Assembly: GCF_030817415.1 (NCBI RefSeq)
Contig: NZ_JAUSZI010000003.1
Location: forward strand, 1-64,000
Source: Streptomyces umbrinus
GTDB lineage: Bacteria; Actinomycetota; Actinomycetes; Streptomycetales; Streptomycetaceae
DNA: 64,000 bases
Direction of reading: 5' to 3'
Shown: positions 1-64,000 of the stretch, piece after piece
Numbering within the stretch: position 1 is the first letter of the stretch
How the letters are laid out: every line of letters begins with the position of its first letter
The notes under the pieces: model-generated
The model's input: only the letters and a program-made list of their open reading frames with translations
Told to the model about the DNA's origin: nothing
Database searches by the model: none
Translations under genes and position numbers: made by a program

Positions 1-415
1 GCCCGCGGGGCCGGGGCCACCGGCGTGGTCGGGGCGTGTCCTCGATGGTGAAGCTGCCGGTCAGCGGGTGGGGCGCACGGTCGCGGGCTGCGCGGTGGCC
101 GATCCGGCCTCCGCGGGGTTGCCGGCAGAGCAGGATCCAGCCCAGGGCCGCCTGCATCGGGGAGCGGCCGCGGATCTTCGGGCGGCGCACGGCCCAGATG
201 GCCAGCAGCCAGGCGGTGATGGGGACCGGTCCCGTCCACGACCACCAGCTGATGGTCTTGACGAGAAGGAAGCCGCCGGTGATGGCGAGGAGTATCTGTG
301 CGGGGGTGTACGGGCCGAGGGGGATGCGCCAGTCGGCGACTTTGCCCAGCACCCAGGGGTGGCGGCGGGCGGCGGTGTAGAAGCGGCCCGTCCGTACGGG
401 TGCGGCGGCGCTCAC
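1..415 (-). CDS. Conjugal transfer membrane protein, TcpE-like (partial)
   Basis: This is the first 138 codons of a gene that runs off the left edge of the window. It starts at a GTG that overlaps the stop of the upstream gene (GTGA), so it is the third gene of the TcpC operon and translation is probably coupled. The visible part has a basic N-terminus, a WRIPLGPY-type motif, two closely spaced hydrophobic segments, and a basic stretch (GRSPMQAALGW, then PRGGRIG). This layout resembles the small TcpE-type membrane proteins of Gram-positive conjugation clusters. The family assignment rests on layout and neighbours only. Confidence 0.55.
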   Translation of the reverse strand, partial: MSAAAPVRTGRFYTAARRHPWVLGKVADWRIPLGPYTPAQILLAITGGFLLVKTISWWSWTGPVPITAWLLAIWAVRRPKIRGRSPMQAALGWILLCRQPRGGRIGHRAARDRAPHPLTGSFTIEDTPRPRRWPRPRG

Positions 416-753
416 AGCCGGCCTCCGGCATCTGCGGGGTGTTCACGGCCGGCCGCTGGCTCACCCTGGAGGATGCCGGGGACGGCGGGCGCGCTCTTGG
501 CCGGGTTGTTGACCTCGTCCTCGAACATGCTGGCCAGCTGGTTGCGGGAGTTGTACAGGCCGAGCGCGATCACCATGAGGATCAGTGAGCCGATCCCGGC
601 CTTCAGGGAGAACTTTTGGATCATGATTACGACGACGAGGACGAGCAGTCCGGCCTGCAGGCCCTTGGTCGCCCAGCCCATGAACATGTCGATCCAGCTG
701 TCGCCGAGTTCGTCCAGCTCCCCGGCGAGCACCAGGCTGTTCACGGTGTTCAC
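412..753 (-). CDS. Small two-TM conjugation-cluster membrane protein
   Basis: The gene encodes 113 residues and starts at a GTG that overlaps the stop codon of the TcpC-like gene by four bases. It has a short acidic N-terminus, two adjacent hydrophobic helices (about residues 32-45 and 52-67) joined by a short basic turn, and an acidic/proline-rich tail. Small two-TM proteins at this place in transfer operons often behave like VirB2/TrbC-type subunits, but I see no decisive motif. The coupled start, operon position and membrane topology support a role in the mating-channel complex. Confidence 0.6.
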   Translation of the reverse strand: MNTVNSLVLAGELDELGDSWIDMFMGWATKGLQAGLLVLVVVIMIQKFSLKAGIGSLILMVIALGLYNSRNQLASMFEDEVNNPAKSAPAVPGILQGEPAAGREHPADAGGRL

Positions 754-1682
754 CGGGTACCTCCCGCCTGGGCGGTGGTGCCGGTCTGGAGTGCGGTGAT
801 TTCCCAGCGTCCCGAGCGGGCTGTGAGGGTCAGTTCGTACGCCAGCGGCCACCACCCGGCACGGTCGCGGGCTTCTACCTGGGTCATCACCCGCACTCGG
901 GTCCCGTCCGCCGGGACGGACTCGGCGACCGCGGCCTCTTCGACGGCGAGGACCTGCTGGAGGGTGAGCGTCTCGTAGGGGGCGGGGGAGACCGGCGACA
1001 GCTGGACCCCGGGGGAGAGGTAGCGGTCGACTTCGCCGGCCCCGGTCAGGTATGCGGCGAGGAACTCCCCGGCCGTGGCCGATAGATCGCTGTCGGTCGG
1101 GACGCTCACGCCGTACGGTGACGTCGGCACCTCGGCGCGGGCCGGTCCGGCCACCACGCCCGGGGGGCCGGTCACGGCGAACGTGGCGCCGCTCGCGTCG
1201 GCTGTCACGGGCACGGCGTAGTAGCGCAGCCGTCCGTCGGTGTATTGCGCAGCCAGCGTCACCGACCACGCCGTGCCGGTCTGCTGTGCGCTGCGCACCG
1301 CCACGACCGACTCCGGCTCGGGCTGCGCATCCGCCGTCCCGGGAAGATCAACGTCCGGGGCCATCGACTGCGCAAGCCGGGCCTGCGCAGTGCTCTCGGC
1401 GCCTGCGCGGCTGCGCAGCCACGCGCTGAGGAACACCGTGGCGTACCCGGACGGGTTGGCCGACACGGCCGTCTTCACGGTGGCCGGCTTCGTCGCGGGG
1501 GCGGCACGGACCACGGTCGCCGGGGTGGCGACGGCGACGGCCAGCGCGATGGGACCGGCCGCCACCGCGGCCCACACGCCCAGGCGGCCCAGGTGGACCC
1601 GGCGCCGCATCTGCTGCAGCCGGGCGTCCGCGGCCGTCGCAGGAGCAGTCTGCTCCTTCCGTGACTGCGTGGCACGAGGCAT
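750..1682 (-). CDS. tcpC: TcpC-family conjugal transfer protein
   Basis: The protein has 310 residues. A basic cytoplasmic N-terminus is followed by one transmembrane helix (about residues 33-55, LGVWAAVAAGPIALAVAV) and a large extracytoplasmic part. That part reads as two NTF2-like halves (about 85-180 and 195-305), each starting with a helix such as YATVFLSAWL or AGEFLAAYL. This is the architecture of TcpC, the VirB8-like scaffold of Gram-positive conjugation machines. The next two genes overlap it, forming an operon that leaves the window on the left. The ATG follows a region rich in CCGACCAC inverted repeats that probably holds its control signals. Confidence 0.8.
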   Translation of the reverse strand: MPRATQSRKEQTAPATAADARLQQMRRRVHLGRLGVWAAVAAGPIALAVAVATPATVVRAAPATKPATVKTAVSANPSGYATVFLSAWLRSRAGAESTAQARLAQSMAPDVDLPGTADAQPEPESVVAVRSAQQTGTAWSVTLAAQYTDGRLRYYAVPVTADASGATFAVTGPPGVVAGPARAEVPTSPYGVSVPTDSDLSATAGEFLAAYLTGAGEVDRYLSPGVQLSPVSPAPYETLTLQQVLAVEEAAVAESVPADGTRVRVMTQVEARDRAGWWPLAYELTLTARSGRWEITALQTGTTAQAGGTR

Positions 1683-1740
1683 TTCGAACTCCCAGGTCAG
1701 AGCGGGTTGTTGCTTCTGACCCGAGACAACCGGCCACCCC

Positions 1741-1839
1741 CGACCCGACCACCGACCACGAAGGCCCGACCACGGTCACGAAGGGGACACAAAGGCCGTG
1801 GTCGGGTCTGTGGTCGGCCCGACCACAGACCCGACCACG
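1741..1839. promoter_or_regulatory. CCGACCAC inverted-repeat region upstream of the tcpC operon
   Basis: Several copies of CCGACCAC/GTGGTCGG lie just upstream of the leftward TcpC operon. Positions 1797-1817 and 1819-1839 form a perfect 21-bp inverted repeat around one central C. A closely similar block precedes the replication-relaxation gene near 44.1 kb. An operator or replication/transfer origin function is inferred, not shown. Confidence 0.6.
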
Positions 1840-1967
1840 ACATTTCGCACCACGCGGAGTCCGCTTCGAAACGCGGACCCCACGGTGATCGGGGCGGCCG
1901 GCACAGCGGTGCGCACGCGCAGGAATACCTGTCGGCGAGCAGCACCTCGCCTCCCGAACCAGGCAAC

Positions 1968-2120
1968 TGCGCAACCAGAACTGCGGCTGCGCAGCCGGAA
2001 ACCGAGGGTGCCCCGCGCGGCTGCGCAGTCACCCGCGCAAGCCGATTGCGCACGACGCGCGGCCCGGTGCGCAGCACCCCGTGCACGGCTGCGCAGTCGG
2101 CAGTGCGCACCGATTGCGCA
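1968..2120. repeat. Cluster of eight TGCGCA palindromes
   Basis: TGCGCA occurs at 1968, 1988, 2022, 2047, 2068, 2090, 2104 and 2115. Several intervals are near two helical turns (20, 21 and 22 bp). The cluster lies in the noncoding DNA upstream of the tcpC operon and could be an iteron-like protein-binding array. More copies occur inside the tcpC gene, so the enrichment may partly reflect local base composition. Confidence 0.4.
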
Positions 2121-2255
2121 GCGGGGACCAGACCGCCGTGCAAGACCGGCCGCGCGGTGTGGCGAGTGACCGGGCCGCCGCCACGGAGGGCTGAGTGCCT
2201 GTGTCTGGTTTCGGAAGCCCTGGTCAAAGCACCAGTGGGCAATTTCTCGGCGGAC

Positions 2256-2440
2256 GGCACCGTTCGCACTGCCGTCCCGGGAACGCTTCAGAGAACCGCG
2301 AGAGACCGGAATGACGGCTATGCCTGGAACGGGTTCAGTGCGGTCGTGACGGCGATGCCCGAGGCTTGGCCGGCTCTCAGTACAACCGCCGACGGTGCTC
2401 TCGGCAGCTTCCAGCGAACTGGTCGGGTTGGCATCGGACC
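2256..2440. repeat. Diverged repeat, copy 1 (pair at 7240-7430)
   Basis: About 185 bp align in direct orientation with 7240-7430. Both copies begin at GGCACCGTTCGC and share blocks such as GACGCTTCAG/AACGCTTCAG, CCTGGAAC and GTGGTCGTGACG/GCGGTCGTGACG. This copy overlaps the frameshifted 3' end of the lipoprotein gene. No open frame is conserved between the two, so this looks like a noncoding or decayed duplicated segment. Confidence 0.5.
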
Positions 2441-3433
2441 CTTGCTTGGAAGGTGGGGCAAGTTCAGCTGGTCTGCGTGTCCAGCAGGGTGCCCAGGTCG
2501 GGCGGTGTCTGCGGCGGGCGGGGTGGTGACGGTGACCGGCTCGTTGATCCGGAGGAAGGTGACGGTCATGTCGATGGGATCGCCGACGACCGGCTTGAGC
2601 GGCTCTCCGTCGGCGTTGACGGGCGTCTTGTAGGTAGCGCCCCGCATGCGGAACTGCCTGGTGCGTCCGTCGTTGTCGATCCACAGATCCATGGTGAGGT
2701 TCTTGTCGAGCCCCAGCGCTATGAACTGGTCGAGGCTGTTGGTCTGGCGCTTCCGGCTCGCCTTGTCGGTGGCAGCCTGCTGGGCGGCCTCCAATCCGTC
2801 GAAGGTGACCGTTCCCCGGTAGTGCGTGGTGCGGGCGCCGTCGATCGTCTCGGCCCCGAGCTTCTTCGCGTTCTTGGAGCCGGTCAGCAGCGTGGACTGG
2901 ACGATCGGGCTGCCCTCGACCTGACGGGGCAGCAGGCCGTAGGACTGGTTGTCCACGGAGAGGAGCCCCCAGCCCGCCGGCTTGATCCGGAGCCAGCTCC
3001 TGCCGTTGAGCTTCTCGGTGTCCAGCTTCGCCAACCTCCCCAACGTCTGGGTCTCGAGCGCGCTGCCGCCGACGTACAGCGCTTTACCGGCGAACCGGAT
3101 GTTCAGCGGGCCTTTCGCGCGCTGGCCCGCCGTGGTCAGTTCCATGTTCATGGCCAGCGGCGCCGTGCTCATGGCCGCGTCGGCGGTCAACCGGCCCCGG
3201 TCCGGCACGGATCCGGTGATCCGGTAACGGAGGGACGTGATGTCGGCGGAGTCCTCCGCGGCCTTCGCCACGGCCTCGGCGGGCGTCAGGACCGGCGCCG
3301 CCGCCTGCGCGGACCCGCCGGAACCACTCCCGGCACCCGTCCCACAGGCCCCGGCCCCTCCGCCGAGCAGCACGAACCCGAGGGCTGCACTCGCCACTCT
3401 CCGCGACACGGACCGGCATACGGACATTCCCAT
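2318..3433 (-). CDS. LppX/LprG-like lipoprotein, probable frameshift at C-terminus
   Basis: The ATG at 3433 follows GGGGGAAT. The 371-residue protein starts with a lipoprotein signal peptide: basic residues, a hydrophobic core, then a lipobox ending at Cys (GGGAGAC). The mature part resembles the LppX/LprAFG fold of actinobacterial lipid-binding lipoproteins (KAAEDSADITSLRYRITG, then a long beta-rich body). After the VTVTTPP segment the frame changes character. The neighbouring frame gives a natural short end (DLGTLLDTQTS, stop at 2464), while the annotated frame runs about 50 residues into a repeat. A single-base indel near 2510-2525 is the likely cause. Confidence 0.7.
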   Translation of the reverse strand: MGMSVCRSVSRRVASAALGFVLLGGGAGACGTGAGSGSGGSAQAAAPVLTPAEAVAKAAEDSADITSLRYRITGSVPDRGRLTADAAMSTAPLAMNMELTTAGQRAKGPLNIRFAGKALYVGGSALETQTLGRLAKLDTEKLNGRSWLRIKPAGWGLLSVDNQSYGLLPRQVEGSPIVQSTLLTGSKNAKKLGAETIDGARTTHYRGTVTFDGLEAAQQAATDKASRKRQTNSLDQFIALGLDKNLTMDLWIDNDGRTRQFRMRGATYKTPVNADGEPLKPVVGDPIDMTVTFLRINEPVTVTTPPAADTARPGHPAGHADQLNLPHLPSKGPMPTRPVRWKLPRAPSAVVLRAGQASGIAVTTALNPFQA

Positions 3434-4131
3434 GATTCCCCCGGAAGAAGGTCGGAACAGAAAGCTCGGAACAGGAAGTTGATCAGGCAAGGGCGCGAGC
3501 GTATCCCGGGGAGGAGGGCTGATCCGCCGGATCCCCGTGCGTACGGCCGCTGGTAGGTACGGGCTCAGGACCATGCCGGGCCCCGGGGGAGGGCAGCCGC
3601 GCCGGTGCTGTGCCTAGTGGCGGTCCGTCGCTCGTCTGCTGACGGCCCGGATTCGGGGTACGGCGTCGCGCCGCGCGGCCCTGGTGGCAGCAGCCTCGTT
3701 GTCCCGTCCCATTCGATCTTGCCGGTGGTCAAGGCTGTGAGATGGGAAGATGCAGGATCGGTTGAGACGGAACCACGTCGGATTCTCAGGTGACGTTGTC
3801 TCTCAGCTGCGTTTCCGCCGGGTTGTCTCACTTTGTGTTGTCGGTGAGCCAGCGGCGCTGATCACGCCGGGCAGTGGGGCGTCTCGCAGATGCTTTCGCG
3901 CCCGGTGAAGCCGTTTACGATCTACGGGTCCTCGCCTGGACTGGGCTGTCGTGCGAGTCCATTGCGGGACCGCTCCCGGACACCCCGTGGCACGCTGCAT
4001 CAGCGATTGTGGGCGACAGCCGCGATTCGGACTGTGACCCTCACGAGGAACTGGTAGGCGTGGGCTGCGAAGCAGCACCACCAGCGTGTGCTCCGAGCCG
4101 ACGACGTCATAACACAGGACAGGGCGAGGCG
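3434..4131. other. Noncoding stretch, nothing recognised
   Basis: About 700 bases lie between the lipoprotein gene and the next plus-strand gene. I see no open frame with a plausible start and ribosome binding site, no tRNA, and no convincing repeat. Short overlapping frames exist on both strands but lack codon bias. Confidence 0.5.
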
Positions 4132-4893
4132 ATGGCAGTTTCCAGGTTGCAGACCGATCCGACGACGCTGTCCAAGCTGGGCCCAGACCTCATCTCCGAC
4201 CTCAAGGCCAACCTATGGCCGATCGACTGCCAAAGCTGTGGTGCGCGACTTGGACGGTGGAGGACATCCGCGCTGGAGGTGCAGGCCGCCGAGGACGGGT
4301 TCGCCACCGCGTCGTTGCACCACCCCCGTTGCCGACCGCCAGCGTGGCTGGACCAACCACTCAGCGTGTCCGGGAGTCGGGCCTCTCTCTCGTGGCGGGC
4401 GGGCTGCATGCTCCTGCCCCCGGGTGACGTGCCAATCTTCCTGGTCAATCCGTCGTACGAGTACGCCCTGCTGCGCCAGGTCGACGGGAAAGAATGGCGG
4501 ATCGCCACGCTGGATCCGTTCGTCTCCCTGGGGTTTGCGAGAGACTTCCCTTCGCAGTCAGTCCCACCGGTGCCGGCCTTGGCCGCCATGATCGATGGGG
4601 ACCGGATTTCGGTCGCCGTTCGACACGAGGGTGCCGTCATGCACTCGTGGCACAACATCCCGATCGCTCCCGAGATATCCACCGTGGTGCGCGAGTGGGA
4701 GCACATCATGGTCGCCGTGACCACGCTCTTGGACGTGCGCAAGCCAATCCCACTCGACCTATTGCGCACGCTGATCGGAGCGCGCAAGGTGGCGCTCGGC
4801 CCGGCGCGGCTCACCTCGGTCCGCTTCTCTGAACACGCCCAAGCGCTCAAGCCAGGGGATTTCGCTGAGACGCCATCCGCTTTCCGAACGTGA
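4132..4893 (+). CDS. Hypothetical protein with N-terminal CxxC
   Basis: The gene encodes 253 residues. I chose the ATG at 4132 because it follows AGGGCGAGGC and because the N-terminal extension of the longer frame has no coding character. Near residues 34-37 there is a CQSC pair, with GRW and HHPRC residues after it that might complete a metal site. The rest is a mixed alpha/beta soluble protein without a recognised motif. It sits upstream of a coiled-coil gene and a convergent IS5 transposase. No function can be assigned. Confidence 0.6.
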   Translation: MAVSRLQTDPTTLSKLGPDLISDLKANLWPIDCQSCGARLGRWRTSALEVQAAEDGFATASLHHPRCRPPAWLDQPLSVSGSRASLSWRAGCMLLPPGDVPIFLVNPSYEYALLRQVDGKEWRIATLDPFVSLGFARDFPSQSVPPVPALAAMIDGDRISVAVRHEGAVMHSWHNIPIAPEISTVVREWEHIMVAVTTLLDVRKPIPLDLLRTLIGARKVALGPARLTSVRFSEHAQALKPGDFAETPSAFRT

Positions 4894-4985
4894 TCGTTTA
4901 GTTCGGGTGGATGGGCATGAACTCCCTTTCGTCGCGGGAGAGATGGGCGTGGTTCGTCCGCTCGTCTGGCTCGTGGAGGTCGCTG

Positions 4986-5456
4986 GTGGCGTCGGTGCTG
5001 GGTCTGTTGGAGGCCAGGGAGAAGAGGGTCCGGGAGGAGATCGCGCGGCTGCGAGAGGAGGCCGAGCGGGTGCAGGCCGCGCTCGGTGAGGCGGAACGCG
5101 ATCTTCAGCGGCTGGTGGATGCCCGGGTGACGGTGACTGAGGTACTGGCCGGGTCGCCTTCGGCGGTCACGGTACCGACTGGAAGCGTGGTGGCTGGTTC
5201 GACGGTACCCCGGCGGGAGACGGGCATGGCGGCGACAGCCCTTGCGCCGGACTACCAGCGGATCTTGTCGGTGCTGGAGTCTGAAGCGGGCCGGGAGGGC
5301 GTGCGCTGCCAGCAACTGGCCGTCGCGCTGGGCCTGGAGGCCGTCCCGGCGAAGGTCGAGGGACTGCGATCGAAGGCGAAACGCCTGGTGGAGCGAGGGT
5401 GGGCCTTGCAGGTGCGGCCGGGAGTGTTCACCGCTCTCGCGGTGCCGGCCGTCTGA
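4986..5456 (+). CDS. Coiled-coil protein with winged-helix-like C-terminus
   Basis: The start was placed at a GTG preceded by GGAGG, giving 156 residues. A longer frame from 4911 lacks this signal. Residues about 8-52 form a long charged coiled coil (EAREKRVREEIARLREEAE). After a Pro/Val-rich linker, residues about 88-150 look like a small winged helix (YQRILSVLESEAGREGVRCQQLAVALG). Genes of this shape occur beside Streptomyces transposase genes, and here the last 29 bases overlap the 3' end of a convergent IS5-family transposase. The function is unknown. Confidence 0.55.
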   Translation: MASVLGLLEAREKRVREEIARLREEAERVQAALGEAERDLQRLVDARVTVTEVLAGSPSAVTVPTGSVVAGSTVPRRETGMAATALAPDYQRILSVLESEAGREGVRCQQLAVALGLEAVPAKVEGLRSKAKRLVERGWALQVRPGVFTALAVPAV

Positions 5457-6369
5457 AACCGGCCGGGCGGCGTCCGGCCAGGCGACCGCTCATGAGCATG
5501 GTCATCGACCACAGCACCATGGCTTCGTGCATGGCCGGCAGCGTCTCGTAGTCGCGCACCAGGCGACGCGAGCGCATCAGCCAGCTGAGCGTCCTTTCCA
5601 CCACCCACCTGCGCGGCAGCACCACGAACCCCGCTGTGTCATCGGTGCGTTTGACGATCTGAAGGGTGAGCCGGGCCGTCTCACGGGCCCAGTCGACGAG
5701 CCGGCCGGCATAGCCGCCGTCCGCCCACACCAGTCGGATGGAGAAGTACTGCCGCCGCAGCCGCTGAAGCAGCGGGACGGCAGCGTCGCGATCCTGGACG
5801 CTTGCCGCACTCACCGTGACGGCCAGGACCAGGCCGAGGCAGTCCACCACCAGGTGCCGTTTGCGGCCGCCCACCTTCTTGCCGCCGTCCCAACCGGAGG
5901 TCGAGCGCGGGATGTTCACCGCCGCCCGCACCGACTGGGAGTCCACGATCGCGGCCGTCGGGTCCGGCAAGCGGCCTTCCTTCTCCCGGACGCGGTCGCG
6001 CAGCCGGTCGTGGAGTTCAGCGAGCAGACCCGTGACCTGCCAACGGCGGGCGAAGGCATGCACGCGCCGATACGGCGGGAAGTCCGCGGGCAAGTTGGCC
6101 CACTTCACGCCGTTGTCCACGACATAGCGCACCGCGTCAAGCATCACGCGGTGGCAATAGCCCTCCGGCCGCCCGCCCCGCCCCTCCAGCCAGGCCGGAA
6201 CCGGAAGCAACGGCCGCACCACCCGCCACTCCTCCTCCGTCATGTCGGAGCCATAACTCGGGGTGCGGTCCGGCCCGTCCGCCGCGTTGCCGAACCTGTG
6301 CGCGAGACAGTCACACGACGGTGGCAGCGAGTTGGACTCCACGCAGGCGGACGCGAAAGACTGCGGCAA
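5428..6369 (-). CDS. IS5-family DDE transposase (copy 1)
   Basis: The protein has 313 residues from a TTG start. It carries the IS5/IS1031-type DDE residues: AAIVDSQSVR (first Asp), VWADGGYAG (second Asp) and VVERTLSW (Glu). The N-terminus has the C-x-CLAHRFG and D-x-EW segments also seen in the transposase at 20.2 kb, to which it is clearly related but not identical. The start lies just inside an inverted repeat at 6370-6424 that could fold over the initiation region. Its 3' end overlaps a neighbouring gene, so the right end of the element may be truncated. Confidence 0.85.
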   Translation of the reverse strand: MPQSFASACVESNSLPPSCDCLAHRFGNAADGPDRTPSYGSDMTEEEWRVVRPLLPVPAWLEGRGGRPEGYCHRVMLDAVRYVVDNGVKWANLPADFPPYRRVHAFARRWQVTGLLAELHDRLRDRVREKEGRLPDPTAAIVDSQSVRAAVNIPRSTSGWDGGKKVGGRKRHLVVDCLGLVLAVTVSAASVQDRDAAVPLLQRLRRQYFSIRLVWADGGYAGRLVDWARETARLTLQIVKRTDDTAGFVVLPRRWVVERTLSWLMRSRRLVRDYETLPAMHEAMVLWSMTMLMSGRLAGRRPAGFRRPAPRER

Positions 6370-6424
6370 CAGGGCCTCCTGGTACTCGGTTGGGATCGCA
6401 CCCCCGAACTACCAAGAGGCCCTG
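6370..6424 (-). promoter_or_regulatory. Inverted repeat over the transposase start
   Basis: Positions 6370-6384 and 6410-6424 form a 15-bp inverted repeat with one mismatch. It sits immediately upstream of the TTG start of the minus-strand transposase. The related transposase at 20236 has the same arrangement with compensating base changes. Such a hairpin could hide the ribosome binding site in read-through transcripts. Confidence 0.5.
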
Positions 6425-6502
6425 CTGTCATGCGCTGACCCTCACGCGATCACCCGATCAGGAGCCCTGTTCGACCAGCCCAGCCCCGTGATCGATAAGC
6501 GG

Positions 6503-7060
6503 ATGGCGTCTGAGGACTTGCGACTGAAGGCGTTCGCGCTCGCCGCTCTGTTGATCAGCCCCCAGCCGCCTCAAGACGCGGTCGTCGCCGCCGCGCTGGC
6601 TTTGTGCGACGGCAAGAACTGGCTGGTGCGGCAACTGAGCGGCCGCGACAAGCTGGCCACGGTGTTCCTGGTGAGCTATCTGTACGCGCTCGACTCACGA
6701 GACTCCTCGCACGAGTTCCGCCGACATGGCGGTGTGCACGTGATCACGCCTGACGCCCAGCGTGCTGAGGAGTACTTCAACTTCTTCGCCCCGCTCTACG
6801 ACAAGGTGGACCACACGAGGGTCGCCCAGCTACTAGGCGCCGACCCCCTGTCGGTGGAAGGAAGCAAGGCATACCTGGCCGACATCGTCATCGGGACGAG
6901 GGAGGAGTTCATCGCCTCCTATGCCGCCTATCGCGACGCCGGCCCGGACTTCTCCCTCCATGCCAGTCGCGGCCGGTTGGCCCTGGCGATCGATCGGGAC
7001 CACAAAGAGCTGCGGTCCGAGGAGCTCATCCGGCACTATCCCAAAATGGCCACCGTATGA
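6503..7060 (+). CDS. Hypothetical protein
   Basis: The gene encodes 185 residues from the ATG at 6503. A GTG at 6488 is an alternative, and neither has a strong ribosome binding site. The predicted protein is mostly helical and acidic, with no recognised motif. The IS5 element ends just upstream, so the gene may have lost its natural promoter or N-terminus. The function is unknown. Confidence 0.5.
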   Translation: MASEDLRLKAFALAALLISPQPPQDAVVAAALALCDGKNWLVRQLSGRDKLATVFLVSYLYALDSRDSSHEFRRHGGVHVITPDAQRAEEYFNFFAPLYDKVDHTRVAQLLGADPLSVEGSKAYLADIVIGTREEFIASYAAYRDAGPDFSLHASRGRLALAIDRDHKELRSEELIRHYPKMATV

Positions 7061-7239
7061 CTGATTCCCTATGGGGTCAGCCACCACCAGGGGAAGGCCC
7101 TCTCCCTGCCCTTCTCAGACAACATCATCTGAGACCAGTCGCGAATCCAACAAGGTCACGTGAGACAGCGAGAACGTCGCGAGAGACGGGACACTCGTAA
7201 ACCCTGTTCACGAGGCTGGAGGCCGATACGTCTACTGGC

Positions 7240-7430
7240 GGCACCGTTCGCGTTGCTGTCCTGATGACGCTTCAGGGAACGGCCAGAGAGGCCGGAATGG
7301 CGGTTATCCCTGGAACTGGTTCCAGCGTGGTCGTGACGACGCTGCCCGGGACTTCGCCAGCGTTTCGTACAGCCCGTCGGCGGAGCTCTTGGCAAGCCTC
7401 CGGCAAACTTGTCAGGTCGGCATCAGACAC
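7240..7430. repeat. Diverged repeat, copy 2 (pair at 2256-2440)
   Basis: This is the second copy of the roughly 185-bp segment described at 2256-2440, in the same orientation. In this copy the centre CTGGAACTGGTTCCAG is a perfect palindrome with a 2-bp spacer. It lies in an 800-bp gene-free stretch (7061-7867), which otherwise holds only the control region described next. Confidence 0.5.
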
Positions 7431-7651
7431 AGGCACCCAATCCGTATCGCCTCATCAGGCGACGTTCCGGTGGTGCGCGGGCTTGAGAACGTACGCCGAC
7501 GCTGCCTCGCAGCGGCCCGCTGCCGTCAGTCCGTGCAACTCGGGGCGCCGGGCGTACGTCTTCGAGATGACGTACGCCGGACAGAACAACGAAGACGACG
7601 CCGAGTGCCGTCCCGAGCCCCGCGCCGTCCGCGAAGCAACTGCCCGGCGCA

Positions 7652-7725
7652 TGGTCGGCCCGACCACGCCCCCGACCATGGCAGTCCAGTGCGCGTGTTG
7701 CCGGATCGTGATCGATGGTCGGGGG
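7652..7725. promoter_or_regulatory. CCGACCAY inverted repeats upstream of the duplicated-domain gene
   Basis: Two nested elements are present. One is TGGTCGG-C-CCGACCA at 7652-7666. The other is an 11-bp inverted repeat, CCCCCGACCAT at 7669-7679 with its complement at 7715-7725. The whole upstream region is about 80-85% similar by eye to 12208-12427, in front of a truncated copy of the same gene. Confidence 0.55.
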
Positions 7726-7867
7726 GTGTGGACGCAGCCCTGGTCGGCGTCGGCGGGTGAGCTGCCTCCATGGATCCCACGCGCGTCCCCTCAACCGTCG
7801 GCACCCCCCGTCTCGCTTCCGCGAACGGTGTGGGCTGCCGCGCGCACAGCGCACGCACGGACGCGCG

Positions 7868-9322
7868 ATGACCGGAGCACGGGTCCGCCGCGGCCTGATG
7901 GCCGGCGACCGGTTCACGCAGATCGCCAACGGCCTGTTCCGTGACAGCCGCCTCACCTACAAGGCGAAAGGACTCTTCGGATTCATCAGCACGCACCAGG
8001 ACGGCTGGCAGGTGACGATCGCCGGGCTCGTCCGCTCCGGGCCGGACGGACGGGACGCGGTGCGCACCGGGCTGCAGGAACTCGAGACCCACGGCTATCT
8101 GATCCGCGAACGCCTGCGCCGCACGACCGGCACCCTCGGCGAGATCGTCTACTCCATCACCGATCACCCCACGTTCGTCGACGCCTTGATGGCGGACGCC
8201 GCCACGGCGCTCCCCGCGCCGACGGAGCGCATGGAAGGCCGTGGCGACTACGGCATGGGGATCCGCCGAGGCGTGATGGCCGGCGACCGGTTCACTCAGA
8301 TCGCCAACAGCCTGTTCCGTGACAGCCGCATGTCCTTCAGGGCGAAGGGGTTGTTCGGACTGATCAGTACCCACCGCGAAGGCTGGTACATGACGGTCGC
8401 GGACCTGGCCCGCCGCGGCCGCGAAGGCGTCGACGCGGTGACGACCGGGCTGAAGGACCTTGAGCGGCACGGCTTCCTGCGGCGGGACCGCGACCGGAAC
8501 CCGGACGGCACCCTCGGCTCGGCCATGTATTTCATCACCGACCTGCCCAGCCTGCAAAACGCCAGGTCCGGGCCAGAGTCGGGAAATCCAGGACTGGATA
8601 ACCCTACGTTGGCTGACCGCCCCACAAAGAACACCATCGTTAAGAAGACCAACAAGCAGAACACCAGATCCGTCCCTCCGTGCGCCCGCGGCGAAGCCGC
8701 GCGGACACCCGCCCGGAGGGGCCGGAGGGACCAGACGGACGCGCCCCCGGCGGATGAGATGCATCCGGGTATCCGGCTGCTGCTGGAGATCGGGGCGGGC
8801 CGTCCTGAACTGCTGCTGACCGGGAAGGTGCTGACCGATCAGGGCCGCGTCGTGACGGTGATGATGGAGTCCGGCTGGAGCCCCGCGCAGCTGCGCCACG
8901 TCATCACCGGCCGGCCCCTGCCGCACCCGGTGCGTACGACGGCAGGCGCGATCATCGCCGCCCGCCTACGGACGGCCCAGGCCTACCCGCCGCCCGCGAC
9001 GGTGGCAGATCACCGGGCGCCTTCGCCGGACGACGAGCCCTTCGCCCCGGAGATAACCGAGTCGTCCTCGGCGACGGCTTCCGCAGCCCGCACGGTGAGC
9101 GCGGCCCTGACCTACCGGGCGCTCGTCGAATGCGCCGGCTGCGGCAGGCCCGGCACCGCCCTGGGTGAGGACCTCTGTCCGGCCTGCCTGGACTGGCCGC
9201 TGTGCCGCACCTGCCCGGGGCCGACGCCCCGCCGCGCTCACCCCGACGGCGACGGCCGCTGCGCGACCTGCACCTCCGCCCTGGCCGCCATAACCGACCT
9301 TCTGGAAGGGAGCACTTCGTGA
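7868..9322 (+). CDS. Protein with tandem winged-helix domains (plasmid Rep-like)
   Basis: The gene encodes 484 residues. The ATG at 7868 matches the start of a truncated paralogue at 12428. Residues about 10-100 and 136-226 are two copies of one domain. Each opens with GL/VMAGDRFTQIAN and contains KAKGLFG-FISTH or RAKGLFGLISTH, a helical turn, then ETHGYL or ERHGFL, as in winged-helix DNA-binding or plasmid replication-initiation proteins. A basic, disordered linker follows, then a C-terminal zinc-ribbon-like segment with CxxC pairs near residues 419-422 and 433-436. The role is probably DNA binding in element replication or maintenance. The next gene overlaps its stop codon. Confidence 0.7.
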   Translation: MTGARVRRGLMAGDRFTQIANGLFRDSRLTYKAKGLFGFISTHQDGWQVTIAGLVRSGPDGRDAVRTGLQELETHGYLIRERLRRTTGTLGEIVYSITDHPTFVDALMADAATALPAPTERMEGRGDYGMGIRRGVMAGDRFTQIANSLFRDSRMSFRAKGLFGLISTHREGWYMTVADLARRGREGVDAVTTGLKDLERHGFLRRDRDRNPDGTLGSAMYFITDLPSLQNARSGPESGNPGLDNPTLADRPTKNTIVKKTNKQNTRSVPPCARGEAARTPARRGRRDQTDAPPADEMHPGIRLLLEIGAGRPELLLTGKVLTDQGRVVTVMMESGWSPAQLRHVITGRPLPHPVRTTAGAIIAARLRTAQAYPPPATVADHRAPSPDDEPFAPEITESSSATASAARTVSAALTYRALVECAGCGRPGTALGEDLCPACLDWPLCRTCPGPTPRRAHPDGDGRCATCTSALAAITDLLEGSTS

Positions 9323-10776
9323 TGGACCCGCTCCACACACCACCCCGGACGGCACCCCAGCAGCCTCTGCGTCCCTTCGCCTGCGATCCGAAGCGGTGGG
9401 ACAAGGAGTCCTCCCGTGCCCTGCGGGCCGGCCATGCCCGTGGCCCCGCGTGCTCGGCCGAGTGCGAACTCGTGCTGGTGTATGAGCGCACCGGGTGGGG
9501 GTGGCTGGCCTGGACGGTGCCCGCTGACGGCGGTACGCCCGAACTGCCTCACCGCGTCGGTGTCCTGCCGCCCGACGCGACGTGTACGGACCGCCTGGCG
9601 GTGTACTGGCTCACCCGGCGCCCTGCCCGGCGTATCGGCCTGGCGGCCTCGGTGCCCGGCTCGCTGCGCTGCGCCGCGGCCGTGCTCGCTGTCATCGGCT
9701 GCGTCGCCGCCCTGCACGCGGTCGGGGCCGGCGTGCCCGCCGGCATCGCCTGGCCGCTGGCCCTGCTGGCCCCGTTGCTCGCCGAGCATCTGCCCGGCCG
9801 GTTCGACGAGCGGGCCAGCGAACACGTCCGCAGCGTGGAAGGAGATGCTGCCTGCCGGTACCTGCAGCGCCTCGCGGTCCTGCACACCTGTCGCGTCCGG
9901 GCCGCCGCCGGCAGCGACCGCTACGAACTACGCCGCTCCGCCGAGATAGGCCAGAACCTGCTGTGGGATGCCGCGGGCCTGCTCCAGAGCCAGGACACCC
10001 GCTCGGCCTCGGCTCAACTGATCGGCCGTGAGCGGCTGATGGTCCAGCTCGCCGGCCAGGTCACCCAGATCCTGGAGCGCACCCGCACCGAGTCCCGCTC
10101 CGGCACGGAGAACCAGCCCAGTGGCCAGGAAGGCCCGTTGGGCCCGTACCCGCCCGGCTTCGAACCGGCGACGCCGCCAACACGCCGACGCGAGCCGGGC
10201 ACTGCACCGCTGAAGGGATACCGCCCCATGGCCCAGGCCCAGTCCGACGACGATGCCCGCACCACGGACGTCTACCTGCTTTTTGCGCACGAGCCGTACT
10301 ACCCCAGCCCCGGCACCCAGGAGATCAACACCACCCTCGTGGCCGCGGCCTCCCTGCTCCACCCCAGGGTCCGCCAGCCCGACGGCGCCCGGATCCACGA
10401 CCGCCTCACCCAGGGACGCGAGCCGGGCGAGATCATCCCGCTGGCCACCCTCACCCACGAACTGGGCGGCGGCGCCGACTGGCCGCAGGTCGGCGACTGG
10501 GAGACGGTCACCACCGACCTCGTGCAGCTCGTCCGGGCGGGGGAGTGCGACGCTCTCAGCCTCGGCCTCCCCGAGATCGCACGCGCGCTGATCTGCACCG
10601 GGCCGTACAGCCAGGTGCGTGCCTTCGACGCCGTGGCCGGCGAGTTTATCGCCTACGGGCCGGCGGAGCGTGCCGCGGTCCTGGCCGAGGTCGGCACGTT
10701 CCTCACCTGCCTGGTGGCCGAGCAGGATCTGTGGCCCGGCGACGGTCTGCTGCCCTCGCTCACCCGTCCCGTGTAA
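9322..10776 (+). CDS. Membrane protein of a mobile-element operon
   Basis: The start ATG overlaps the stop of the previous gene (TGATG), so the two form an operon; a GTG three bases upstream is equally possible. The protein has 484 residues. Its soluble N-terminus (about 1-105) is followed by two transmembrane helices (about 112-155), a helical region, and a separate C-terminal domain from about residue 303. That domain has its own possible start at 10228 behind AAGGGAT and is also found alone as a remnant at 41400-41750. It may therefore be a fusion of two genes. The function is unknown. Confidence 0.65.
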   Translation: MDPLHTPPRTAPQQPLRPFACDPKRWDKESSRALRAGHARGPACSAECELVLVYERTGWGWLAWTVPADGGTPELPHRVGVLPPDATCTDRLAVYWLTRRPARRIGLAASVPGSLRCAAAVLAVIGCVAALHAVGAGVPAGIAWPLALLAPLLAEHLPGRFDERASEHVRSVEGDAACRYLQRLAVLHTCRVRAAAGSDRYELRRSAEIGQNLLWDAAGLLQSQDTRSASAQLIGRERLMVQLAGQVTQILERTRTESRSGTENQPSGQEGPLGPYPPGFEPATPPTRRREPGTAPLKGYRPMAQAQSDDDARTTDVYLLFAHEPYYPSPGTQEINTTLVAAASLLHPRVRQPDGARIHDRLTQGREPGEIIPLATLTHELGGGADWPQVGDWETVTTDLVQLVRAGECDALSLGLPEIARALICTGPYSQVRAFDAVAGEFIAYGPAERAAVLAEVGTFLTCLVAEQDLWPGDGLLPSLTRPV

Positions 10777-11015
10777 CTGAGCGTTTGGTCCGGTGATGTG
10801 TGTCCGGTCCCGGGTCGGGTTCCGCGCCGGTTCAGGGTGGCTTGGCCGGTGAGGCGGCGGGCCATGAGGTCGATCATCGCGAGAGGGATCATCACTTCGG
10901 AACGGTGCGGGAGAGCAGGTGGACGCCGGCCGCGGTGTCGCAGACGCCTCCTGCCTCAGGGCACCGGCCGCGAAGAACCGCCATGCACTGCAAGGCAACT
11001 GCACCAAACGCTCCG

Positions 11016-11717
11016 TCAGGACAGAGCCGGGGGCCGACGCGGCGCAGGCACCGCCCGCAGCAGCTCCCACAGCGGCCGCGAACCCGCCGCCCACGTACCG
11101 AGAAGGCGCCGGTCGACCAGGTGCAGCCGCTGCGTCTTCGCGAAGTCCTGGCCGGGCTTCGTGACCCGCCCGTTCGTCACCAGGACCACCACATCCGCGC
11201 GGTGAACCGGGCGGGCCGTCCCGTTGAGCACCTGCAGGTCCGGAGTTCCCACAGCCGAGCCACGGTCCCCGCCGCGGCGGTGCTTGCACTGGATCACCCA
11301 GCGCCGCCCGAACGGGTCCGTCGCTTTCACGTCAGCGCCCAGATCACCGCCCCCGCCGACCTGCACCGCGTCCCGGCAGCCGTCCCGGCGCATCAGCTCC
11401 CGCACCGCCTGCTCGAACTCCCGGTGATGCAGGGCATCCAGCTGCGGCAGCGCGTAGCGCAGACCACGCGCCTGCACCTGCGCCCACCGCGCCCGCTGCT
11501 GACGCTGATACACCCACCCGACACACGCCAGAGCCGCGAGCACCACCACAGCGATGAGCACCCACCAGTGAGCCAGCAGCCAGTTGACCACCGTCACGAA
11601 CAACCCGATGACGATGACCCCCGCCCCCAGAACCATCAACAGCTGCTCGTCCGCCTGCCCCTGACGCCTGCCCCTGCGCCGCCTCCGCCGCCTCACCGGC
11701 GGCCGCCGACGCGTCAC
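11016..11717 (-). CDS. Membrane-anchored Mrr-like restriction endonuclease
   Basis: The start is a GTG overlapping the upstream stop (GTGA), giving 233 residues. A very arginine-rich N-terminus precedes two transmembrane helices (about 27-75). The C-terminal half has the PD-(D/E)xK core of Mrr-type nucleases: FEQAVRELM with a conserved Glu, GGDLGADV with the active-site Asp, and VIQCKHR with the Q-x-K pair. The family cleaves DNA, often modified DNA; a membrane-tethered form could act on entering DNA. It is cotranscribed with the repeat-containing gene upstream. Confidence 0.75.
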   Translation of the reverse strand: MTRRRPPVRRRRRRRGRRQGQADEQLLMVLGAGVIVIGLFVTVVNWLLAHWWVLIAVVVLAALACVGWVYQRQQRARWAQVQARGLRYALPQLDALHHREFEQAVRELMRRDGCRDAVQVGGGGDLGADVKATDPFGRRWVIQCKHRRGGDRGSAVGTPDLQVLNGTARPVHRADVVVLVTNGRVTKPGQDFAKTQRLHLVDRRLLGTWAAGSRPLWELLRAVPAPRRPPALS

Positions 11718-12064
11718 CGGGCACCACGAGAGGCCCACGGAATCGGGTACGACACCGTGGGCTGCGGCCGCTTCACCTTCGTCGTGCTGTTCTCGAACTT
11801 GATCGGATACTGCACCGTCGTAACAGGCTGAGGACGCCTGCCGTTGCCACCGCCCGTGCCGCCCGTGCCGCCCGTGCCGCCCGTGCCGCCCGTGCCGCCC
11901 GTGCCGCCCGTGCCGCCCGTGCCGCCCGTGCCGTTACTCATCCCGATGGCCGCCAGTGCGACCACGGCTAATATCGCCACGTCCCGGCGCGCTCCCGGAG
12001 CCCAGCGGAAGTACCCGCGGACCGGTGTCCCGTCAGAGCGCTCGTACTTATTGACCCAAGGCAC
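11714..12064 (-). CDS. Small membrane protein with Gly-Gly-Thr repeat
   Basis: The gene encodes 116 residues: a charged N-terminus (WVNKYERSDG), one transmembrane helix (about 29-42), a run of about nine Gly-Thr-Gly units, and a short tail. The stop overlaps the start of the Mrr-like nuclease, so the two proteins are probably made together. The repeat is encoded by a 9-bp tandem array that could vary in length without shifting the frame. Confidence 0.6.
   Translation of the reverse strand: MPWVNKYERSDGTPVRGYFRWAPGARRDVAILAVVALAAIGMSNGTGGTGGTGGTGGTGGTGGTGGTGGTGGGNGRRPQPVTTVQYPIKFENSTTKVKRPQPTVSYPIPWASRGAR
11853..11933. repeat. Nine-bp tandem repeat (CCCGTGCCG)n
   Basis: About nine perfect head-to-tail copies of CCCGTGCCG lie inside the small membrane-protein gene and encode its Gly-Gly-Thr tract. 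No spacers are present, so this is a coding minisatellite and not a CRISPR array. Confidence 0.9.
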
Positions 12065-12207
12065 GTTGCCCCCCTCGTCGTGGTGTCCCCGCGCAACTGC
12101 TCATCCTCACAGCCCCCACTGACACTCGGTCAGGGAAGCACCACTCCACGTGATCACGCCATACCGGAACAGGACAGGCCAGAGCCCTTGCGGGGCGCTG
12201 CTCCACG

Positions 12208-12427
12208 CCCCGACCACCCCCCCGGACCTCGGCAGTCCAGCGCGCATGTTGCCGGATCGTGATCGGTGGTCGGGGGTTGTGGACGCAGCCCTGGTCGGGG
12301 TCGGTGGGTGAGCTGCCTGTATGGATCCGACGCGCGTCCTCTCAACTGTCGGCATCCCCCGTCTCGTTTCCGCGAGCGGCGTGGGCTGCCCCGGTTGCCG
12401 CGTGCACAGCGCGCGCACGGACGCGCG
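12208..12427. promoter_or_regulatory. CCGACCAC control region upstream of the truncated copy
   Basis: This region matches 7652-7867. Its outer inverted repeat is CCCCGACCAC at 12208-12217 with its complement at 12266-12275. Relative to the other copy, T-A pairs have become C-G pairs on both arms, so pairing is kept although the sequence has changed. Confidence 0.55.
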
Positions 12428-12595
12428 ATGACCGGTGCACGGGTCCGCCGCGGCTCGATGGCCGGTGACCGGTTCACTCAGGTCGCCAACGGTCTGTTCC
12501 GCGACGCGCAGTTGTCGTTCAAGGCCAAGGGATTGTTCGGGCTGCTCTCCACGCACCAGCACGGCTGGCGGGTGACGGTCGCCGATCTCGTTCTC
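12428..12595 (+). pseudogene. Truncated copy of the tandem winged-helix gene
   Basis: From the ATG at 12428 the frame matches the first 56 or so residues of the 7868-9322 protein (MTGARVRRG-MAGDRF, then KAKGLFGLLSTH). Similarity stops abruptly after VTVADLV, near 12595. The frame continues into unrelated sequence with no domain of its own. The gene was cut by recombination with the DNA that now leads into the STAND gene. Confidence 0.75.
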
Positions 12596-12881
12596 GTGTA
12601 CCCGTCCGGGAGGGAGCGCTGGTCGAACTCCGGGGTGTCCAGTGTTCGTTGGGCTCGCCGGCGGTCCGGGGGCCGCCGTCTCGTCCGGCTCGTCGCCGTT
12701 GTGGTGTTGAGCGTTTGTGTAGGTCCTGCTCCCGGGGTGCTTCGGTTCGCGATCTGGTCACGAGGCAAGGCAAGGCCGTCTGCGCGTGTTTTCCGTCGCC
12801 CGGCCGATGCTGTCACGCTCGAAGAACCTAGACGGCTGTGTGATGTTCCGCTGCCGGGAGGTGATGGTCCAGTTCTGGTTG

Positions 12882-15800
12882 TTATGCGGTCGGGTGGCAG
12901 CCGGTTTTGGGGGACTGGTCTGGTAGGTAGCGGGTGTGTTCCTGCGGGGTGAGGGCGGTATCGATGGTGGTGCAGATGCTGTGGATTGCTTGGGCGGGGT
13001 CGGGCAGGTCGACGTGCCAGAGGCCGGTCGTGTGTGGCGTGGTGATGGCCAGGGTCCGTCCGTCTGGGCTGAAGGCGACTGCTGCGCGCTCGCGGGCCGG
13101 CAGGGTGGCTCGGGTGTGGCGGTTGGCGAGGTCCCACAGCTGGACTCCTCTGGTGCTGGCAGCGGCCAGGGTGTTGCCTGTTGGGTTGTAGGACAGGGAT
13201 GTCACGTTGCGGTTGCCGGTGAAGGTGTCCAGAGGGCGGCCGGTGCGTGCGTCCCAGATGGTTATGGTTCCGTCTTCGCTGGCCGCGGTGGCCAGGGTGT
13301 GTCCGTTGGGGCTGAACGCCAGGGACAGGTCGTTTTGGGCGCGGGGCTCAAGGGTGTGCTGGGTGCGTCCGGTTGCGGTGTCCAGGAGTGTGACCGGTCG
13401 GTTGCGGGCTCCGCCGATGACGGCGAGTGTGCGTCCGTTGGGGCTGAACACCAGTGCGCGTGCGGGGTTGGCAGGGTCGGGGCGGCTGCGGAGGTCGCGT
13501 ATGGCGCCGGTTGCCAGGTTCCAGATCCGCAGTGATCCGTCCAGGCCGGCGAGGGCGAGGCGTGTTCCGTCCGGCGCGAAGGCCGCTGTGTGGATCCCGT
13601 GCAGGGTGCGGGTGCGCCGGATACGGCCCGTGCCGACGTCCCGGATCTCGATGCTCCCGTCCTTGTTGGTCACGGCGGCCAGGGCGCGGCCGGTCGGGCT
13701 GAATCCCACAACCCCCTTGGTAAGAACCCCTTTCTCCCGGCGGATACGGCTCCAGTCCGGGCCAAAGGCCAGTGTGGCTGTGGCCTTGCCGGTGTGGGCA
13801 TCCCAGAGCCGTATCATCCCCTGCCCGGGGCCGAGTTGTTGCAGGGTGGCGGCCGTGCGTCCGTCCGGGCTGAATGCCAGCGCGTTGGTCTCGCCGCCCG
13901 ACGGAGTGGTGAGAGTGGTGTGTGGGCGATCGGCGGGCACGCTGTGGACGCGCAGGGCCTGGTCCTGGTCGCTGCTGGTGACCAGGGTGCGGCCATCGGT
14001 GCTGAGGGCCGCCTCCAGGTCACCGTCACCGCGGTGGCCGGCGGTCACGGCAGCCCGTACCGTGCCGGTGGCCGTGTCCCACAGCTGTACCGTCCCCTGG
14101 CTGCCGAGGACGAGAGTGTGCCCGTCCGGGGCGAAGCCCTTCACCTCGACTCGATCGAGCCAGGAGGTACGCCGGAGGGTTCCGGTGACCGTGTCCCGCA
14201 GCTGCACCCTGCCGGATGCTGCGACGGCGTACGTCCGGCCGTCGGGACTGAAAACTACCTCGCCCTCAGTCTCGCTGTCGCGGGTGAACCGGGTGCGGCC
14301 GGAGGACACGTCCCACCCCCGCACCGCCCCCGAGGCATCTGCCGCTGTCAGGGTGCGCCCGTCGGGGCCGAACGTCACCGTTGTGGAGTCAGGATGGCCC
14401 GCATAGGTGCGCCGCATACGGCCCGTGGTCGCATCCCACACCTGGACTGTCCGCGCGAAAGCGGCGGCCACGGCCCGCCCGTCGTGGCTGAACGCCACCC
14501 CGCTTACCCACCCCGGACTGCCGGGGACGGTGAGTCTTGCGCGTTGCCTGCCGGTCACCGGATCCCACAGCCGTACCGCTCCGTGCGCGTCGCCGGTGGC
14601 CAGGGTGCGTCCGTTGGGGCTGAACGCCTCGACGGTCAGGCCGGGGCCGCTGAGCGTGTGACGCAGTCGGCCGCCGGGCAGGTCCCAGATCCGTACCTTG
14701 GCGTCTGCGCTGCCAGCGGCGAGGGTGCGTCCGTCCGGGCTCAGGGCGATGGACTGCACGCCTTTGGTCCCGCCGATGAGGCGTTTGCGCAGTGGCAGGG
14801 CCGCGGCGGCATACAGGGCGGCGGCGGCTTCGCTGGTGGGACGGGTCCGGTAGGCGTGGACGGCGAGCAGCGAGGCCAGGTCGGGGTCGGTGCCCGCCAG
14901 CGCGCTGGACTGGGCGGCCAGTTGCCTGGACTGGGCGGTGTGCTGGGCGGCGACCGCGCTCTGCCATTGCCCCACGGCCAGTCCCGCAGCGATCAGGGCG
15001 AGGCACAGGGCGGTGGTGACGGCGGTGAGGACCAGCCGGTAGCGTCGGCGGTCCTTGTGCTGGTGGCCGCGGCTTGCGGTGAGGAAGGCGTCCTCGATGC
15101 CGGTGAGGTCTTCGGGGGCGCTGTTGAAGTGTTCCTGGGCGGTGGCGAGTCGGCTTCCCCGGTACAGGGCCTCTCTCTCGCGTCCCACGTCCTGCCAGGC
15201 GTGGGCCGCCTCGGTCAGTTTCCGGTGCACGCGCAGGCGTTCACGGTGGGTCTCGATCCAGCCGCGCAGCCGGGGCCAGGCGGTGATGAGGGCCTCGTGG
15301 GCGAGTTCGACGGTGTCGTCGTCGAGGGTGATGAGCCGGGCCCGGGCGAGTGCCTCCAGAACCTGGGCGGTGTCCTGCCGGCCGGTGGTCTCCAGCTCTG
15401 CGCGTGGTGCGGGCCTGCGGGTGTCGGGGGTGCCGTCGCCCGGGGCGACCAGCCGCAGCAGTACCCGGCGGGCTGCTGCCGCCTGGCCTTGGGACAACCG
15501 GCCGTAGACCTCCTCGGCGCTCTGTGCGATCGCGCCGTCCAGGCCGCCGGCCGCCTCATAGCCCGCCACAGTGAGCGTCTTGCCGCGGCGGCGGCGCCAG
15601 GTCTCCAGCAGCACATGCGACAGCAGCGGCAGCCCGCCCGGCGCATCGGCTACCTCCTTGACCAGACGGGCGGTCAGGGCTCGCTCCACGGTCAGTCCGG
15701 CGGCCATGGCCGGCCTGACGACGGTCTCGCGCAGTTCCGCCGGGTTCATCGCGCCGGCCAGCAGATTCGCGTCACGCAGCGCCTCGGCCAGGTGGCGGTG

Positions 15801-16568
15801 TTCGGCGCAGCGTCCGTAGAAGTCACCGCGCACCGCCAGCAGCACCCGCAGGCGGCTCTCCGGCTGCCGGGCGGCAAGCAGCAGGTCGATGAAGCGGGCC
15901 CGCTGCGCCGGATCGTGGCAGAGGGTGAAGACCTCCTCGAACTGATCGACGATCACGAACGTGTCCGCCCCGCCGCTGCCCGCGCTGCTGGGGGTCAGGA
16001 GGGGAGCGTGGGTGCGGGCAGGGTGGTCGCCGGGGGTCAGGATCCGGATCGCGGCCAGCCGCAGGCCCGGCTCCTTAGAGCGCTGCAGGAGGGGGACCAG
16101 GCCGGCCCGCAGCAGGGACGACTTGCCGCTGCCGGACGGACCGAACAACGCGGCAAACCGCCTGCGGCGCAGCAGATCAACCAGGTCGGCCGTCAACTGC
16201 TCCCGGCCGAAGAACCGGCCGCTGTCACCGGTTTCGAACCGCGCAAGCCCCCGGTACGGCGGCTCCACCACTGCATCGCCCTCATCCGGGCCGCCACCGG
16301 CAGCCTCCTGCACCGCCTGCTTCCACCGGGCCTCCCACACGGCCACCTCACCCCCGCACGCCCGCACATAGGCCAGCACCACCGGCAGCGTCGGCAACTG
16401 CTCCCCAGCGGCCGCCTGCGACAGCGTGGTCACCGAGTAGCCCTCCCGCTCGACCATCGCCCGGTAAGTGATCCCGCCCGCCTCCGTACGCAACGTGCGT
16501 AACTCGAACGCGAACCGCTGCACCGAACCCGCCGCCGGATCCACCGGCACCTCACGACGCCCCGCCAC
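12882..16568 (-). CDS. HTH-STAND ATPase-WD40 protein
   Basis: The protein has 1228 residues from a GTG behind GGAGGGGG. In order, it contains an XRE-like HTH (about 17-75), a linker with PYRGLARFETGDSGRFFGRE, and a STAND-type P-loop NTPase with Walker A GPSGSGKS (143-150) and Walker B FVIVDQFEEVF. A winged-helix/helical region and one transmembrane helix (about 515-535) follow, then roughly 14 WD40 repeats (SPDGRTLA...WD units). This matches the nSTAND1 class, whose members act as ligand-gated switches in signalling and antiphage defence. The WD40 part would sense the trigger. No toxic effector domain is visible in the protein or next to it. Confidence 0.85.
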   Translation of the reverse strand: MAGRREVPVDPAAGSVQRFAFELRTLRTEAGGITYRAMVEREGYSVTTLSQAAAGEQLPTLPVVLAYVRACGGEVAVWEARWKQAVQEAAGGGPDEGDAVVEPPYRGLARFETGDSGRFFGREQLTADLVDLLRRRRFAALFGPSGSGKSSLLRAGLVPLLQRSKEPGLRLAAIRILTPGDHPARTHAPLLTPSSAGSGGADTFVIVDQFEEVFTLCHDPAQRARFIDLLLAARQPESRLRVLLAVRGDFYGRCAEHRHLAEALRDANLLAGAMNPAELRETVVRPAMAAGLTVERALTARLVKEVADAPGGLPLLSHVLLETWRRRRGKTLTVAGYEAAGGLDGAIAQSAEEVYGRLSQGQAAAARRVLLRLVAPGDGTPDTRRPAPRAELETTGRQDTAQVLEALARARLITLDDDTVELAHEALITAWPRLRGWIETHRERLRVHRKLTEAAHAWQDVGREREALYRGSRLATAQEHFNSAPEDLTGIEDAFLTASRGHQHKDRRRYRLVLTAVTTALCLALIAAGLAVGQWQSAVAAQHTAQSRQLAAQSSALAGTDPDLASLLAVHAYRTRPTSEAAAALYAAAALPLRKRLIGGTKGVQSIALSPDGRTLAAGSADAKVRIWDLPGGRLRHTLSGPGLTVEAFSPNGRTLATGDAHGAVRLWDPVTGRQRARLTVPGSPGWVSGVAFSHDGRAVAAAFARTVQVWDATTGRMRRTYAGHPDSTTVTFGPDGRTLTAADASGAVRGWDVSSGRTRFTRDSETEGEVVFSPDGRTYAVAASGRVQLRDTVTGTLRRTSWLDRVEVKGFAPDGHTLVLGSQGTVQLWDTATGTVRAAVTAGHRGDGDLEAALSTDGRTLVTSSDQDQALRVHSVPADRPHTTLTTPSGGETNALAFSPDGRTAATLQQLGPGQGMIRLWDAHTGKATATLAFGPDWSRIRREKGVLTKGVVGFSPTGRALAAVTNKDGSIEIRDVGTGRIRRTRTLHGIHTAAFAPDGTRLALAGLDGSLRIWNLATGAIRDLRSRPDPANPARALVFSPNGRTLAVIGGARNRPVTLLDTATGRTQHTLEPRAQNDLSLAFSPNGHTLATAASEDGTITIWDARTGRPLDTFTGNRNVTSLSYNPTGNTLAAASTRGVQLWDLANRHTRATLPARERAAVAFSPDGRTLAITTPHTTGLWHVDLPDPAQAIHSICTTIDTALTPQEHTRYLPDQSPKTGCHPTA

Positions 16569-16869
16569 ACCCTCACCCCCTCCGGCCGCTCCCGCACCAA
16601 CAGGGCAGCCAACCCAGACACCTCAACGACACCAGAAGAATCACGCGTCCGGCCATTGTTCGGCCGCCGGAACAGCACTGCCAAACAATGCCCCCGGCCG
16701 CTGAACTCGGTGATGCGAGCGGCACGGGGGTCCGCTCCACAGGGGGTACGTCCTGCCCGGCTGCACACACAGCCGGGCCGGGCGTACCCAACCGCGGGCA
16801 GCCCTGTCCGCCTCCGGGGCTGACAGCGGCCCCGGTTGCAGGCCCAGAGAGTTCAACCGGAAGGAAGCC

Positions 16870-17346
16870 ATGAATCACCTCAGGAAAAGGCTGGCGGTGC
16901 TGGCCCTGCCAGTGGTCGCCGCGATGTCGCTGGGCGTTCCCGCAACCGCTGCGCCGAGCACGGATACGCGCGTGGTGGTGGCGGAAGCAGGCGAAACGGG
17001 TTCGGCCTCAGGCGCCCGGTCTGCTGTTACACCGCAGGCGCTGGTGAGTTACATCAGCAATGAGAACAACATCGGGATCGGAGTCTCACGGATCGACCGC
17101 GGCCAGAACTACGACGCGATCCTGCAGCCTCACCGGCGCACGGACGGTCCCCCTCTCAACTGGGACCGGGCTCAGTCCTTCTACATCGGTGCTGGGTACT
17201 GCGCCGATGCCTGGTTCTTCCAGGGCAGTTGGAAGCCCAGCCCCACCGCCCAGGACGTCAGAGGACCCGTGGTGGTCCGCACCCAGCAGAGCATCTCCGG
17301 TGAGGCCGTCGCGAGGTGGGCGGTCCGAGACGTCAAGCGCTGCTGA
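16870..17346 (+). CDS. Secreted protein of unknown function
   Basis: The gene encodes 158 residues and starts at an ATG behind GGAAGGAAG. A Sec signal peptide occupies about residues 1-28 (KRLAVLALPVVAAMSLGVPATAAP, cleavage after ATA or AAP). The mature domain of about 115 residues contains two cysteines (GYC near 117 and the terminal KRC) that could form a disulfide. I do not recognise the family. The gene stands alone and is followed by a strong hairpin terminator. Confidence 0.75.
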   Translation: MNHLRKRLAVLALPVVAAMSLGVPATAAPSTDTRVVVAEAGETGSASGARSAVTPQALVSYISNENNIGIGVSRIDRGQNYDAILQPHRRTDGPPLNWDRAQSFYIGAGYCADAWFFQGSWKPSPTAQDVRGPVVVRTQQSISGEAVARWAVRDVKRC

Positions 17347-17378
17347 TTCCGACGCGGATCACCGTCCACAAGCGTGAT

Positions 17379-17412
17379 GTTGGCCTTCCCCACCCCGCTG
17401 GGGGAGGCCAAC
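17379..17412. terminator. Bidirectional hairpin terminator
   Basis: Positions 17379-17391 and 17400-17412 form a 13-bp stem with one G-T pair and an 8-base loop. It lies between two convergent genes, the secreted protein and the response regulator. Streptomyces terminators often lack a T-run, as here. Confidence 0.7.
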
Positions 17413-17515
17413 TCCGCGACGTCCGCCACTCCTCACGTCATCCACCAGGACGCACAAGGCTGTCCGGCCCTGTCGTGCGGGGCCAGGGCTGCGCCGCCGC
17501 ATGCCTGGTGGGGGT

Positions 17516-18661
17516 TTATGGGGTGTGGAGGGTGTGGGTGTGGCTGTAGCCGGCGGGTGTGGGGGTGTACTGGGGGGAGGGGGAGGGGGAGGGTGTGGTG
17601 GGGGAGCGGTAGAGGTATCCGATGCCGCGGACGGAGACGATGGATGCGCCGCCGGCGGGTGTGGCGTCGAGTTTGCTGCGCAGCCGGGAGATGGTGAATT
17701 TGACCCGGTCGCGTGCCGAGGGGGCGGGGGTGTTCCAGCCTGCCTGGAGGAGTGTGGTGAAGTGCTGGACGGTGCCCGCGCGGCGTACGAGGTGGTCAAG
17801 GATCCGGAACTCGGTGGTGGACAGGGGCAGGAGGGAGCCCGCGGCCCATGCCTGGTGCTGCTCGGAGTCCAGGCGGAGCAGGCCGTCGTCGTAGATGTCG
17901 TCGTGCCGGCGCTCGGCGGCCCGGTAGCGGTGCAGTACCCGCTCGATGCGGGCGATGATCTCCCGCGGTTGGCAGGGTTTGGTGATGTAGTCGTCCGCGC
18001 CGCTGGTGAGCCCGACGACCGCATCCACACTGTCACTTCGGGCGGTCAGGAAGATGACGGGAACATCGCTGACCGTGCGCAGCCGGCGCAGGACTTCGAA
18101 TCCGTCGGTGTCGGGCAGCATCACGTCCAGCAGGACGAGATCGGGGCGCTGGAGGTAGGCGCTGCGCAGACCGGCGCGTCCCGTGCCTTCGGCCAGGACC
18201 GTGTAGCCGAAGCGGGTGAGGGTGTGTTGCAGTGCGACGCGGACCATCTCGTCGTCCTCGACGATCAGCAGCTGTGTCGGGCGGGCGGGTCCCACACCGG
18301 GGCGGGCGGGGCCGGCCGGCTGCGCGCGGGGCGTCTGGCTCACCGCCGGTGACGGGACTGCTCCGATCTCGGTGGCCGGGACGTGCTGGTCCAGCAGGTA
18401 CTGGGTGGTCATGAGGTGGCAGGCGGAGCAGAGCCGGAAGAGCACCCCGCGCACCGACAGCGTGTGCTCGGCCGGCCGGGGGCAGCGCCGGCCCGCCAGT
18501 TCGACGGTGCAGGGCCCCCCGCCCCGCGCGGCCTGGCGTGCGCGCATCCGCCGCGCCGCCGAGCGGCAGGTGCTCGAGCAGTACTCCCGAGGGCGCCCCG
18601 CCCTGCGTGCCGCGGGCAGCGCCCGGCCGCAGGCGCGGCACGCATCGCTCGGTGCGGACAC
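17516..18661 (-). CDS. Orphan OmpR-type response regulator with N-terminal cysteine clusters
   Basis: The GTG at 18661 has GAGGGGG at good distance and gives 381 residues. The N-terminus holds an FCS/MYM-like cysteine quartet (C8, C11, C28, C32) and a second set (C51, C60, C78, C81), probably zinc sites. A receiver domain follows (about 128-245) with acidic pocket ED136D137, phospho-acceptor D179, T206 and K228, then an OmpR/PhoB winged helix (about 255-350) and a Ser/Pro tail. No histidine kinase gene is nearby. A zinc module fused ahead of a receiver is unusual and could replace or tune kinase input. Confidence 0.8.
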   Translation of the reverse strand: MSAPSDACRACGRALPAARRAGRPREYCSSTCRSAARRMRARQAARGGGPCTVELAGRRCPRPAEHTLSVRGVLFRLCSACHLMTTQYLLDQHVPATEIGAVPSPAVSQTPRAQPAGPARPGVGPARPTQLLIVEDDEMVRVALQHTLTRFGYTVLAEGTGRAGLRSAYLQRPDLVLLDVMLPDTDGFEVLRRLRTVSDVPVIFLTARSDSVDAVVGLTSGADDYITKPCQPREIIARIERVLHRYRAAERRHDDIYDDGLLRLDSEQHQAWAAGSLLPLSTTEFRILDHLVRRAGTVQHFTTLLQAGWNTPAPSARDRVKFTISRLRSKLDATPAGGASIVSVRGIGYLYRSPTTPSPSPSPQYTPTPAGYSHTHTLHTP

Positions 18662-18833
18662 GAGCAGTTCCCCCTCTTCTTCTTGATGGAGCACGAAACG
18701 CCTTTCGTGCTCCGGGCCGGGAACGACCGGACGCCGGATTCCTTGGCTGTCGCCTGCGGATGCTGTTACCTGGAAGCAGGACGTCTGAAACGGTAGGAGG
18801 GCCCGGCCGCCGGGAAGCGGCCGGACCCCGGTG

Positions 18834-19097
18834 TCACGGTCGCTCGGGCTTGCCGGCGTCGACGACTGTGCCACCCACCGCAGCGAGGGCCCTCGCCGTA
18901 ACGGCGAGGGCCTGTGCGTCAGTCAGGATCGCGACCGCCTCCACCACACCGAGCACGGTACGCACCCCTTCCCACCACACCTGCCGTGAAGCACCCACCA
19001 ACGGCCACCACCTCCGCGACGACCGGGACGCCGCCGGCACGGGCCGCTGCCCCACCGCCTCGCCTTCCCCGTCCTCCGTGCACGGGTCCTCGCGCAT
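18834..19097 (-). CDS. Small hypothetical protein
   Basis: The gene encodes 87 residues. The ATG at 19097 has an excellent ribosome binding site (GAGAGGAGGATC), which makes it more credible than overlapping frames. The N-terminus is acidic, and the C-terminal half is one amphipathic to hydrophobic helix (VRTVLGVVEAVAILTD). A perfect 12-bp palindrome lies within the 3' part. The family is not recognised. Confidence 0.5.
   Translation of the reverse strand: MREDPCTEDGEGEAVGQRPVPAASRSSRRWWPLVGASRQVWWEGVRTVLGVVEAVAILTDAQALAVTARALAAVGGTVVDAGKPERP
18888..18912. repeat. Perfect 12-bp palindrome
   Basis: GGCCCTCGCCGT at 18888-18899 is repeated as its exact complement at 18901-18912 with one base between. 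It falls inside the 3' end of the small minus-strand gene. It could be a protein-binding site or part of a terminator. Confidence 0.5.
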
Positions 19098-19595
19098 CGG
19101 GATCCTCCTCTCGACGGCGCTCGCGACCTTCGCGGGCCGTCGCGACACGCACGCGCGGTCGAGCTGCGAGAGGTGTCGCCCGGTGCGGTTTCCACCCGGT
19201 GCTGTGGGATGGTGCGCTGTCCACCGTCGCGTGCCGGGCGAGGGGCGGCAAGCACACGCAATCAACGTAGTTCCAGCACCGCCGAGGCGCGCGTGCTCGG
19301 GGCATCGTTGAGGCCTGCGGGCCAGCAGGCCGGGGGATGACGGCGTCCGGATCGCCACCGCGGAATGTCTCCCGCTCTGCCGCGGGGGATGACGTCTGCG
19401 GGGCGGTGCGCCGGGGGTAGGGGCGCAGGCGGTGAATCACCAGTGACTGGGTGGGAAGCCGCAACGTGTGGCGGTGAGTTCGGGGAATGCTGGTGAGGGC
19501 TCAGCCGCAGAGTTGTCGTTGAGTTCCGGCAGCGTCGGGACTGAACTGGCTGGAGCGGGTCTGGGTGTCAGTCCCGGCCCCTACGATGCCCCCTT
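19098..19595. other. Noncoding stretch, nothing recognised
   Basis: About 500 bases separate the divergent small gene and the transglutaminase-like gene. Short frames on both strands lack ribosome binding sites and biased codon use. I see no repeat or RNA motif. Confidence 0.45.
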
Positions 19596-20178
19596 ATGGC
19601 CGATGACGTGCTCAACTACTCTCAGCCGGGGCCGTTCACGAGCCTGGACGGGACGCAACTGCAGCTCATCGAGGGGATGCCCAACGACCCTGTGGGCATT
19701 TGTGCCGCTGTGCAGCAGCTGGTGATCCAGCCCGGGGATGCCGTGGCGTTAGGGGTCCCTGAGGGCCGGATCACGGAGAAGAACATCCGGCGGGTCAACG
19801 AACTGGTCACCGCGCTGACCGCTCTTGAACCCGTATCTTTGCACCACGCCCGGACGCCCGAGAAGCGTGTGATCGGCACCTGCCGGCACTTCGCCACCCT
19901 TGCCTGCGCAATCTTGCGGGCGCGAGGTATCACCGCCAGGGCCCGGTGCGGTTTCGCCACCTACTTCCAGGAGGGACGCGGCGTCGATCACTGGATCACC
20001 GAGTACTGGGACGGTGACCAGGCCCGCTGGGTGCGCATCGACACCGAGGTCCTCGGCAGGGGAAACGTGGACCGTCCGCAGGACCTCGCTCCCGGCGAGT
20101 TCCTGTCCGGGGGTGAGAGCCCGTGAACAAACTGATCGTTGCGGGTGGGTGGGAATCGGTGAAGTGACGTGAACGGCC

Positions 20179-20232
20179 AGGACCTCTTGGTAGCAACTGC
20201 GGTGTCGAAGCCCAGTCGCGCCAAGAGGTCCT
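20179..20232 (+). promoter_or_regulatory. Inverted repeat just upstream of the transposase start
   Basis: AGGACCTCTTGG (20179-20190) pairs exactly with CCAAGAGGTCCT (20221-20232), four bases before the ATG. The IS5 copy at 5.4-6.5 kb has the same feature with compensating changes. Confidence 0.55.
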
Positions 20233-20235
20233 GTC

Positions 20236-21159
20236 ATGCCGTTGTACGCCCCTGCCATCACCGCCGTCACCCCGGATGCTCAAGCTGACTGCTCCTGCCT
20301 GGCCTGCCGGTTCGGTCACGGCCGCCGTCATCCGGCCCGGTCCCGCCGCTACACCTCGGACACCACGGATGCGGAGTGGCAGGTCATCGCGGCGGTGCTG
20401 CCGTGGCCGGCCTGGCTGGACGGCAAGGGCGGGCGGCCGGAGGAGTACTGCCGCCGTCTGATCGTGGACGCGATCTTCTACGTCGCGGACAACGGCAACA
20501 AGTGGCGCAACCTGCCGGGCGACTTCCCGCACTGGCGCACGGTGCACACCATCTTCACCCGGTGGTGGCAGGACGGAAGCGTCGACGCCATCCACAACGA
20601 CCTGCGTGACGAGGTCCGCCGGTCCGAGGGCCGGGACACCGACCCGACCGCCGCGGTCATCGACTCGCAGTCGGTACGCGCTGCGGAGACGGTCGGCTCC
20701 GACAGCCGCGGGTACGACGCGGGCAAGAAGGTGGCAGGCCGCAAGCGCCACGTGATCGTGGACACGATCGGCCTGCTCCTGGTCGTCATGGTCACCAGCG
20801 CGAGCGTGCAGGACCGCGACGGCGCCCGCCCTGCGCTGACGCACCTGCGTGACCTCTTCGAATCGGTCAGCCTGGTCTGGGCCGACGGCGGCTACGCCGG
20901 GAAACTCGTCACCTGGGCCAAGAAGAAGCTCCAGTTCACGATCGAGATCGTCAAGCGCAACGACGACGTCAAGGGCTTCGTGGTACTGCCACGCAGGTGG
21001 GTGGTGGAGCGCACGCTGTCGTGGATCTTCCAGCGCCGCCGCTGCGTACGCGACTACGAACGGTTACCCGAGCACCACGAAGCCATGGTCAAGTGGTCCA
21101 TGATCATGCTGATGTCACGGCGCCTGGCGGGCACGAAGGACGCCAAACACCGGAAATGA
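20236..21159 (+). CDS. IS5-family DDE transposase (copy 2)
   Basis: The protein has 307 residues. It carries CSCLACRFGHG near the N-terminus, DAEW, then the DDE residues in AAVIDSQSVRAA, VWADGGYAGK and VVERTLSW. Length and motif spacing are those of a complete IS5/IS1031-group transposase, which moves the surrounding element by cut-and-paste. The stop is 19 bp from the right end of the element. It shares perhaps half its residues with the transposase at 5428-6369, so the two elements are separate arrivals. Confidence 0.92.
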   Translation: MPLYAPAITAVTPDAQADCSCLACRFGHGRRHPARSRRYTSDTTDAEWQVIAAVLPWPAWLDGKGGRPEEYCRRLIVDAIFYVADNGNKWRNLPGDFPHWRTVHTIFTRWWQDGSVDAIHNDLRDEVRRSEGRDTDPTAAVIDSQSVRAAETVGSDSRGYDAGKKVAGRKRHVIVDTIGLLLVVMVTSASVQDRDGARPALTHLRDLFESVSLVWADGGYAGKLVTWAKKKLQFTIEIVKRNDDVKGFVVLPRRWVVERTLSWIFQRRRCVRDYERLPEHHEAMVKWSMIMLMSRRLAGTKDAKHRK

Positions 21160-21491
21160 TCAGTTTGTTCACGGGGTCTGAGGCATGGGTCCACTACCGC
21201 AATGGCTTGATCGATCCGGGCACGTTCGGGGTGAGCGGTACTGATCACGCCTGGGGTTGGGCCGAGATCAGCGGCAATGCCGTCCGAGACCTTGCCGCTC
21301 TCTGCAAGCAGGAGACGTTGCCCTGGGACGAGTGGGGCCGCATGAGCGCGGCGTACGAAGGCAAGACAGGGCCGGAGTACGACCAGCTGATCGACGCGGT
21401 TGCCGATACCTGCGCCAAGGACGACCCACCGGCTCTGATGCATCTGTTCGCCCACCAGGATCTGGCCGTTCCCCCGCACATGCTCGGGTGA

Positions 21492-21799
21492 GCAAGGTCG
21501 GGGACCGAACACCGAGCTGGTCGACGACCATGTCGTCTCATGCATGCCCGGCCCGTAGGGCGGGGGTGTTTGTGATGGGTGACGGTTCTTGGCTGAGACG
21601 GTGGGGAGGATGCCGCAACTCGAGAGGCCTGCCCGGCGGCTGCGCGACCCTCCCGATGCTCCCCGCCCGCCCTGCCCTGGCGGGTGTCGGCGGCCAGTAG
21701 AAAATCCCCACGTACGGCCAGTTCGATTCCCCAAGTGGCAGTCACACTCAGTAGCCTCGGTGTCGGCTTGTGCACCTGGCGTATGAAGGGGTTGAGGTC
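21492..21799. other. Noncoding stretch
   Basis: About 300 bases lie between the broken transglutaminase gene and the pRiA4b-like gene. I see no convincing gene, RNA or repeat here. Confidence 0.4.
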
Positions 21800-22345
21800 G
21801 TGGCACGTACCTGGCTGTCCATCCGGGTGGAGTTGGTCTCCGGGCACGGTGCAGACCTGTGGCCTCGCCCCGGCCGGGTCTTCGCCGCCGCGCGCTCGCA
21901 CTCCTTCGCCCAGTTCGCCACGGCCATCGACCTCGCCTTCGGCCGCTGGGACCTCGCCCATCTGCACCTGTTCACGTTGTCCGACGGCGCCCGGGTCAGC
22001 CCTCTGGACTGGTGGGACGGCGAGGCCCCGGACGGCACCGTGGATGGCCATGCGACCAAGCTGAGCAGGCTGCAGGCCGGCGAGCAGTTCGCCTATGTCT
22101 TCGACATGGGCGACGACTGGGCCCACCTGTGCACGGTGGCGGAAAAGCGCATCGATCCTCTCGACGAGCTAGGCGAGGCCCCCGACCGCCCCGTTCCGTA
22201 CTGGGGTTGGGGCAGCCTCCCGGACCAATACGCACGCCGCTGGGACGGAGACGACGGGGGGTCGCCGATGCCGAAGCGGCCAGCCCGCGGGCTCAGCGAC
22301 CTGCCTCCGATCCTGCCGTGGTGGGGCGAGCACCGCCGAGGATGA
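21800..22345 (+). CDS. Plasmid pRiA4b ORF-3-like protein
   Basis: The gene encodes 181 residues from a GTG behind GAAGGGGTTGAGG. The sequence follows the pRiA4b ORF-3 family: an N-terminal strand (LSIRVELVSG), a helix (SFAQFATAIDLAFGRWDLAHLHLF) and the hallmark FDMGDDWAHLCTVAEK segment near residues 106-121. The C-terminus is acidic and tryptophan-rich. Family members are common on plasmids and near transposases, and their biochemical role is unknown. An upstream start at 21770 is possible. Confidence 0.8.
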   Translation: MARTWLSIRVELVSGHGADLWPRPGRVFAAARSHSFAQFATAIDLAFGRWDLAHLHLFTLSDGARVSPLDWWDGEAPDGTVDGHATKLSRLQAGEQFAYVFDMGDDWAHLCTVAEKRIDPLDELGEAPDRPVPYWGWGSLPDQYARRWDGDDGGSPMPKRPARGLSDLPPILPWWGEHRRG

Positions 22346-22377
22346 CCTCACGCTGCGTGCACGAACTGTCCGCCAGC

Positions 22378-22445
22378 GGGGAATTGAAGTGGCCATGATG
22401 GGGAGCTGAAGTGGCCGCGAGCGGGGAAATCTAACTGGCCGCTGA
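22378..22445. repeat. Three tandem imperfect 22-23 bp repeats
   Basis: Units begin with GGGGA at 22378, 22400 and 22423. Two of them contain CTGAAGTGGCC or TTGAAGTGGCC and the third CTAACTGGCC. Multiple short terminal repeats of this kind are typical of IS21-family ends, but no transposase gene is attached here. It is probably an orphan IS end. Confidence 0.5.
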
Positions 22446-22680
22446 CAGGCGGGGAGGTCGGTGGTTGCGGTGGCCTTTGCTGTACGTCATCGGGCTGGCT
22501 GTCAGGGGGAGTTTTCTGTCGGCCGCCCGTGCGTGTGCCCGGTACGCCTGGTTCGTGGGAGGAACTGGCTTTCCTGTGGCTGTTGTTGAGGGAGAGTCAC
22601 GCTGGGCGGGGGTTGGTGCACTACTGGGTGGTGGAGGACGCCGGAGTTGCTGGCGTACGAGGAGCCCAGGGAGATGACCT

Positions 22681-22923
22681 GTGGAGATAGCGGTGGTTGC
22701 GCCGGTGGCCTTGGGGCTGTGTGGTGGGGCGGCGCGTGTCGGCTACCTGTGGATCCGTGCCCGGGCTGCGGTACGGCTGGCGGAGATAGACGAGGAGGCA
22801 CTCAGCACCCAGCTGCAGGTACTGCCGCCGGGAAGCCGGATCTCCAGGCGCCGGCCTGGGCAGAGCGAGACCGTGGTCCAGATCGGTGGCCTGACCGGCA
22901 GCCAGGGGGGCCTCGGTGGATAA
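22681..22923 (+). CDS. Small membrane protein ahead of ECF sigma factor 1
   Basis: The gene encodes 80 residues from a GTG. One transmembrane helix occupies about residues 3-27 (VVAPVALGLCGGAARVGYLWI). A charged helix and a Gly/Gln-rich tail follow. It overlaps the sigma-factor start by eight bases, so the two are translated together. The second sigma module, at 27.4-29.2 kb, also begins with a small membrane protein. The role is unknown; it may be a membrane sensor or anchor for the sigma factor. Confidence 0.55.
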   Translation: MEIAVVAPVALGLCGGAARVGYLWIRARAAVRLAEIDEEALSTQLQVLPPGSRISRRRPGQSETVVQIGGLTGSQGGLGG

Positions 22924-23518
22924 CGACACGCGGCCTCCTGCTGCGACGGCCACACCCCTGGTGCTTGCCCCGGCACGGCAGACGGCGGCAGCGGCCGCCG
23001 CTCCCGCCACGCTGTACCCGCCTGCGGGCACCAGATCGCGGGCGGCTTTCGCGCACTGCTATCAGCAGCAGCTGACGCCGGTCATCCGTTTCATCATGCG
23101 CAACGGCGCGAGCCCGCACGAAGCCGCCGACATTGCGCAGTCCACCTTCGTCCTGGCCTACGAAGCCTGGGATGCCATCGAACACGCACCCGCATGGCTA
23201 CGCCGGGTCGCCTACCGCCAACTGCTCAAGGTGCGCCGGGCCAAGGAGCACCCCTGTGCCGTGCTTCCGGATCTGCCGGGCGGCAGATGCCCGATGGCTG
23301 CGGTGGAACTCGGCGAGCAGGAAGCCCGCGTGTATGAGGCCCTGAGCTGGTTGCCGGCCCGTCAGCGGGAGGTCATGGCATGGACGTTCGACGGCTTCAG
23401 CCCTGCCGAGATAGCCCAGGAACTGTCGATAGAGCCCGCTGCGGTACGCCAGAGCCTTGCCCGGGCCCGGCAGAACTTGAAACGCGCGCTCGGCATCTCG
23501 AAAGGCGGTGCACGATGA
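22916..23518 (+). CDS. ECF-type RNA polymerase sigma factor (module 1)
   Basis: The protein has 200 residues from a GTG overlapping the previous gene. After an Ala/Pro-rich N-terminus of about 40 residues comes sigma region 2 (about 45-115, FIMRNGASPHEAADIAQSTFVLAYEAW) and sigma region 4 (about 135-190, LPARQREVMAWTFDGFSPAEIAQEL, then AAVRQSLARARQNLKRAL). There is no third domain and no adjacent classical anti-sigma gene. A downstream partner overlaps it (ATGA). It is a paralogue of the sigma factor at 27713-28288. Confidence 0.88.
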   Translation: MDNDTRPPAATATPLVLAPARQTAAAAAAPATLYPPAGTRSRAAFAHCYQQQLTPVIRFIMRNGASPHEAADIAQSTFVLAYEAWDAIEHAPAWLRRVAYRQLLKVRRAKEHPCAVLPDLPGGRCPMAAVELGEQEARVYEALSWLPARQREVMAWTFDGFSPAEIAQELSIEPAAVRQSLARARQNLKRALGISKGGAR

Positions 23519-23886
23519 CATCCCCCTTGGACGGCTATGACCCGGACGGTCCGGCCGACGACGCCGCCCTCGATGCCCTGCTCTTCGCAGCGGACGACGC
23601 GGTGCTTGACACACTCAATTCCGCTACGGATCTCGATGAGGGATGCGCGAGGATCTTCGCCGCATCCGTCACCCCTGACCAGGCCCCGGTCCCGTATTTC
23701 CTGCGCATCCCCGCAAGCCCGCCCCCCAGCCAGCCGCCCTCCCTGGTCGAGGCCGCCTCTCGGCTGCCGGCACATGGACCGGGAGCAGACCCACGCAGGA
23801 AGGCAGCCGGTCCGGTGGACGCTTCGGCCCAGCACGAGCGGGCCGGCGTCGACGAGGCGAGCGCCACACGTCAGCGACGGAGATAG
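23515..23886 (+). CDS. Sigma-module partner protein 1
   Basis: The gene encodes 123 residues and its ATG overlaps the sigma-factor stop (ATGA). Residues about 18-45 (LDALLFAADDAVLDTLNSATDLDEG) match the N-terminus of the partner of the other sigma factor (LDQLLADHHDQLLHTVADALDARAG). The rest is Pro/Ala-rich and probably disordered. No transmembrane helix or zinc-binding anti-sigma motif is visible. The conserved pairing suggests direct control of the sigma factor, which is inference. Confidence 0.65.
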   Translation: MTSPLDGYDPDGPADDAALDALLFAADDAVLDTLNSATDLDEGCARIFAASVTPDQAPVPYFLRIPASPPPSQPPSLVEAASRLPAHGPGADPRRKAAGPVDASAQHERAGVDEASATRQRRR

Positions 23887-23974
23887 CGCGATAGCCGCCT
23901 GCCAGACCGGGCCGCGGGCCACCGTTTGTCTGGTCGCGGGAGGTTGCTCTGTCGGCTGGTGGGAGAGTGCGGCC

Positions 23975-24601
23975 ATGGAGATTGCCAACCGCACGCTGAC
24001 GGCAGACGTGATCGCGGCACTGACGTACTGGCCTGGTGTCGTCTGGGTGGGTCAGAAGAATCCTCCGGACCCTGTGGATCTCACTGTTCTGCTCCCCTTC
24101 TTCAACGAGGTGTTGCAGGAACTTCCCTGGTGGAACCGCGACTGGAAGGTCAGCCACGTCGAGCCGGGTTTTCCCCTGGAGATCGAGAGTGATCACCACG
24201 GTCACCCTTCAAGGTTCACTGAGGTGTCAGTGCCGGGCACGGTTGGGTGCGGCAGTGGTGAGAGCCTGCCCTTCGTCACGAAGGTCGGGATTGCGGGTGA
24301 CCAGCTGATCCGGTTTGAGGCCAAGGTCGGCGACGTGGTTATCGGTCCTGCCGTTGCCCCTGCCGGGCGGCTGGAGCCACATCCGTTCGCACGGGTGCTC
24401 ACCGGGTTGATGGACCTGCGCGGGATTCCGGTCGGGGTGATGGCAAGGGAAACCGCACGATCGATGTCCACCATCCACATGCTTCGCAGCGGAAGGCATA
24501 ACCCGGAGCCGCTTCTTGCCCAGGAGATCGCCAAGGTTCTGGGCATGTCCGAAGAGGACGTCAGAGTTATTGCTGGACTCGACGACGGAAGTACGCAGTA
24601 G
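23975..24601 (+). CDS. HTH protein with N-terminal unknown domain
   Basis: The gene encodes 208 residues with an ATG behind GGGAGAG. The first 130 residues form an unrecognised alpha/beta domain. The C-terminal third (about 145-205) is an XRE-type HTH: LTGLMDLRGIPVGVMARETARSMSTIHMLRSG, then LAQEIAKVLGMSEEDV. It is probably a DNA-binding regulator whose N-terminal domain senses a signal. It follows sigma module 1 by about 90 bp and may belong to it. Confidence 0.65.
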   Translation: MEIANRTLTADVIAALTYWPGVVWVGQKNPPDPVDLTVLLPFFNEVLQELPWWNRDWKVSHVEPGFPLEIESDHHGHPSRFTEVSVPGTVGCGSGESLPFVTKVGIAGDQLIRFEAKVGDVVIGPAVAPAGRLEPHPFARVLTGLMDLRGIPVGVMARETARSMSTIHMLRSGRHNPEPLLAQEIAKVLGMSEEDVRVIAGLDDGSTQ

Positions 24602-25068
24602 CTGACAGGCGGCGTCACGATGCGGTGTTGGCACTGCGTCAAGCGACGCTCGCCCTGTTGATCACGGTGCGGGCGCCCCTGTCCTCAGGCGGGCTCTTTG
24701 CACAGCGCCCGTGGAGCCAGATCAACTCCCTTCCTCGGTAGTGCTCCGGCAGGACCGTGCGGTGGCTTGCGAACAGCCCCGGCTCCGCTGCGGGGAGTGA
24801 CGTCTGAGGGCAGTGCGCCTGCGATAAGGGCCTGACGGCGGATCACACGGCCCGGGCCGGATCGGGGTCACAAGCGTTACATGCGTCGCTGCGCTGGTGT
24901 CGAACTCCTGAGCAGGCGTGTCCTGTTGGTGTGGACGAGGGGCGCTGTCGGCGTACAAGTGGTCGTGCACCACCCCGTACGGATGAGAGTGCACCGTTGT
25001 TGATGCGGTGAGAGGTGAGGGCCGCGAGTCTGCTGCTGTCGGTTTGGGCGGCAGAGGGGCGGCTGACG

Positions 25069-26487
25069 GTGGTCTTGGATGCGCATCGCTGGCTGGAGCT
25101 TCGGCGGTTTCGCGGCCTGTATGAGTCCGGCGCGATGAGCCTGCGGGAGATCGCGAAGGAGACCGGGCTGAACCGTCGTACGGTCGCCAAGTACCTGTCT
25201 GGTGGGGTGTCGGCCGCGCCGCCGCAGCGGGAGCCCAGCGGTCGGCCGCGGCGGCGGGCGGTGGACGAGGTCGCCCCGCTGATCGACGCGATGCTGCGGG
25301 CAGAGATCCTGCTCAAGGGGGCAGTGATCCACGAGCGCCTGGTCCAGGAGTACGGGGTCGCCCTCAACTATCAGCGGGTGAAGCTCTACCTGCAGGAGGC
25401 CAGGCCCCGGATCGCCGAGGAGCTTGGGATCAGCCCGGGTGAACTGGCCGGTCTGCACCGCCGGTTCGAGGTCGTCCCGGGGGCCCAGGCCCAGGTGGAC
25501 TGGGGGGATGAAGGAAGAATCCTCGCCCACGTCGGGATCCCGAAGGTCTACTCCTTCCACATGACGCTGTCGTACTCGCGCGACCCGTTCTGCTGCTTCA
25601 CCACCAGCCAGGACCTGGCGACCTTCTTCGACTGCCACCGGCAGGCGTTCGCGCACTTCGGCGGGGTGCCGATGACGATCGTCTATGACCGCACCAAGAC
25701 GGTCGTGCGCCGGCACGTCGCCCCGGGCGAGGCGGTTCCGCTGCACCCGGAAGCGGTCGCGTTCGCCGGGCACTACGACTTCGATATCGACGTGTTGGCC
25801 GCCTATCGGCCCCAGGGCAAGGGCCGGGTCGAACGGCAGGTCGGCATCGTCCGGGACCACGTGCTGGCCGGGCGAGGCTTTTCCTCCCTCGAGGAGATGA
25901 ACGCCGCCTTCGCGGCCTGGGTGCCGTTGCGGCGGGCGAAAGTGCACGGCACCCATGGCGAGGTCATCGGCCACCGGGCGGCGCGCGACCACACGGCTCT
26001 GCGCCCGTTGCCGCAGATGCCGTATGTGGTCGCCCAGCGGCACCTGCGGCACGTTGGCAAGGACTGCCTGGTCGCCTTCGACGCGAACCTCTACTCAGTG
26101 CCCGCCCGGAAAGTCCGCCCACGCCAGCTGGTCGAGGTCCGGGCCACCAAGTCCCAGGTCACACTGCACGCAACCGTCCCCGCAGCCGATGGTGAGACCC
26201 TGCTGGCCGTTCATTCGCGGGCTGTTGGCCGCGGGGCCCGCATCGTCGACGAGAAGCACTGGGACGGCCTACCCACCGGTGCCGGCCGCCGTGTCACCAC
26301 CGGCGACGGCCCGACTCCGCCCCGCCGTGAGCAGTCGCTCCGGCAAGAGACCGGGCCGCTGCAGGCCCTGCTGAACCGGACCGCTGTCGCCCGCGTCGAA
26401 GTCGGGCGCCGTCCGCTGTCGGTCTATGACGAGCTGACCGGCACTCGTCCCTTCACCCCTAACTCCCCAACGAAGGAATCCCGTTGA
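25069..26487 (+). CDS. istA: IS21-family transposase IstA
   Basis: The start was set at a GTG behind GAGGGGC (472 residues); the frame is open from 25015. The N-terminal HTH (SLREIAKETGLNRRTVAKYLSGG) binds the element ends. The integrase core follows with its DDE residues in QVDWGDEG, VYDRTKT and GKGRVERQV, and then a beta-barrel-like C-terminal domain (DANLYSVPARKVRP). Length and order are normal for IstA. The stop overlaps the TTG start of istB, the usual coupled arrangement. Confidence 0.92.
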   Translation: MVLDAHRWLELRRFRGLYESGAMSLREIAKETGLNRRTVAKYLSGGVSAAPPQREPSGRPRRRAVDEVAPLIDAMLRAEILLKGAVIHERLVQEYGVALNYQRVKLYLQEARPRIAEELGISPGELAGLHRRFEVVPGAQAQVDWGDEGRILAHVGIPKVYSFHMTLSYSRDPFCCFTTSQDLATFFDCHRQAFAHFGGVPMTIVYDRTKTVVRRHVAPGEAVPLHPEAVAFAGHYDFDIDVLAAYRPQGKGRVERQVGIVRDHVLAGRGFSSLEEMNAAFAAWVPLRRAKVHGTHGEVIGHRAARDHTALRPLPQMPYVVAQRHLRHVGKDCLVAFDANLYSVPARKVRPRQLVEVRATKSQVTLHATVPAADGETLLAVHSRAVGRGARIVDEKHWDGLPTGAGRRVTTGDGPTPPRREQSLRQETGPLQALLNRTAVARVEVGRRPLSVYDELTGTRPFTPNSPTKESR

Positions 26488-27258
26488 GCGAGCTGACCGG
26501 CACCCGCATCCGCACCACGGCCGTCAAGCTCGGCCTGCCTCACCTGGCCGAGGCCCTGAACCAGTACATCCAACGGGCTGACGAGGCCAAGATGGGCTAC
26601 CTCGATCTCCTCGACCTGGTGCTGTCCGAGGAACTCGCGGTGAAGGACGACCGCCGCTTCCGGCAGGGCCTGCGTCTGTCGAGGCTGCCGCACCACAAGA
26701 CGCTGGACGACTACGACTTCGCCTTCCAGCCTGACCTCGACCCACGCAAGGTCAAGGACCTCGCCACTCTCTCCTTCGTCGAGGACAAAGCCAATGTCGC
26801 CCTGCTCGGCCCGCCCGGGGTCGGCAAGACCCACATCGCTGTTGCCCTGGCTGTCGCAGCCTGCCGGGCCGGCTACTCGATCTACTTCACCAGCCTCGAT
26901 GACATGGTCCGCAACCTCAAAGCCGCCGAAACCGCGGGCCGCCTGGTCAGCAAACTCGGGACATACCTGCGGCCCGGCGTCCTCGTGGTCGACGAGGTCG
27001 GTCAGCTACCAGCCCCTCGAACGCGCCGAGGCCAACCTGGTCTTCCAGGTGATCTCCAAGCGTTACGAGAAGGGCTCGATCATCCTGACCTCGAACAAGA
27101 CCTTCAGTGAGTGGGGTCAGGTCTTTGGCGACGAAGTCCTCGCCACCGCCATCCTTGACCGCCTCCTGCACCACTGCGAGGTCGTTCCCATCAATGGCAA
27201 CAGCTATCGGCTCAAGAACCGGCTCCAGGCCATCGAACGAGACACCGACGTGGCCTGA
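26484..27258 (+). pseudogene. istB: IS21 helper ATPase IstB, frameshifted
   Basis: The gene starts at a TTG behind GAAGGAA, overlapping istA. The first 173 residues are normal IstB, with Walker A LLGPPGVGKTHIA and Walker B VLVVDEVG. At about 27000 the frame breaks; downstream the correct sequence (YQPLERAEANLVFQVISKRYE to the stop at 27258) is in another frame. An apparent 4-bp insertion (TCAG) between GG and CTACCAG explains it. The product would be truncated at 27110 without the C-terminal ATPase part, so this copy can probably move only with help in trans. Confidence 0.85.
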
Positions 27259-27417
27259 GTGGTGCACATATCCCCGTACTTGGTGGCGCACTCACACCAG
27301 TACGGGGACAGGCGCAGCCTCTCAAGAAGTGGACCAGGACCAGGACCGCGATTCGCGTGCCGTGGCTGGGGGCTGGCTTGGTGTGTTCGGGAGGCGGGGG
27401 TGAAGTTTCGGGTTGGG

Positions 27418-27507
27418 GTGTCACATCTGGTCGGTTTGCTGCTTATAGGGGTGGATGCGGCGCGGCGGGCGCTGCCGGGCTCGGTGGAGTGGGTGTGGAT
27501 CTGGTGA
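27418..27507 (+). CDS. Conserved 29-residue micro-ORF (copy A)
   Basis: The GTG-started frame encodes a hydrophobic peptide ending in PGSVEWVWI plus Trp. A second copy at 38533-38622 keeps start, length and stop, and several differences between them are silent. The stop overlaps the ATG of the next small gene (TGATG), which implies coupled translation. It could be a leader peptide or a tiny membrane protein. Confidence 0.5.
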   Translation: MSHLVGLLLIGVDAARRALPGSVEWVWIW

Positions 27508-27716
27508 TGGTCGGGATCGCGGCGGGGGTGATGGCGGCGTGCCTGTCGCGTGGGGGCGACCGGTGGGCGAAGGCCCGTGCGGGGTATGGCCGGCAGGGCC
27601 TTGCACAGGGGGCGCGGTCCTTGTCGTTTGGCCGTCTGGCCGCGCGGGCGGCGGGTGGTGGCGGCCGGATAGGGGCGGATGGCGCCGGTCGTGCGGTCGG
27701 TGGCCGAGAGGCGTGA
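27507..27716 (+). CDS. Small membrane protein ahead of ECF sigma factor 2
   Basis: The gene encodes 69 residues. A short hydrophobic N-terminal segment (MVGIAAGVMAACLS) is followed by a basic, Gly/Ala/Arg-rich tail. The start overlaps the stop of the micro-ORF, and the stop overlaps the possible GTG start of the sigma factor, so all three would be translated together. The position matches the small membrane protein of module 1. The function is unknown. Confidence 0.5.
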   Translation: MVGIAAGVMAACLSRGGDRWAKARAGYGRQGLAQGARSLSFGRLAARAAGGGGRIGADGAGRAVGGREA

Positions 27717-28288
27717 TCGGCGACATGGTCATGGAACAGCCCCCGGCCCCGGTGGGGACCGAGGCCCAGCGGCAGCCGCGCTCGCGCTTTCCGGTGGTCC
27801 ATCGTGATGACTTTGATGCCTTCTACGTCCGCGAGATGCGTGCGGTGACGGTGTTTCTCATGCATCAGGGGGCCACGCCGTATGAGGCAGCCGATTCGGC
27901 GCATGAGGCCATCAGTAAACTCCTGCCCGACCGTTGGCGCACGATGGAACATCCCCGGGCCTTTTTACGCCTCACTGCGCAGCGCTGCTACTGGCGCCAG
28001 AATGACGCGCGTGTGTGTCCGGCGGATCCGGTGCCGGACCGTCCCGGTGGCACCTGCCCGGTGTCGGAGGTGGTGCTCACCGAGACGCAGCAGCGTCTGC
28101 TCGGCGCGCTGCACGAACTGCCGCCGGCTCTGCGGTCTGTCATGGCCTGGCACCTGGACGGCTTCGACTACGTCGAGATTGCCGAGGCGCTCGGCATGAG
28201 CCTTGCTGCCGTACGGCAGAACATCAGCCGGGCCCGCAGGAAGCTCGTCACCATCCTCGGCCTCGGGAAAGGGGACGCAGATGACTGA
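27713..28288 (+). CDS. ECF-type RNA polymerase sigma factor (module 2)
   Basis: The protein has 191 residues from a GTG that overlaps the previous stop; ATGs at 27725 and 27731 are alternatives. Sigma region 2 spans about 35-105 (FYVREMRAVTVFLMHQGATPYEAADSAHEAI) and region 4 about 125-182 (LPPALRSVMAWHLDGFDYVEIAEALG, then AAVRQNISRARRKL). It is clearly related to the module 1 sigma factor, and both end with a LG-KG motif. The downstream partner overlaps by eight bases. Confidence 0.88.
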   Translation: MIGDMVMEQPPAPVGTEAQRQPRSRFPVVHRDDFDAFYVREMRAVTVFLMHQGATPYEAADSAHEAISKLLPDRWRTMEHPRAFLRLTAQRCYWRQNDARVCPADPVPDRPGGTCPVSEVVLTETQQRLLGALHELPPALRSVMAWHLDGFDYVEIAEALGMSLAAVRQNISRARRKLVTILGLGKGDADD

Positions 28289-29210
28289 CCACACGCCCCA
28301 CGAGGGCGGATACGACAACCAGGAGCGGCTCCTTGACCAGCTTCTGGCCGACCATCACGACCAGCTCCTGCACACGGTTGCCGACGCGCTCGACGCGCGC
28401 GCCGGCCTTGCCGCGTTGAAGCCCCTGCGTCACGCTCAGGGGCCCGGCCTTGATGTGGTGGTCCCCGTCCACGAGTCGCCTGAGGTCGCCGCGTGGAGAG
28501 AGGCGGTGGATGCACAACGGCTGCAGATGCCGCGCAGGCCGGGCAGTCTCGCGGCGGTCCTGCAGCAGTTCGAACAGCTGACAGATCTGCTGGCGTGCAT
28601 CCGCCGGGCGGTGCCCCGGGCAACGATGGTGAACGTGGCAGCGCTTGCAAGCTCTCTGGTGCTTGTGAGGCTGGAGCGGGGGCTGGCCGGCCGGACCCTG
28701 ACCCGGGCCGGAGCGCATCAGCTGCTGGCGGAGCTGGAGGAATGGCTGGGCGAGTCGGTGCAGGCCATGGCGGGCGCACCGTCTGGCCCGGGCCACCTCG
28801 CGAGGCTTGTGTGCGCGGTGGAGTCCCTGCCCGCTCTCCACACGCTGGTCATGAATCTCTTCGAGGACGCTCAGGCTGAAGTGCCGCCGCGCCACGGGCA
28901 GCCCGCCTGCGGTCCTGCCCGCGCCGGGCGAGGTGATGCATCGGAGGTGGGGTCCCGCCGGCGCACGGGGTTCTGCGGGGCGCTGCTCATGCTGGTCGGG
29001 GTTGTCGCGGTGTTCGCGGTCTGGGCGCCTGAGCCGTTGAATGGCCTGGCGTTCTTGATGACCGTTCCGCTGGCGGCGCTGGGGAGCCGCTGCCTGCTGT
29101 TGGGCGGCGCCGTCGTGGACCTCGAGACGCCGTCCCATGTCGTACCCGGTGGTTACGGTGCAGCGGTGAGCCAGCCCATACCGGCCTCGTGTACGGGCTC
29201 CTCGCGGTGA
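28281..29210 (+). CDS. Sigma-module partner protein 2, membrane-anchored
   Basis: The protein has 309 residues. The N-terminal segment (about 15-45) matches the partner of sigma factor 1. A helical middle (about 70-220) follows, then two transmembrane helices near the C-terminus (about 235-280, LLMLVGVVAVFAVWAPEPLNGLAFLMTVPLAALG). Unlike the module 1 partner it is full length and membrane-bound, so a membrane anti-sigma or sensor role is plausible. No classical anti-sigma (ZAS or RskA-like) motif is visible. Confidence 0.6.
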   Translation: MTDHTPHEGGYDNQERLLDQLLADHHDQLLHTVADALDARAGLAALKPLRHAQGPGLDVVVPVHESPEVAAWREAVDAQRLQMPRRPGSLAAVLQQFEQLTDLLACIRRAVPRATMVNVAALASSLVLVRLERGLAGRTLTRAGAHQLLAELEEWLGESVQAMAGAPSGPGHLARLVCAVESLPALHTLVMNLFEDAQAEVPPRHGQPACGPARAGRGDASEVGSRRRTGFCGALLMLVGVVAVFAVWAPEPLNGLAFLMTVPLAALGSRCLLLGGAVVDLETPSHVVPGGYGAAVSQPIPASCTGSSR

Positions 29211-29651
29211 ACGCACAGCCGGTGCGGGGCCGCTGCGACGAGCGGGGGAGCACCGCCCGTGCAAGGTCCGGGCGGGGTGACCGGACGCCGGCGGGCCCCG
29301 CCCGGTGCGGTATGCGCTGAGCGTGAGCACACGGTGGTTGCTGCGCCGCTGCCGGGTGCGATGCGCCCCGCGCGGATCCGGCTGCCCGCCGCCGCACCGT
29401 CGGCGGCGGCGCGGCCCGGGGTACGGGCCGACGGCCTCTTTCACTCGTCTGTGTGGGCGGGCAGGGGAGTGTTCCGCCGACTGCTTTCGCATGCGAACTG
29501 GCGGCGTGAGCTGGGGTTTCAGGGGCCTGTGGGAGGCGTGGGTCGGGGTAAACGCGGTGGGGCAGGGGGTTGGATAGGGTGTGGCGTATGCCTCCCCCGG
29601 GGTCGGTGGGCCACGGCCGTGTCGACCGGCACGGGAGGGGAGGAGTAGGAG
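29211..29651. other. Noncoding stretch
   Basis: About 440 bases follow sigma module 2. Long overlapping frames are present but have no ribosome binding sites or family similarity. The last 15 bases hold the strong ribosome binding site of the micro-ORF at 29652. Confidence 0.4.
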
Positions 29652-29720
29652 ATGGCGTCGCTCTCTGGAGCGGATCCGACGGATCCGAAGGAGGGCGATC
29701 AACACACCGGAGGGGTGTAA
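29652..29720 (+). CDS. 22-residue ORF, possible leader peptide
   Basis: An ATG with a very strong ribosome binding site (GGGGAGGAGTAGGAG) opens a 22-codon frame rich in Asp, Pro and Gly that ends in TAA. The stop is directly followed by a terminator-like hairpin with a T-run. This is the classic order of a leader peptide and attenuator, but no run of identical regulatory codons is obvious. Confidence 0.45.
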   Translation: MASLSGADPTDPKEGDQHTGGV

Positions 29721-29743
29721 CAGCCTTCGGTCTGGCTGTTTTT
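29719..29743 (+). terminator. Intrinsic terminator or attenuator hairpin
   Basis: AACAGCC (29719-29725) pairs with GGCTGTT (29734-29740) around the loop TTCGGTCT, and the stem runs into five T residues. T-tailed terminators are uncommon in Streptomyces. Its place just after the 22-codon ORF suggests attenuation. Confidence 0.6.
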
Positions 29744-29749
29744 GGGCAG

Positions 29750-29785
29750 CCAGAAGGCCTTCCCGGGCAGACGGGAAGGTTCTGG
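29750..29785 (+). promoter_or_regulatory. Bulged 14-bp hairpin
   Basis: CCAGAA...CCTTCCCG pairs with CGGGAAGG...TTCTGG with a two-base bulge. The hairpin contains the GGGAAGG that would serve as ribosome binding site for the GTG at 29787, so folding could control that start. Confidence 0.5.
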
Positions 29786-29786
29786 T

Positions 29787-30023
29787 GTGGCGGTTGCCGC
29801 TCTGGAGCGGGAGGTCTCGCATCCTGTGCTTCGCGCCAACGGGCAGGGATGCGGGGCCTCTTGTGCTGTGCGGCGCTGTTGCCAGTACGGCCAGTGGCCG
29901 ACTGACGGAGTTACACCTTGCGCTGCCGTGGCGGAGCAGGAGACGTGCTACTTCTCTATTTCTCGCACACAGCCTGGTCAGGGCCTGTTAGGCAGCGCAA
30001 AGTTCGCACCTGACGGACTGTGA
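29787..30023 (+). CDS. Possible 78-residue cysteine-rich protein
   Basis: A GTG follows GGGAAGG at seven bases and opens a 78-codon frame with seven cysteines (GCGASC, RRCC, PCAA, ETCY). Its third-position GC is clearly lower than in neighbouring genes, so it is either foreign or not a gene. The frame lies between the attenuator-like hairpins and the HTH-HAD gene. No family is recognised. Confidence 0.3.
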   Translation: MAVAALEREVSHPVLRANGQGCGASCAVRRCCQYGQWPTDGVTPCAAVAEQETCYFSISRTQPGQGLLGSAKFAPDGL

Positions 30024-30038
30024 AGGTGCCTCTAAAAT
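30010..30038 (+). promoter_or_regulatory. Predicted promoter of the HTH-HAD gene
   Basis: A TGACGG/CTGACG -35 element and TAAAAT at 30033-30038 are 16-17 bp apart. Transcription would begin roughly 10-15 bases before the GTG start, so the leader is very short. Confidence 0.45.
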
Positions 30039-30056
30039 GTACCTTGTGGGGCGGGG

Positions 30057-31853
30057 GTGAGGGCGGTGGCACGGGGGCTTGCGGGCATGTTCGACGGGGC
30101 GCGGCTGCGGCAGGAGCGGGCTCGGGCGGACGGGGGGCGCGGGATCAGCGCTGCTGAGCTGGCGGTGCGGGTGGGGGCGAGCAAGGCGCAGATTCTGGCG
30201 TATGAGAATGCCCGCTACTGCCCGGACCCGCAGCGGATACAGGCGCTGGCGAAGGCGCTGGGGGTCAGCCCGCTGCAGCTGGCCGACGAGGCCGGGAAGG
30301 CGTCGTGGACGCTGGCTGACCTGCGGCGGGCCAGCGGGCTTCGGGCGCGGGATGTGACGGGCCGGTTGAAGGTGTCACCGCGCAGTTTCCGGCGGCTGGA
30401 GAGCGACGGGCTGGTGTCGGCCCGCAGCTTTGGCCTGGTGGCCGCCGTCGCGGAGTGTCTGGGGGTGAGGGTCGACGACATCGAGGGGCATCTGTCGAAT
30501 GTGCCGGTGGTGAGGGAGCGTCTGGAGCGGGCGCGGGTGCCGTGTGAGGCGCTGCTGGAGCGGTATCGGGCGCCCGGCCGGCTGGATGTTCCGGCGCCGG
30601 ACGAGCCGGAGGTGGTGGAGCTGGCTGCCCTGTATGGGCGGCCGGCGTCGGTGGTGGCCCGGCTGATGGGGCACGAGGTGGTGCGGGTGCGCGGTGCGCA
30701 GCGCCGCCTGGCGGGGTTTGCGGCGGTGGCCGACTACGGGGGATCGGCCGATGAGCAGGCCGACGCGCGCCGCGGGGTGCACGCCGAGCACGAGCGGATC
30801 GGGCAGATCAGCGCTTCACTGCCAGGGCGGCTGGATGCGTTCTTCCGCTGTCTGCTGCCTGCTGAGACGTGGCGGGCGGTGGCACTGCTGCAGACGGTCA
30901 GGGGATTTGGCCTGTGGTTGTCGCCCGGCCAGTTGGGCATCGAGGCATCGGCCGTCACGTCCATTCCCGCCGGGCTGTGCAGGACATCTACAGCGGGCGG
31001 GGACGGCGACGCGGCGCTGTACCAGATCTCGCCCGAGGGCTCCGAGCACTGCGCGCGCTACCGGTCCTGGTACGACGTTCTGTATCCGGGGATCAGGACC
31101 ATCCTGCAGGCTCGGGAGAGCCAGTTGTCGGGCCATGTGTCGGGTGCGGTACTGCGCGAGCACTTCAGACTGGCCCAGGCGGTGCTCTTCAGCTTCGACG
31201 GGCTGTTGTGCCGGCTGTTCGCGACGAATCTCCAGTCGGTCTCGGACCATCTGGTCCAGGCGGCGCTGGCTCTGCAACTGTCCGTCGGGCCGCAGACGCC
31301 CACCGATCCGGTGGGCATGCTCCGCGATCTGGTCCGGGTGGGCTCGCCTGCGCAGATCCGCCGTCTGGATCACTTCCTGACCCTGCTGGAGACGGAAGCG
31401 GCCCAGCACGCCGAGCCCTTGCCCGGGGCACAGCAGCTGTTGCGGGTGCTGATGGAAGGGCCCTGGCGGATGGCGGTGGTCACCGACCATGCGGCCCAGG
31501 CGGTCGACACCTTCCTGGCCCACCTGGCGCCCGTCATAGGAAGTGACCGGGTCCGCGTCTTTGGCCGGCCCGCCAACCCGCGCCTGATGAAACCTCATCC
31601 GCACGCCGTGGCCCTGGCCGCCGGGACGCTGGGCAGCCCGCACGCGCAGACGATCCTGATCGGGGAGTCGGTCGCCGATGCCCTGGCGGCCCGGACCGCC
31701 GGGGTCGTGTTCATCGGTCTGGCGCCCACGCCCCGCAAGGCGCAGATGCTCAGGGAAGCCGGAGCCACCATCACCGTCGGCTCGCTGCGGGAGATCACCT
31801 CGGTGGTCCGCTCCCTGACGACTGCGCCCTACACCCGGGGGCGTGTGCCCTGA
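30057..31853 (+). CDS. Double-HTH regulator fused to a degenerate HAD domain
   Basis: The protein has 598 residues from the first GTG; an ATG at 30087 is possible. Two XRE-type HTH units lie at about 12-80 and 82-145 (ISAAELAVRVGASKAQILAYE; LRRASGLRARDVTGRL). A helical middle follows, then a HAD-hydrolase domain (about 370-590). Motif I reads VLFSFDGLLC, so the nucleophilic Asp is replaced by Ser379. Motifs II (MAVVTD), III (K512 in LMKPHP) and IV (LIGESVAD) are recognisable. The domain is therefore probably a ligand or phosphate sensor and not an active phosphatase. Confidence 0.75.
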   Translation: MRAVARGLAGMFDGARLRQERARADGGRGISAAELAVRVGASKAQILAYENARYCPDPQRIQALAKALGVSPLQLADEAGKASWTLADLRRASGLRARDVTGRLKVSPRSFRRLESDGLVSARSFGLVAAVAECLGVRVDDIEGHLSNVPVVRERLERARVPCEALLERYRAPGRLDVPAPDEPEVVELAALYGRPASVVARLMGHEVVRVRGAQRRLAGFAAVADYGGSADEQADARRGVHAEHERIGQISASLPGRLDAFFRCLLPAETWRAVALLQTVRGFGLWLSPGQLGIEASAVTSIPAGLCRTSTAGGDGDAALYQISPEGSEHCARYRSWYDVLYPGIRTILQARESQLSGHVSGAVLREHFRLAQAVLFSFDGLLCRLFATNLQSVSDHLVQAALALQLSVGPQTPTDPVGMLRDLVRVGSPAQIRRLDHFLTLLETEAAQHAEPLPGAQQLLRVLMEGPWRMAVVTDHAAQAVDTFLAHLAPVIGSDRVRVFGRPANPRLMKPHPHAVALAAGTLGSPHAQTILIGESVADALAARTAGVVFIGLAPTPRKAQMLREAGATITVGSLREITSVVRSLTTAPYTRGRVP

Positions 31854-31961
31854 TGAGGGGACCGGCAGGCAACGCGCGTTCCCGGTCGCCCTGTCCGCCG
31901 CCGGTGAGCCACACCGTGGCCGCGGGCAGCCACCACACCACGCACGTGTTCGTTCACGACA

Positions 31962-32021
31962 CTGCCCCTGCCCGCCCGCCGTTGCTGAGAAGCCCGCCTC
32001 AACGACCGGCGGCAGGGGCAG
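31962..32021. terminator. Inverted repeat between convergent genes
   Basis: CTGCCCCTGCC (31962-31972) and GGCAGGGGCAG (32011-32021) are perfect complements separated by 38 bases that can pair further near the stem. It lies between the HTH-HAD gene and the convergent NB-ARC gene and is a likely shared terminator. Confidence 0.5.
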
Positions 32022-32068
32022 ACACACCGGGGCCGCGGGCGGTGTACTGCCTGCCGCAGGAAGGACGA

Positions 32069-34222
32069 TCAGCTAGGCCCGCTGCTCCAGGCCTGCAGGG
32101 TGGTGGCCAGCCGCAGGGTGTGCGGATGGGATTCACCGACGGTGCGCCGACTGGCTTCCAGAGCTGTGCCGAGGAGCTGGTGGGCCTGGTGCGCGAGGCC
32201 GAGGCCGTGCAGAACGCAGGCAAGTTTGTACTGGGTGGACAGAGTCCGCGGATGTTCGGGGCCCAGCACCCGTGAACGGGTGTCCCAGGTGGTGCGGAGT
32301 TCCTGCTGGGCGGAGTCCAGCTCGCCCAGATCCTGCAGGACGCAAGCGAGATTGTGACGGGCGGTGAGCGTCCGCGGATGCTCATCTCCCAGCGACTGCC
32401 GGCGGACGGCCAGGAGAATCAGGTACTCCTGCTGCGCCTGTACGAGTTCTCCCTGGTGGTGCAGCACACGGGCCAGCTCGTGCCGCGCCGCCAGGGTGTG
32501 GGTGTGCTCGTCGCCCTGCAGCCGGCGCCGGGCGGACAGCACGTGGCTGAAGTGCTGCCGCGCCTGCTCGAGTTCTCCCTGGTCGTGCAGGACGCGGGCG
32601 AGTTCGTGCCGTGCGGTCAGGGTGTGGGTGTGCTCGGCACCCTCAACGCGCTGCCAGGCGGCCCAGACGTCCTCGTACTCGGCCCGTGCCTGGACGAGTT
32701 CTCCCAGGTCGTGCAGGGCACCGGCCAGGTTGTGCCGGGTGGAGAGTGTTTCGCCGTGATCTGCGCCCAACAGGCGGCGGCGCACGGCCAGCACCTGCTC
32801 GTACTCCCGGCGCGCCTGCTGGAACAGACCGCACGCCTGCAGGTAGCGCGCCGCCAGTTCGGCGGCCTCGGCACCGGCCAGGCGGATGTCCTCGCCCAGC
32901 TGGGCAGCGGGGGCAATCTGGCGGGCCAGGTCGAGTGCATGCGGAGCCAGGGCGCGCCAGGTGCTCCAGTGAGTCGGCTCCTCAGGAGGCGCCAGTTGTT
33001 CCAGGGCCTGCCGCAACAGGGCCAGGGCGGCGCCCGGCTGCGGCCCGGACCGGCTGGCGTCCCGGATCAGCGGGTGCAGCCGGACCACCGGCAGGCTGTC
33101 CTCCGGCGGCGATGTGACCAGCTCCAGCAGTCCCAGGGCGGCCAGTTCCTGGAGCATGCGCCACAGTGTCGTCCCGTCCAGGCGCTCAAATTCCGCGACC
33201 GCCCGTGTCAGGGCTGCCGGCCGCAGCAGCAGAGTGTGCGGAATCGGTGCATCGGCGAACGACGCGAGCAACTCCAGCAGGCGGCCCGCCAGGGGAAAGC
33301 CCCGCTGCTGCATGAGCTCCAGGGACAGACGCCAGGTCCCGGCGACGGCCTGCGCCGGATCTGCCCGCCCGCATCCGGCGTCGAGCGCCTGCCGGTAGGT
33401 GCTGAACTCCAGCGGTGTGTCCGCTTCCACGAACGCGCCCGGCATCCCCGACACCTCGGCCAGATAGGAGCCCGCCATGTGCAGGGCCAGCGGCAGGCCC
33501 CCCAGCCGCACGGCCAGCGCGCGGGCCTCGCTGACCGGGCCCGCCCGCTCGCCCGCACGGTCAAGCAGGACCTGCGCGGCATCGGCCGGCCCCAGCGGCC
33601 GCACCACGTGCAGCACGGCCCCCGTACCCCACGAACGCCGCGCGCCCTGACGGCTGGTGAGGAGGACCAGCCCGCCCGGGGCGGCGAGCGGACGGACCCA
33701 TCCCGTGCCCGAGGCCAGCCGCCCGGGACCGTCCAACAGGCAGGGATCGTCGACACTGTCGAGGATCAGGATCCATGCCTGCGGCATCCCACCGAGCCGA
33801 TCCCACAGCACATCCGCAGCGTCCTCGCCCCGCATGTCCTTCGCACGCAGCCCCACCTGGCGAGCCACCGCCCGCAACCCCGCCTCCAGCACCGCACCCT
33901 GCCGGGCATCGATCCACCACACGGCAGGACCGCCCCTGCCGCGCTGGTGCAGTTGGTGCACCGCCTCCAAGACCGCGGCCGTCTTCCCGCAGCCACCCAG
34001 CCCGTGCACCACATGCAGCCGGCCGCCCCCGCCGCCGTCACACAACTCCAGCAGCCCTTCCACCAGGTGAGTGCGACCTCGCAGCGGAAAACGCGGGTCG
34101 CGTTCGCCCAACGGCGGCGCCAGCGTCACCGGCGCGCCGCCGCGCCCCGGCGCATGGGCCCCGACCACCAACTGCTGCACCTGCAGACGCCCTGCGGCGA
34201 CGCCACCGTACTGCGCCACCAC
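32069..34222 (-). CDS. NB-ARC-TPR protein
   Basis: The protein has 717 residues from a GTG. After a short Gly-rich N-terminus come Walker A HGLGGCGKT (residues 73-81), Walker B ILILDSVDD, and a GLPLALHMAG motif typical of NB-ARC ATPases (about 50-330). A winged-helix region follows (to about 430), then six to seven 42-residue TPR units (about 450-700; ADHGETLSTRHNLAGALHDLGEL and similar). In bacteria this architecture is found in signalling and conflict (NLR-like) proteins. The TPRs would sense or bind partners. The small gene upstream is its likely partner. Confidence 0.85.
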   Translation of the reverse strand: MVAQYGGVAAGRLQVQQLVVGAHAPGRGGAPVTLAPPLGERDPRFPLRGRTHLVEGLLELCDGGGGGRLHVVHGLGGCGKTAAVLEAVHQLHQRGRGGPAVWWIDARQGAVLEAGLRAVARQVGLRAKDMRGEDAADVLWDRLGGMPQAWILILDSVDDPCLLDGPGRLASGTGWVRPLAAPGGLVLLTSRQGARRSWGTGAVLHVVRPLGPADAAQVLLDRAGERAGPVSEARALAVRLGGLPLALHMAGSYLAEVSGMPGAFVEADTPLEFSTYRQALDAGCGRADPAQAVAGTWRLSLELMQQRGFPLAGRLLELLASFADAPIPHTLLLRPAALTRAVAEFERLDGTTLWRMLQELAALGLLELVTSPPEDSLPVVRLHPLIRDASRSGPQPGAALALLRQALEQLAPPEEPTHWSTWRALAPHALDLARQIAPAAQLGEDIRLAGAEAAELAARYLQACGLFQQARREYEQVLAVRRRLLGADHGETLSTRHNLAGALHDLGELVQARAEYEDVWAAWQRVEGAEHTHTLTARHELARVLHDQGELEQARQHFSHVLSARRRLQGDEHTHTLAARHELARVLHHQGELVQAQQEYLILLAVRRQSLGDEHPRTLTARHNLACVLQDLGELDSAQQELRTTWDTRSRVLGPEHPRTLSTQYKLACVLHGLGLAHQAHQLLGTALEASRRTVGESHPHTLRLATTLQAWSSGPS

Positions 34223-34275
34223 ACCCCCCGCCGCGGCCGCGGCGGGCCGTGCTGCAGACAGCGGTTCGCCGGTGG

Positions 34276-34761
34276 CTAAGCCTGCTCCCTGCCCGCCGAG
34301 AAAGGGTCCGCAAGATGCACCCCTCCCTCCACCCGAACCACGCCGCCGGCCACCGCCCCCGACGCAGCGTCAATGGACACGTCACCGCCCACTGCCAGGC
34401 CCCCGCTGCCGGCCCGGACCCCGCAGTGCACGGCCCGGGTCCGGCTCACCGCGTCCACCAGCAGCCGCAACTCGGCAGCCGCACCCGCCTGTTCGACCTC
34501 GGGGAGGGAATCCAAGAACACTTCGATCCGGGTCTGCCAGGAACTCTCCCACCGGATCAACTCGTGCTGCGCCTGCCCGCTGGCCAGCTCACGACCCGTC
34601 TGGTCCAGGCGCGTCAGCGCCGCCGCCTGCCGCGTGCCATCGCCCCGGGAGACCAGTTGTGCCAGGCGTTCGCGCACCGCCGCCCAGGCATCCGTCCCCA
34701 CGGCCTGCACCACGGCCGTTCCCCCCGCTGCGGCCAACGCCGCCAAAGACTCCGTCAACAT
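34276..34761 (-). CDS. Small partner of the NB-ARC-TPR protein
   Basis: The gene encodes 161 residues from the ATG at 34761 behind GGGGGCGGG. A hydrophobic N-terminal helix (LTESLAALAAAGGTAVVQAVG) is followed by a charged helical region (about 30-100) and a Gly/Val-rich beta tail (AVGGDVSIDAASGAVAGGVV). Proteins with such tails often precede NB-ARC genes in actinobacteria. It ends 53 bp before the NB-ARC start, so the two probably form one operon. The molecular role is unknown. Confidence 0.55.
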   Translation of the reverse strand: MLTESLAALAAAGGTAVVQAVGTDAWAAVRERLAQLVSRGDGTRQAAALTRLDQTGRELASGQAQHELIRWESSWQTRIEVFLDSLPEVEQAGAAAELRLLVDAVSRTRAVHCGVRAGSGGLAVGGDVSIDAASGAVAGGVVRVEGGVHLADPFSAGREQA

Positions 34762-35096
34762 CCCGCCCCCGATGCGCCCCGCCCGCGGGATCCCCACCCC
34801 GCGCGGAGGCTGCGCTCAACCCCGCCCCGACACCAACACCATTCCCGGGCTCTGCGTCCACGCACCATCCGCGCACCGGGTTTGTCTCATTGCCGCTCTA
34901 TACCGGCGCAGCGGCGCCACCGCACAAAGATCAAATCCTGCGTGCCCATGGGCCACCGGCCATGGCAGACACACTCAATAAACGCCCGGCCGCGCGCACT
35001 TGTGTAAGGTCCTGGCGCGGAAGATAACCAGCGCCTCCGTTCCCCACCCTCCCCGCTCACGGGCAGAGGCGCGCTCGTCAACGAAGGAGGGATCTT
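34762..35096. other. Divergent intergenic region
   Basis: About 335 bases separate the leftward NB-ARC operon from the rightward gene at 35097. It must hold both promoters. I see no clear consensus boxes and no RNA gene. The DNA just before 35097 carries a strong GGAGGG ribosome binding site. Confidence 0.4.
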
Positions 35097-35669
35097 TTGA
35101 TCCGTCCGATGCTCGTCCGTCGGGGCAGAAGCAGGCCGGAAAAACACCGCCGTCACGGCGAGTTGCGCGACCAGTACAAGAAGCAGATCGGCCCCCTGCG
35201 GCTCTATCTGCTGCTTGAGTGCGCGCCTTTGGTCGTGAACCCGATAGAGGTCGCCGACGCGACCTTCAAACACGTGTTTGCCCAGCCCGAGCGGGACTTC
35301 ACCTACGGCGAGGTACGGAAGATCGCAGAAGGCATCGTCCGGGAACTGAAGGCGGCGGGGAAGCTGCATGCAGCAGCCGAGTACTCACTGGAAAAAATCT
35401 TCGATTCCTATCTCACGCCGGATCTCACGCCGGTGCGAGAGACACTGCGCGCCCTGGATGCCCTTTGTCTTGCGGAACGCAGGGTGATCGAGGCGGAAAT
35501 GCTGCATCTTCTGACAACGGACGGCCTGGCGGAAACCGTGGGCGGAAAGGCATCGACCAAAAGGGTTCAAAGGAAAAATGCGCTTGCCAAGCTAGCCGAG
35601 GCAGAAGTTGACCTGGAGCTGCTCGAGCCGTTTTTCGCAGGTATGAGGGGACACTGCAGTGACAACTAG
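35097..35669 (+). CDS. Helical protein of unknown function (gene 1 of a pair)
   Basis: The gene encodes 190 residues from a TTG that has an excellent ribosome binding site (GAAGGAGGGATC). The sequence is mostly helical and rich in Lys, Glu and Leu (RDQYKKQIGPLRLYLLLECAP; LKAAGKLHAAAEYSLEKIF), with a basic C-terminal helix. Codon use is less GC-biased than in neighbours, which suggests recent transfer. Its stop overlaps the next gene by 11 bases. The family is not recognised. Confidence 0.6.
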   Translation: MIRPMLVRRGRSRPEKHRRHGELRDQYKKQIGPLRLYLLLECAPLVVNPIEVADATFKHVFAQPERDFTYGEVRKIAEGIVRELKAAGKLHAAAEYSLEKIFDSYLTPDLTPVRETLRALDALCLAERRVIEAEMLHLLTTDGLAETVGGKASTKRVQRKNALAKLAEAEVDLELLEPFFAGMRGHCSDN

Positions 35670-36093
35670 GACGGACAATGACCTTAGGCTCAAGCTCTAC
35701 CGGTCCTACGTGATGATGAGCCGGCGCCTCGCGGAAGACGATCAGGACCTCGACCGGCGCTTCGACAAGATCATGGACGACATTGATCGGCAGAACCAGC
35801 CAGCCCCGATTGCCGCGGCCATAAGGCGGCTGGGCGATGCCCGCCACGCGGCGGCCGAGACCGGCCGACGCCTGATTGCCTCCAAACTGGTCAAGAGCGC
35901 CGCCGGCCTGGGTATGGCGATCGTCACCGCAACGACTCGCGTCGTTGCCGGCGTCATCAACGTCATGAGCGCCGCAACAGCGGGAGCTGCCACCGCACTT
36001 GCCGTCACCGCTCTCACCGATCGCTTTCCCGCCCGCCGCAGAAGGGCACGTAGGCGCGAACGCGACACCATTGCGCCCACCCCCGCCGAATAG
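35659..36093 (+). CDS. Basic protein with hydrophobic helices (gene 2 of a pair)
   Basis: The gene encodes 144 residues from a GTG inside the end of the previous gene. The N-terminal half is charged (RLKLYRSYVMMSRRLAEDDQDLDRRFDKIMDD). The second half has two hydrophobic segments (about 78-98 and 101-118, AIVTATTRVVAGVINVMSAATAGAATALAV), then an arginine cluster. It could be a membrane-active protein paired with the soluble gene 1 product, for example toxin and antidote, but no known family supports this. Confidence 0.55.
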   Translation: MTTRTDNDLRLKLYRSYVMMSRRLAEDDQDLDRRFDKIMDDIDRQNQPAPIAAAIRRLGDARHAAAETGRRLIASKLVKSAAGLGMAIVTATTRVVAGVINVMSAATAGAATALAVTALTDRFPARRRRARRRERDTIAPTPAE

Positions 36094-36579
36094 CCGCGCG
36101 GGCAAGGCGGGGGTGACGGACTCGTCCATTTGGCTGTGTGCCTACAGCGCTGCTCTGCTTGGTGCTCTGTGCCGTTCGATCAGACGACTCCATGCCTGGG
36201 CGCCGCCGGTGTCGTCAGCGCAGTGGTCGAGGGCAGTTGAGCCATCGGGAGGGCTCGATGGACGTCACACGTCATTCATCAGCAGTGGCATCGCCAGAAG
36301 CGGCGTGATGGGTATGCCGATGAGGCAACGGGGGCTATGTCAGGTCACCTGAGCGTGTCTGGGCTCGGCGTTGAGCTGGTGCGTATGTGGCGTGTGTGCC
36401 CAGGCGGGTTGAGGTCTGCCTCGGGTGCCTCGTCTGAGTATGGACAGTGTCGGCCATGTCACCGAATGCAATGGCATATATAGGCCATTCGGTTTCATCC
36501 CCTGTCTGATTGGCCAACGGGCTGCAACACTCTGTGACGGCGGCGGGTGGCCCGTTGTCAAAGGCCGTACTTTTCGGGG
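36094..36579. other. Gene-free stretch with an AT-core inverted repeat
   Basis: No supported gene is present in these 490 bases. At 36462-36492 a nested inverted repeat (CCGAATG...CATTCGG with AATGGC...GCCATT inside) surrounds an ATATATA core. In this GC-rich setting that stands out as a possible operator or promoter for the small gene at 36580. Confidence 0.4.
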
Positions 36580-36804
36580 GTGTTGGACGTGGCGGGGCGT
36601 TCGGGGCAGTACTACCGGGCAGGGCATTGGGTGAACCGGTCCGCGGGGAAGGCAAAGGCAGGGAAGAAGTCCGCCACGGGTGTGGTGGCGGTGGGGCTGC
36701 TGTTGGCCGGGGCGTGGCTGGGGTTGTTCTCCCAAAACTCGGACGCTCAGGGCACTACTGACCAGCCTTCGGAGCCCGCGGCCTCGGTTTCAGCGGGCCG
36801 GTAA
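36580..36804 (+). CDS. Small single-TM protein
   Basis: The gene encodes 74 residues from a GTG; a second GTG at 36589 is possible. A basic, aromatic N-terminus (GQYYRAGHWVNRS, then KAKAGKKSATG) precedes one hydrophobic helix (about 38-56, VVAVGLLLAGAWLGLFS) and a polar tail. It is a small membrane protein of a kind common in Streptomyces. No function can be assigned. It converges on the caspase gene. Confidence 0.45.
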   Translation: MLDVAGRSGQYYRAGHWVNRSAGKAKAGKKSATGVVAVGLLLAGAWLGLFSQNSDAQGTTDQPSEPAASVSAGR

Positions 36805-36845
36805 AGGTACGCCCGCTGCACCTGCCGGGGGAGTGGCCCGACGGT

Positions 36846-37973
36846 TCACGGTCTGTGTCTTCTGCCGCGTAGGCGTGCTCGCCACCCGAGGGGCCCAGGC
36901 GAAGAGCCGGCGGACGCCGACGTGGGCAAGGGTGGCTGCTCGGTGGCGCGCAGCCGCTCCCAGACTGTTTTCCACTCCTCGATTCGCTCGGCCGGCATTC
37001 CGCATGCCGCGAGGTAGATACCCGTGGTCTTCCAAGTCTTGGGCAGGGCTGTGCGGTTGAGGAGGGCGCTGACGGCGCCGGGGGAGACAGGCGGCTGGGC
37101 GCGCTGGCTGACGACCGTGATGGTGTGGCCGCTGACGGCTCTGACCTCGGCAAGGGCCTCCAGGAATGCGTGGGGAGTATGGCACTGATCCGGGTCGGGC
37201 CAGGCGGCGCCTGCCGGGTCCGCAGCGCCACCGGCCTGCGGAGGCAGGTATGCGTGGTTGCGGGCGAGGATGAGCCGTCCTGCGCTGTTGCGGACGCGTT
37301 TTTGCGGCTGCGGCAGATCACGCGCCGCGAGCGCTGTGCGCAACTGCCGGTAGACCAGATCCAGATCCAGATCCCGGGCCTGACCGGGAACGCCGTGGCG
37401 CAGAATACGCAGCAACTCACCCGTGAACGCGGTGAGCGGGGCTCCCGGCGGGGCCAGAGCCAGGCCGTTGTCGGGCGCTGCCGCAAGCAGGTAGCTGCCC
37501 TCGATCTCGGCCTGGTCGGCCAGCACTTCGTCACCGCTCATCGTCCCCAGGGCCCGCCCGCTCAGACAGCAGTCGAGCACGATGACGAACCGCTGCGCCG
37601 CACAGTCCATCAGGATTTCGCGCAGCGCCTGATAGGTCACGCCGGTATGGCTGCGCCCGGGAACGGCACCGGGCAGACCGAAGAAGAGATCACCGCGACC
37701 GTCGAGCAGGCCGTGCCCGGCGAAGTACACCAGCAAGGTGTCCTCGGCAGACTCCGCGGCGTCCTGCACCGCATCGAGCATGGCGGGCGCAGTGTCCGGC
37801 TCAGCAACGACAGTGCAGTGCCTGGCAGCAAGATTCCATGAGGCGGGGCTTGTCAACACCGCTGCCAGAGCAGGCAGGTTGTTAGCCACCGCAGGCAACG
37901 ACTCGAGGCGGTGGTAACTGCTGACACCCACGAGCACGGCCCGCGACAGATCCGGATCGGGCAGCGCACTCAC
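36846..37973 (-). CDS. Caspase-like peptidase (C14 family)
   Basis: The protein has 375 residues. The caspase fold begins at once (AVLVGVSSYHRLESLPAVANNLPAL) and carries the catalytic dyad His87 (VYFAGHG) and Cys136 (VLDCCLSGR), about residues 10-205. A C-terminal region of about 170 residues resembles the effector-associated helical domains found with bacterial caspases. The ATG overlaps the stop of an EACC1-type gene, so the pair is translated together. Such pairs belong to predicted conflict systems in which the caspase is the effector. Confidence 0.85.
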   Translation of the reverse strand: MSALPDPDLSRAVLVGVSSYHRLESLPAVANNLPALAAVLTSPASWNLAARHCTVVAEPDTAPAMLDAVQDAAESAEDTLLVYFAGHGLLDGRGDLFFGLPGAVPGRSHTGVTYQALREILMDCAAQRFVIVLDCCLSGRALGTMSGDEVLADQAEIEGSYLLAAAPDNGLALAPPGAPLTAFTGELLRILRHGVPGQARDLDLDLVYRQLRTALAARDLPQPQKRVRNSAGRLILARNHAYLPPQAGGAADPAGAAWPDPDQCHTPHAFLEALAEVRAVSGHTITVVSQRAQPPVSPGAVSALLNRTALPKTWKTTGIYLAACGMPAERIEEWKTVWERLRATEQPPLPTSASAGSSPGPLGWRARLRGRRHRP

Positions 37974-38329
37974 GACGACTCCGGTGTGCCGTCCACCTGC
38001 TCCAGCGCTGCCACGACCCGCCGCACTTCTTCATCGGTTCCCTCGGCCAGGCTGACCTCGACGTCACCGTGCCGGATTACAACCCGTGGTGGACTGGGGC
38101 GGGTCTGACGCCAGGCGAGGACGGACAGGACGAACGACGCCGCACTCCAGCCGTTGCCCGTCACCAGCTGCAGCACGTCGACCAGCTGCCCCATGGAGCC
38201 AGGCTCAGGCGCCTTCCCGCCGAGGGCCATCGCCGCCCCGCGTGTGGCGGGCTCCCGCCGCAACCATCCCTGCAGTGAGCGCAGTTCATATTCCTGCCGG
38301 TCACCAGCGATCCGTATCTGCACGTGCAC
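37970..38329 (-). CDS. EACC1-like effector-associated component
   Basis: The gene encodes 119 residues; the GTG at 38329 follows GGAAGGGAA. The sequence begins VQIRIAGDRQEYELRSLQGW, then LRREPATRG, a predicted membrane-proximal helix (GQLVDVLQLVTGNGWSAASFVLSVLAWRQT) and a final strand-helix (VVIRHGDVEVSLAEGTDEEVRRVVAAL). This is the layout of effector-associated constant component 1, a small protein encoded beside caspases and other effectors in actinobacterial conflict loci. The family name rests on pattern recognition. Confidence 0.75.
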   Translation of the reverse strand: MHVQIRIAGDRQEYELRSLQGWLRREPATRGAAMALGGKAPEPGSMGQLVDVLQLVTGNGWSAASFVLSVLAWRQTRPSPPRVVIRHGDVEVSLAEGTDEEVRRVVAALEQVDGTPESS

Positions 38330-38532
38330 CCGTTCCCTTCCGTCCTCAACCCGTTTGCCGGACAGCGCCACGTTGCATCCTGCCCCTGCCGACAGGCCCG
38401 GGCACCTGCGCAACCGGACAGTTCACCGCGGGTGGCCGAGCCCCACACGTTCACCGTGGTCACAGCGTCCTGTCGGCTGTGCCCCAGGCGGGCCACGCCT
38501 GCCCGGTGCAAAGGGTGAAGACACGGGACGCG

Positions 38533-38622
38533 ATGTCACATCTGGTCAGCTTGCTGCTTGTAGGGGTGGATGCCGCGCAGCGGGCGCTGCCGGGCTCCGT
38601 GGAGTGGGTGTGGATCCGGTGA
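38533..38622 (+). CDS. Conserved 29-residue micro-ORF (copy B)
   Basis: This second copy of the micro-ORF at 27418-27507 starts with ATG and has the same length and stop. About 120 bp around it match the other locus, including the TGATG overlap with a following short frame (here only 20 codons, 38622-38684). No sigma factor follows, so this is an orphan remnant or a mobile control segment. Confidence 0.45.
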   Translation: MSHLVSLLLVGVDAAQRALPGSVEWVWIR

Positions 38623-38741
38623 TGGTCGGGATCGAGGCGGGGAACGGTGGTGGCGTGCCTGTTGTGTGGGCTGCTGGTGGTTGAAGAGCCTGCTGGATGA
38701 GCACGGCAGCCGCGGTTGGGAATCCATCGATCGCTTCGAAC

Positions 38742-38771
38742 TTGCCCGTAAGGTATATGGGTGCTTATACA
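38742..38771 (+). promoter_or_regulatory. Predicted promoter of the membrane-protein gene
   Basis: TTGCCC (38742-38747) and TATACA (38766-38771) are 18 bp apart. The local AT content is raised. The ATG at 38817 follows. Confidence 0.4.
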
Positions 38772-38816
38772 GTGCCAATTCTTCATGTGAAGAGGCGTGT
38801 TGCGGGGGGAGAAGCC

Positions 38817-39488
38817 ATGCCAGGTGACGAAGGCGAAAACGGTCAGGTTGCAGGACCGGTGGAGGATGGGTTCTGGCTGCTGCAGCGACACGCGTGGGGG
38901 GCGCTTTTCGCGTGGCTGAGAACGCGATACACCAGGCGGGCGCGTATTGGTGCCGTTGGAGGAACAGCAGCAGTCGCGACGGCCATAGCCGTCTTCGCAC
39001 CGATGTGGTCAGCCTGGCTGTACGCCGGCGACATCAAGATCACCTCGGTTAAAGAGGGTGAGCGCGTGGAGCGCTGCATCGAGACGCTGAGCGGTACGGG
39101 AGAGCTCGGTGACGGTCATCATCTGTGGATCGCCCTGGAGACCAGCCGAGCAGATCGGCCCCGCAATATCGTATTTTCCGCAGAAGCCCGCCTGGCGCAC
39201 GGCGAATGGCACGCCGACAACATCAATGTAGGTGGGGAGAAGCGCGAAGGAGCCAGCTACATGCTGGTCACGGTGGACGTTGATTCGAACACGCACCAGC
39301 TGCTCTCATCTGCGGTCATCGACATGTACCCCCGAGACAGCGAGACTCTGAAGCCCGGTGAAGATCTGTGGCGTCTGTCCACGGATACCTATCCGACAGG
39401 TGCTGTTCCCATCGATGAAGTGCGTGTCACACGCGGTGCCTCAGACACTCGCTCGTGCTACGAGATTGAAGAACAGGGTCGCCGGTAG
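38817..39488 (+). CDS. Single-TM extracytoplasmic protein
   Basis: The gene encodes 223 residues from an ATG behind GGGGGGAGAA. A cytoplasmic N-terminus of about 45 residues is followed by one transmembrane helix (about 46-66, AVGGTAAVATAIAVFAPMWSAW) and an extracytoplasmic domain of about 155 residues with two cysteines (ERCIETL and TRSCYEIEE) that may form a disulfide. The domain is beta-rich (HHLWIALETS; ASYMLVTVDVDS). No family is recognised. It stands alone, downstream of the orphan micro-ORF. Confidence 0.65.
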   Translation: MPGDEGENGQVAGPVEDGFWLLQRHAWGALFAWLRTRYTRRARIGAVGGTAAVATAIAVFAPMWSAWLYAGDIKITSVKEGERVERCIETLSGTGELGDGHHLWIALETSRADRPRNIVFSAEARLAHGEWHADNINVGGEKREGASYMLVTVDVDSNTHQLLSSAVIDMYPRDSETLKPGEDLWRLSTDTYPTGAVPIDEVRVTRGASDTRSCYEIEEQGRR

Positions 39489-39631
39489 GCGACCTGCCGG
39501 TTGCCGGCGTCGAGTCGGGGGCGTCACAACACTCCTGACCACGTGGGGCTGTTCCGTCGCGCCGCTGCGGGCGCAGCGCTGCGCCTGGCCGCAGTGGGCT
39601 GTGAGTGTTGCTGGGCGGCTGGCCCGAGGGG

Positions 39632-41248
39632 TTAGACGCGGCAGTTGTCGGGGTGGGTGGCGTCGCGGTAGTCGGTGATGGTGGGGCTGGCCATGGATTC
39701 GCGGTAGATGACAACGGCGCGGCCGTAGGGCCAGGTGATGTCGTTGCTGAATGTTTGTTGTGCTTCGGTGCAGCTGCCGAACATGAGGCTGCGGACGGTG
39801 TCGGTCCAGTTCGCATCGTCGTGGTGGTCTCGTCCTTCGGGGTAGGTGCCGGGGCCGAAGGTGACGAACATGGTCTGGGCTGTGGGGTTGAAGGTGACGG
39901 TCACGGTGTCGCCCATGTACTGCTGTCCTGCGAGGACCGGGGCCGCGTCGTTGATCAGGCGCTGGGCGGCTGCCTTTTCGGCTGGTGTGGCCGGTACCCG
40001 GGCGTTGGCCCATTCGTCGATGGTGGGCTGGGTGTCGTCCTTGCGGGTGTACGCGGGGGAGGGCGTAACTGCGGGCTGCGGACGTTGCGAAGCGGCCGGC
40101 GCCGCAGGCGGAGACGAAATGGCGGGGTCTGCTTGAGGGGCGGATTCCTGCGCCGCAGCGGTGGCAGCGGCGGGGTTCGTCTGGCTGCCCGGTGCGGGGG
40201 CCTGTCCTTGGGCGGTGTGTGAGGACTGGATGGCGGCGAGGGCGCCGGCGAGGCTGCCGAGGAGGACAGCGGCTGCGCCCACTGCCAGATACAGCCGGCT
40301 CCGGTTGCGGCGGCGGGGCGGGTCGGGCCAGGCGGGTCCGGTCCCGGGCGGCGCATCCCAGTGGGTGCTGACCAGGTCGGCCGGCAGGGTGGGCTGCTGG
40401 CCGGCGGGGAAGAGGACGGTTGTTGCCTGAGCGGCGAGCAACTGGGTGCAGGTGTCGCTGAGTTCGGCCGCGGCGGGCCGGTCGGAGGGCTCCTTGGACA
40501 GGGCTTGTTCCACCAGCGACCGCAGATCATCGGGTATGCCGTCGAGGTCGGGTGCGGCGGACAGGACGCGGAAGGCCACCGCGTCGGGTGCGCCGCTGCC
40601 GAAGGGCAGACGGCCGCTGGCGGCATAGCCGACGAGGGCTCCCCAGGCGAAGACGTCTCCTTGCGGGCCGACCGCGCCGGTGCGGTAGTGCTCGGGGCTG
40701 ATCCAGCCCGGCGTGCCGGTCATCACGCCGGTACGGGTGACCGAGGTGCCGTCCAGGGCGTGGGCGATCCCGAAGTCCAGCACCTGCGGCCCGCACGGGG
40801 CCAGGATGACGTTGGACGGTTTCACATCCCGGTGGACGACGCCCGCTTCGTGCGCCGTGGCCAGCGCGGCTGCGGTGCCGGCCGCCAGCGCATACAGCCG
40901 CGCCCCGGTCAACGGTCCGCTGGCGGCCACATACCCCTCGAGGGTGGGGCCGGGGACGAACGGTGTGGCGAGCCACGGGGCCAGAGCCTGGGGGTCGGCG
41001 TCGCGGACCGGGACCAGGAAGGGGCCCGTGGCCCGCTGGGAGAGCTGCACTTCCCGCCTGAAACGGGCACGGAACTCATCGTCGCTGGCGTGTGCCGGGT
41101 GCACGACCTTGACGGCCATGCGTTCTCCGGCAGGGCCGAGTGCGGCGTACACGGTGCCCATACCGCCGGCTCCGAGCCGTCCCACGACGCGGTAGGGGCC
41201 GATACGGAGCGGATCGCCCTGCTGCACCGGATGAACAGGGCTGTACAC
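39632..41248 (-). CDS. Hanks-type Ser/Thr protein kinase with extracellular domain
   Basis: The protein has 538 residues and the GTG follows GGGGGAG. The kinase domain (about 14-270) has the glycine loop GRLGAGGMGTVY, Lys47 in MAVKVV, HRDVKPSN and DFG. A Pro-rich linker, one transmembrane helix (about 318-340) and a Pro/Ala/Ser-rich stalk follow. A folded extracytoplasmic domain of about 130 residues ends the protein, with two cysteines (GSCTEAQ, DNCRV). It is a membrane receptor kinase; the outer domain would bind the signal. No matching phosphatase is nearby. Confidence 0.88.
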   Translation of the reverse strand: MYSPVHPVQQGDPLRIGPYRVVGRLGAGGMGTVYAALGPAGERMAVKVVHPAHASDDEFRARFRREVQLSQRATGPFLVPVRDADPQALAPWLATPFVPGPTLEGYVAASGPLTGARLYALAAGTAAALATAHEAGVVHRDVKPSNVILAPCGPQVLDFGIAHALDGTSVTRTGVMTGTPGWISPEHYRTGAVGPQGDVFAWGALVGYAASGRLPFGSGAPDAVAFRVLSAAPDLDGIPDDLRSLVEQALSKEPSDRPAAAELSDTCTQLLAAQATTVLFPAGQQPTLPADLVSTHWDAPPGTGPAWPDPPRRRNRSRLYLAVGAAAVLLGSLAGALAAIQSSHTAQGQAPAPGSQTNPAAATAAAQESAPQADPAISSPPAAPAASQRPQPAVTPSPAYTRKDDTQPTIDEWANARVPATPAEKAAAQRLINDAAPVLAGQQYMGDTVTVTFNPTAQTMFVTFGPGTYPEGRDHHDDANWTDTVRSLMFGSCTEAQQTFSNDITWPYGRAVVIYRESMASPTITDYRDATHPDNCRV

Positions 41249-41399
41249 GACGGCTCCCCCTAGTGATCAGCGGCATGTATCGGCCGCAGCGGCGAATGCT
41301 ATCGGCCCGTCCCTTCGCGAGCGGCTCGATCGCGCATGCCGTCTGCTCGCTCTGCCTGGTGTCCGCAATATCGCGGGAGTCAGCGGGACGGGCAGCGCG

Positions 41400-41750
41400 G
41401 GCGAGATCGTCCCGCTGTCCACCCTCACCCACGAACTGGGCGGCGGCGCCGGCTGGCCGGCGGTCGGCGACTGGGAGACAGTCACCACCGACCTCGTGCA
41501 GCTCGTCCGCGCAGGGGAGCGCGACGCTCTCAGCCTGGGCCTGCCCGAGATCGCGCGCGCCCTCATCATCACCGGGCCGCACAGCCAGGTGCGTGCCTTC
41601 GACGCCGCAGCCGACCAGTTCATCACCTACGGGCCCGAGGAGCGCGCCGCCGTCCTGGCCGAGGTTGACAGGTTCCTCACCGGCCTCATATCCGAGCTGG
41701 AGCTCTGGCCGGGAGACGGTCTGCTGCCCCCGCTCTTCCCGCAGGCGTAA
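41400..41750 (+). pseudogene. Remnant of the membrane-protein gene (9322-10776 type)
   Basis: The frame encodes the last 117 residues of the C-terminal domain seen at 9322-10776 (EIVPLSTLTHELGGGAGW, GDWETVTTDLVQLVRAGE, LWPGDGLLPP). Similarity begins abruptly near 41400, with no start codon or membrane part. It probably remains from a second copy of the element that carried the genes at 7.9-10.8 kb. Confidence 0.75.
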
Positions 41751-41847
41751 GTGCCTGTTCCGGATGCAGTCATGACATGGTGGCGGCCGTGACGCGTTGG
41801 CGAACGGCTGGTTCTTGACGCGTGCGGCCAGTGCCTCGGGAAGGAAC

Positions 41848-42513
41848 ATGATGAAGCTTCTCCTCACCGACTCCGGTATCAAGAACGCGAGCATCCAGGA
41901 GGCGCTGGTCGACCTCCTGGGTAAGCCGATCGCCGAGTCCAGTGCGCTCTGCATTCCCACCGCGGGTTATGGGGGCCCCGGCGCCGATCCGGGCGGGCCG
42001 TGGCGGTTCATCAGCGGACGGTCCCCCAGTCCCATGACCGAGCTGGGGTGGAAGTCGGTGGGCGTGTTGGAGCTCACCGCGCTGCCCAGCATCGACGAGG
42101 CGCGCTGGGTGTCCTGGGTCCGGGAGGCCGATGTTCTGCTGGTCAATGGGGGTGACGCGCTGTATCTGTGCCACTGGATGAGGGAGTCCGGGCTGGCTGA
42201 TCTCCTGCCGTCGCTGCCCGACACGGTCTATGTGGGACTCAGCGCCGGGAGCTTGGTGATGACCCCCCGCATCGGGGAGGACTTGGTGGGCTGGAAGCCG
42301 CCCACCGGAGGCGACAGCGCGCTGGGCGTGGTTGATTTTTCGATCTTCCCGCACCTGGATCATCCGGCTTGTCCGGAGAACACCATGGCCGAGGCCGAGC
42401 GATGGGCGGCCGGGATGGCGGGTCCGGCGTATGCGATTGACGAGCAGACCGCCATCAAGGTGGCCGAGGGCGCCGTCGAAGTGGTCTCCGAGGGCTGCTG
42501 GAAGTTGTTTTAG
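41848..42513 (+). CDS. pepE: Peptidase E-like protein (S51 family)
   Basis: The protein has 221 residues from an ATG behind GGGAAGGAAC. It has the class I glutamine-amidotransferase-like fold of aspartyl dipeptidase: VNGGDALYL near residues 100-107, the nucleophile elbow GLSAGS with Ser132, and PHLDH with His169. Members release N-terminal Asp from dipeptides in the cytoplasm. The gene is a single transcription unit between an old gene remnant and an IS5 remnant and may itself be cargo. Confidence 0.8.
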   Translation: MMKLLLTDSGIKNASIQEALVDLLGKPIAESSALCIPTAGYGGPGADPGGPWRFISGRSPSPMTELGWKSVGVLELTALPSIDEARWVSWVREADVLLVNGGDALYLCHWMRESGLADLLPSLPDTVYVGLSAGSLVMTPRIGEDLVGWKPPTGGDSALGVVDFSIFPHLDHPACPENTMAEAERWAAGMAGPAYAIDEQTAIKVAEGAVEVVSEGCWKLF

Positions 42514-42615
42514 TACTTCCGCCTCTTGAACAGCGCGGTGCCATGGGAGCGTGGGCCCCTACTTGGGTCTCCGGGCGCTCTGGGTGGAGATGGTGGTCAC
42601 CGTCTCCAAGAGGGG

Positions 42616-43010
42616 TCAGTCCTGTTGGGCTTCGCGGGCGGGAGGCTGTCTGCTCCTGCGGGAGGTTCGGCGGGTGATACGCCTGGTCATCAGCGTGATC
42701 CCGGCCCAGGTGATCAGTGATTCCGAGCGCTGGATGAGCCGTTCGTAGTCCCGGGCGTGACGGCGGGCGTGCCTGATCCAGGCGAGCGGTCTCTCGACCA
42801 CCCAGCGGCGTGGCAGGATCACGAACCCGCTGGCGTCCTTCGGCCGGCTTACGGTCCTGAGGGTGAGATCGAGGTGCGCTTTGGCCCAGGTCACGAGCTT
42901 TCCGGCATAGCCGGAGTCGGCCCAGACGATACGACATCCGCCATCGCGTGGAGCAAGTCGACGAGTCGGCCGGACCGTTCGGCGGCCCGCCGCTCAAGGA
43001 GTAGCGGATC
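42616..43010 (-). pseudogene. IS5-family transposase remnant
   Basis: The minus strand encodes the C-terminal third of an IS5-type transposase: VWADSGYAGKLVTWAKAH, GFVILPRRWVVERPLAW, then RDYERLIQRSESLITWAGITLM. The N-terminal two thirds are missing, and the remaining upstream part is frame-broken. The element is dead. The rest of 42514-43115 shows no gene. Confidence 0.8.
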
Positions 43011-43115
43011 GGCCCACACCACGGCGCCCCCAGACCACAGTCTGAGGGCGCCGATTTCCTGGCCTCGTCTACCCGTTCTGGGCGGGGTGCCTTGCGAGCG
43101 CGGGCAGCTTCCATC

Positions 43116-44009
43116 TCACAGGTCGGTCCATGGGCAGAGCTCGCCCCCAACCAGCGGCGCCCATACTGACCCGCTGGGACCGAGATGCTCGATGTCTTCC
43201 AGGACCGCGGCTCCCAGCTGAACCTCGCGGGCGAGGGCCGCGACGAGCGGGTGTTGGGCGACCATTGCCTGCAGATCGCTGATCCTGTTTCCCAGCCTGG
43301 GCCGGGAGGCGCCGGTGAGGACGAAAAGCAGGCGGGGGAAGAGCGGGTACCACTTGAGCCAGGCCGGGCCGGTGGAGGTGGGCCTGCGGCGGCCGACGGG
43401 CTGGGCCTCGTACTGGAAGAGCCGGGCGTAGTCGATCAGTTTCACGGCCAGGCGCTCGCTGCTCATGGTGGTGCGGTCGACTTCTACGAACGCGCGCAGC
43501 TTCCGCCGGTGTTGGCCGTCGATGACGGTGTAGTGCATGACAGCGTCGGCCACAAGCCGTTCTCCCTCACCCAGGGGATGGGATACCTCGGGGGTCCAGT
43601 CCCACGGGCCGTGCTCGTGTCCGAGCCGGCGGGCGTCTGCCGCAAAGGCGAGGTGGGCGCGTACGACGGTGAGTGTGTGCGGCGTCTTCAGCGAGGCCGC
43701 TGTTGCGGAGTTGATCGGGTACGGAGGCCGGCCCCGCAGGGCTGGGAAGTCCCGCGTCAGGCGGGCACCCTCGCCCGTGAGGTACCAGGCGCGGGTGCGG
43801 TTGGACTGGGGCAGCACCGTGTAGTCGACGAGACCCTTCTGCCGCAGCTTGTTCAGTGGGGTGGAGACGGTCTGGCGGGCGGCGTTCGGCCGCAGCAGAT
43901 CGTGGAGTTGGCTGGTGGTGGCCATCCGGTGCTGGGCGAGCGCGGACAGAAGCTGATGGGGCAGCGGCTCGTCGGGCCTGGGAGTGTACGACGCAGCGGT
44001 AGCGGCCAC
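43116..44009 (-). CDS. Replication-relaxation family protein
   Basis: The protein has 297 residues. I chose the GTG at 44009 because GAAGGGA lies just upstream. The N-terminus is a winged helix (HQLLSALAQHRMATTSQLHDLL, then TPLNKLRQKGLVDYTVLPQS) followed by a characteristic YLTGEGARL. The C-terminal domain (HTLTVVRAHLAFAADARRLG, then VADAVMHYTVIDG, KLRAFVEVDRTTMSSERLAVKLIDYARLF) has the PD-(D/E)xK-like nuclease look of this plasmid family. Members act in plasmid replication or conjugation. Its control region shares CCGACCAC repeats with the tcpC operon. Confidence 0.85.
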   Translation of the reverse strand: MAATAASYTPRPDEPLPHQLLSALAQHRMATTSQLHDLLRPNAARQTVSTPLNKLRQKGLVDYTVLPQSNRTRAWYLTGEGARLTRDFPALRGRPPYPINSATAASLKTPHTLTVVRAHLAFAADARRLGHEHGPWDWTPEVSHPLGEGERLVADAVMHYTVIDGQHRRKLRAFVEVDRTTMSSERLAVKLIDYARLFQYEAQPVGRRRPTSTGPAWLKWYPLFPRLLFVLTGASRPRLGNRISDLQAMVAQHPLVAALAREVQLGAAVLEDIEHLGPSGSVWAPLVGGELCPWTDL

Positions 44010-44094
44010 CGGTGTCCCTTCTTGGCGGGAGACATGGTCGAACTCCCAGGTCGAAGCGGAGTGTTGATGTTCTTGAGGAAACCCGCCGCCCCCG

Positions 44095-44182
44095 ACCCGA
44101 CCACCGACCACGACGCCCCAACCATGGTCACGATGGGGACACAGAGGGCGTGGTCGGGCCCGTGGTCGGCCCGACCACGGGC
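44095..44182. promoter_or_regulatory. CCGACCAC inverted-repeat region upstream of the replication-relaxation gene
   Basis: The block matches 1741-1839 nearly base for base in its first half. A 12-bp perfect inverted repeat with one central C lies at 44158-44182. Further copies of CCGACCAC lie at 44097-44112. Confidence 0.6.
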
Positions 44183-44753
44183 TGGGCGCTGCTGCGCGGT
44201 GCGCCCTTGACGGCGATGGTCAGCTGACCCGTCCGGGGCGGGAGAGCCTGCCCGGATCCCGGAGGACGACGAGACGCCGCCGTACTGAGCTGGTGCCGCC
44301 GGATCGGGATGGATCGGGGGAGCCCCGCCAAACTGACGGAAGGTCGGTTCAGGGTCTGGTGCCTGGAATACCTCGGGTGCACCGCCGCCAGCTTTTGGTC
44401 GGTCGGGCGTGGCTGGCATCGTGTATGCCGCGTGCGCCGAGGACCTTCACTCGCTTGATCCGGCAGTGGTGCCGGTCGACGCTGGCGAGGAGAGGGGATC
44501 CCTGCACCGCTGCGTCAGCGCACTCGGGCAGTGGAACGGGGCGAAAGGGCCTCAAAACCTGCCGGGCAAGGGCTGACGGTCGAAGAGAGCGATGGCCGGC
44601 CCGGGATCCGAGGATCCCGGTGGGAGGTTGACAGCCTCCCCCGGCCATCGGCCGACACACCCGGCCCGCCGGGGTCACACGAAGGAAACCCACAGCCGGG
44701 TGCCGTACATCGTCAGGATAGCGGCGGCATGGCGCTACCTGCGTTCTTGTGTG
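44183..44753. other. Gene-free stretch, nothing recognised
   Basis: About 570 bases lie between the replication-relaxation control region and the 3' end of the multi-HTH gene. Frames are open on both strands because of high GC, but none has a ribosome binding site or family similarity. Confidence 0.4.
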
Positions 44754-45758
44754 TCAGTCCGCCTGCAGGGTGCCGCGGGCCTCATCGATCGTCTTCTTCC
44801 ACGCGACGGCGCTGCCGTGGCCGGGATGGGACTCGGCCAGGACCTCGATGGTGACCGCGCCCGGGTCTGCGGCCGTACGCAGAGCATGCACGGCTGCCTC
44901 CATGCGGCGCTCGCCGAGTTCGGAACTGGTGGGGACCTGCTGGCGGGCATGTGCGAGAGCGATGACCCGCCGGCGCTTGTAGCGGTTGCTGGTCAGGCCC
45001 CGGTCGCTGCGGAGGACGTCGTCCGGCCTGGCGAGCTCGGGCAGGATGCCGCGGGCGATGGCCCGGTTGAGCTCCAGGTGGCTGCTGTAGCCGAGCATCG
45101 GCGCAGCCTGCTTGGTGTCGAGCAGCTCCTCCGGGTCTCCGTCCTCGGCCGGAGCGGCCGCCTGCGTGCGGGATTTGCTCTGGGTGTTGCCCGGGCCGGG
45201 GCGCTGGCCGATCCAGTCGGCGACGGTGCCCAGGTACCAGGAGCGGCGAAGACGGCCGGCTTCGGTGGTCTCGGCGACATCGGGCTCGGGGAAATATCCG
45301 GGCCGGTCCTGCAGCCAGCCGAGCAGGGTCACGGTCCGCTTGTGGCCGAGCACCTTGGCCACCTCTGACGTTGACATCAACCGGCCGCGGGGGCCGGTGA
45401 GCAGGCTGTGGCGGACAGAGGACTGTGGCGCCTTTGCCGCGCGGTAGGCCGTCAGGAAGGGGCCGATGGTGCCGCGCTTCCACCGGCGGCGCCGGCCCTC
45501 GATCGCGTCCGGCTCCGGGCATCCGGTGGTGGTGCGGTCCCGGTACAGCTCGCTCAGGCGCGAGGGGCTGAGGCCGAACTCGTCGTGGATCTGCTTGGAG
45601 TCCAGGAGTTCGTTCTCGTCGGTGCCGGTCATCGTCTTCCTCCAGGAAGGCGTGGTGAGGGGCGAAGGGCCGCGCGAGCTGGATGCGCGGAAGGCGGGGA
45701 GGTCGCCGCCGCCGGCAGCGGTGGGTGTGTGTATCTGGCGGGTGCTGTCAGCCTGCAT
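44754..45758 (-). CDS. DNA-binding protein with three HTH units
   Basis: The protein has 334 residues from the ATG at 45758, which has a perfect ribosome binding site (AAAGGAGGT). A second good start (GGAGGAAG, ATG at 45632) would give 292 residues. Three MerR/excisionase-like units follow: LLDSKQIHDEFGLSPSRLSELYRDR, MSTSEVAKVLGHKRTVTLLGWLQDR and LLDTKQAAPMLGYSSHLELNRAIARG, each with a (F/E)PEPD-like wing. It is probably a sequence-specific regulator or excisionase-like factor. Its own promoter carries the shared TATCTAGTATCGAA block, so autoregulation is plausible. Confidence 0.75.
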   Translation of the reverse strand: MQADSTRQIHTPTAAGGGDLPAFRASSSRGPSPLTTPSWRKTMTGTDENELLDSKQIHDEFGLSPSRLSELYRDRTTTGCPEPDAIEGRRRRWKRGTIGPFLTAYRAAKAPQSSVRHSLLTGPRGRLMSTSEVAKVLGHKRTVTLLGWLQDRPGYFPEPDVAETTEAGRLRRSWYLGTVADWIGQRPGPGNTQSKSRTQAAAPAEDGDPEELLDTKQAAPMLGYSSHLELNRAIARGILPELARPDDVLRSDRGLTSNRYKRRRVIALAHARQQVPTSSELGERRMEAAVHALRTAADPGAVTIEVLAESHPGHGSAVAWKKTIDEARGTLQAD

Positions 45759-45830
45759 GATGGTGACCTCCTTTCGGTCGGTGTGCGATCTCGGTTGGCC
45801 GCTGCGAACTGCGCCGGCGCCGATAGTTCG

Positions 45831-45860
45831 ATACTAGATACAGTCTGCTGTGGTTGGCAA
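45831..45860 (-). promoter_or_regulatory. Shared-type promoter 1 (multi-HTH gene)
   Basis: On the minus strand, -35 TTGCCA (45855-45860) and -10 TAGTAT (45831-45836) are 18 bp apart, inside the conserved TATCTAGTATCGAA block. The ATG at 45758 lies about 65 bases downstream of the expected start of transcription. Confidence 0.75.
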
Positions 45861-46092
45861 GCTGCGGATCCGAGATTTTCTCCCTCTGGGAGTGTGGAAC
45901 GCGGGTGTGGGTGCTGCCTGCCCCGCCGGACACCTGCGATCCGAGCAGATCGTACGAGGTCAGGACAGGTGTACTGGGCGGGTGGTGGGTAGAACGAACC
46001 AACACGGCTTCTCCGGGGGAAGTAGTACAGGGCGGTGAGCCTGGAGCCCCGCCGACGGGCAGGGCTCCCTCGTGCAGGGGGCGGTGAGACCC

Positions 46093-46989
46093 TCAGGTCG
46101 CCGGCGGCTCGAGGTCGGGACCTTTGGGATACGGCCTTCGAGCCGGGAGGCCGAGCTTGATCTGCTCTCGCTCGCGGCGGGTGCGGCCGAGCCGGAACAC
46201 ATAGCGGTGTGCGCCGCGGTGCCGGAGGTTGCGGGCGCCGATCGCGGTCAGGGCCTCGCGCAGCCACAGGGCCGGGTCGCTGCCGGGCCGCAGCCGCGGA
46301 GCGCCGAGCGCGGTGAGCTGGGCGGCGGCGTACTCGCAGCCCTGTTCTTGGCGGCGGATCTTCTGGGCCGCGCGGTCGTGGAACACGGTGCCGTTCGGCA
46401 GCAGCTTCACCGTGCGGGCGGTTGCACGGCCGGCGTACACCGCGTTCGTCGCGGCGTAGATCGTCCCGACGTGCCCGGGCATGACCAGAGTGCCTGAGGC
46501 GGTCCGGCGCGGCACAGGGTCGGCGAACGAGACCACGCCGCGCACGCCTGCAGCGAGCAGGGCGTCGAAGCAGCGGGCGAGGAACCACGACTCGGAATTT
46601 CCGGGGCACTCATCGAGGAGAACGAACCGCAGGCACACCAAGGACTCGGCGTAGGGCCGAAGTTGCGGCAGGGGGTTCGTCAGCACGGCCTCACTGACCG
46701 GGACCCCGAACACGGCGACACCACTCAGCCGTCGCTCACCCGTGCTGGTTTCGTACAGGGCAAGTCGCTGGGTGGCCGCCGGGTAGGGGCCGGAGTAGTG
46801 GTGGGTGATCACGAATTTCTCCGCCTGCGCCTCGTCGAGCGGGGCGACTTCGTAGCGGCGGGCGTCGAAGCCGCCGTCCCGGACGTGCAGCCAGGAGTGC
46901 GTGCGTTCGCGCCACCGCTGGCACCATGGCGACGCGGTCGGTATCTCCTGCAGGTCCTCGAACGGCAGGGTCTCCTGGACCGGGAACAT
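46093..46989 (-). CDS. Mom-like DNA adenine modification protein
   Basis: The protein has 298 residues; its ATG overlaps the stop of the previous gene (TGATG). It has the GNAT-like core I associate with Mom-family proteins of actinobacterial mobile elements: FVITHHYSGPYPAATQRLALYE, LSGVAVFGVPVSEAVLTNPLP, then LVCLRFVLLDECPGNSESWFLARCFDALLAAGVRGVVSFADP. GHVGTIYAATNAVYAG and a basic C-terminus follow. Phage Mu Mom converts adenine to a methylcarbamoyl form that blocks restriction. It is the last gene of the leftward operon. The family call is from memory of the motif series. Confidence 0.75.
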   Translation of the reverse strand: MFPVQETLPFEDLQEIPTASPWCQRWRERTHSWLHVRDGGFDARRYEVAPLDEAQAEKFVITHHYSGPYPAATQRLALYETSTGERRLSGVAVFGVPVSEAVLTNPLPQLRPYAESLVCLRFVLLDECPGNSESWFLARCFDALLAAGVRGVVSFADPVPRRTASGTLVMPGHVGTIYAATNAVYAGRATARTVKLLPNGTVFHDRAAQKIRRQEQGCEYAAAQLTALGAPRLRPGSDPALWLREALTAIGARNLRHRGAHRYVFRLGRTRREREQIKLGLPARRPYPKGPDLEPPAT

Positions 46990-47506
46990 CACGGCGCATC
47001 CCCGTCCCAGCGCTCCTCTGGGCCGCTTGCGAAGAGGATGAGCTGACCCTCCGGGCCCGGAGCAGGCCCGTGTGCGGGCACGGCCCGCTGGGCGGCAGGA
47101 GGCTGCCCGGGTGGGTCCGTGCCGGCGGTCTCCTCGACGTCCGTCGGGTGGGTGCAGGGGCAGATCCACCGGCAGGGACGCTGGCCCGGTCCGTACCGGA
47201 TCACGGCGACGACGAAACCGCGCCGGTCCGTGATGGTGCCGACGGCCTCGTCGACGCGAGGGCCGTCAGCGCTGACGCACTTGTCGTGCTGACCGGTGAC
47301 GCAGGGGTGGCAGGTTCCGGCCTCGCACGAGCACCAGCGGTGGAAGCCGTGGGGGTAGGCGTCCTCGATCTTGCGCAGTGACTTCGTCCAGGCGTTCGCG
47401 GGACCCAGGCGCCTTCCTCCTCGCTCATGGGGGAGGACACAGTGGAGGGGGCGGGGTCGAGGATGCCCAGGATCGAGGCGCCCACGAAGCGCAGCCAGGT
47501 CGTCAT
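46989..47506 (-). pseudogene. Cysteine-rich DUF6248-like gene with a frameshift
   Basis: The start ATG at 47506 overlaps the stop of the previous gene (ATGA). The first frame encodes MTTWLRFVGASILGIL...MSEEEGAWV and then loses sense. From about 47400 another frame continues naturally (ANAWTKSLRKIEDAYPHGFH, WCSCEAGTCHPCVTGQHDKC, ICPCTHP) to a stop that overlaps the Mom start. One missing base after GTCCCG would restore a protein of about 172 residues. The cysteines suggest zinc binding. Either the gene is damaged or the sequence has an error here. Confidence 0.65.
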
Positions 47507-48135
47507 ACAGAGTCTCCGAACAGGGTGGGGATGGCCCGGAGTTCGTTCATCCAGGCCAGGAGGCGGGGGAGGTTGGTGTCGGGCCCGAAGGCGAGGTAGG
47601 TGCCGTCGCAGCTGGCGCAGCCGAAGGCCTGCGCGATGCGCAGCCGCCGACGGGAGTTGACACGGCCCATGTGGACGGCCAGTCCGCGCTCGCGGGCCTC
47701 AAGAGCCAGGCCGTGGGCGGCCGGGCCGGTCTTCCAGGCCGTGGTGCCAGCGAGGAACAGCACGTCGAAGGAGCCCCAGGGGATGAGACCGTGCTCGCTG
47801 CCGTCCTGGGCGGCGAAGGCGACCGGGATGCCCAGGGTGCGGATCCGCGCCAGCCACGGCACCGACTTGGCGAGGGTTGCCGCGGCGTCCATGGGGACGT
47901 CGGGGGCCACGGCCCACAGGCAGCGGTCCGGGCCGTAGCGGTCGACGGTCGCCTTCAGCCAGGCGGACCAGAGCCCGGTGCCGGGCCAGCCCTTGCCGAA
48001 CTTGCCGTTGTCGCAGGCGTACAGGGCGCCGGGCGGGATCACGTTGCCCTGGGCCGGGGTCGTCATGCAGGCCAGCAGTCCGGCCTGCATGGCAGCCCGT
48101 ACGTCAGCGCCGGACGGCGTCGCGAGGTACAGCAC
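47503..48135 (-). CDS. TGT/DpdA-like TIM-barrel enzyme
   Basis: The gene encodes 210 residues from a GTG. The sequence opens YLATPSGADVRAAMQAGLLACMTTPAQG, then APDVPMDAAATL, VAFAAQDG, FDVLFLAGTTAWKTG, HMGRVNSRRRL and CDGTYLAFGPDTNLPRLL. The series of barrel strands resembles the tRNA-guanine transglycosylase-related DpdA proteins that insert 7-deazaguanines into phage DNA. The exact subfamily is uncertain. Overlap with the next gene (ATGA) and proximity to the Mom-like gene fit a DNA-modification role. Confidence 0.55.
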   Translation of the reverse strand: MLYLATPSGADVRAAMQAGLLACMTTPAQGNVIPPGALYACDNGKFGKGWPGTGLWSAWLKATVDRYGPDRCLWAVAPDVPMDAAATLAKSVPWLARIRTLGIPVAFAAQDGSEHGLIPWGSFDVLFLAGTTAWKTGPAAHGLALEARERGLAVHMGRVNSRRRLRIAQAFGCASCDGTYLAFGPDTNLPRLLAWMNELRAIPTLFGDSV

Positions 48136-48206
48136 TGCGCGGGAGAAGGGGCGGATGAGCAGGGGATGGGTGCATGGCGGGTCGTTCCGAGTGAGGGGGC
48201 TTCGGT

Positions 48207-48746
48207 TCAGACGAGCGGGAGTTGGGCGGCCGAGCCCGCGGTCAGGGCGTGCCACTTCTGCTCGAAGTTCTTGTCCTGCTTGTTGATCACGCGGGCGGGG
48301 GCGGTGGCGAAGAGTTCCTCCGCCATCGGCCAGCCCTGTGCGCGGGGGCGGGCCCAGGCCTGGGCTCGCCCGTACACCGGGTCGTGCGCGGCGTCGACGT
48401 GGTGCCGCCCGGAGATGGAGATCAGCCGCCGGGCGAGCTGGTGTGGGCGGCCGAGGTCGATGCGCTCGGTGGAGCGCTTCACCGGGCGCCGCCTGCCGTC
48501 CTCGGACAGCAGGAACAGGCGGCGCACGTGGTAGAGCGCCCACGGCATGTCGAGCTCGCGCTCGAATGCCTCCAGGCACGCCCGGTCCCGCGGCTGGGTC
48601 GGGTCGAAGAGCTCCAGGAGGGTCTTGCGGCCGTAGGGCTTCGCGTTCGGGTTGAGGCTCATCGCCGTGTACTCCAGGCGCAGCACCTCGCCGGCGATGT
48701 CCGGGTGGGAGCGCATGCGCTCCAGGTGGGCGGGCAGCGCGCCCAT
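48207..48746 (-). CDS. Hypothetical protein, possibly 5'-truncated
   Basis: The gene encodes 179 residues from an ATG without a good ribosome binding site. The frame stays open upstream, but there it runs into the divergent SUKH gene region. Visible features are helical (HLERMRSHPDIAGEVLRLEYTAMSLNPNAKPYGRKTLLELFDP) with a basic middle. No known family is recognised. The insertion of the SUKH gene next to it may have removed its natural start. Confidence 0.5.
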   Translation of the reverse strand: MGALPAHLERMRSHPDIAGEVLRLEYTAMSLNPNAKPYGRKTLLELFDPTQPRDRACLEAFERELDMPWALYHVRRLFLLSEDGRRRPVKRSTERIDLGRPHQLARRLISISGRHHVDAAHDPVYGRAQAWARPRAQGWPMAEELFATAPARVINKQDKNFEQKWHALTAGSAAQLPLV

Positions 48747-48882
48747 GGAGGCGGGGAAGCGACAAGTTATTGAGAATTGAGGCAGGGGTGTGACCTTTCT
48801 GGGGGGCAGGAAGATGCCAAGTGGCAGGTGGTAGTGCTGCAGCGCGCGGGGCGTTGTCACAGCGAGGTGGTATCCATGCCGC

Positions 48883-49443
48883 ATGAATATTGATCAAGCC
48901 GACCCTGCTGAGCTGGCGGTACTTCGTGCGGCTTTCGACGTCGATGACGGAGGCGGGTCGGCTCTTGGCTGGGAGGCAGTCCATGCCTTCGAGGCAGAAC
49001 ACGGGATCGTGCTGCCCGAGCCGTATCGGACCTTCGTCGCGGAGATAACGGACGGTTCGTACTCCGGGCCGCCCGAGTACGGACTGCTGTCGGTGGCGGA
49101 AATGCCAGACGACTGGGGCGATGACGAGCAGGAACGCGACCTGAGCAAGCCGTTCCCGCTGGCGGAGACATGGATGTGGGAGGAAGACCCGGAGCAGTCC
49201 GAGGATGCCGACGAACTCCTTGAACAGGTCTACAACCACGGCTCGGTCGTGCTCGGCACCGACGGGTGCGCGATGAACTGGCATCTCATCGTCACGGGAA
49301 CTCACCGAGGGCACGTCTGGCTGATCAGCGACGTCGGTGCTGTCCCCTTCGGTGAGCAGTTCGGGTTCACCACTGCTGAGCCTGGCTTTGCTGGCTGGGT
49401 CCGCCATTGGGCGGCGAAGAAGCCCTGGTATGACGCTGCGTGA
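48883..49443 (+). CDS. SMI1/KNR4 (SUKH) family protein
   Basis: The protein has 186 residues from the ATG at 48883. The SUKH signature is clear: IVLPEPYRTFVAEITDGSYSG, then PPEYGLLSVAEM, PFPLAETWMWEED and a C-terminal FGFTTAEPGFAGWVRHW. SUKH proteins are often immunity proteins against polymorphic toxins. It is the only plus-strand gene in a long leftward block and has its own leader, so it looks like an inserted cargo gene. No toxin gene lies beside it. Confidence 0.85.
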   Translation: MNIDQADPAELAVLRAAFDVDDGGGSALGWEAVHAFEAEHGIVLPEPYRTFVAEITDGSYSGPPEYGLLSVAEMPDDWGDDEQERDLSKPFPLAETWMWEEDPEQSEDADELLEQVYNHGSVVLGTDGCAMNWHLIVTGTHRGHVWLISDVGAVPFGEQFGFTTAEPGFAGWVRHWAAKKPWYDAA

Positions 49444-49491
49444 CTCTTCAGGAGTGCGGCCTGTGGTGGTCCTCTCCAGTTCCGATCGACT

Positions 49492-50157
49492 TCATGAGCT
49501 CAGTGAGAGGGACGAAGCTGTCGGTCGTCCCCAGTTCCCTGAGCGTGGGGCCCGCTGGGGTGGGGTGTCCGCGAGGCGTTCGGCGAGTGAGGAGACTGCT
49601 TCGCGGTCTCCTTCGAGGGCTTCGCGCTCGTCATCTGTGAGGTCGAGTTGTTCGAGCATCTGGTCGATGCCGTCCTTAACGGCCAGGAGCTGGCCGCGGG
49701 TGGACTGTTTGGGGACGTAGAACGGACAGCGGGCGCAGGCCAGCCGGTGGGGGCACTTGGCGAAGAAGTCGTAGCTGCAGTAGCCCTCGCCCAGGTCGTA
49801 GTACTTCCAGGGCTGTTCGCCGCCTGCGGCGGCTCCGGTGAGGATGGATTCGCGGTCGATGAGGACCTGGATGGTACGGACGTTGCGGGCGAAGTAGTCG
49901 GCCTTCCTGTAAGCGGCGGTGAGGGTGCGCTGCAGGATCGCCGCGTAGTAGCGGGTGCTTGCCGGGTGCTTGTGACCAAGCCATTGCTGCAGGTCATTGA
50001 GAGTCAACGGCTCGCGGGCGTTGAGGAGTTGGGTGGCGATGGTGGCTCGCGCCCGGTGACTGGTCAGCGCACCGCGGGAGTCGGTCTGCGGGACGCCGGA
50101 CTTGCGGCAGAGGGCGGGGAGGATGTTGTGGTTGAGGTAGTCCTTGCCGACGAGCTG
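49492..50157 (-). pseudogene. C-terminal fragment of a tyrosine recombinase
   Basis: About 220 codons encode the catalytic end of a tyrosine-type integrase: SHRARATIATQLL (HxxR box), LQQWLGHKHPASTRYYA (second His and the nucleophile Tyr), then a cysteine cluster (CPHRLACARCPFY) that may bind zinc. The N-terminal DNA-binding part and the first Arg are missing. Similarity starts abruptly at about 50157, where the sequence switches to a PAPS-reductase-like gene. Confidence 0.8.
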
Positions 50158-50558
50158 GCCACCTGGGGCACCGTGCCGACGGACTCCTGGTCGTCCCACA
50201 GCGTCCACGGCCCACGCGCGAAGAGCTGTTCGGGGCGGCGGGAGTCGTCCAGGACGGCGAATCCGTCGGCCTGGAGGTGCCCGTTGCGCGCCAGCTGGAC
50301 GAAGCGCACGCCGTTCTCGCGCAGCAGCGGGAGCATGAACTCGTCGACCAGGAGCCGGGTTTCAGGCCACTCGCTGCCGGTGGCCATGTAGAGGACGACG
50401 GTGCGGTCCAGGTCGATCCCGTGGGCGGCAGGGTCGGTGAGCATCCGCGCGATGTAGGCGGTGGAGTCTGCTCCCAGACCCCAGTTGATGACGGTGTCCA
50501 GGTCGTCGTCGGTGGTGAAGCCGAGCAGGGACGGCGTGTACGCGGCAGCAGTGGGCAC
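50157..50558 (-). pseudogene. PAPS-reductase-like gene, 3'-truncated
   Basis: About 134 codons from a GTG match the adenine-nucleotide alpha-hydrolase fold: TVINWGLGADSTAYIARML holds the PP-loop, followed by VVLYMATGSEWPETRLLVDEF and FVQLARNGHLQADGFAVLDD. After VGTVPQVA the frame enters recombinase DNA and ends at 50064 with a low-complexity tail. Such proteins activate sulfur groups; in DNA phosphorothioation systems they are the DndC/SspD-type component. A DUF4007 gene is in the same operon. The product probably lacks its catalytic C-terminus. Confidence 0.7.
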
Positions 50559-50567
50559 GGCGCGGCC

Positions 50568-50780
50568 TCACTTCTCGCCCGGACGGACCGCGGCCGCGAC
50601 GAGCACCCTGCCGTGAACGGGGCGCGGGGTCCAGGGCCCGGTGCGGGCGGCGGACGGGGCGGGGACATAGCCGTCGAACGCGCGGTGGTCGGTCGCCGGA
50701 TCCCCCAGTAGCCCGGCGACATCGGCGTGGTGGGGGCTGACGGGGAGGACCGACGGGAGGAAGTCGGCAGGGTGTTTCAT
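50568..50780 (-). CDS. Small hypothetical protein
   Basis: The gene encodes 70 residues from an ATG behind GGAGAAG. It is rich in Pro, Ala and His (MKHPADFLPSVLPVSPHHAD) with no recognisable fold. It lies nine bases before the PAPS-reductase-like gene and is probably cotranslated with it. Confidence 0.45.
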   Translation of the reverse strand: MKHPADFLPSVLPVSPHHADVAGLLGDPATDHRAFDGYVPAPSAARTGPWTPRPVHGRVLVAAAVRPGEK

Positions 50781-50898
50781 GGGGATCTTCTCCAAGAGCC
50801 GTGGCCGGGCGTGGTCACGGGAACGGCGGCGTGTAGCGGTGGGACCTGTGGGTGGGGACCGAGGCGCGACCAATGGAACTGAGGCTCCGCGCTTCGGC

Positions 50899-51780
50899 TC
50901 AGATGGCCATGAGGCGCACGGTGTGGGCCACGAGGGCGGTCGCGGTGGTCTCGTCGAACGGCACGTCCCAGCTGAGCTGGACGGTGGACGAGCCGTAGCC
51001 GCGGGAGCTGTCGCGGTGGATCAGGCTGCGGCCGCCGTCGTGCGCGAGTCTGGTGAGGGGAACACCGGGCAGACGCTCGGGGATCTCGTCATCCGGTCCG
51101 GGTGCGCTGGCGCGGTCAGGCCGGTCGGCGAGGTCGGCGGCCAGGTGCCGCAGGTGGTACGCCTCGTGGGCGCAGGACCCGTGGCAGGTCAGCACGGCCA
51201 GACGAGGCTCGCCGGGCCCGCCGTACAGCTCGTGCCGCATGCCGGTGCCGAGCTTCCTGCTGAGCACCACCGCGGCGTCTGCGGCGGGGTGGTCGCGCAC
51301 GAGCCAGAACGCTTCGCCCTGCCCGTCCTGCCAGCACCAGCTGATCGTGTGGCCCGGGGTGTTCAGGATCTCCACCCATCCGGCCTTGAGCACCGGCTGC
51401 CTGCCCTGCCAGGGGGACAACTCCAGCGAGCTGCGTCCGGACGCCGGATCGGCGAAGAGGGCTCCGGGAGTCAGCGGCCACGGCCGCACGCGTGCCATGA
51501 GCAGCGGCACCCGCTCCGGCCAGGCGATTCCGCCCTCGCGTGCGAGGCGGCGGAGCTGGACAGGACATGTCCCGCATGAGCCGGGATGGCCGACGAAGCA
51601 GCGCCCGAACCCGCCCCACTGCTGACGGCCGGTCAACGCCTCGAACAGCGCTGCAAAACGCCTCGGCTGCCAGCCGCACTGGTGAAGCCGGTCGAAGTGG
51701 GCATTGAGGCTGAGCCGGTTCCAGCCCTGACCGTCCGGGCCTCTCAGACTATAGGTGGGCTGTTCGAGAAAGGTGGGCAT
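50899..51780 (-). CDS. Hypothetical protein of the DNA-modification operon
   Basis: The protein has 293 residues; the ATG follows GGAGGCGTC. A CFVGHPGSCGTCPVQ cysteine cluster lies near residues 60-73, and CHGSCAHEAYHL near 205. The rest is a mixed alpha/beta protein with a C-terminal segment of short strands (VQLSWDVPFDETTATALVAHTV). Metal binding is likely. The family is unknown. It is part of the leftward operon that includes the DUF4007 and PAPS-reductase-like genes. Confidence 0.55.
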   Translation of the reverse strand: MPTFLEQPTYSLRGPDGQGWNRLSLNAHFDRLHQCGWQPRRFAALFEALTGRQQWGGFGRCFVGHPGSCGTCPVQLRRLAREGGIAWPERVPLLMARVRPWPLTPGALFADPASGRSSLELSPWQGRQPVLKAGWVEILNTPGHTISWCWQDGQGEAFWLVRDHPAADAAVVLSRKLGTGMRHELYGGPGEPRLAVLTCHGSCAHEAYHLRHLAADLADRPDRASAPGPDDEIPERLPGVPLTRLAHDGGRSLIHRDSSRGYGSSTVQLSWDVPFDETTATALVAHTVRLMAI

Positions 51781-51890
51781 GTGACGCCTCCGAAAGAACG
51801 TGCAGAAGGAACAGGGCCTGGGGCGATGTGGTGGCAGCGGGCGCACCATCCGGGGGCGGTGAGAGGCGAGGTGGTGATGCGCGCCCGCGG

Positions 51891-52232
51891 TCAGGCCGGC
51901 GGGGACTGCTGGCGCGCGAACCCGGCGGCCTCGGCGGCCAGGTCGTCGGAGAGGTAGGCGACGGACAAGCGGCCGGACAACGAGGTCATCGCGCGCTGGA
52001 CGCAGTGCTGTTCGGCGTCGGAGGACGTACCGGCGGGTACTCGGTGCACCTCGAGGTCCTCGTCGTAGACGAATCCGGCCTGTTCCAGCAGGAGGACGGT
52101 GACGCCGTCGACGTGGCCGTCGGCCAGGACGCCGTGGACGGGATGCCTGCCGATGATCAGATCTGGGCAGAACACGGTGGTGCCGTCGAGGACTTCCGGG
52201 ACGTCAGCCCGGGCGCTGGGGCGGTCGATCAT
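51891..52232 (-). CDS. Hypothetical protein
   Basis: The gene encodes 113 residues; the ATG follows ACGGAGCACC. The sequence reads as a small alpha/beta domain (LIIGRHPVHGVLADGHVDGVTVLLLEQAGFVYDED) with a C-terminal helix. No motif is recognised. It is in the same operon and direction as its neighbours. Confidence 0.5.
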   Translation of the reverse strand: MIDRPSARADVPEVLDGTTVFCPDLIIGRHPVHGVLADGHVDGVTVLLLEQAGFVYDEDLEVHRVPAGTSSDAEQHCVQRAMTSLSGRLSVAYLSDDLAAEAAGFARQQSPPA

Positions 52233-52348
52233 GATGGTGCTCCGTGAGGCGGCCGCGAGAAGCGACCACGCAGAGTCGATCCGAGATAAAGATGCTGTGG
52301 CGGGGAACCGTGATGTCCAGCGCGCTGCCGGTGGTGTGGCGGGTCAGG

Positions 52349-53401
52349 TCAGCGACTGTCCTGGGATGCCGGTTCGCCGAAGGCCAACTGTTCGACTGGA
52401 CGGGCGTCTCCTGGCCGGGGTCGGTAGGCGTCCTGCTGGGGGTGGAGCCCGAGGCGCTGGCGAACGTGCCCGTAGCTCTCGTCGAGGACATCCCAGGCCA
52501 GCGCCAGCGGGGGACAGTTGAACGTGAGCACTTCGGTGCCGTCACCGGCGTCCGCCACGCCCACCTGCGGGTGCCGCACCGCGGCGGCCTGCAGCGCGCG
52601 CCGAAGGCTGCGCGGCTGGAGCCGCAGCACGCGCCCCGGACCGGCGTCGTCGTGCAGGAGACGGCCGAACGACATACTGCCCGGGCCGGGCGTGGACCGT
52701 GAGGCGTACTCCAGGCAGGCATACGCCACCACCGCGGTCGGCGCACTGGTGCCGGCCGAAGGGCTCAGGTGGACCGCACCGTCGGGGGCGACGCTCATCA
52801 TGGCCAGGGCACTGAACGGGCGGTCGACCAGGTCCTCCAGCGTGGTGCGCGGCTGCTCATGGGCGCTGCCTGTGGTGTACATGCGGATCATGCACATGAT
52901 GTCGCGGTGGAGCGTGGCAGCCGTGGGAAGCCGAACCCAGTCCGCCGCGGCGGACGCGCGCAGCATCCCCTCCCGCAGGGAGCCCGGCTCCAGTCGGGCG
53001 AACGGCGACAGGCAGAAGGTGTAGAACCAGGCGGGCACCCGGCAGGGAGGAGCCAGCAGCCACCAGTGCAGTAGGAACAGGCTGCCGTCCTGCTCCAGGT
53101 AGGGGTCGGCCCCGTCTTCGTCGAGCAGCCACCGGCCCCTTGCGGTAGGAGTCACGCTGCTGGGCGTTCCGGGCCCATGGCGGGCCTCGTCGGTGAGTTT
53201 GAACGCCGATGACCAAAACCGCATGGAGGCCACCGCGCTCTTGCCGGCGCCGAGTTCGACGATCGCGTGGGCCGTTGCGAACACGTGTGGGTTGTCCTGG
53301 ACGGCGAGGTGCGTCTTGAGGAGCCAGCCGTAGCGGGGGGAGTAGGAGCCGTGCCGGGCGTGGACCGGTGCGACGTAGGACGGGAAAGCGGGCGTAGGCA
53401 T
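52349..53401 (-). CDS. DUF4007 family protein (SspB-like)
   Basis: The protein has 350 residues from an ATG behind CAGGAGAC. The N-terminus shows the DUF4007 signature: ARHGSYSPRYGWLLKTHLAV, NPHVF, then IVELGAGKSAVASMRFWSSAFKL. The remainder is helical with no extra domain. DUF4007 proteins occur with PAPS-reductase-like proteins and ATPases in DNA phosphorothioation loci, for example with SspB of the Ssp system. A truncated PAPS-reductase-like gene lies in the same operon. Cysteine desulfurase and SspC-type ATPase genes are not visible. Confidence 0.75.
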   Translation of the reverse strand: MPTPAFPSYVAPVHARHGSYSPRYGWLLKTHLAVQDNPHVFATAHAIVELGAGKSAVASMRFWSSAFKLTDEARHGPGTPSSVTPTARGRWLLDEDGADPYLEQDGSLFLLHWWLLAPPCRVPAWFYTFCLSPFARLEPGSLREGMLRASAAADWVRLPTAATLHRDIMCMIRMYTTGSAHEQPRTTLEDLVDRPFSALAMMSVAPDGAVHLSPSAGTSAPTAVVAYACLEYASRSTPGPGSMSFGRLLHDDAGPGRVLRLQPRSLRRALQAAAVRHPQVGVADAGDGTEVLTFNCPPLALAWDVLDESYGHVRQRLGLHPQQDAYRPRPGDARPVEQLAFGEPASQDSR

Positions 53402-53432
53402 CGAAGTCTCCTGGGGGAAGGGGGAGTGGCAG

Positions 53433-54014
53433 TCAGGGGGCGCTGCGCGGTTTCGGGGGCCGACGGCGGCCACGCCTCGGGGCCTTGCCAGCGAGCGCGC
53501 GTTCGAGGAGACGCCGGTTGTCGGCGCGGCGCTGGGGTGTGAGCGGTTCACGCCACGGCTCGTACGGCTGCGGCCGGGTGGGGATGAGCTCCAGCTCCAG
53601 GCGGGCGAGCATCTGCTCCCGGACCGTGGGCGGCACGGCAGGTGTCGCCTGCTGCTGCTCACGTCGGCGGTCCTGGTCGGCCACGACCCCGACCCAGTCG
53701 TCACCGAGGCGCTGCACGAGCCCGTTGCGCAGCGCGCCGCGCTTGCCGGGGGTGGTTGCCGCCCACACACCTCTGGGAGTCAGCGACGGGTTGGCCAGGG
53801 CCCACTTCAGACAGCCCTGGACGACGGGACAGCCGGAGCAGGCGAGCTTGGCCCTGGCGATGGTCTTCGTCCGCTGAAGCCGGTCGGCGACCTCTTCGAA
53901 GGCGAACAGCGCCGGGTCGTCCTGGCAGGGCGTGGGGTGCTCGGTGTGGGGAAAGGGAATGCGCTCGTCCGCGAGTGCGGAGACAGCATCCCGTGTACGG
54001 ATACGGCTTCTCAT
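53433..54014 (-). CDS. WhiB-family iron-sulfur regulator
   Basis: The protein has 193 residues, long for the family; the ATG follows GGAGG. Four cysteines in the WhiB arrangement (C30, C59, C62, C68; C-x2-C-x5-C) would hold a 4Fe-4S cluster. The turn after GVWAA reads TTPGKR, close to the usual G(V/I)WGG. A long basic C-terminal extension (about 100-193, with GRRRPPKP) may bind DNA. It probably regulates this element or the host. It sits between a zinc protein and DUF4007 in the same operon. Confidence 0.85.
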   Translation of the reverse strand: MRSRIRTRDAVSALADERIPFPHTEHPTPCQDDPALFAFEEVADRLQRTKTIARAKLACSGCPVVQGCLKWALANPSLTPRGVWAATTPGKRGALRNGLVQRLGDDWVGVVADQDRRREQQQATPAVPPTVREQMLARLELELIPTRPQPYEPWREPLTPQRRADNRRLLERALAGKAPRRGRRRPPKPRSAP

Positions 54015-54116
54015 GAGATGCCCTCCAACAGGGCCGTGAGGGTGGTTCGATGTGGGGCGGCGACCAGGTCCGGGACGCCGGGGGAGTGCGGGGTGACGGT
54101 GCACGAGGGGTCAGCT

Positions 54117-54389
54117 TCACCACTCGCCTCGGGCGAGGCGCCTCATCAGGTCGGTGTAGGTGTCGCCCTCGTAGCCCAGGGGAAGGCCGCGCTTGCGCCG
54201 CTCGACGTTCGCGGCCCTGACACAGAAGTGGCAGGCCGGTTCTCGGACCGCGTGATGGCGTCGGCCGGGCTCGGGGTACCAGCCGGTCTCGGCGTCGATC
54301 AGGACCGACACCACACGCTCCGGGTCGTACATGAACGGTCGCCCGCAGTTGATGCAGGGGCTCATCGCGACGGGGTGTTCGTGGGACAC
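54117..54389 (-). CDS. Zinc-ribbon-like small protein
   Basis: The gene encodes 90 residues from a GTG four bases after the previous stop; an ATG at 54365 is possible. Two CxxC pairs (SPCINCGRPF and EPACHFCVRA), about 35 residues apart, form a probable zinc ribbon. The rest is charged and helical (NVERRKRGLPLG). Such proteins are frequent in actinobacterial plasmid and phage genomes and may bind nucleic acid. Confidence 0.6.
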   Translation of the reverse strand: MSHEHPVAMSPCINCGRPFMYDPERVVSVLIDAETGWYPEPGRRHHAVREPACHFCVRAANVERRKRGLPLGYEGDTYTDLMRRLARGEW

Positions 54390-54393
54390 GGCG

Positions 54394-54699
54394 TCAGCTC
54401 TCTTCGAGGCCGGGGTGCCAGCGGAATGCGTCGGCCGAGAGCGCCGCGGGGTCGTTCGGGTCCCGGTAGTGGCGGTCACGGGGCTCGTCGTCGGCCACGG
54501 AGTGGGCGTCGATCCATTCGTCGGCGGCCTGTTCGGCGCCGAGCGAGCGCAGCAGGCTGGCGAGGACGTCTACTTCCTCGCAGTTCAGGAGGTGGGCGAT
54601 GTCGGCGGTGAGGGTGCCGCACCAGGTGTCGGCGAAGTCGTGGCCGAGGCCGCTGGGGATGGTGGTCAGCTGCTCGACGGTGGTGGGGGTGTCGTTCAT
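54394..54699 (-). CDS. Small acidic hypothetical protein
   Basis: The gene encodes 101 residues, acidic, with a helical core (FADTWCGTLTADIAHLLNCEEVDVLASLLRSLG) and an acidic His/Arg-rich tail. It lies 17 bp after the ATPase gene and is tightly linked to the zinc protein. No family is recognised. Confidence 0.5.
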   Translation of the reverse strand: MNDTPTTVEQLTTIPSGLGHDFADTWCGTLTADIAHLLNCEEVDVLASLLRSLGAEQAADEWIDAHSVADDEPRDRHYRDPNDPAALSADAFRWHPGLEES

Positions 54700-54716
54700 G
54701 TCGTATTCCGGGGTGT

Positions 54717-55658
54717 TCAGGCGGCAGGGGCCGGCGGATCCGGCTGGGGCGCGGAGTCGAAGGCGCGCAACTGCTTACCGCGGTTCGAGACGAGCTCGGC
54801 GAGCGTGATGGGCTGGTCGTGGAGGTCGAGTGCGGCCATGCCCGCAGCGCGGGCGGTGACGATCTCCGACCAGAGCTCGCGCAGGCTGTCGACCGTGGCG
54901 TCCGGGTCGCGGGCGCGCTCGATGAAAGACCGCTGGGGCCAGTTGGGGACACCGTCGTCGGCCCAGGCGAGGATGGTGCGGCCGAGGTCCTCGCCGGGCT
55001 GTTCGATGACCTCTCCGGCCAGTGCGGGGATACGGCTCTTGCCGAAGTACACGGTGGCGACCGGGCCGAGGGTGCCCACCGCGTCGAAGTCGTACTCGAT
55101 GTCGGCTCGTTGCTCGGGCCGGACGCTGATCCGGCGGGCGTACTGGCGGCCGCGGGTGTCGGTTTCGATGACGGTGTCGGTCCGGGCCTTGAGGGTGACG
55201 ATGACGTGCCCGGGGTAGGCGGCCAGGGCCTCGGTGACGGCGCGGTCCTCCGGCCGGTACTTCGACCATCCGGCGCTGTTGCCGCCGTATCCGGCCCGGG
55301 CTTCGCCGTTGACCTTGTCGAGCATGCCGCCCTCGCCGCTCCAGAAGGCGCTGTAGGTGTCGACGATCAGCACGGGGTAGCCGCGCATGGCGGCGCGGGC
55401 GAGGGCCGCGAACAGTGACCTGGGGTCGTAGCGGGTGAACTCCTGGGTGTGGAAGGGCACACGGTCGGCGTACTTGGCTGCCATCCCGCGTTCGGTGTCG
55501 ATGAGCGCGACCTGTTCGCCGAGCTCGGCGGCGACCAGCAGGGAGGTCAGGGTGCGGCCGGACCCGGACGGGCCTTCGAAGGCCAGGCGGACCGGTCGGG
55601 ATTCCTTGACCGCAGGCCGGAATTCCGGCATCGGGGTCAGGGAGCTGCCACTGGACAC
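54717..55658 (-). CDS. RecA-like AAA ATPase (Sak4-like) with altered Walker A
   Basis: The protein has 313 residues from a GTG behind GGAG. Residues about 20-240 form a RecA-type core: Walker A GPSGSGRT (29-36), VALIDTERG, and Walker B YPVLIVDTYSAFW. It resembles Sak4-like phage ATPases that help annealing recombination together with SSB, and an SSB gene lies 18 bp upstream. Position 35 of the P-loop is Arg instead of the usual Lys, which may weaken or change ATP use. Confidence 0.75.
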   Translation of the reverse strand: MSSGSSLTPMPEFRPAVKESRPVRLAFEGPSGSGRTLTSLLVAAELGEQVALIDTERGMAAKYADRVPFHTQEFTRYDPRSLFAALARAAMRGYPVLIVDTYSAFWSGEGGMLDKVNGEARAGYGGNSAGWSKYRPEDRAVTEALAAYPGHVIVTLKARTDTVIETDTRGRQYARRISVRPEQRADIEYDFDAVGTLGPVATVYFGKSRIPALAGEVIEQPGEDLGRTILAWADDGVPNWPQRSFIERARDPDATVDSLRELWSEIVTARAAGMAALDLHDQPITLAELVSNRGKQLRAFDSAPQPDPPAPAA

Positions 55659-55676
55659 AGGGGATCTCCAGGGACG

Positions 55677-56168
55677 TCAGCGGATGCGGGCCCAGCCGCC
55701 GTGGCGCTGGGGGCGGGACCGTCGCTCGTGTCCCGGCGCACCCTGGGTTGCGGCAGGTGCTGCCTGGGGCGGTGCGGGCGCGGCGGGTCGGGCCAGCGTG
55801 GTCGGGAGGGTGCTGTCGGTGTAGGCGATGCGGTGACGCAGGCTCAGCCCGACGTCATCGGCGTCGAGATCGAACACGGTGCGCTTGATGCCTTCGCGGT
55901 CGGTGTAGGTGCGCTGGCGCAGGCGGCCCTGGACGATGACGTGCATGCCGCGCTGGAGGCACTCGCAGACGTGCTCGGCGACGTGCCGCCACACCGTGCA
56001 GGTGATGAACAGTGATTCGCCGTCGGTCCACTGGCCTGTGTTGCGGTCGTAGACCCGTGGCGTTGATGCGACCCGGAAGCGGGCGACGGGCGTGCCCTTT
56101 TCAGTGAACCGGATTTCGGGGTCGGCGACCAGGTTTCCGGTGACGGTGACGATGGTCTCGCCGGTCAT
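55677..56168 (-). CDS. ssb: Single-stranded DNA-binding protein, plasmid type
   Basis: The protein has 163 residues. A standard OB-fold SSB domain occupies about 1-110 ([29 protein letters not shown], then [35 protein letters not shown]). The tail is Ala/Pro/Arg-rich and ends GGWARIR. It lacks the acidic tip (DDIPF type) that host SSB uses to recruit repair proteins. It probably coats transferred or replicating element DNA and works with the Sak4-like ATPase. Confidence 0.9.
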
Positions 56169-56176
56169 GACGGCCC

Positions 56177-56251
56177 TCAGCTCCGGAAGTGGCGGCGGGC
56201 GCCGTCCTGCGTGGACCCACTGGCGGAGGGGACGGGGTCGGGTGTGGGCAC
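56177..56251 (-). CDS. 24-residue ORF in the ssb leader
   Basis: A GTG behind CAGGAGTG opens a 24-codon frame whose stop lies eight bases before the ssb start. It is the first frame after shared-type promoter 2. It may be a leader peptide that couples ribosome loading to ssb. Confidence 0.4.
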
Positions 56252-56312
56252 GGGGTCACTCCTGTCTCGTGTGGTTCGGCGCAGGGAGGGTGTCAATCTC
56301 CCTGTAGTTTCG

Positions 56313-56341
56313 ATACTAGATACTAAATGGGTGAGATGCAA
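56313..56341 (-). promoter_or_regulatory. Shared-type promoter 2 (ssb operon)
   Basis: On the minus strand, TTGCAT (56336-56341) and TAGTAT (56313-56318) are 17 bp apart. The sequence around the -10 is TATCTAGTATCGAA. It is expected to drive the long leftward operon from ssb toward the Mom-like gene. Between it and the next gene (56342-56513) I see nothing else. Confidence 0.8.
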
Positions 56342-56513
56342 GCGGATCACATCCCGCCCAGGTGACGATTTCTACAGGTCAAAGCGAGGCACTGTCGTGC
56401 TGGCCCGGAGGCCGCTCGGCGCGCACCGGCGCCGGCTGCTTGCCCGCCCCGTCGGCCGGGGCGGCCCTTGAAGGACCGCACATCCCGGACCGGCGGCAGT
56501 CGGGTCTGTCCTC

Positions 56514-58637
56514 TCAGCAGTTGAGCCGCTGTTTCTCCGCGTTCAGCAGCTCGATCACCGGGCGGAGCCAAGCACCCTCCGCGTCGTAGGGCGTACGTCC
56601 CTGGGACATGGCCTCGATGGCGTCGGCCTGCGCCGCGTAGGGTCCGCCGAGAGCCCGCAGGTCGGAAATGACCCTCGGCATGTGGGTACTCAGGGGCTTC
56701 CTCCACGGGCGGTTGGCCGGACTGGCGCCCTTCCGGACGTTGTAGAGGGGGCCTTCGACGGCGATGTGTCCGAGGTAGAGCACCGGTGCGTGGATGCCGA
56801 GGAGTTCGGCCAGTGCCACCGCCTTGCGGTAGTCCGGGATGCAGGTGAACCCGTACATGCGGCGGTACCCGGCCGGGTTCGGGTTCACGATCACCCGCCA
56901 CTGGGACGTGGTCCAGGCGACGGTGGACACAGCTCTCCCGGCGGTGCGGAGGCCGCGTTCCTCAAGGACGGCAGTCATCCGCTGCTCGGAGAGTTCGGCC
57001 AGCAGACGGCGCGGCTCGGGGGCGGCTTCCAGGCGCTTGACCTTGCGGATCTGCGTGATGGGCGGCTGCGCTTGGCGAAGACCGTGCAGATCCGAAACGT
57101 CGGCCAGGTAGGCGCCGGACGGCAGCGAGACGTGCTGCCACGCCTCGGCGTCGAGGAGCGGGAAGCGGTGCGGCTCGGAAGTCATGAGCAGCCGCAGGAG
57201 GCTGCCGCCCATGGTGTCCATGGCCAGCTCGAACCCCTCGCTGCGGTCGGATGAACTGAGGTTCCCCTCCCTGGCCGCCCGCCGGTGCCCGCCTTCGTGG
57301 AACACCACGCGCAACGTTTCATCCAGGTCATCCAGGGTGCTCTCCTTGATGCCCAGCACGTCGGTGGCGGCCTGGTAGATGCCGCTGGAGCAGTAGAGCG
57401 CCGAAGCCTCGTCCTCCCGGTAGACCCTGACCTTTCCGAGTGAGTCCAGGCCGAAGACGCTGCGGAAGACCGCACAGGCCAGGTCCAGCGTGCGGCGCCG
57501 CTCGGCGCAGACGTCGCCGTGCTTCACCCACTGGGTCTTGGGGTACTGGCGCTGATGGTGCTCCACGGCCTCCCGTACGGGCCTGATGCCGAGCAGGCGC
57601 ATCAGAGCGCCGTGCATGTGACGGTTCAGCCTGCTGGTGACGCACGTGACGCCTCGGCCTTGCAGGTGAAGTTCGTCCTCGACCACGGTGCCCGCAGCAT
57701 TGTGGTAGACCTCGTCGTCGTTCCACAGGGTCTGGGCGTGATCGCGGAAGGCGCGGCGGACGGCGAAGTCGGTGACCGAGTCGAAGTAGGTCTCGGCGGC
57801 TGACAGGCGCGGGCCGTTCAACGCGCGGTCGACGAACCGTGCGATGACGGCGGGGTCGGTGCTGGCTGCGAGAGCACTGCGGATGTGGGTCTCCAGTGCG
57901 GCTCCGTCGACGATCGTGCGGTCACGGTTCTGTTCGCCCTTGGCCGTGGCCAGGGGGAGGTCGTAGCTGGCGGCAAGCCGGGTGTCGGTGGAGACGAGGA
58001 TGCCGCCGACGAAGATTCGTCCCGGCTGACCGTCCAGAATGATCTCTGCGTGGTCCTGCGGGGGCCGGTAGGCGGGGTTGCTGAGGTAGCGGACCCGGCT
58101 GATGGCTTCTTCGGCAACCTTCCGCGAGCAGAGGACGCTGATGAGAGTGCCGTGCTGCCGGTTGGTGGACCAGTACTCGTAGTGCAGAACCAGGCTCTGA
58201 TGGCTTTCGTCAAGGCCGGGGACGTCGGTGAGGTACGTGCTCGGTTTCAGGACGGGCGTGAAGCTGTAGCCGACGGTGTCGAACTGGACCGTTCCGATCT
58301 GCGGGTCGCGGGCGAGGACGAGCGCTGCGAGCTTCTTGCCTTCCCCGAACTGGCCGATCTGCTGGCTGGTCTTCCGGGAGGCGCCCAGGAGCAGTCCGGT
58401 GCGGGGGATGCCGGGCCCCTGGTCGTGGATGGCCAGAACCCCGTCGCTCCAGGCCACTTCGGTGTCCGGGTCTTCGTCCAGCGCGTTGGCGATCAGCTCC
58501 ACGAGGGCGCGCTCGGACGTCCAGTCCTTCACGTAGTCCTCGGCGATGGGGTAGGGCAGTTCTCTGACCTGCTCGGGACGAGGTTGAACAGTGGTCTGCC
58601 GCCGGTCGGTAGCGGGCGCGCATGCAGAGGTGGGCAT
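56514..58637 (-). CDS. GHKL ATPase fused to a domain with an HEGGH zinc-peptidase-like motif
   Basis: The protein has 707 residues; the ATG at 58637 follows GAGGAA. An N-terminal GHKL ATPase (about 25-220) has the N box ELIANALDE (48-56), G1 DQGPGIP and G2 GQFGEGKK (95-102), as in MORC/Hsp90/MutL-type proteins. A helical middle follows. At 447-451 the sequence VVFHEGGHRRA fits HExxH, with acidic SEGFELAMD 15-20 residues later that could supply the third zinc ligand. The C-terminus is an unrecognised 200-residue domain. An ATP-gated peptidase or DNA-clamp role is conceivable but unproven. Confidence 0.7.
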   Translation of the reverse strand: MPTSACAPATDRRQTTVQPRPEQVRELPYPIAEDYVKDWTSERALVELIANALDEDPDTEVAWSDGVLAIHDQGPGIPRTGLLLGASRKTSQQIGQFGEGKKLAALVLARDPQIGTVQFDTVGYSFTPVLKPSTYLTDVPGLDESHQSLVLHYEYWSTNRQHGTLISVLCSRKVAEEAISRVRYLSNPAYRPPQDHAEIILDGQPGRIFVGGILVSTDTRLAASYDLPLATAKGEQNRDRTIVDGAALETHIRSALAASTDPAVIARFVDRALNGPRLSAAETYFDSVTDFAVRRAFRDHAQTLWNDDEVYHNAAGTVVEDELHLQGRGVTCVTSRLNRHMHGALMRLLGIRPVREAVEHHQRQYPKTQWVKHGDVCAERRRTLDLACAVFRSVFGLDSLGKVRVYREDEASALYCSSGIYQAATDVLGIKESTLDDLDETLRVVFHEGGHRRAAREGNLSSSDRSEGFELAMDTMGGSLLRLLMTSEPHRFPLLDAEAWQHVSLPSGAYLADVSDLHGLRQAQPPITQIRKVKRLEAAPEPRRLLAELSEQRMTAVLEERGLRTAGRAVSTVAWTTSQWRVIVNPNPAGYRRMYGFTCIPDYRKAVALAELLGIHAPVLYLGHIAVEGPLYNVRKGASPANRPWRKPLSTHMPRVISDLRALGGPYAAQADAIEAMSQGRTPYDAEGAWLRPVIELLNAEKQRLNC

Positions 58638-58850
58638 GACGAATTCCTCGGGCTGGGCGAGTGATCCCGGGGCGCCCGATGGCGCGGCCCTTCCCGAAGA
58701 GAGGTGGGTGAGGGCCGCGTCTGTTGAGGGCACTGCCGGACGGGATGTGTGTTTGCGTAGCGGCTCGGCGGTGGGCTGCCGGTATGCGGCCGTCGTTCGG
58801 CGCATCGGTGCTGCCCCGCGGGAGGGGCACCCGTCCAAGCTGTTACTTCG

Positions 58851-58880
58851 ATACTAGATAAAATCAGCCCGGAATTGCAA
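58851..58880 (-). promoter_or_regulatory. Shared-type promoter 3 (GHKL gene)
   Basis: On the minus strand, TTGCAA (58875-58880) and TAGTAT (58851-58856) are 18 bp apart within the same conserved block. The leader of about 200 bases contains a GC-rich hairpin (GGTGCCCC...GGGGCAGCACC). No other gene is seen in 58638-58999. Confidence 0.78.
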
Positions 58881-58999
58881 GAGGATTCGGGGCCGCATCC
58901 CCTACCGCGGCTACGATCCGGTGCAGGTCAGGGCCTCGGTGGCGGCGCGTATCGGCACGTCATGGCCCCTCTCGGGATGCCCGTGAACTGCCGTACAAC

Positions 59000-59236
59000 T
59001 CACTGGACTTGCGGGCCCGCCGGCGGGTGGAGTTCCATGCCGGGCTGCAGGTGCCGCACCTGATCTGCACTGCCGTCGACGTCGACATGCAGTTCGGAAA
59101 ACCACTGGGACAGCACGGCGACAACCTCGCCGCCGTTCCAGTCGCCGCTGCTCTCCTCGATGTCCTTGATCCGGCTGAACAGATCGGCGATCGCGGCCCC
59201 TTCTTGTGTGGCCTGATCGAATGAGGGTGAGGGCAT
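59000..59236 (-). CDS. Small hypothetical protein
   Basis: The gene encodes 78 acidic, largely helical residues (ATQEGAAIADLFSRIKDIEESSGDWNGGEVVAVLSQWFSELHVD). It starts two bases after the stop of the methylase-like gene, so the two are cotranslated. It could be a subunit or modulator of that protein. No family is recognised. Confidence 0.5.
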   Translation of the reverse strand: MPSPSFDQATQEGAAIADLFSRIKDIEESSGDWNGGEVVAVLSQWFSELHVDVDGSADQVRHLQPGMELHPPAGPQVQ

Positions 59237-59238
59237 GG

Positions 59239-60291
59239 TCAGGATGCCTTTGCTGGGCCGGGGCCGCGCGAGATCAGATCCTCCACCTCGGCGACGGCCT
59301 CGTAGGTGGCGGCGATCGTCTGGGCGCGCCCGATGAGCTCGTTGCGGCGGGCGAAGACGGCGGTGCGCTCCGCGAGGGCCCGTTCGGTGCCGTCGCCTTC
59401 ATGCAGAGTGTCGGTACAGGAGATCAGGACACGGCGACCGAGATCCCACACCACCGCATTGACGGCGCAGCAGGCCGAGGAGATGGGGTCGAGATCGTTC
59501 ATGGCCCACACGTAGGCGCGCGGATCGCGGCCGGTCTCACGCAGGTACTGGGCGGCAGCTCGAACGAGACCGCCGGTGCCGGCCGTCGGTTCACCCAGCC
59601 ACGCCCCCTCGGGGAGATCCTCCACGGACAACGTCATGCGCACCATCAGGTCACACATGTCCGGCGGAGTATGGACCTGGCCAAGCGCCTCCCGCGCGCC
59701 ACGGGAGCGCAATTCGGTGACGAGGAAGCCGAGCACGTCGGCCTCCGATCGCCAGGACGGGTCCGCATCTGCGGTCAGCTCCAGCAATCCGGTCTCCAGC
59801 GCGGCACGGGTGACCGCGTGGACGGCAGCGAGCCGCTTCGCGCTCTGCTCCTCCTCGTCGAGCCACCCTCGCAGCGGATGCGCCCACTCGACCAGCTCCG
59901 GACGACTGATCCACAAGAGACCCCACACGCGCCGGTAGTGGTCGAGCAACTCCTGCGGGCCGAAGGTCAGGAGGTGTCCCGTGAGATCCGGACCGTCGTC
60001 CGTCTGGCGCAGCAGGGAGAGGACGGCGACGACGCCGACCGGTACCTCCATGAGGGAGTCGATTCGGTTGCGGTGCCAGGTGGGGGCCACCTTCTCTGCC
60101 ACGTCCAGGGCGAGATGCGTCGGCGACAGGCCGCGCGTCCGGGTGCGCTTACGGCGGGCCGCAGTGAGCGCCGGAGTAACTGCCGCACGTTCCGGGCGCG
60201 GGGGAGCGGTGTCGGCTGAGCTCAGGTGGATCCGCGGCTGGCTGGGATCGGGCTCGGGCGGCTCATCGGGGGCGAACAGGTCGAGTTGCAT
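59239..60291 (-). CDS. N-6 adenine DNA methylase-like protein without motif IV
   Basis: The protein has 350 residues; the ATG follows GAGGAGTAAC. A basic N-terminus and a helical region (about 70-200) precede the methylase core with SAM-binding motif I GEPTAGTGGLVRAAAQYL (about 233-250) and MNDLDPIS. The catalytic (N/D)PP(Y/F) motif, expected soon after, is absent; the protein continues with LGRRVLISCTDTL and ends in a helical tail. It may bind SAM or DNA without methylating, or be part of a split enzyme. Confidence 0.75.
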   Translation of the reverse strand: MQLDLFAPDEPPEPDPSQPRIHLSSADTAPPRPERAAVTPALTAARRKRTRTRGLSPTHLALDVAEKVAPTWHRNRIDSLMEVPVGVVAVLSLLRQTDDGPDLTGHLLTFGPQELLDHYRRVWGLLWISRPELVEWAHPLRGWLDEEEQSAKRLAAVHAVTRAALETGLLELTADADPSWRSEADVLGFLVTELRSRGAREALGQVHTPPDMCDLMVRMTLSVEDLPEGAWLGEPTAGTGGLVRAAAQYLRETGRDPRAYVWAMNDLDPISSACCAVNAVVWDLGRRVLISCTDTLHEGDGTERALAERTAVFARRNELIGRAQTIAATYEAVAEVEDLISRGPGPAKAS

Positions 60292-60529
60292 GGGTTACTC
60301 CTCGGGCATGCAGGCAGGAGGTCGCGACGGCGCGGGGGCGGGTGAGCAACGCCGGTTCGCGGGGGAGGCAGAGACAGCAGGACGCGGGACCAGGCGGGCG
60401 GTAGCAGGAAGGGGAGGCCGGCCTCCTGGGGGAGAGGGGCCTGCGGTCAGGTGCCACGGGCGCCGGGGCGTCGCAGCACTGCGGCCTGCTCCGGCGGCCG
60501 CCCGGGCGTCTGCGTGCACGGGCGGGTCG

Positions 60530-60640
60530 TGCAGCCAGGTCGACGGCCTGGTCCTCGTCGGCGGTCCGGGGCAGGTACGTGGCGACGGTGAGTTCCCCCA
60601 CGCGACAGGCGGAGGGCTACCGCATGTCGGGCGAGGCCGC
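60530..60640. pseudogene. Rearranged fragment of the ParB-like 3' end
   Basis: On the minus strand, 60535-60600 matches the last 25 codons of the ParB-like gene (ELTVATYLPRTADEDQAVDLAA against ELAVTKYLPQPDDEDQAADLAA). The adjacent GGCGGAGGGCTACCG (60609-60623) also occurs in that gene, but in the opposite orientation. The piece is a duplicated and partly inverted remnant. The rest of 60292-60675 holds no gene. Confidence 0.65.
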
Positions 60641-60675
60641 GGCGCGGTCCTGTGCCGGCTGGAGGCGGGGCGGGC

Positions 60676-61299
60676 TCATCCGTCGCCCTCCAGGTCGAGC
60701 GCACTGCGCAGCAGCTCAAGCAACTGCGCCGCGTCCTCTGGCAGGGCGGCCTCGCGCAGGAGGCGCTTGCGCCGGATCGGGACACCGAGGCTGATGCCCG
60801 CTGGCACACCAGGAGCGTCCGGTTGCGCGACGAGGCGGTAGTCGGCGGTGGAGATCATCCAGGCCTCGTACCGGTCGGCGGTACTGCCGCTGCGGGAGGC
60901 ATGGCCTTGGTCAGGGTCGCGTGACGGGCAGGGGCACGATGGATCGGTGCAGGGTCTTCCAGCGGGGTGGTTGGCCAGTACCGGAGCTCGGCGGTAGTGC
61001 GTTGCAGTGCCGTTGAGCATCGGGCAGTGCGCGGCCGCGTAGGGCAGGCACTCCGGGTGCAGGGCGGGTTCGGGCGAGTAGCCGCGGGCGTGGTCGGCCG
61101 GACGGACGATGAGGAAACACCGCTCGTCCAACTCCTGGCCGCAGATCTGGCACAGGCGGTCGCGGTAGGCCCGGAACGCGCGCGCGGCGTCGAGGCTCCC
61201 GAAAGCGGCATGGCCGTTGTGGATCAGGGAGCCCCAGGGCACTACGAGCCCGCCGGCCAGCGGGCGGTGTGCACACCGCTGGGGTATCGCGGGATTCAT
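60676..61299 (-). CDS. Cysteine-rich hypothetical protein of actinobacterial plasmids
   Basis: The protein has 207 residues. Its start MNPAIPQRCAHRPLAGGLVVPW and the LCQICGQELDERCFLIVRPAD segment are familiar from Streptomyces plasmid and phage genomes, where relatives are often labelled OmpA-like without basis. Cysteine pairs near residues 50-53, 84-92 and 117-123 (CPCPS) point to zinc binding. The C-terminus is a helical Leu/Arg-rich segment. It is probably nucleic-acid associated; the function is unknown. Confidence 0.6.
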   Translation of the reverse strand: MNPAIPQRCAHRPLAGGLVVPWGSLIHNGHAAFGSLDAARAFRAYRDRLCQICGQELDERCFLIVRPADHARGYSPEPALHPECLPYAAAHCPMLNGTATHYRRAPVLANHPAGRPCTDPSCPCPSRDPDQGHASRSGSTADRYEAWMISTADYRLVAQPDAPGVPAGISLGVPIRRKRLLREAALPEDAAQLLELLRSALDLEGDG

Positions 61300-61418
61300 G
61301 GAGAGGTCGATCTTTCACAGGTTGATCGGCCTCGGCCGGGCACGGGGCGTACTCGGCCGAGGCACAGGGTGAGGGGTTGGGGGGCCGGTCAGGCGCTGGG
61401 TGCGTCTGTGACCGGCGC

Positions 61419-61655
61419 TCAGGGACGGGCACTGTCCCCCGAATCGCGCTGCGGCGGCCGTCCTTTCGTCCGCGCGCGTCTGCGTCGGCGTGGGCGGTGG
61501 TTGCGCTCAGGCGTGAGATGCCAGCCGTCGCAGATCCCGCATTTGCGGTACCCACGCGTCGACTTGCCGCGGGCACGGGTGGCTCCGAAGGCTGCGCGAG
61601 CGGCCGCGCGGTCGGGGTAGCGCCGTCGTCCCGACGGACAGATGTCGTCGGACAC
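61419..61655 (-). CDS. Small basic zinc-finger-like protein
   Basis: The gene encodes 78 residues from a GTG behind AAGGAG. It has DICPSGRRRYPDRAAARAAF, then YRKCGICDGWHLTPE, a knuckle like those of small phage-type DNA-binding proteins, and a very basic tail (RPRRRRRARTKGRP). It probably binds nucleic acid. It is in the leftward operon between the ParB-like and OmpA-labelled-type genes. Confidence 0.6.
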   Translation of the reverse strand: MSDDICPSGRRRYPDRAAARAAFGATRARGKSTRGYRKCGICDGWHLTPERNHRPRRRRRARTKGRPPQRDSGDSARP

Positions 61656-61733
61656 GACGTACTCCTTGGCTGTGAGGGGAGGCGAGCGGGCCGGGCGCAG
61701 CACTGCTGCTCGGAGTGCTGCGCCCGGCAGGGC

Positions 61734-63308
61734 TCAGGCGGCCAGGTCGGCGGCCTGGTCCTCGTCGTCGGGCTGGGGCAGGTACTTGGTGACGGCGAGT
61801 TCCTCCACGTCGGACAGCCGGTAGCCCTCCGCCTTCAGGCACAGCAGGTAGGCGGCCTGGTGGCGGCTGAGGCCCTGCCACGTCTTCGGTTCGCGCATGC
61901 TGTACTCGAACGCGGCGGCCACCTGCGCGAACACCTGGTGCCATCCCTTGGTCTTGCCCTGGCGGGTGACCAGGTCGTCGAACGGACCTCCCTCATGGCT
62001 GTACCGGGACCGGTCGGCGTTGGGGTCCGGGACCCCGAGGAGCTGGGCGACGGCCTCGGTCTCGCCCTTCTCGCACCACTTCGCGAACAGGTAGGGCGGG
62101 CTCATCACCGTGCGCAGGGCGAACTGCCGCACGGGCTCGGGCAGGGACTTGCCCTTGCACAGCCGCCTCACGAAGTCCTTGCGGACCGTCCGCGCGGTCT
62201 TCCACGCCTTGTTGCCCGCGATGGTCCGCGCCCGCGCCTCCTTCTCCTCCTCGCTCATGGACTGCTTGGCCTGCTTGGCCTGCTTGGCTCCGGGACGCAG
62301 CTTGTGGCCGTACTTGGCCGGGTCGGAGCAGTACCAGACGGGCTGGAACTCCTCATCCAGGCGGGCGACATGACCGGAGCAGTAGGCGTGCTTGTCCGCC
62401 GTGAGCGGCGCGCCCAGGGGCGTGCGCAGCTCGGTCAGCGGCCGGGAGGTGTCCTTCGTGCCGTACGGGAAGTAGTCGGGCAGCAGCGGGACATCGGCCT
62501 TTTCCAGTGCCTCCAGTGCCGTCTGCCGGGCTTCGGCGTCGGCCTTGGCCTGCCGGAGCCGAGCCAGGGCCTGGTCCCAGTGACCGCGCCCGCCGCCTTC
62601 CTCGGCAGCATCCTTGGCGTGAGCGTCCTCCAGCACCTGAACGGCCCGGGAGACGTCGCTGACTTCGGCCATTTCGGCCATCTGCATCAGATCGAAACCC
62701 TGGACGCTTGCCCGGTGGAGCTGGGCGTCGTCCAGGCGGGCCGCCTCGCGCGCCGCACGCAGCTCGGCCCGCTTGATCTTCAGGGCGCGGGCCATCGTCT
62801 CGCGCTGCTCCTCGCTCACATCGATCAGCGCCAGCGTCTCGATGGCCTTGACCCGGTCGCGGTCGTGCATCTGCTCGCGGTGATCGTTCTCGATCAGCGA
62901 CAGCAGGTGCGTCATCGCGTCGTTGCCCACCAGGTCGGCCCGGACGATCGTGGGGATCTTGCGTGCGGGCCTGCCCTCGGCCTCGGCCGTGGCATTGGCG
63001 GCCTGCTGGGCCTGTGCGCGCCGCCATCCCTTGAACGCGCCGTACGTTCCGTTTTCCAGCGGTCGGACGTGGATGGGGTCCTGTACGCCGAGTTCGCCCA
63101 CCGACGCCTTGAGGTCGTCGTCCGGTTCGGTGTCCGTGGTCCGGGCGTTGTAGTCGTCGCGCACGATCAGGGCAGGGTCGAGGCGGACGATCTGGTCGTG
63201 GGCTTCTTCGACGGCCGACGGCTCCGGCCGCGCGGTCTTCGGGGTCGCGGCAGAGGCGGCTTTGGCGGGGGTCGTCGTGGTCTTCTTCGCCTGGGAGGCG
63301 CTGGACAT
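61734..63308 (-). CDS. ParB-like partition/nuclease-domain protein
   Basis: The protein has 524 residues; the ATG follows CAGGAG. An N-terminal disordered Ala/Thr/Lys tail leads into a ParB/sulfiredoxin-type domain (about 40-135): IVRLDPALIVRDDYNARTT, LKASVGELGVQDPIHVRPL, then GAFKGWRRAQAQQA and a MTHLLSLIENDHRE helix. A helical region (about 140-260) and a long C-terminal part with cysteines (AYCSGHVARL, WYCSD) follow. No ParA gene is in view. The role is probably DNA binding in partition or regulation of the element. Confidence 0.8.
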   Translation of the reverse strand: MSSASQAKKTTTTPAKAASAATPKTARPEPSAVEEAHDQIVRLDPALIVRDDYNARTTDTEPDDDLKASVGELGVQDPIHVRPLENGTYGAFKGWRRAQAQQAANATAEAEGRPARKIPTIVRADLVGNDAMTHLLSLIENDHREQMHDRDRVKAIETLALIDVSEEQRETMARALKIKRAELRAAREAARLDDAQLHRASVQGFDLMQMAEMAEVSDVSRAVQVLEDAHAKDAAEEGGGRGHWDQALARLRQAKADAEARQTALEALEKADVPLLPDYFPYGTKDTSRPLTELRTPLGAPLTADKHAYCSGHVARLDEEFQPVWYCSDPAKYGHKLRPGAKQAKQAKQSMSEEEKEARARTIAGNKAWKTARTVRKDFVRRLCKGKSLPEPVRQFALRTVMSPPYLFAKWCEKGETEAVAQLLGVPDPNADRSRYSHEGGPFDDLVTRQGKTKGWHQVFAQVAAAFEYSMREPKTWQGLSRHQAAYLLCLKAEGYRLSDVEELAVTKYLPQPDDEDQAADLAA

Positions 63309-63373
63309 GGCGGTACTCCTGTGCTGGTGGTGCTTGGCGGGCCGGGTATGCCCCGGCCCGTCCGGTCGGCCGG

Positions 63374-63688
63374 TCAGGCCGTGGGGCGGTCGTCGACTGT
63401 GACGACCATGCGGATGACGCGTCCGCTGGCGTCGCTCTCGGTCGGGGAGAGCAGCAGCCCAAGGACGGCGCGTACGAGCGAGCACGTGGTCTCGGACGGC
63501 TGGTGGTGACCGGTCTGCTCGGCAGCGGTGCGGATCAGCTCGTTGGTGGCGTCGGCGGGTGTGTAGGCAAGCCCACGGCGCAGCAGGTGATCGGCGAGCC
63601 GGAGCGCCTTCATCGCGCGTCGGGTGGCGCGATAGCGGGCCTGGGGCCAGCCGGTGGGAAAGGGAGTGGGGTCTTCGGCACGCGACAT
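63374..63688 (-). CDS. Small hypothetical protein
   Basis: The gene encodes 104 residues; the ATG follows GAGGAACG. It is mainly helical (YRATRRAMKALRLADHLLRRG, then ATNELIRTAAEQTG) with a short C-terminal strand (RVIRMVVTVDD). It is the first protein gene after the tRNA-like gene and shared-type promoter 4. No family is recognised. Confidence 0.55.
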   Translation of the reverse strand: MSRAEDPTPFPTGWPQARYRATRRAMKALRLADHLLRRGLAYTPADATNELIRTAAEQTGHHQPSETTCSLVRAVLGLLLSPTESDASGRVIRMVVTVDDRPTA

Positions 63689-63740
63689 GGCGGTGCGTTC
63701 CTCTCGGACAGGGATGGTGGTCAGCGTGTGTGGAGCTGGC

Positions 63741-63812
63741 TGGTGCCTGCGAGGGGATTTGAACCCCTGTCCACCCGCAAGTGGGGCCGCTCTACCGCTG
63801 AGCTACGCAGGC
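63741..63812 (-). tRNA. tRNA-like gene with an atypical anticodon arm
   Basis: A perfect 7-bp acceptor stem (GCCTGCG with CGCAGGC), D arm GCTC-AGCGGTA-GAGC, T arm AGGGG-TTCAAAT-CCCCT and an encoded CCA end are all present. Only 20 bases, not the usual 23, lie between the D and T stems. The anticodon arm folds as CCAC/GTGG around a six-base loop TTGCGG, so identity cannot be assigned. It lies 40 bases downstream of shared-type promoter 4. Confidence 0.75.
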
Positions 63813-63857
63813 TTGGGCCGCCGGTGCGACGGCGGGACAACGCCAGCGTCTTATTCG

Positions 63858-63886
63858 ATACTAGATAATAAATGCCCTGAATGCAA
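63858..63886 (-). promoter_or_regulatory. Shared-type promoter 4 (tRNA-like and parB-like operon)
   Basis: On the minus strand, TTGCAT (63881-63886) and TAGTAT (63858-63863) are 17 bp apart, in the TATCTAGTATCGAA block. The predicted transcript begins near 63850 and reads through the tRNA-like gene into the leftward genes. Right of it, to the window end, I see no gene. Confidence 0.8.
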
Positions 63887-64000
63887 GTGGTCACCTCCTC
63901 TTCGTGGCGGTGCTGGAGGGGCGGGGTGAGGGTGGCGCACCGCGACCATGGGGCCGGTGGCTCGGCGGCGCGAGGCGTTCTCGTGGCGCTCAGTTGGCGC

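Follow-up and report, generated by a model that had tools for sequence, protein, structure and literature searches.

The 14-base block TATCTAGTATCGAA recurs upstream of eight units in one arm of C3, probably a linear plasmid contig of 73 kb in Streptomyces umbrinus, and by analogy with better-studied plasmids we read it, at a probability of roughly 0.6, as the core of a shared promoter that would co-express the genes by which a conjugative Streptomyces plasmid establishes itself (leading-region genes). The block is conserved in related elements, is replaced by other blocks in other plasmid lineages, and in several units is followed by an RNA leader with a covarying stem. The genes behind it are probably switched on together when the plasmid arrives in a new cell.

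The window, i.e., the whole stretch of 64,000 bases analyzed, comprises the first 64,000 bases of the 73,162-base contig C3, for which gene starts are our own predictions. Its minus strand holds exactly four exact copies of the block, at positions 45827 to 45840 (site S8), 56309 to 56322 (S7), 58847 to 58860 (S6), and 63854 to 63867 (S5), each heading a leftward unit as the original prediction had it. These units are, respectively, the HTH gene (44754 to 45758), ssb, the open reading frame (ORF) at 56514 to 58838, and a unit of tRNA-Lys, a small ORF, and a ParB-like gene. The remaining 9,162 bases of C3 hold four extra copies, at 65954 (one mismatch), 69340, 70687, and 72166, and all eight copies lie on the same strand in the right 27 kb of the contig. 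The predicted regulon with a shared promoter is borne out by the block being kept at orthologous positions in six other elements, but its supposed element-wide reach is not, since the restriction of the C3 set to the right 27 kb makes it arm-wide. Across the 12.4-Mb genome, seven exact copies and one 1-mismatch copy were found, with no block at ≤1 mismatch outside C3 and a single 2-mismatch place on another contig, while the Markov expectation for the exact 14-mer was 0.0004 in 12.4 Mb. At ≤3 mismatches, dinucleotide shuffles of the window (n = 100) averaged 0.23 matches, with 5 or more in none of them. In addition, a diverged block, TATCTCGGATCGAC (3 mismatches; 52275 to 52288, minus strand), lies upstream of the ORF at 51891 to 52232; this site is identical at 14/14 bases in C3, Streptomyces sp. 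NBC_00989, and G260 and was not found at ≤1 mismatch in G369 and G087. Start-associated sequences and stoperators of mycobacteriophages are likewise short asymmetric elements that stand in one orientation before many genes; the blocks, here in plasmids, are likened to them by description, as one-orientation repeats before genes.

The block overlaps the −10 element of a promoter of the form TTG-17/18-TAGTAT. As predicted, the four window sites (from 45.83 to 63.86 kb) have a hexamer starting with TTGC at 18, 17, 18, and 17 bases ahead of TAGTAT, and all four, by reading the sequence, show the vegetative sigma-70/HrdB pattern (TTGnnn, 16 to 18 bases, TAnnnT); a stricter consensus scan (9/12 letters) lists just the first of them. 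The four constrained bases on either side of the −10 hexamer exceed the needs of a vegetative promoter. The block may also be read as two imperfect heptamers, TATCTAG and TATCGAA, a shape that would suit proteins with tandem binding domains.

The block is present, rather than absent, in related elements. A 13-mer search of 392 genomes of the genus, including that of S. umbrinus itself, gave a match in 8, whereas the reversed control pattern gave none over the same 392 genomes. Among the seven other matching genomes, five carried 4 to 6 copies starting 0.7 to 1.3 kb from a contig end, and the remaining two (G002 and G014) carried single stray copies. In Streptomyces sp. NBC_00989, all eight blocks are found at orthologous places on the linear plasmid NZ_CP108729. 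A further search of genome contigs returned 10 loci, 6 of them from Streptomyces (5 strains); the other 4, unrelated single matches, were taken as chance, as was one match in viral contigs (L011), on a contig of visibly lower G+C. A phage origin of the region was also considered and rejected, as phage records matched window positions 42001 to 64000 solely within ssb. The resulting type I set comprises 42 sites in eight orthologous classes (S1 to S8) from seven elements, including C3; it was gathered at ≤2 mismatches and leaves out the single 13-mers of G002 and G014 (no leader), the 3-mismatch site, and an extra mid-plasmid copy at 126877 in NBC_00989. Over 107 pairs within classes, pairwise identity was 99.8% in the block, a value biased somewhat upward by the mismatch limit at which the sites were gathered, against 54 to 63% in the flanks and 75% in the −35 zone. 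The exact block occurs in 34 of the 42 sites; the seven S4 sites all start with AATC, and a single change is seen in one S5 site. Classes S2, S3, S4, and S8 are present in 7/7 elements, S8 with the exact block throughout. Blocks S5, S6, and S7 of the window are all present in NBC_00989, and S5 is also found in G369 and, with one mismatch, in G260. Class S7 has some drop-outs: the ssb genes of G259 and G369 (two of the five type I elements with ssb) have no block upstream, and the ssb block of G260 is truncated by the contig edge. A regulon that shares one promoter signature is thus strongly supported by these sequence comparisons.

Eleven further Streptomyces linear plasmids with related genes each carry their own repeated block before the units of the arm, of the CACTATTATT type in seven, TATTATGGAAC in three, and TATTATTGATT in one, with no opposite-strand copies in the first 26 kb of any of them. 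Whole-record searches of 12 plasmids found the type I pattern in 1, type II in 6 (S. chartreusis gave no match by the stricter type II pattern), and type III in 3, with no mixing. Block types I to IV have in common a TAkTAT-like hexamer, mostly followed by one base and then GA; no such family emerged when the repeat counter was run five times over four control stretches. The usual gene order in the 11 plasmids is a DUF932 gene some 2 kb from the end, then ParB-like, ssb, and an S8-like gene, where DUF932 is the annotation of the records (Pfam gives no confirmation for the NBC_00989 protein). In 8 of the 10 Streptomyces records found, the DUF932-annotated gene lies 1.5 to 2.3 kb from the record end and points inward. 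NBC_01431 gave neither a DUF932 nor an ssb match, and the fetched S. chartreusis region held no ParB-like, ssb, or S8 gene, its S8-like gene lying far inside the plasmid. Among other plasmid records, the nearest DUF932 relative (68.6%) is on the circular plasmid NZ_CP108490 of NBC_01244, which has a fifth block, TAGTnAATGTCG, in 16 copies on one strand and none on the opposite strand. This block and a repeated leader precede both DUF932 (2 mismatches there) and ssb, and DUF932, ArdA, and SSB are encoded in one cluster on the same strand as the blocks; ArdA (anti-restriction) was seen in this circular relative only. This layout thus does not depend on a telomere.

The same repetition could arise if constitutive vegetative promoters were spread by copying and their modules homogenized by recombination within each plasmid, with no dedicated regulator, an explanation that we regard as unlikely even though several observations suit it. 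TTG-17/18-TAGTAT matches the ordinary sigma consensus, the circular plasmid repeats a much longer promoter-plus-leader module almost unchanged, and the extra copy at 126877 in NBC_00989 is a captured S1 promoter with leader and first codons. Copying would, however, homogenize longer tracts, and the uniformity of type I is confined to 14 bases while spacers and flanks vary among sites and among orthologues, which counts against it; so does the better conservation of the block letters outside the −10 hexamer than of the −35 zone.

The arm genes listed here, all on the minus strand, fit the establishment reading. Behind S7 lie ssb (55677 to 56168; Pfam SSB) and, adjoining it downstream, an AAA_24 ATPase gene (54717 to 55658). 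With ssb, the controlled genes include one for single-stranded-DNA handling, and the C3 arm also has a methylase-like gene. The latter, at 59239 to 60291, encodes an N6-methyltransferase-like protein (20.8 bits, cutoff 20.4), and a Mom-like DNA-modification protein is encoded at 46093 to 47169, likewise within the arm. The longest frame of the S6 gene (56514 to 58838) corresponds to phrog_6077; its orthologue in NBC_00989 has a sub-threshold HATPase match and a start ∼225 bases past the first base of its block. The S5 unit contains the ParB-like gene (61734 to 63308) and tRNA-Lys(CTT) (63741 to 63812), the latter 41 bases behind the block. That the tRNAs of the arm serve its rare codons was considered and rejected, as the 6406 codons of the predicted arm genes include no TTA and 3 ATA. 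In NBC_00989, conjugation genes lie no more than 10 kb from the arm. A sub-threshold Sigma70_r4_2 match was seen inside a transposase of C3.

Early gene control after entry has been worked out in circular plasmids of Gram-negative bacteria and in Bacillus, as described in two accounts (PMC11541004, PMC8708921); among publications on Streptomyces linear plasmids and leading regions, judged by their titles, we found none describing it. In the Bacillus plasmid p576, an autoregulated repressor holds several establishment promoters, which entry into a naive cell releases; the EGeRS2 operators consist of paired TTATCCC heptamers immediately before the −35 element, and the regulator, Reg, is a ribbon-helix-helix protein (PMC8708921). 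The likenesses are threefold: several operons of one plasmid share a common short promoter sequence, one operon encodes a regulator that binds DNA and is itself preceded by that sequence (a role for which S8 is the candidate here), and sister plasmids serve the same purpose with another sequence (PMC8708921). Operons sharing a conserved upstream sequence, the mark of an EGeRS-type system, are found here in 8 units of C3 and at 42 sites in seven elements. Unlike in p576, the block overlaps the −10 element, the candidate regulator has tandem winged helices, the plasmids are mostly linear, the set begins close to a telomere, and a structured leader is present in several units (PMC8708921). The EGeRS2 dual heptamer, TTATCCCnnTTATCCC, had no exact match in any of 76 loci and none in the window at ≤3 mismatches; the arm would thus work like the p576 system without being a member of it. 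Gene content resembles that of the leading-region anti-defense islands, with SSB, a methyltransferase-like protein, and, in the circular relative, ArdA encoded on one strand (PMC11541004). From this gene content together with a regulatory logic like that of p576, we infer both the leading-region identity of the arm and the timing of its expression.

Under the establishment reading, RNA polymerase with the vegetative sigma factor would recognize TTG-17/18-TAGTAT, and the invariant letters around the −10 hexamer would form the putative site at which a regulator encoded by the plasmid, probably a repressor, binds. This repressor would keep the block promoters down in an established host and would be lacking in a newly entered cell, allowing a burst of SSB, ParB-like protein, DUF932-annotated protein, modification genes, and tRNAs until it accumulates. 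The candidate repressor would be the tandem winged-helix protein S8, encoded at 44754 to 45758 (minus strand), whose true start may be Met-43 (45632); repression, and S8 as the regulator, are the least certain parts of the proposal. S8 has three tandem MerR/excisionase-like winged helices. In a structural model these are MerR/BldC/TraN-like, giving S8 the winged-helix DNA-binding fold of MerR/BldC/excisionase proteins, with module one nearest to MerR-type folds; its sequence found nothing useful in the PDB. TraN of pIP501 is likewise a MerR/excisionase-like winged-helix protein, a repressor whose binding sites lie upstream of both the conjugation promoter and its own (PMC10877727). The S8 gene stands at the distal end of the arm behind its own exact block in 7/7 type I elements, and homologues occur in all seven of these and in 10 of the 11 regions fetched from other linear plasmids. 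In the S8 and SSB trees, block types I, II (with IV where present), and III each form a single clade, whereas in the ParB tree neither type II nor type III does so; the agreement between block type and S8 could, however, reflect just the joint inheritance of whole arms. NBC_00212 and NBC_01431 have near-identical S8 proteins over the shared part and blocks that share only a 9-base core, and in types II to IV the S8 promoter is a weak block variant or differs from the block. The circular plasmid that bears the fifth block gave no S8 homologue at E 1e-5, and S8 therefore cannot be a universal regulator. We propose S8 only tentatively as regulator of the establishment regulon in linear plasmids, and the dedicated regulator or operator suggested in the original prediction is likewise putative.

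A plasmid-specific sigma factor or an activator, rather than a repressor, might instead read the block, and we think this improbable. MerR-type proteins often activate, which suits the fold of module one. At site S4, which lies outside the window, TTG is missing from the −35 position in 7/7 elements, yet only the first letter of the block differs. Against this, 40 scanned frames of C3 contained no sigma-factor domain above the Pfam cutoff, and bases of the −35 region are kept, with T at −19 in 34 of the 42 sites and G at −17 in 30 of the 42 (block start, 0). Single-stranded-DNA promoters of the Frpo/ssi kind, which work on entering DNA only for as long as it stays single stranded and are common in leading regions whose gene content the arm resembles, are very hard to credit here, as the eight C3 promoter regions (one strand, 70 bases each) fold much as shuffles do (z, −0.41 to 0.97), no hairpin pairing −35 with −10 was found in any of the eight, and the promoters, unlike the Frpo systems described there, look like ordinary double-stranded ones (PMC11541004).

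In the establishment regulon as we read it, the structured leader of several transcripts would provide a second shared control after transcription starts. In classes S1 to S4, a hairpin with a GUGRCG loop lies between the block and the start codon. Alignment A2 covered 25 of the 27 S1 to S4 sites, excluding the S4 leaders of NBC_00989 and G260, which lack this loop; in these 25 leaders, 92.0% of 175 cells were paired, versus 60.2% when shuffled and ≤53% with the partner slid. Double changes occurred at all seven pairs, with 62 double-change cells versus 22.9 in shuffles, a count reached by 0 of 500 shuffles, and RNAalifold unaided gave the same helix. No Rfam match for the leader was found, with only tRNAs above the cutoff in C3 60 to 73 kb (L010) and in L012. 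A covariance-model search of 22 sources (592,971 bases) gave 45 rows at E up to 1. Rows 1 to 28 were all type I leaders (the 25 that built the model and 3 others), and 6 of the next 8 (E, 0.0015 to 0.1) lay just behind the different blocks of other plasmids, namely, NBC_00015 (one), S. anthocyanicus (two), NBC_01766 (two), and NBC_00723 (one); of the other two, one followed the truncated G260 ssb block and the second was off target, and the last 9 (E, 0.14 to 0.99) lay away from blocks. The leader, an RNA element without an Rfam counterpart, thus recurs in weaker form in plasmids whose promoters differ. Folding also indicated a hairpin in the leader of the ssb unit of the window (56282 to 56304, minus strand; stem CAGGGAG/CTCCCTG), which the covariance model missed.

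The right end of C3 has many short palindromes with GNA loops, and we take it to resemble a Streptomyces telomere; transcription from all eight copies is directed inward, away from it. The left end has no telomere look in its first 60 bases and has a TcpC-like conjugation gene inside its first 1.6 kb, and the contig may therefore be incomplete. A more speculative combination, doubtful as a whole, would join telomere-first entry, an establishment arm anchored at the telomere, a promoter password specific to each lineage, a regulator at the far end acting as timer, and a leader that gates translation. The regulator gene, at the arm end that enters last, would then be a built-in timer, the leader with its UGRC-type loop, found in several plasmid lineages, would gate translation during entry, and the passwords would diverge among lineages like immunity among phages. 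If the establishment reading is right, the blocks would flag which unknown genes belong to establishment or anti-defense, and the end-first entry of linear plasmids would become directly testable. Just past the distal end of the arm, at 43116 to 44111 on the minus strand, lies a gene for a replication-relaxation family protein, and such a gene also stands behind S8 in 6 of the 11 regions fetched from other plasmids.

The right 27 kb of the plasmid contig C3, here termed the arm, encodes tRNA-Ile(TAT) and tRNA-Leu(TAA) at C3 positions 67772 to 67847 and 68216 to 68290, respectively (L010, the 60- to 73-kb part of C3: 7772 to 7847 and 8216 to 8290), as well as tRNA-Lys(CTT) at window positions 63741 to 63812. 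The anticodon of tRNA-Leu(TAA) is that of bldA. Among the six other type I elements, which share the 14-base block, tRNA-Ile(TAT) was detected in all except G087 (5/6), and tRNA-Leu(TAA) was detected in three, while the predicted arm genes contained no TTA and three ATA codons (n=6406 codons). These tRNAs may act as substitutes for host tRNAs that a defence has struck. In the left part of the window, genes for nSTAND-WD40 (12882 to 16568), NB-ARC-TPR (32069 to 34063), caspase-like (36846 to 37973), and protein-kinase (39632 to 41119) proteins are possibly defence genes. Within the ssb unit, a short frame of 24 codons (56177 to 56251), located between the ssb leader and ssb and conserved in NBC_00989, G260, and G369, could encode a leader peptide.

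The circular, 187.5-kb plasmid NZ_CP108490 carries 16 copies of a promoter-leader module, all on one strand and spanning 12.7 to 76.3 kb of the record, with the ssb promoter being one of them and ArdA encoded in the same region. In the linear plasmid NZ_CP108729 of NBC_00989, the S1 promoter recurs mid-plasmid (126877) together with its leader and the initial codons, and this copy heads another cluster, as if left over from fusion with an older plasmid end. Moreover, the type II pattern, a different repeated block, also matched NZ_CP108236 of NBC_00080 at 544768 and 553966, near the right end and directed inward; this plasmid may have two such arms.
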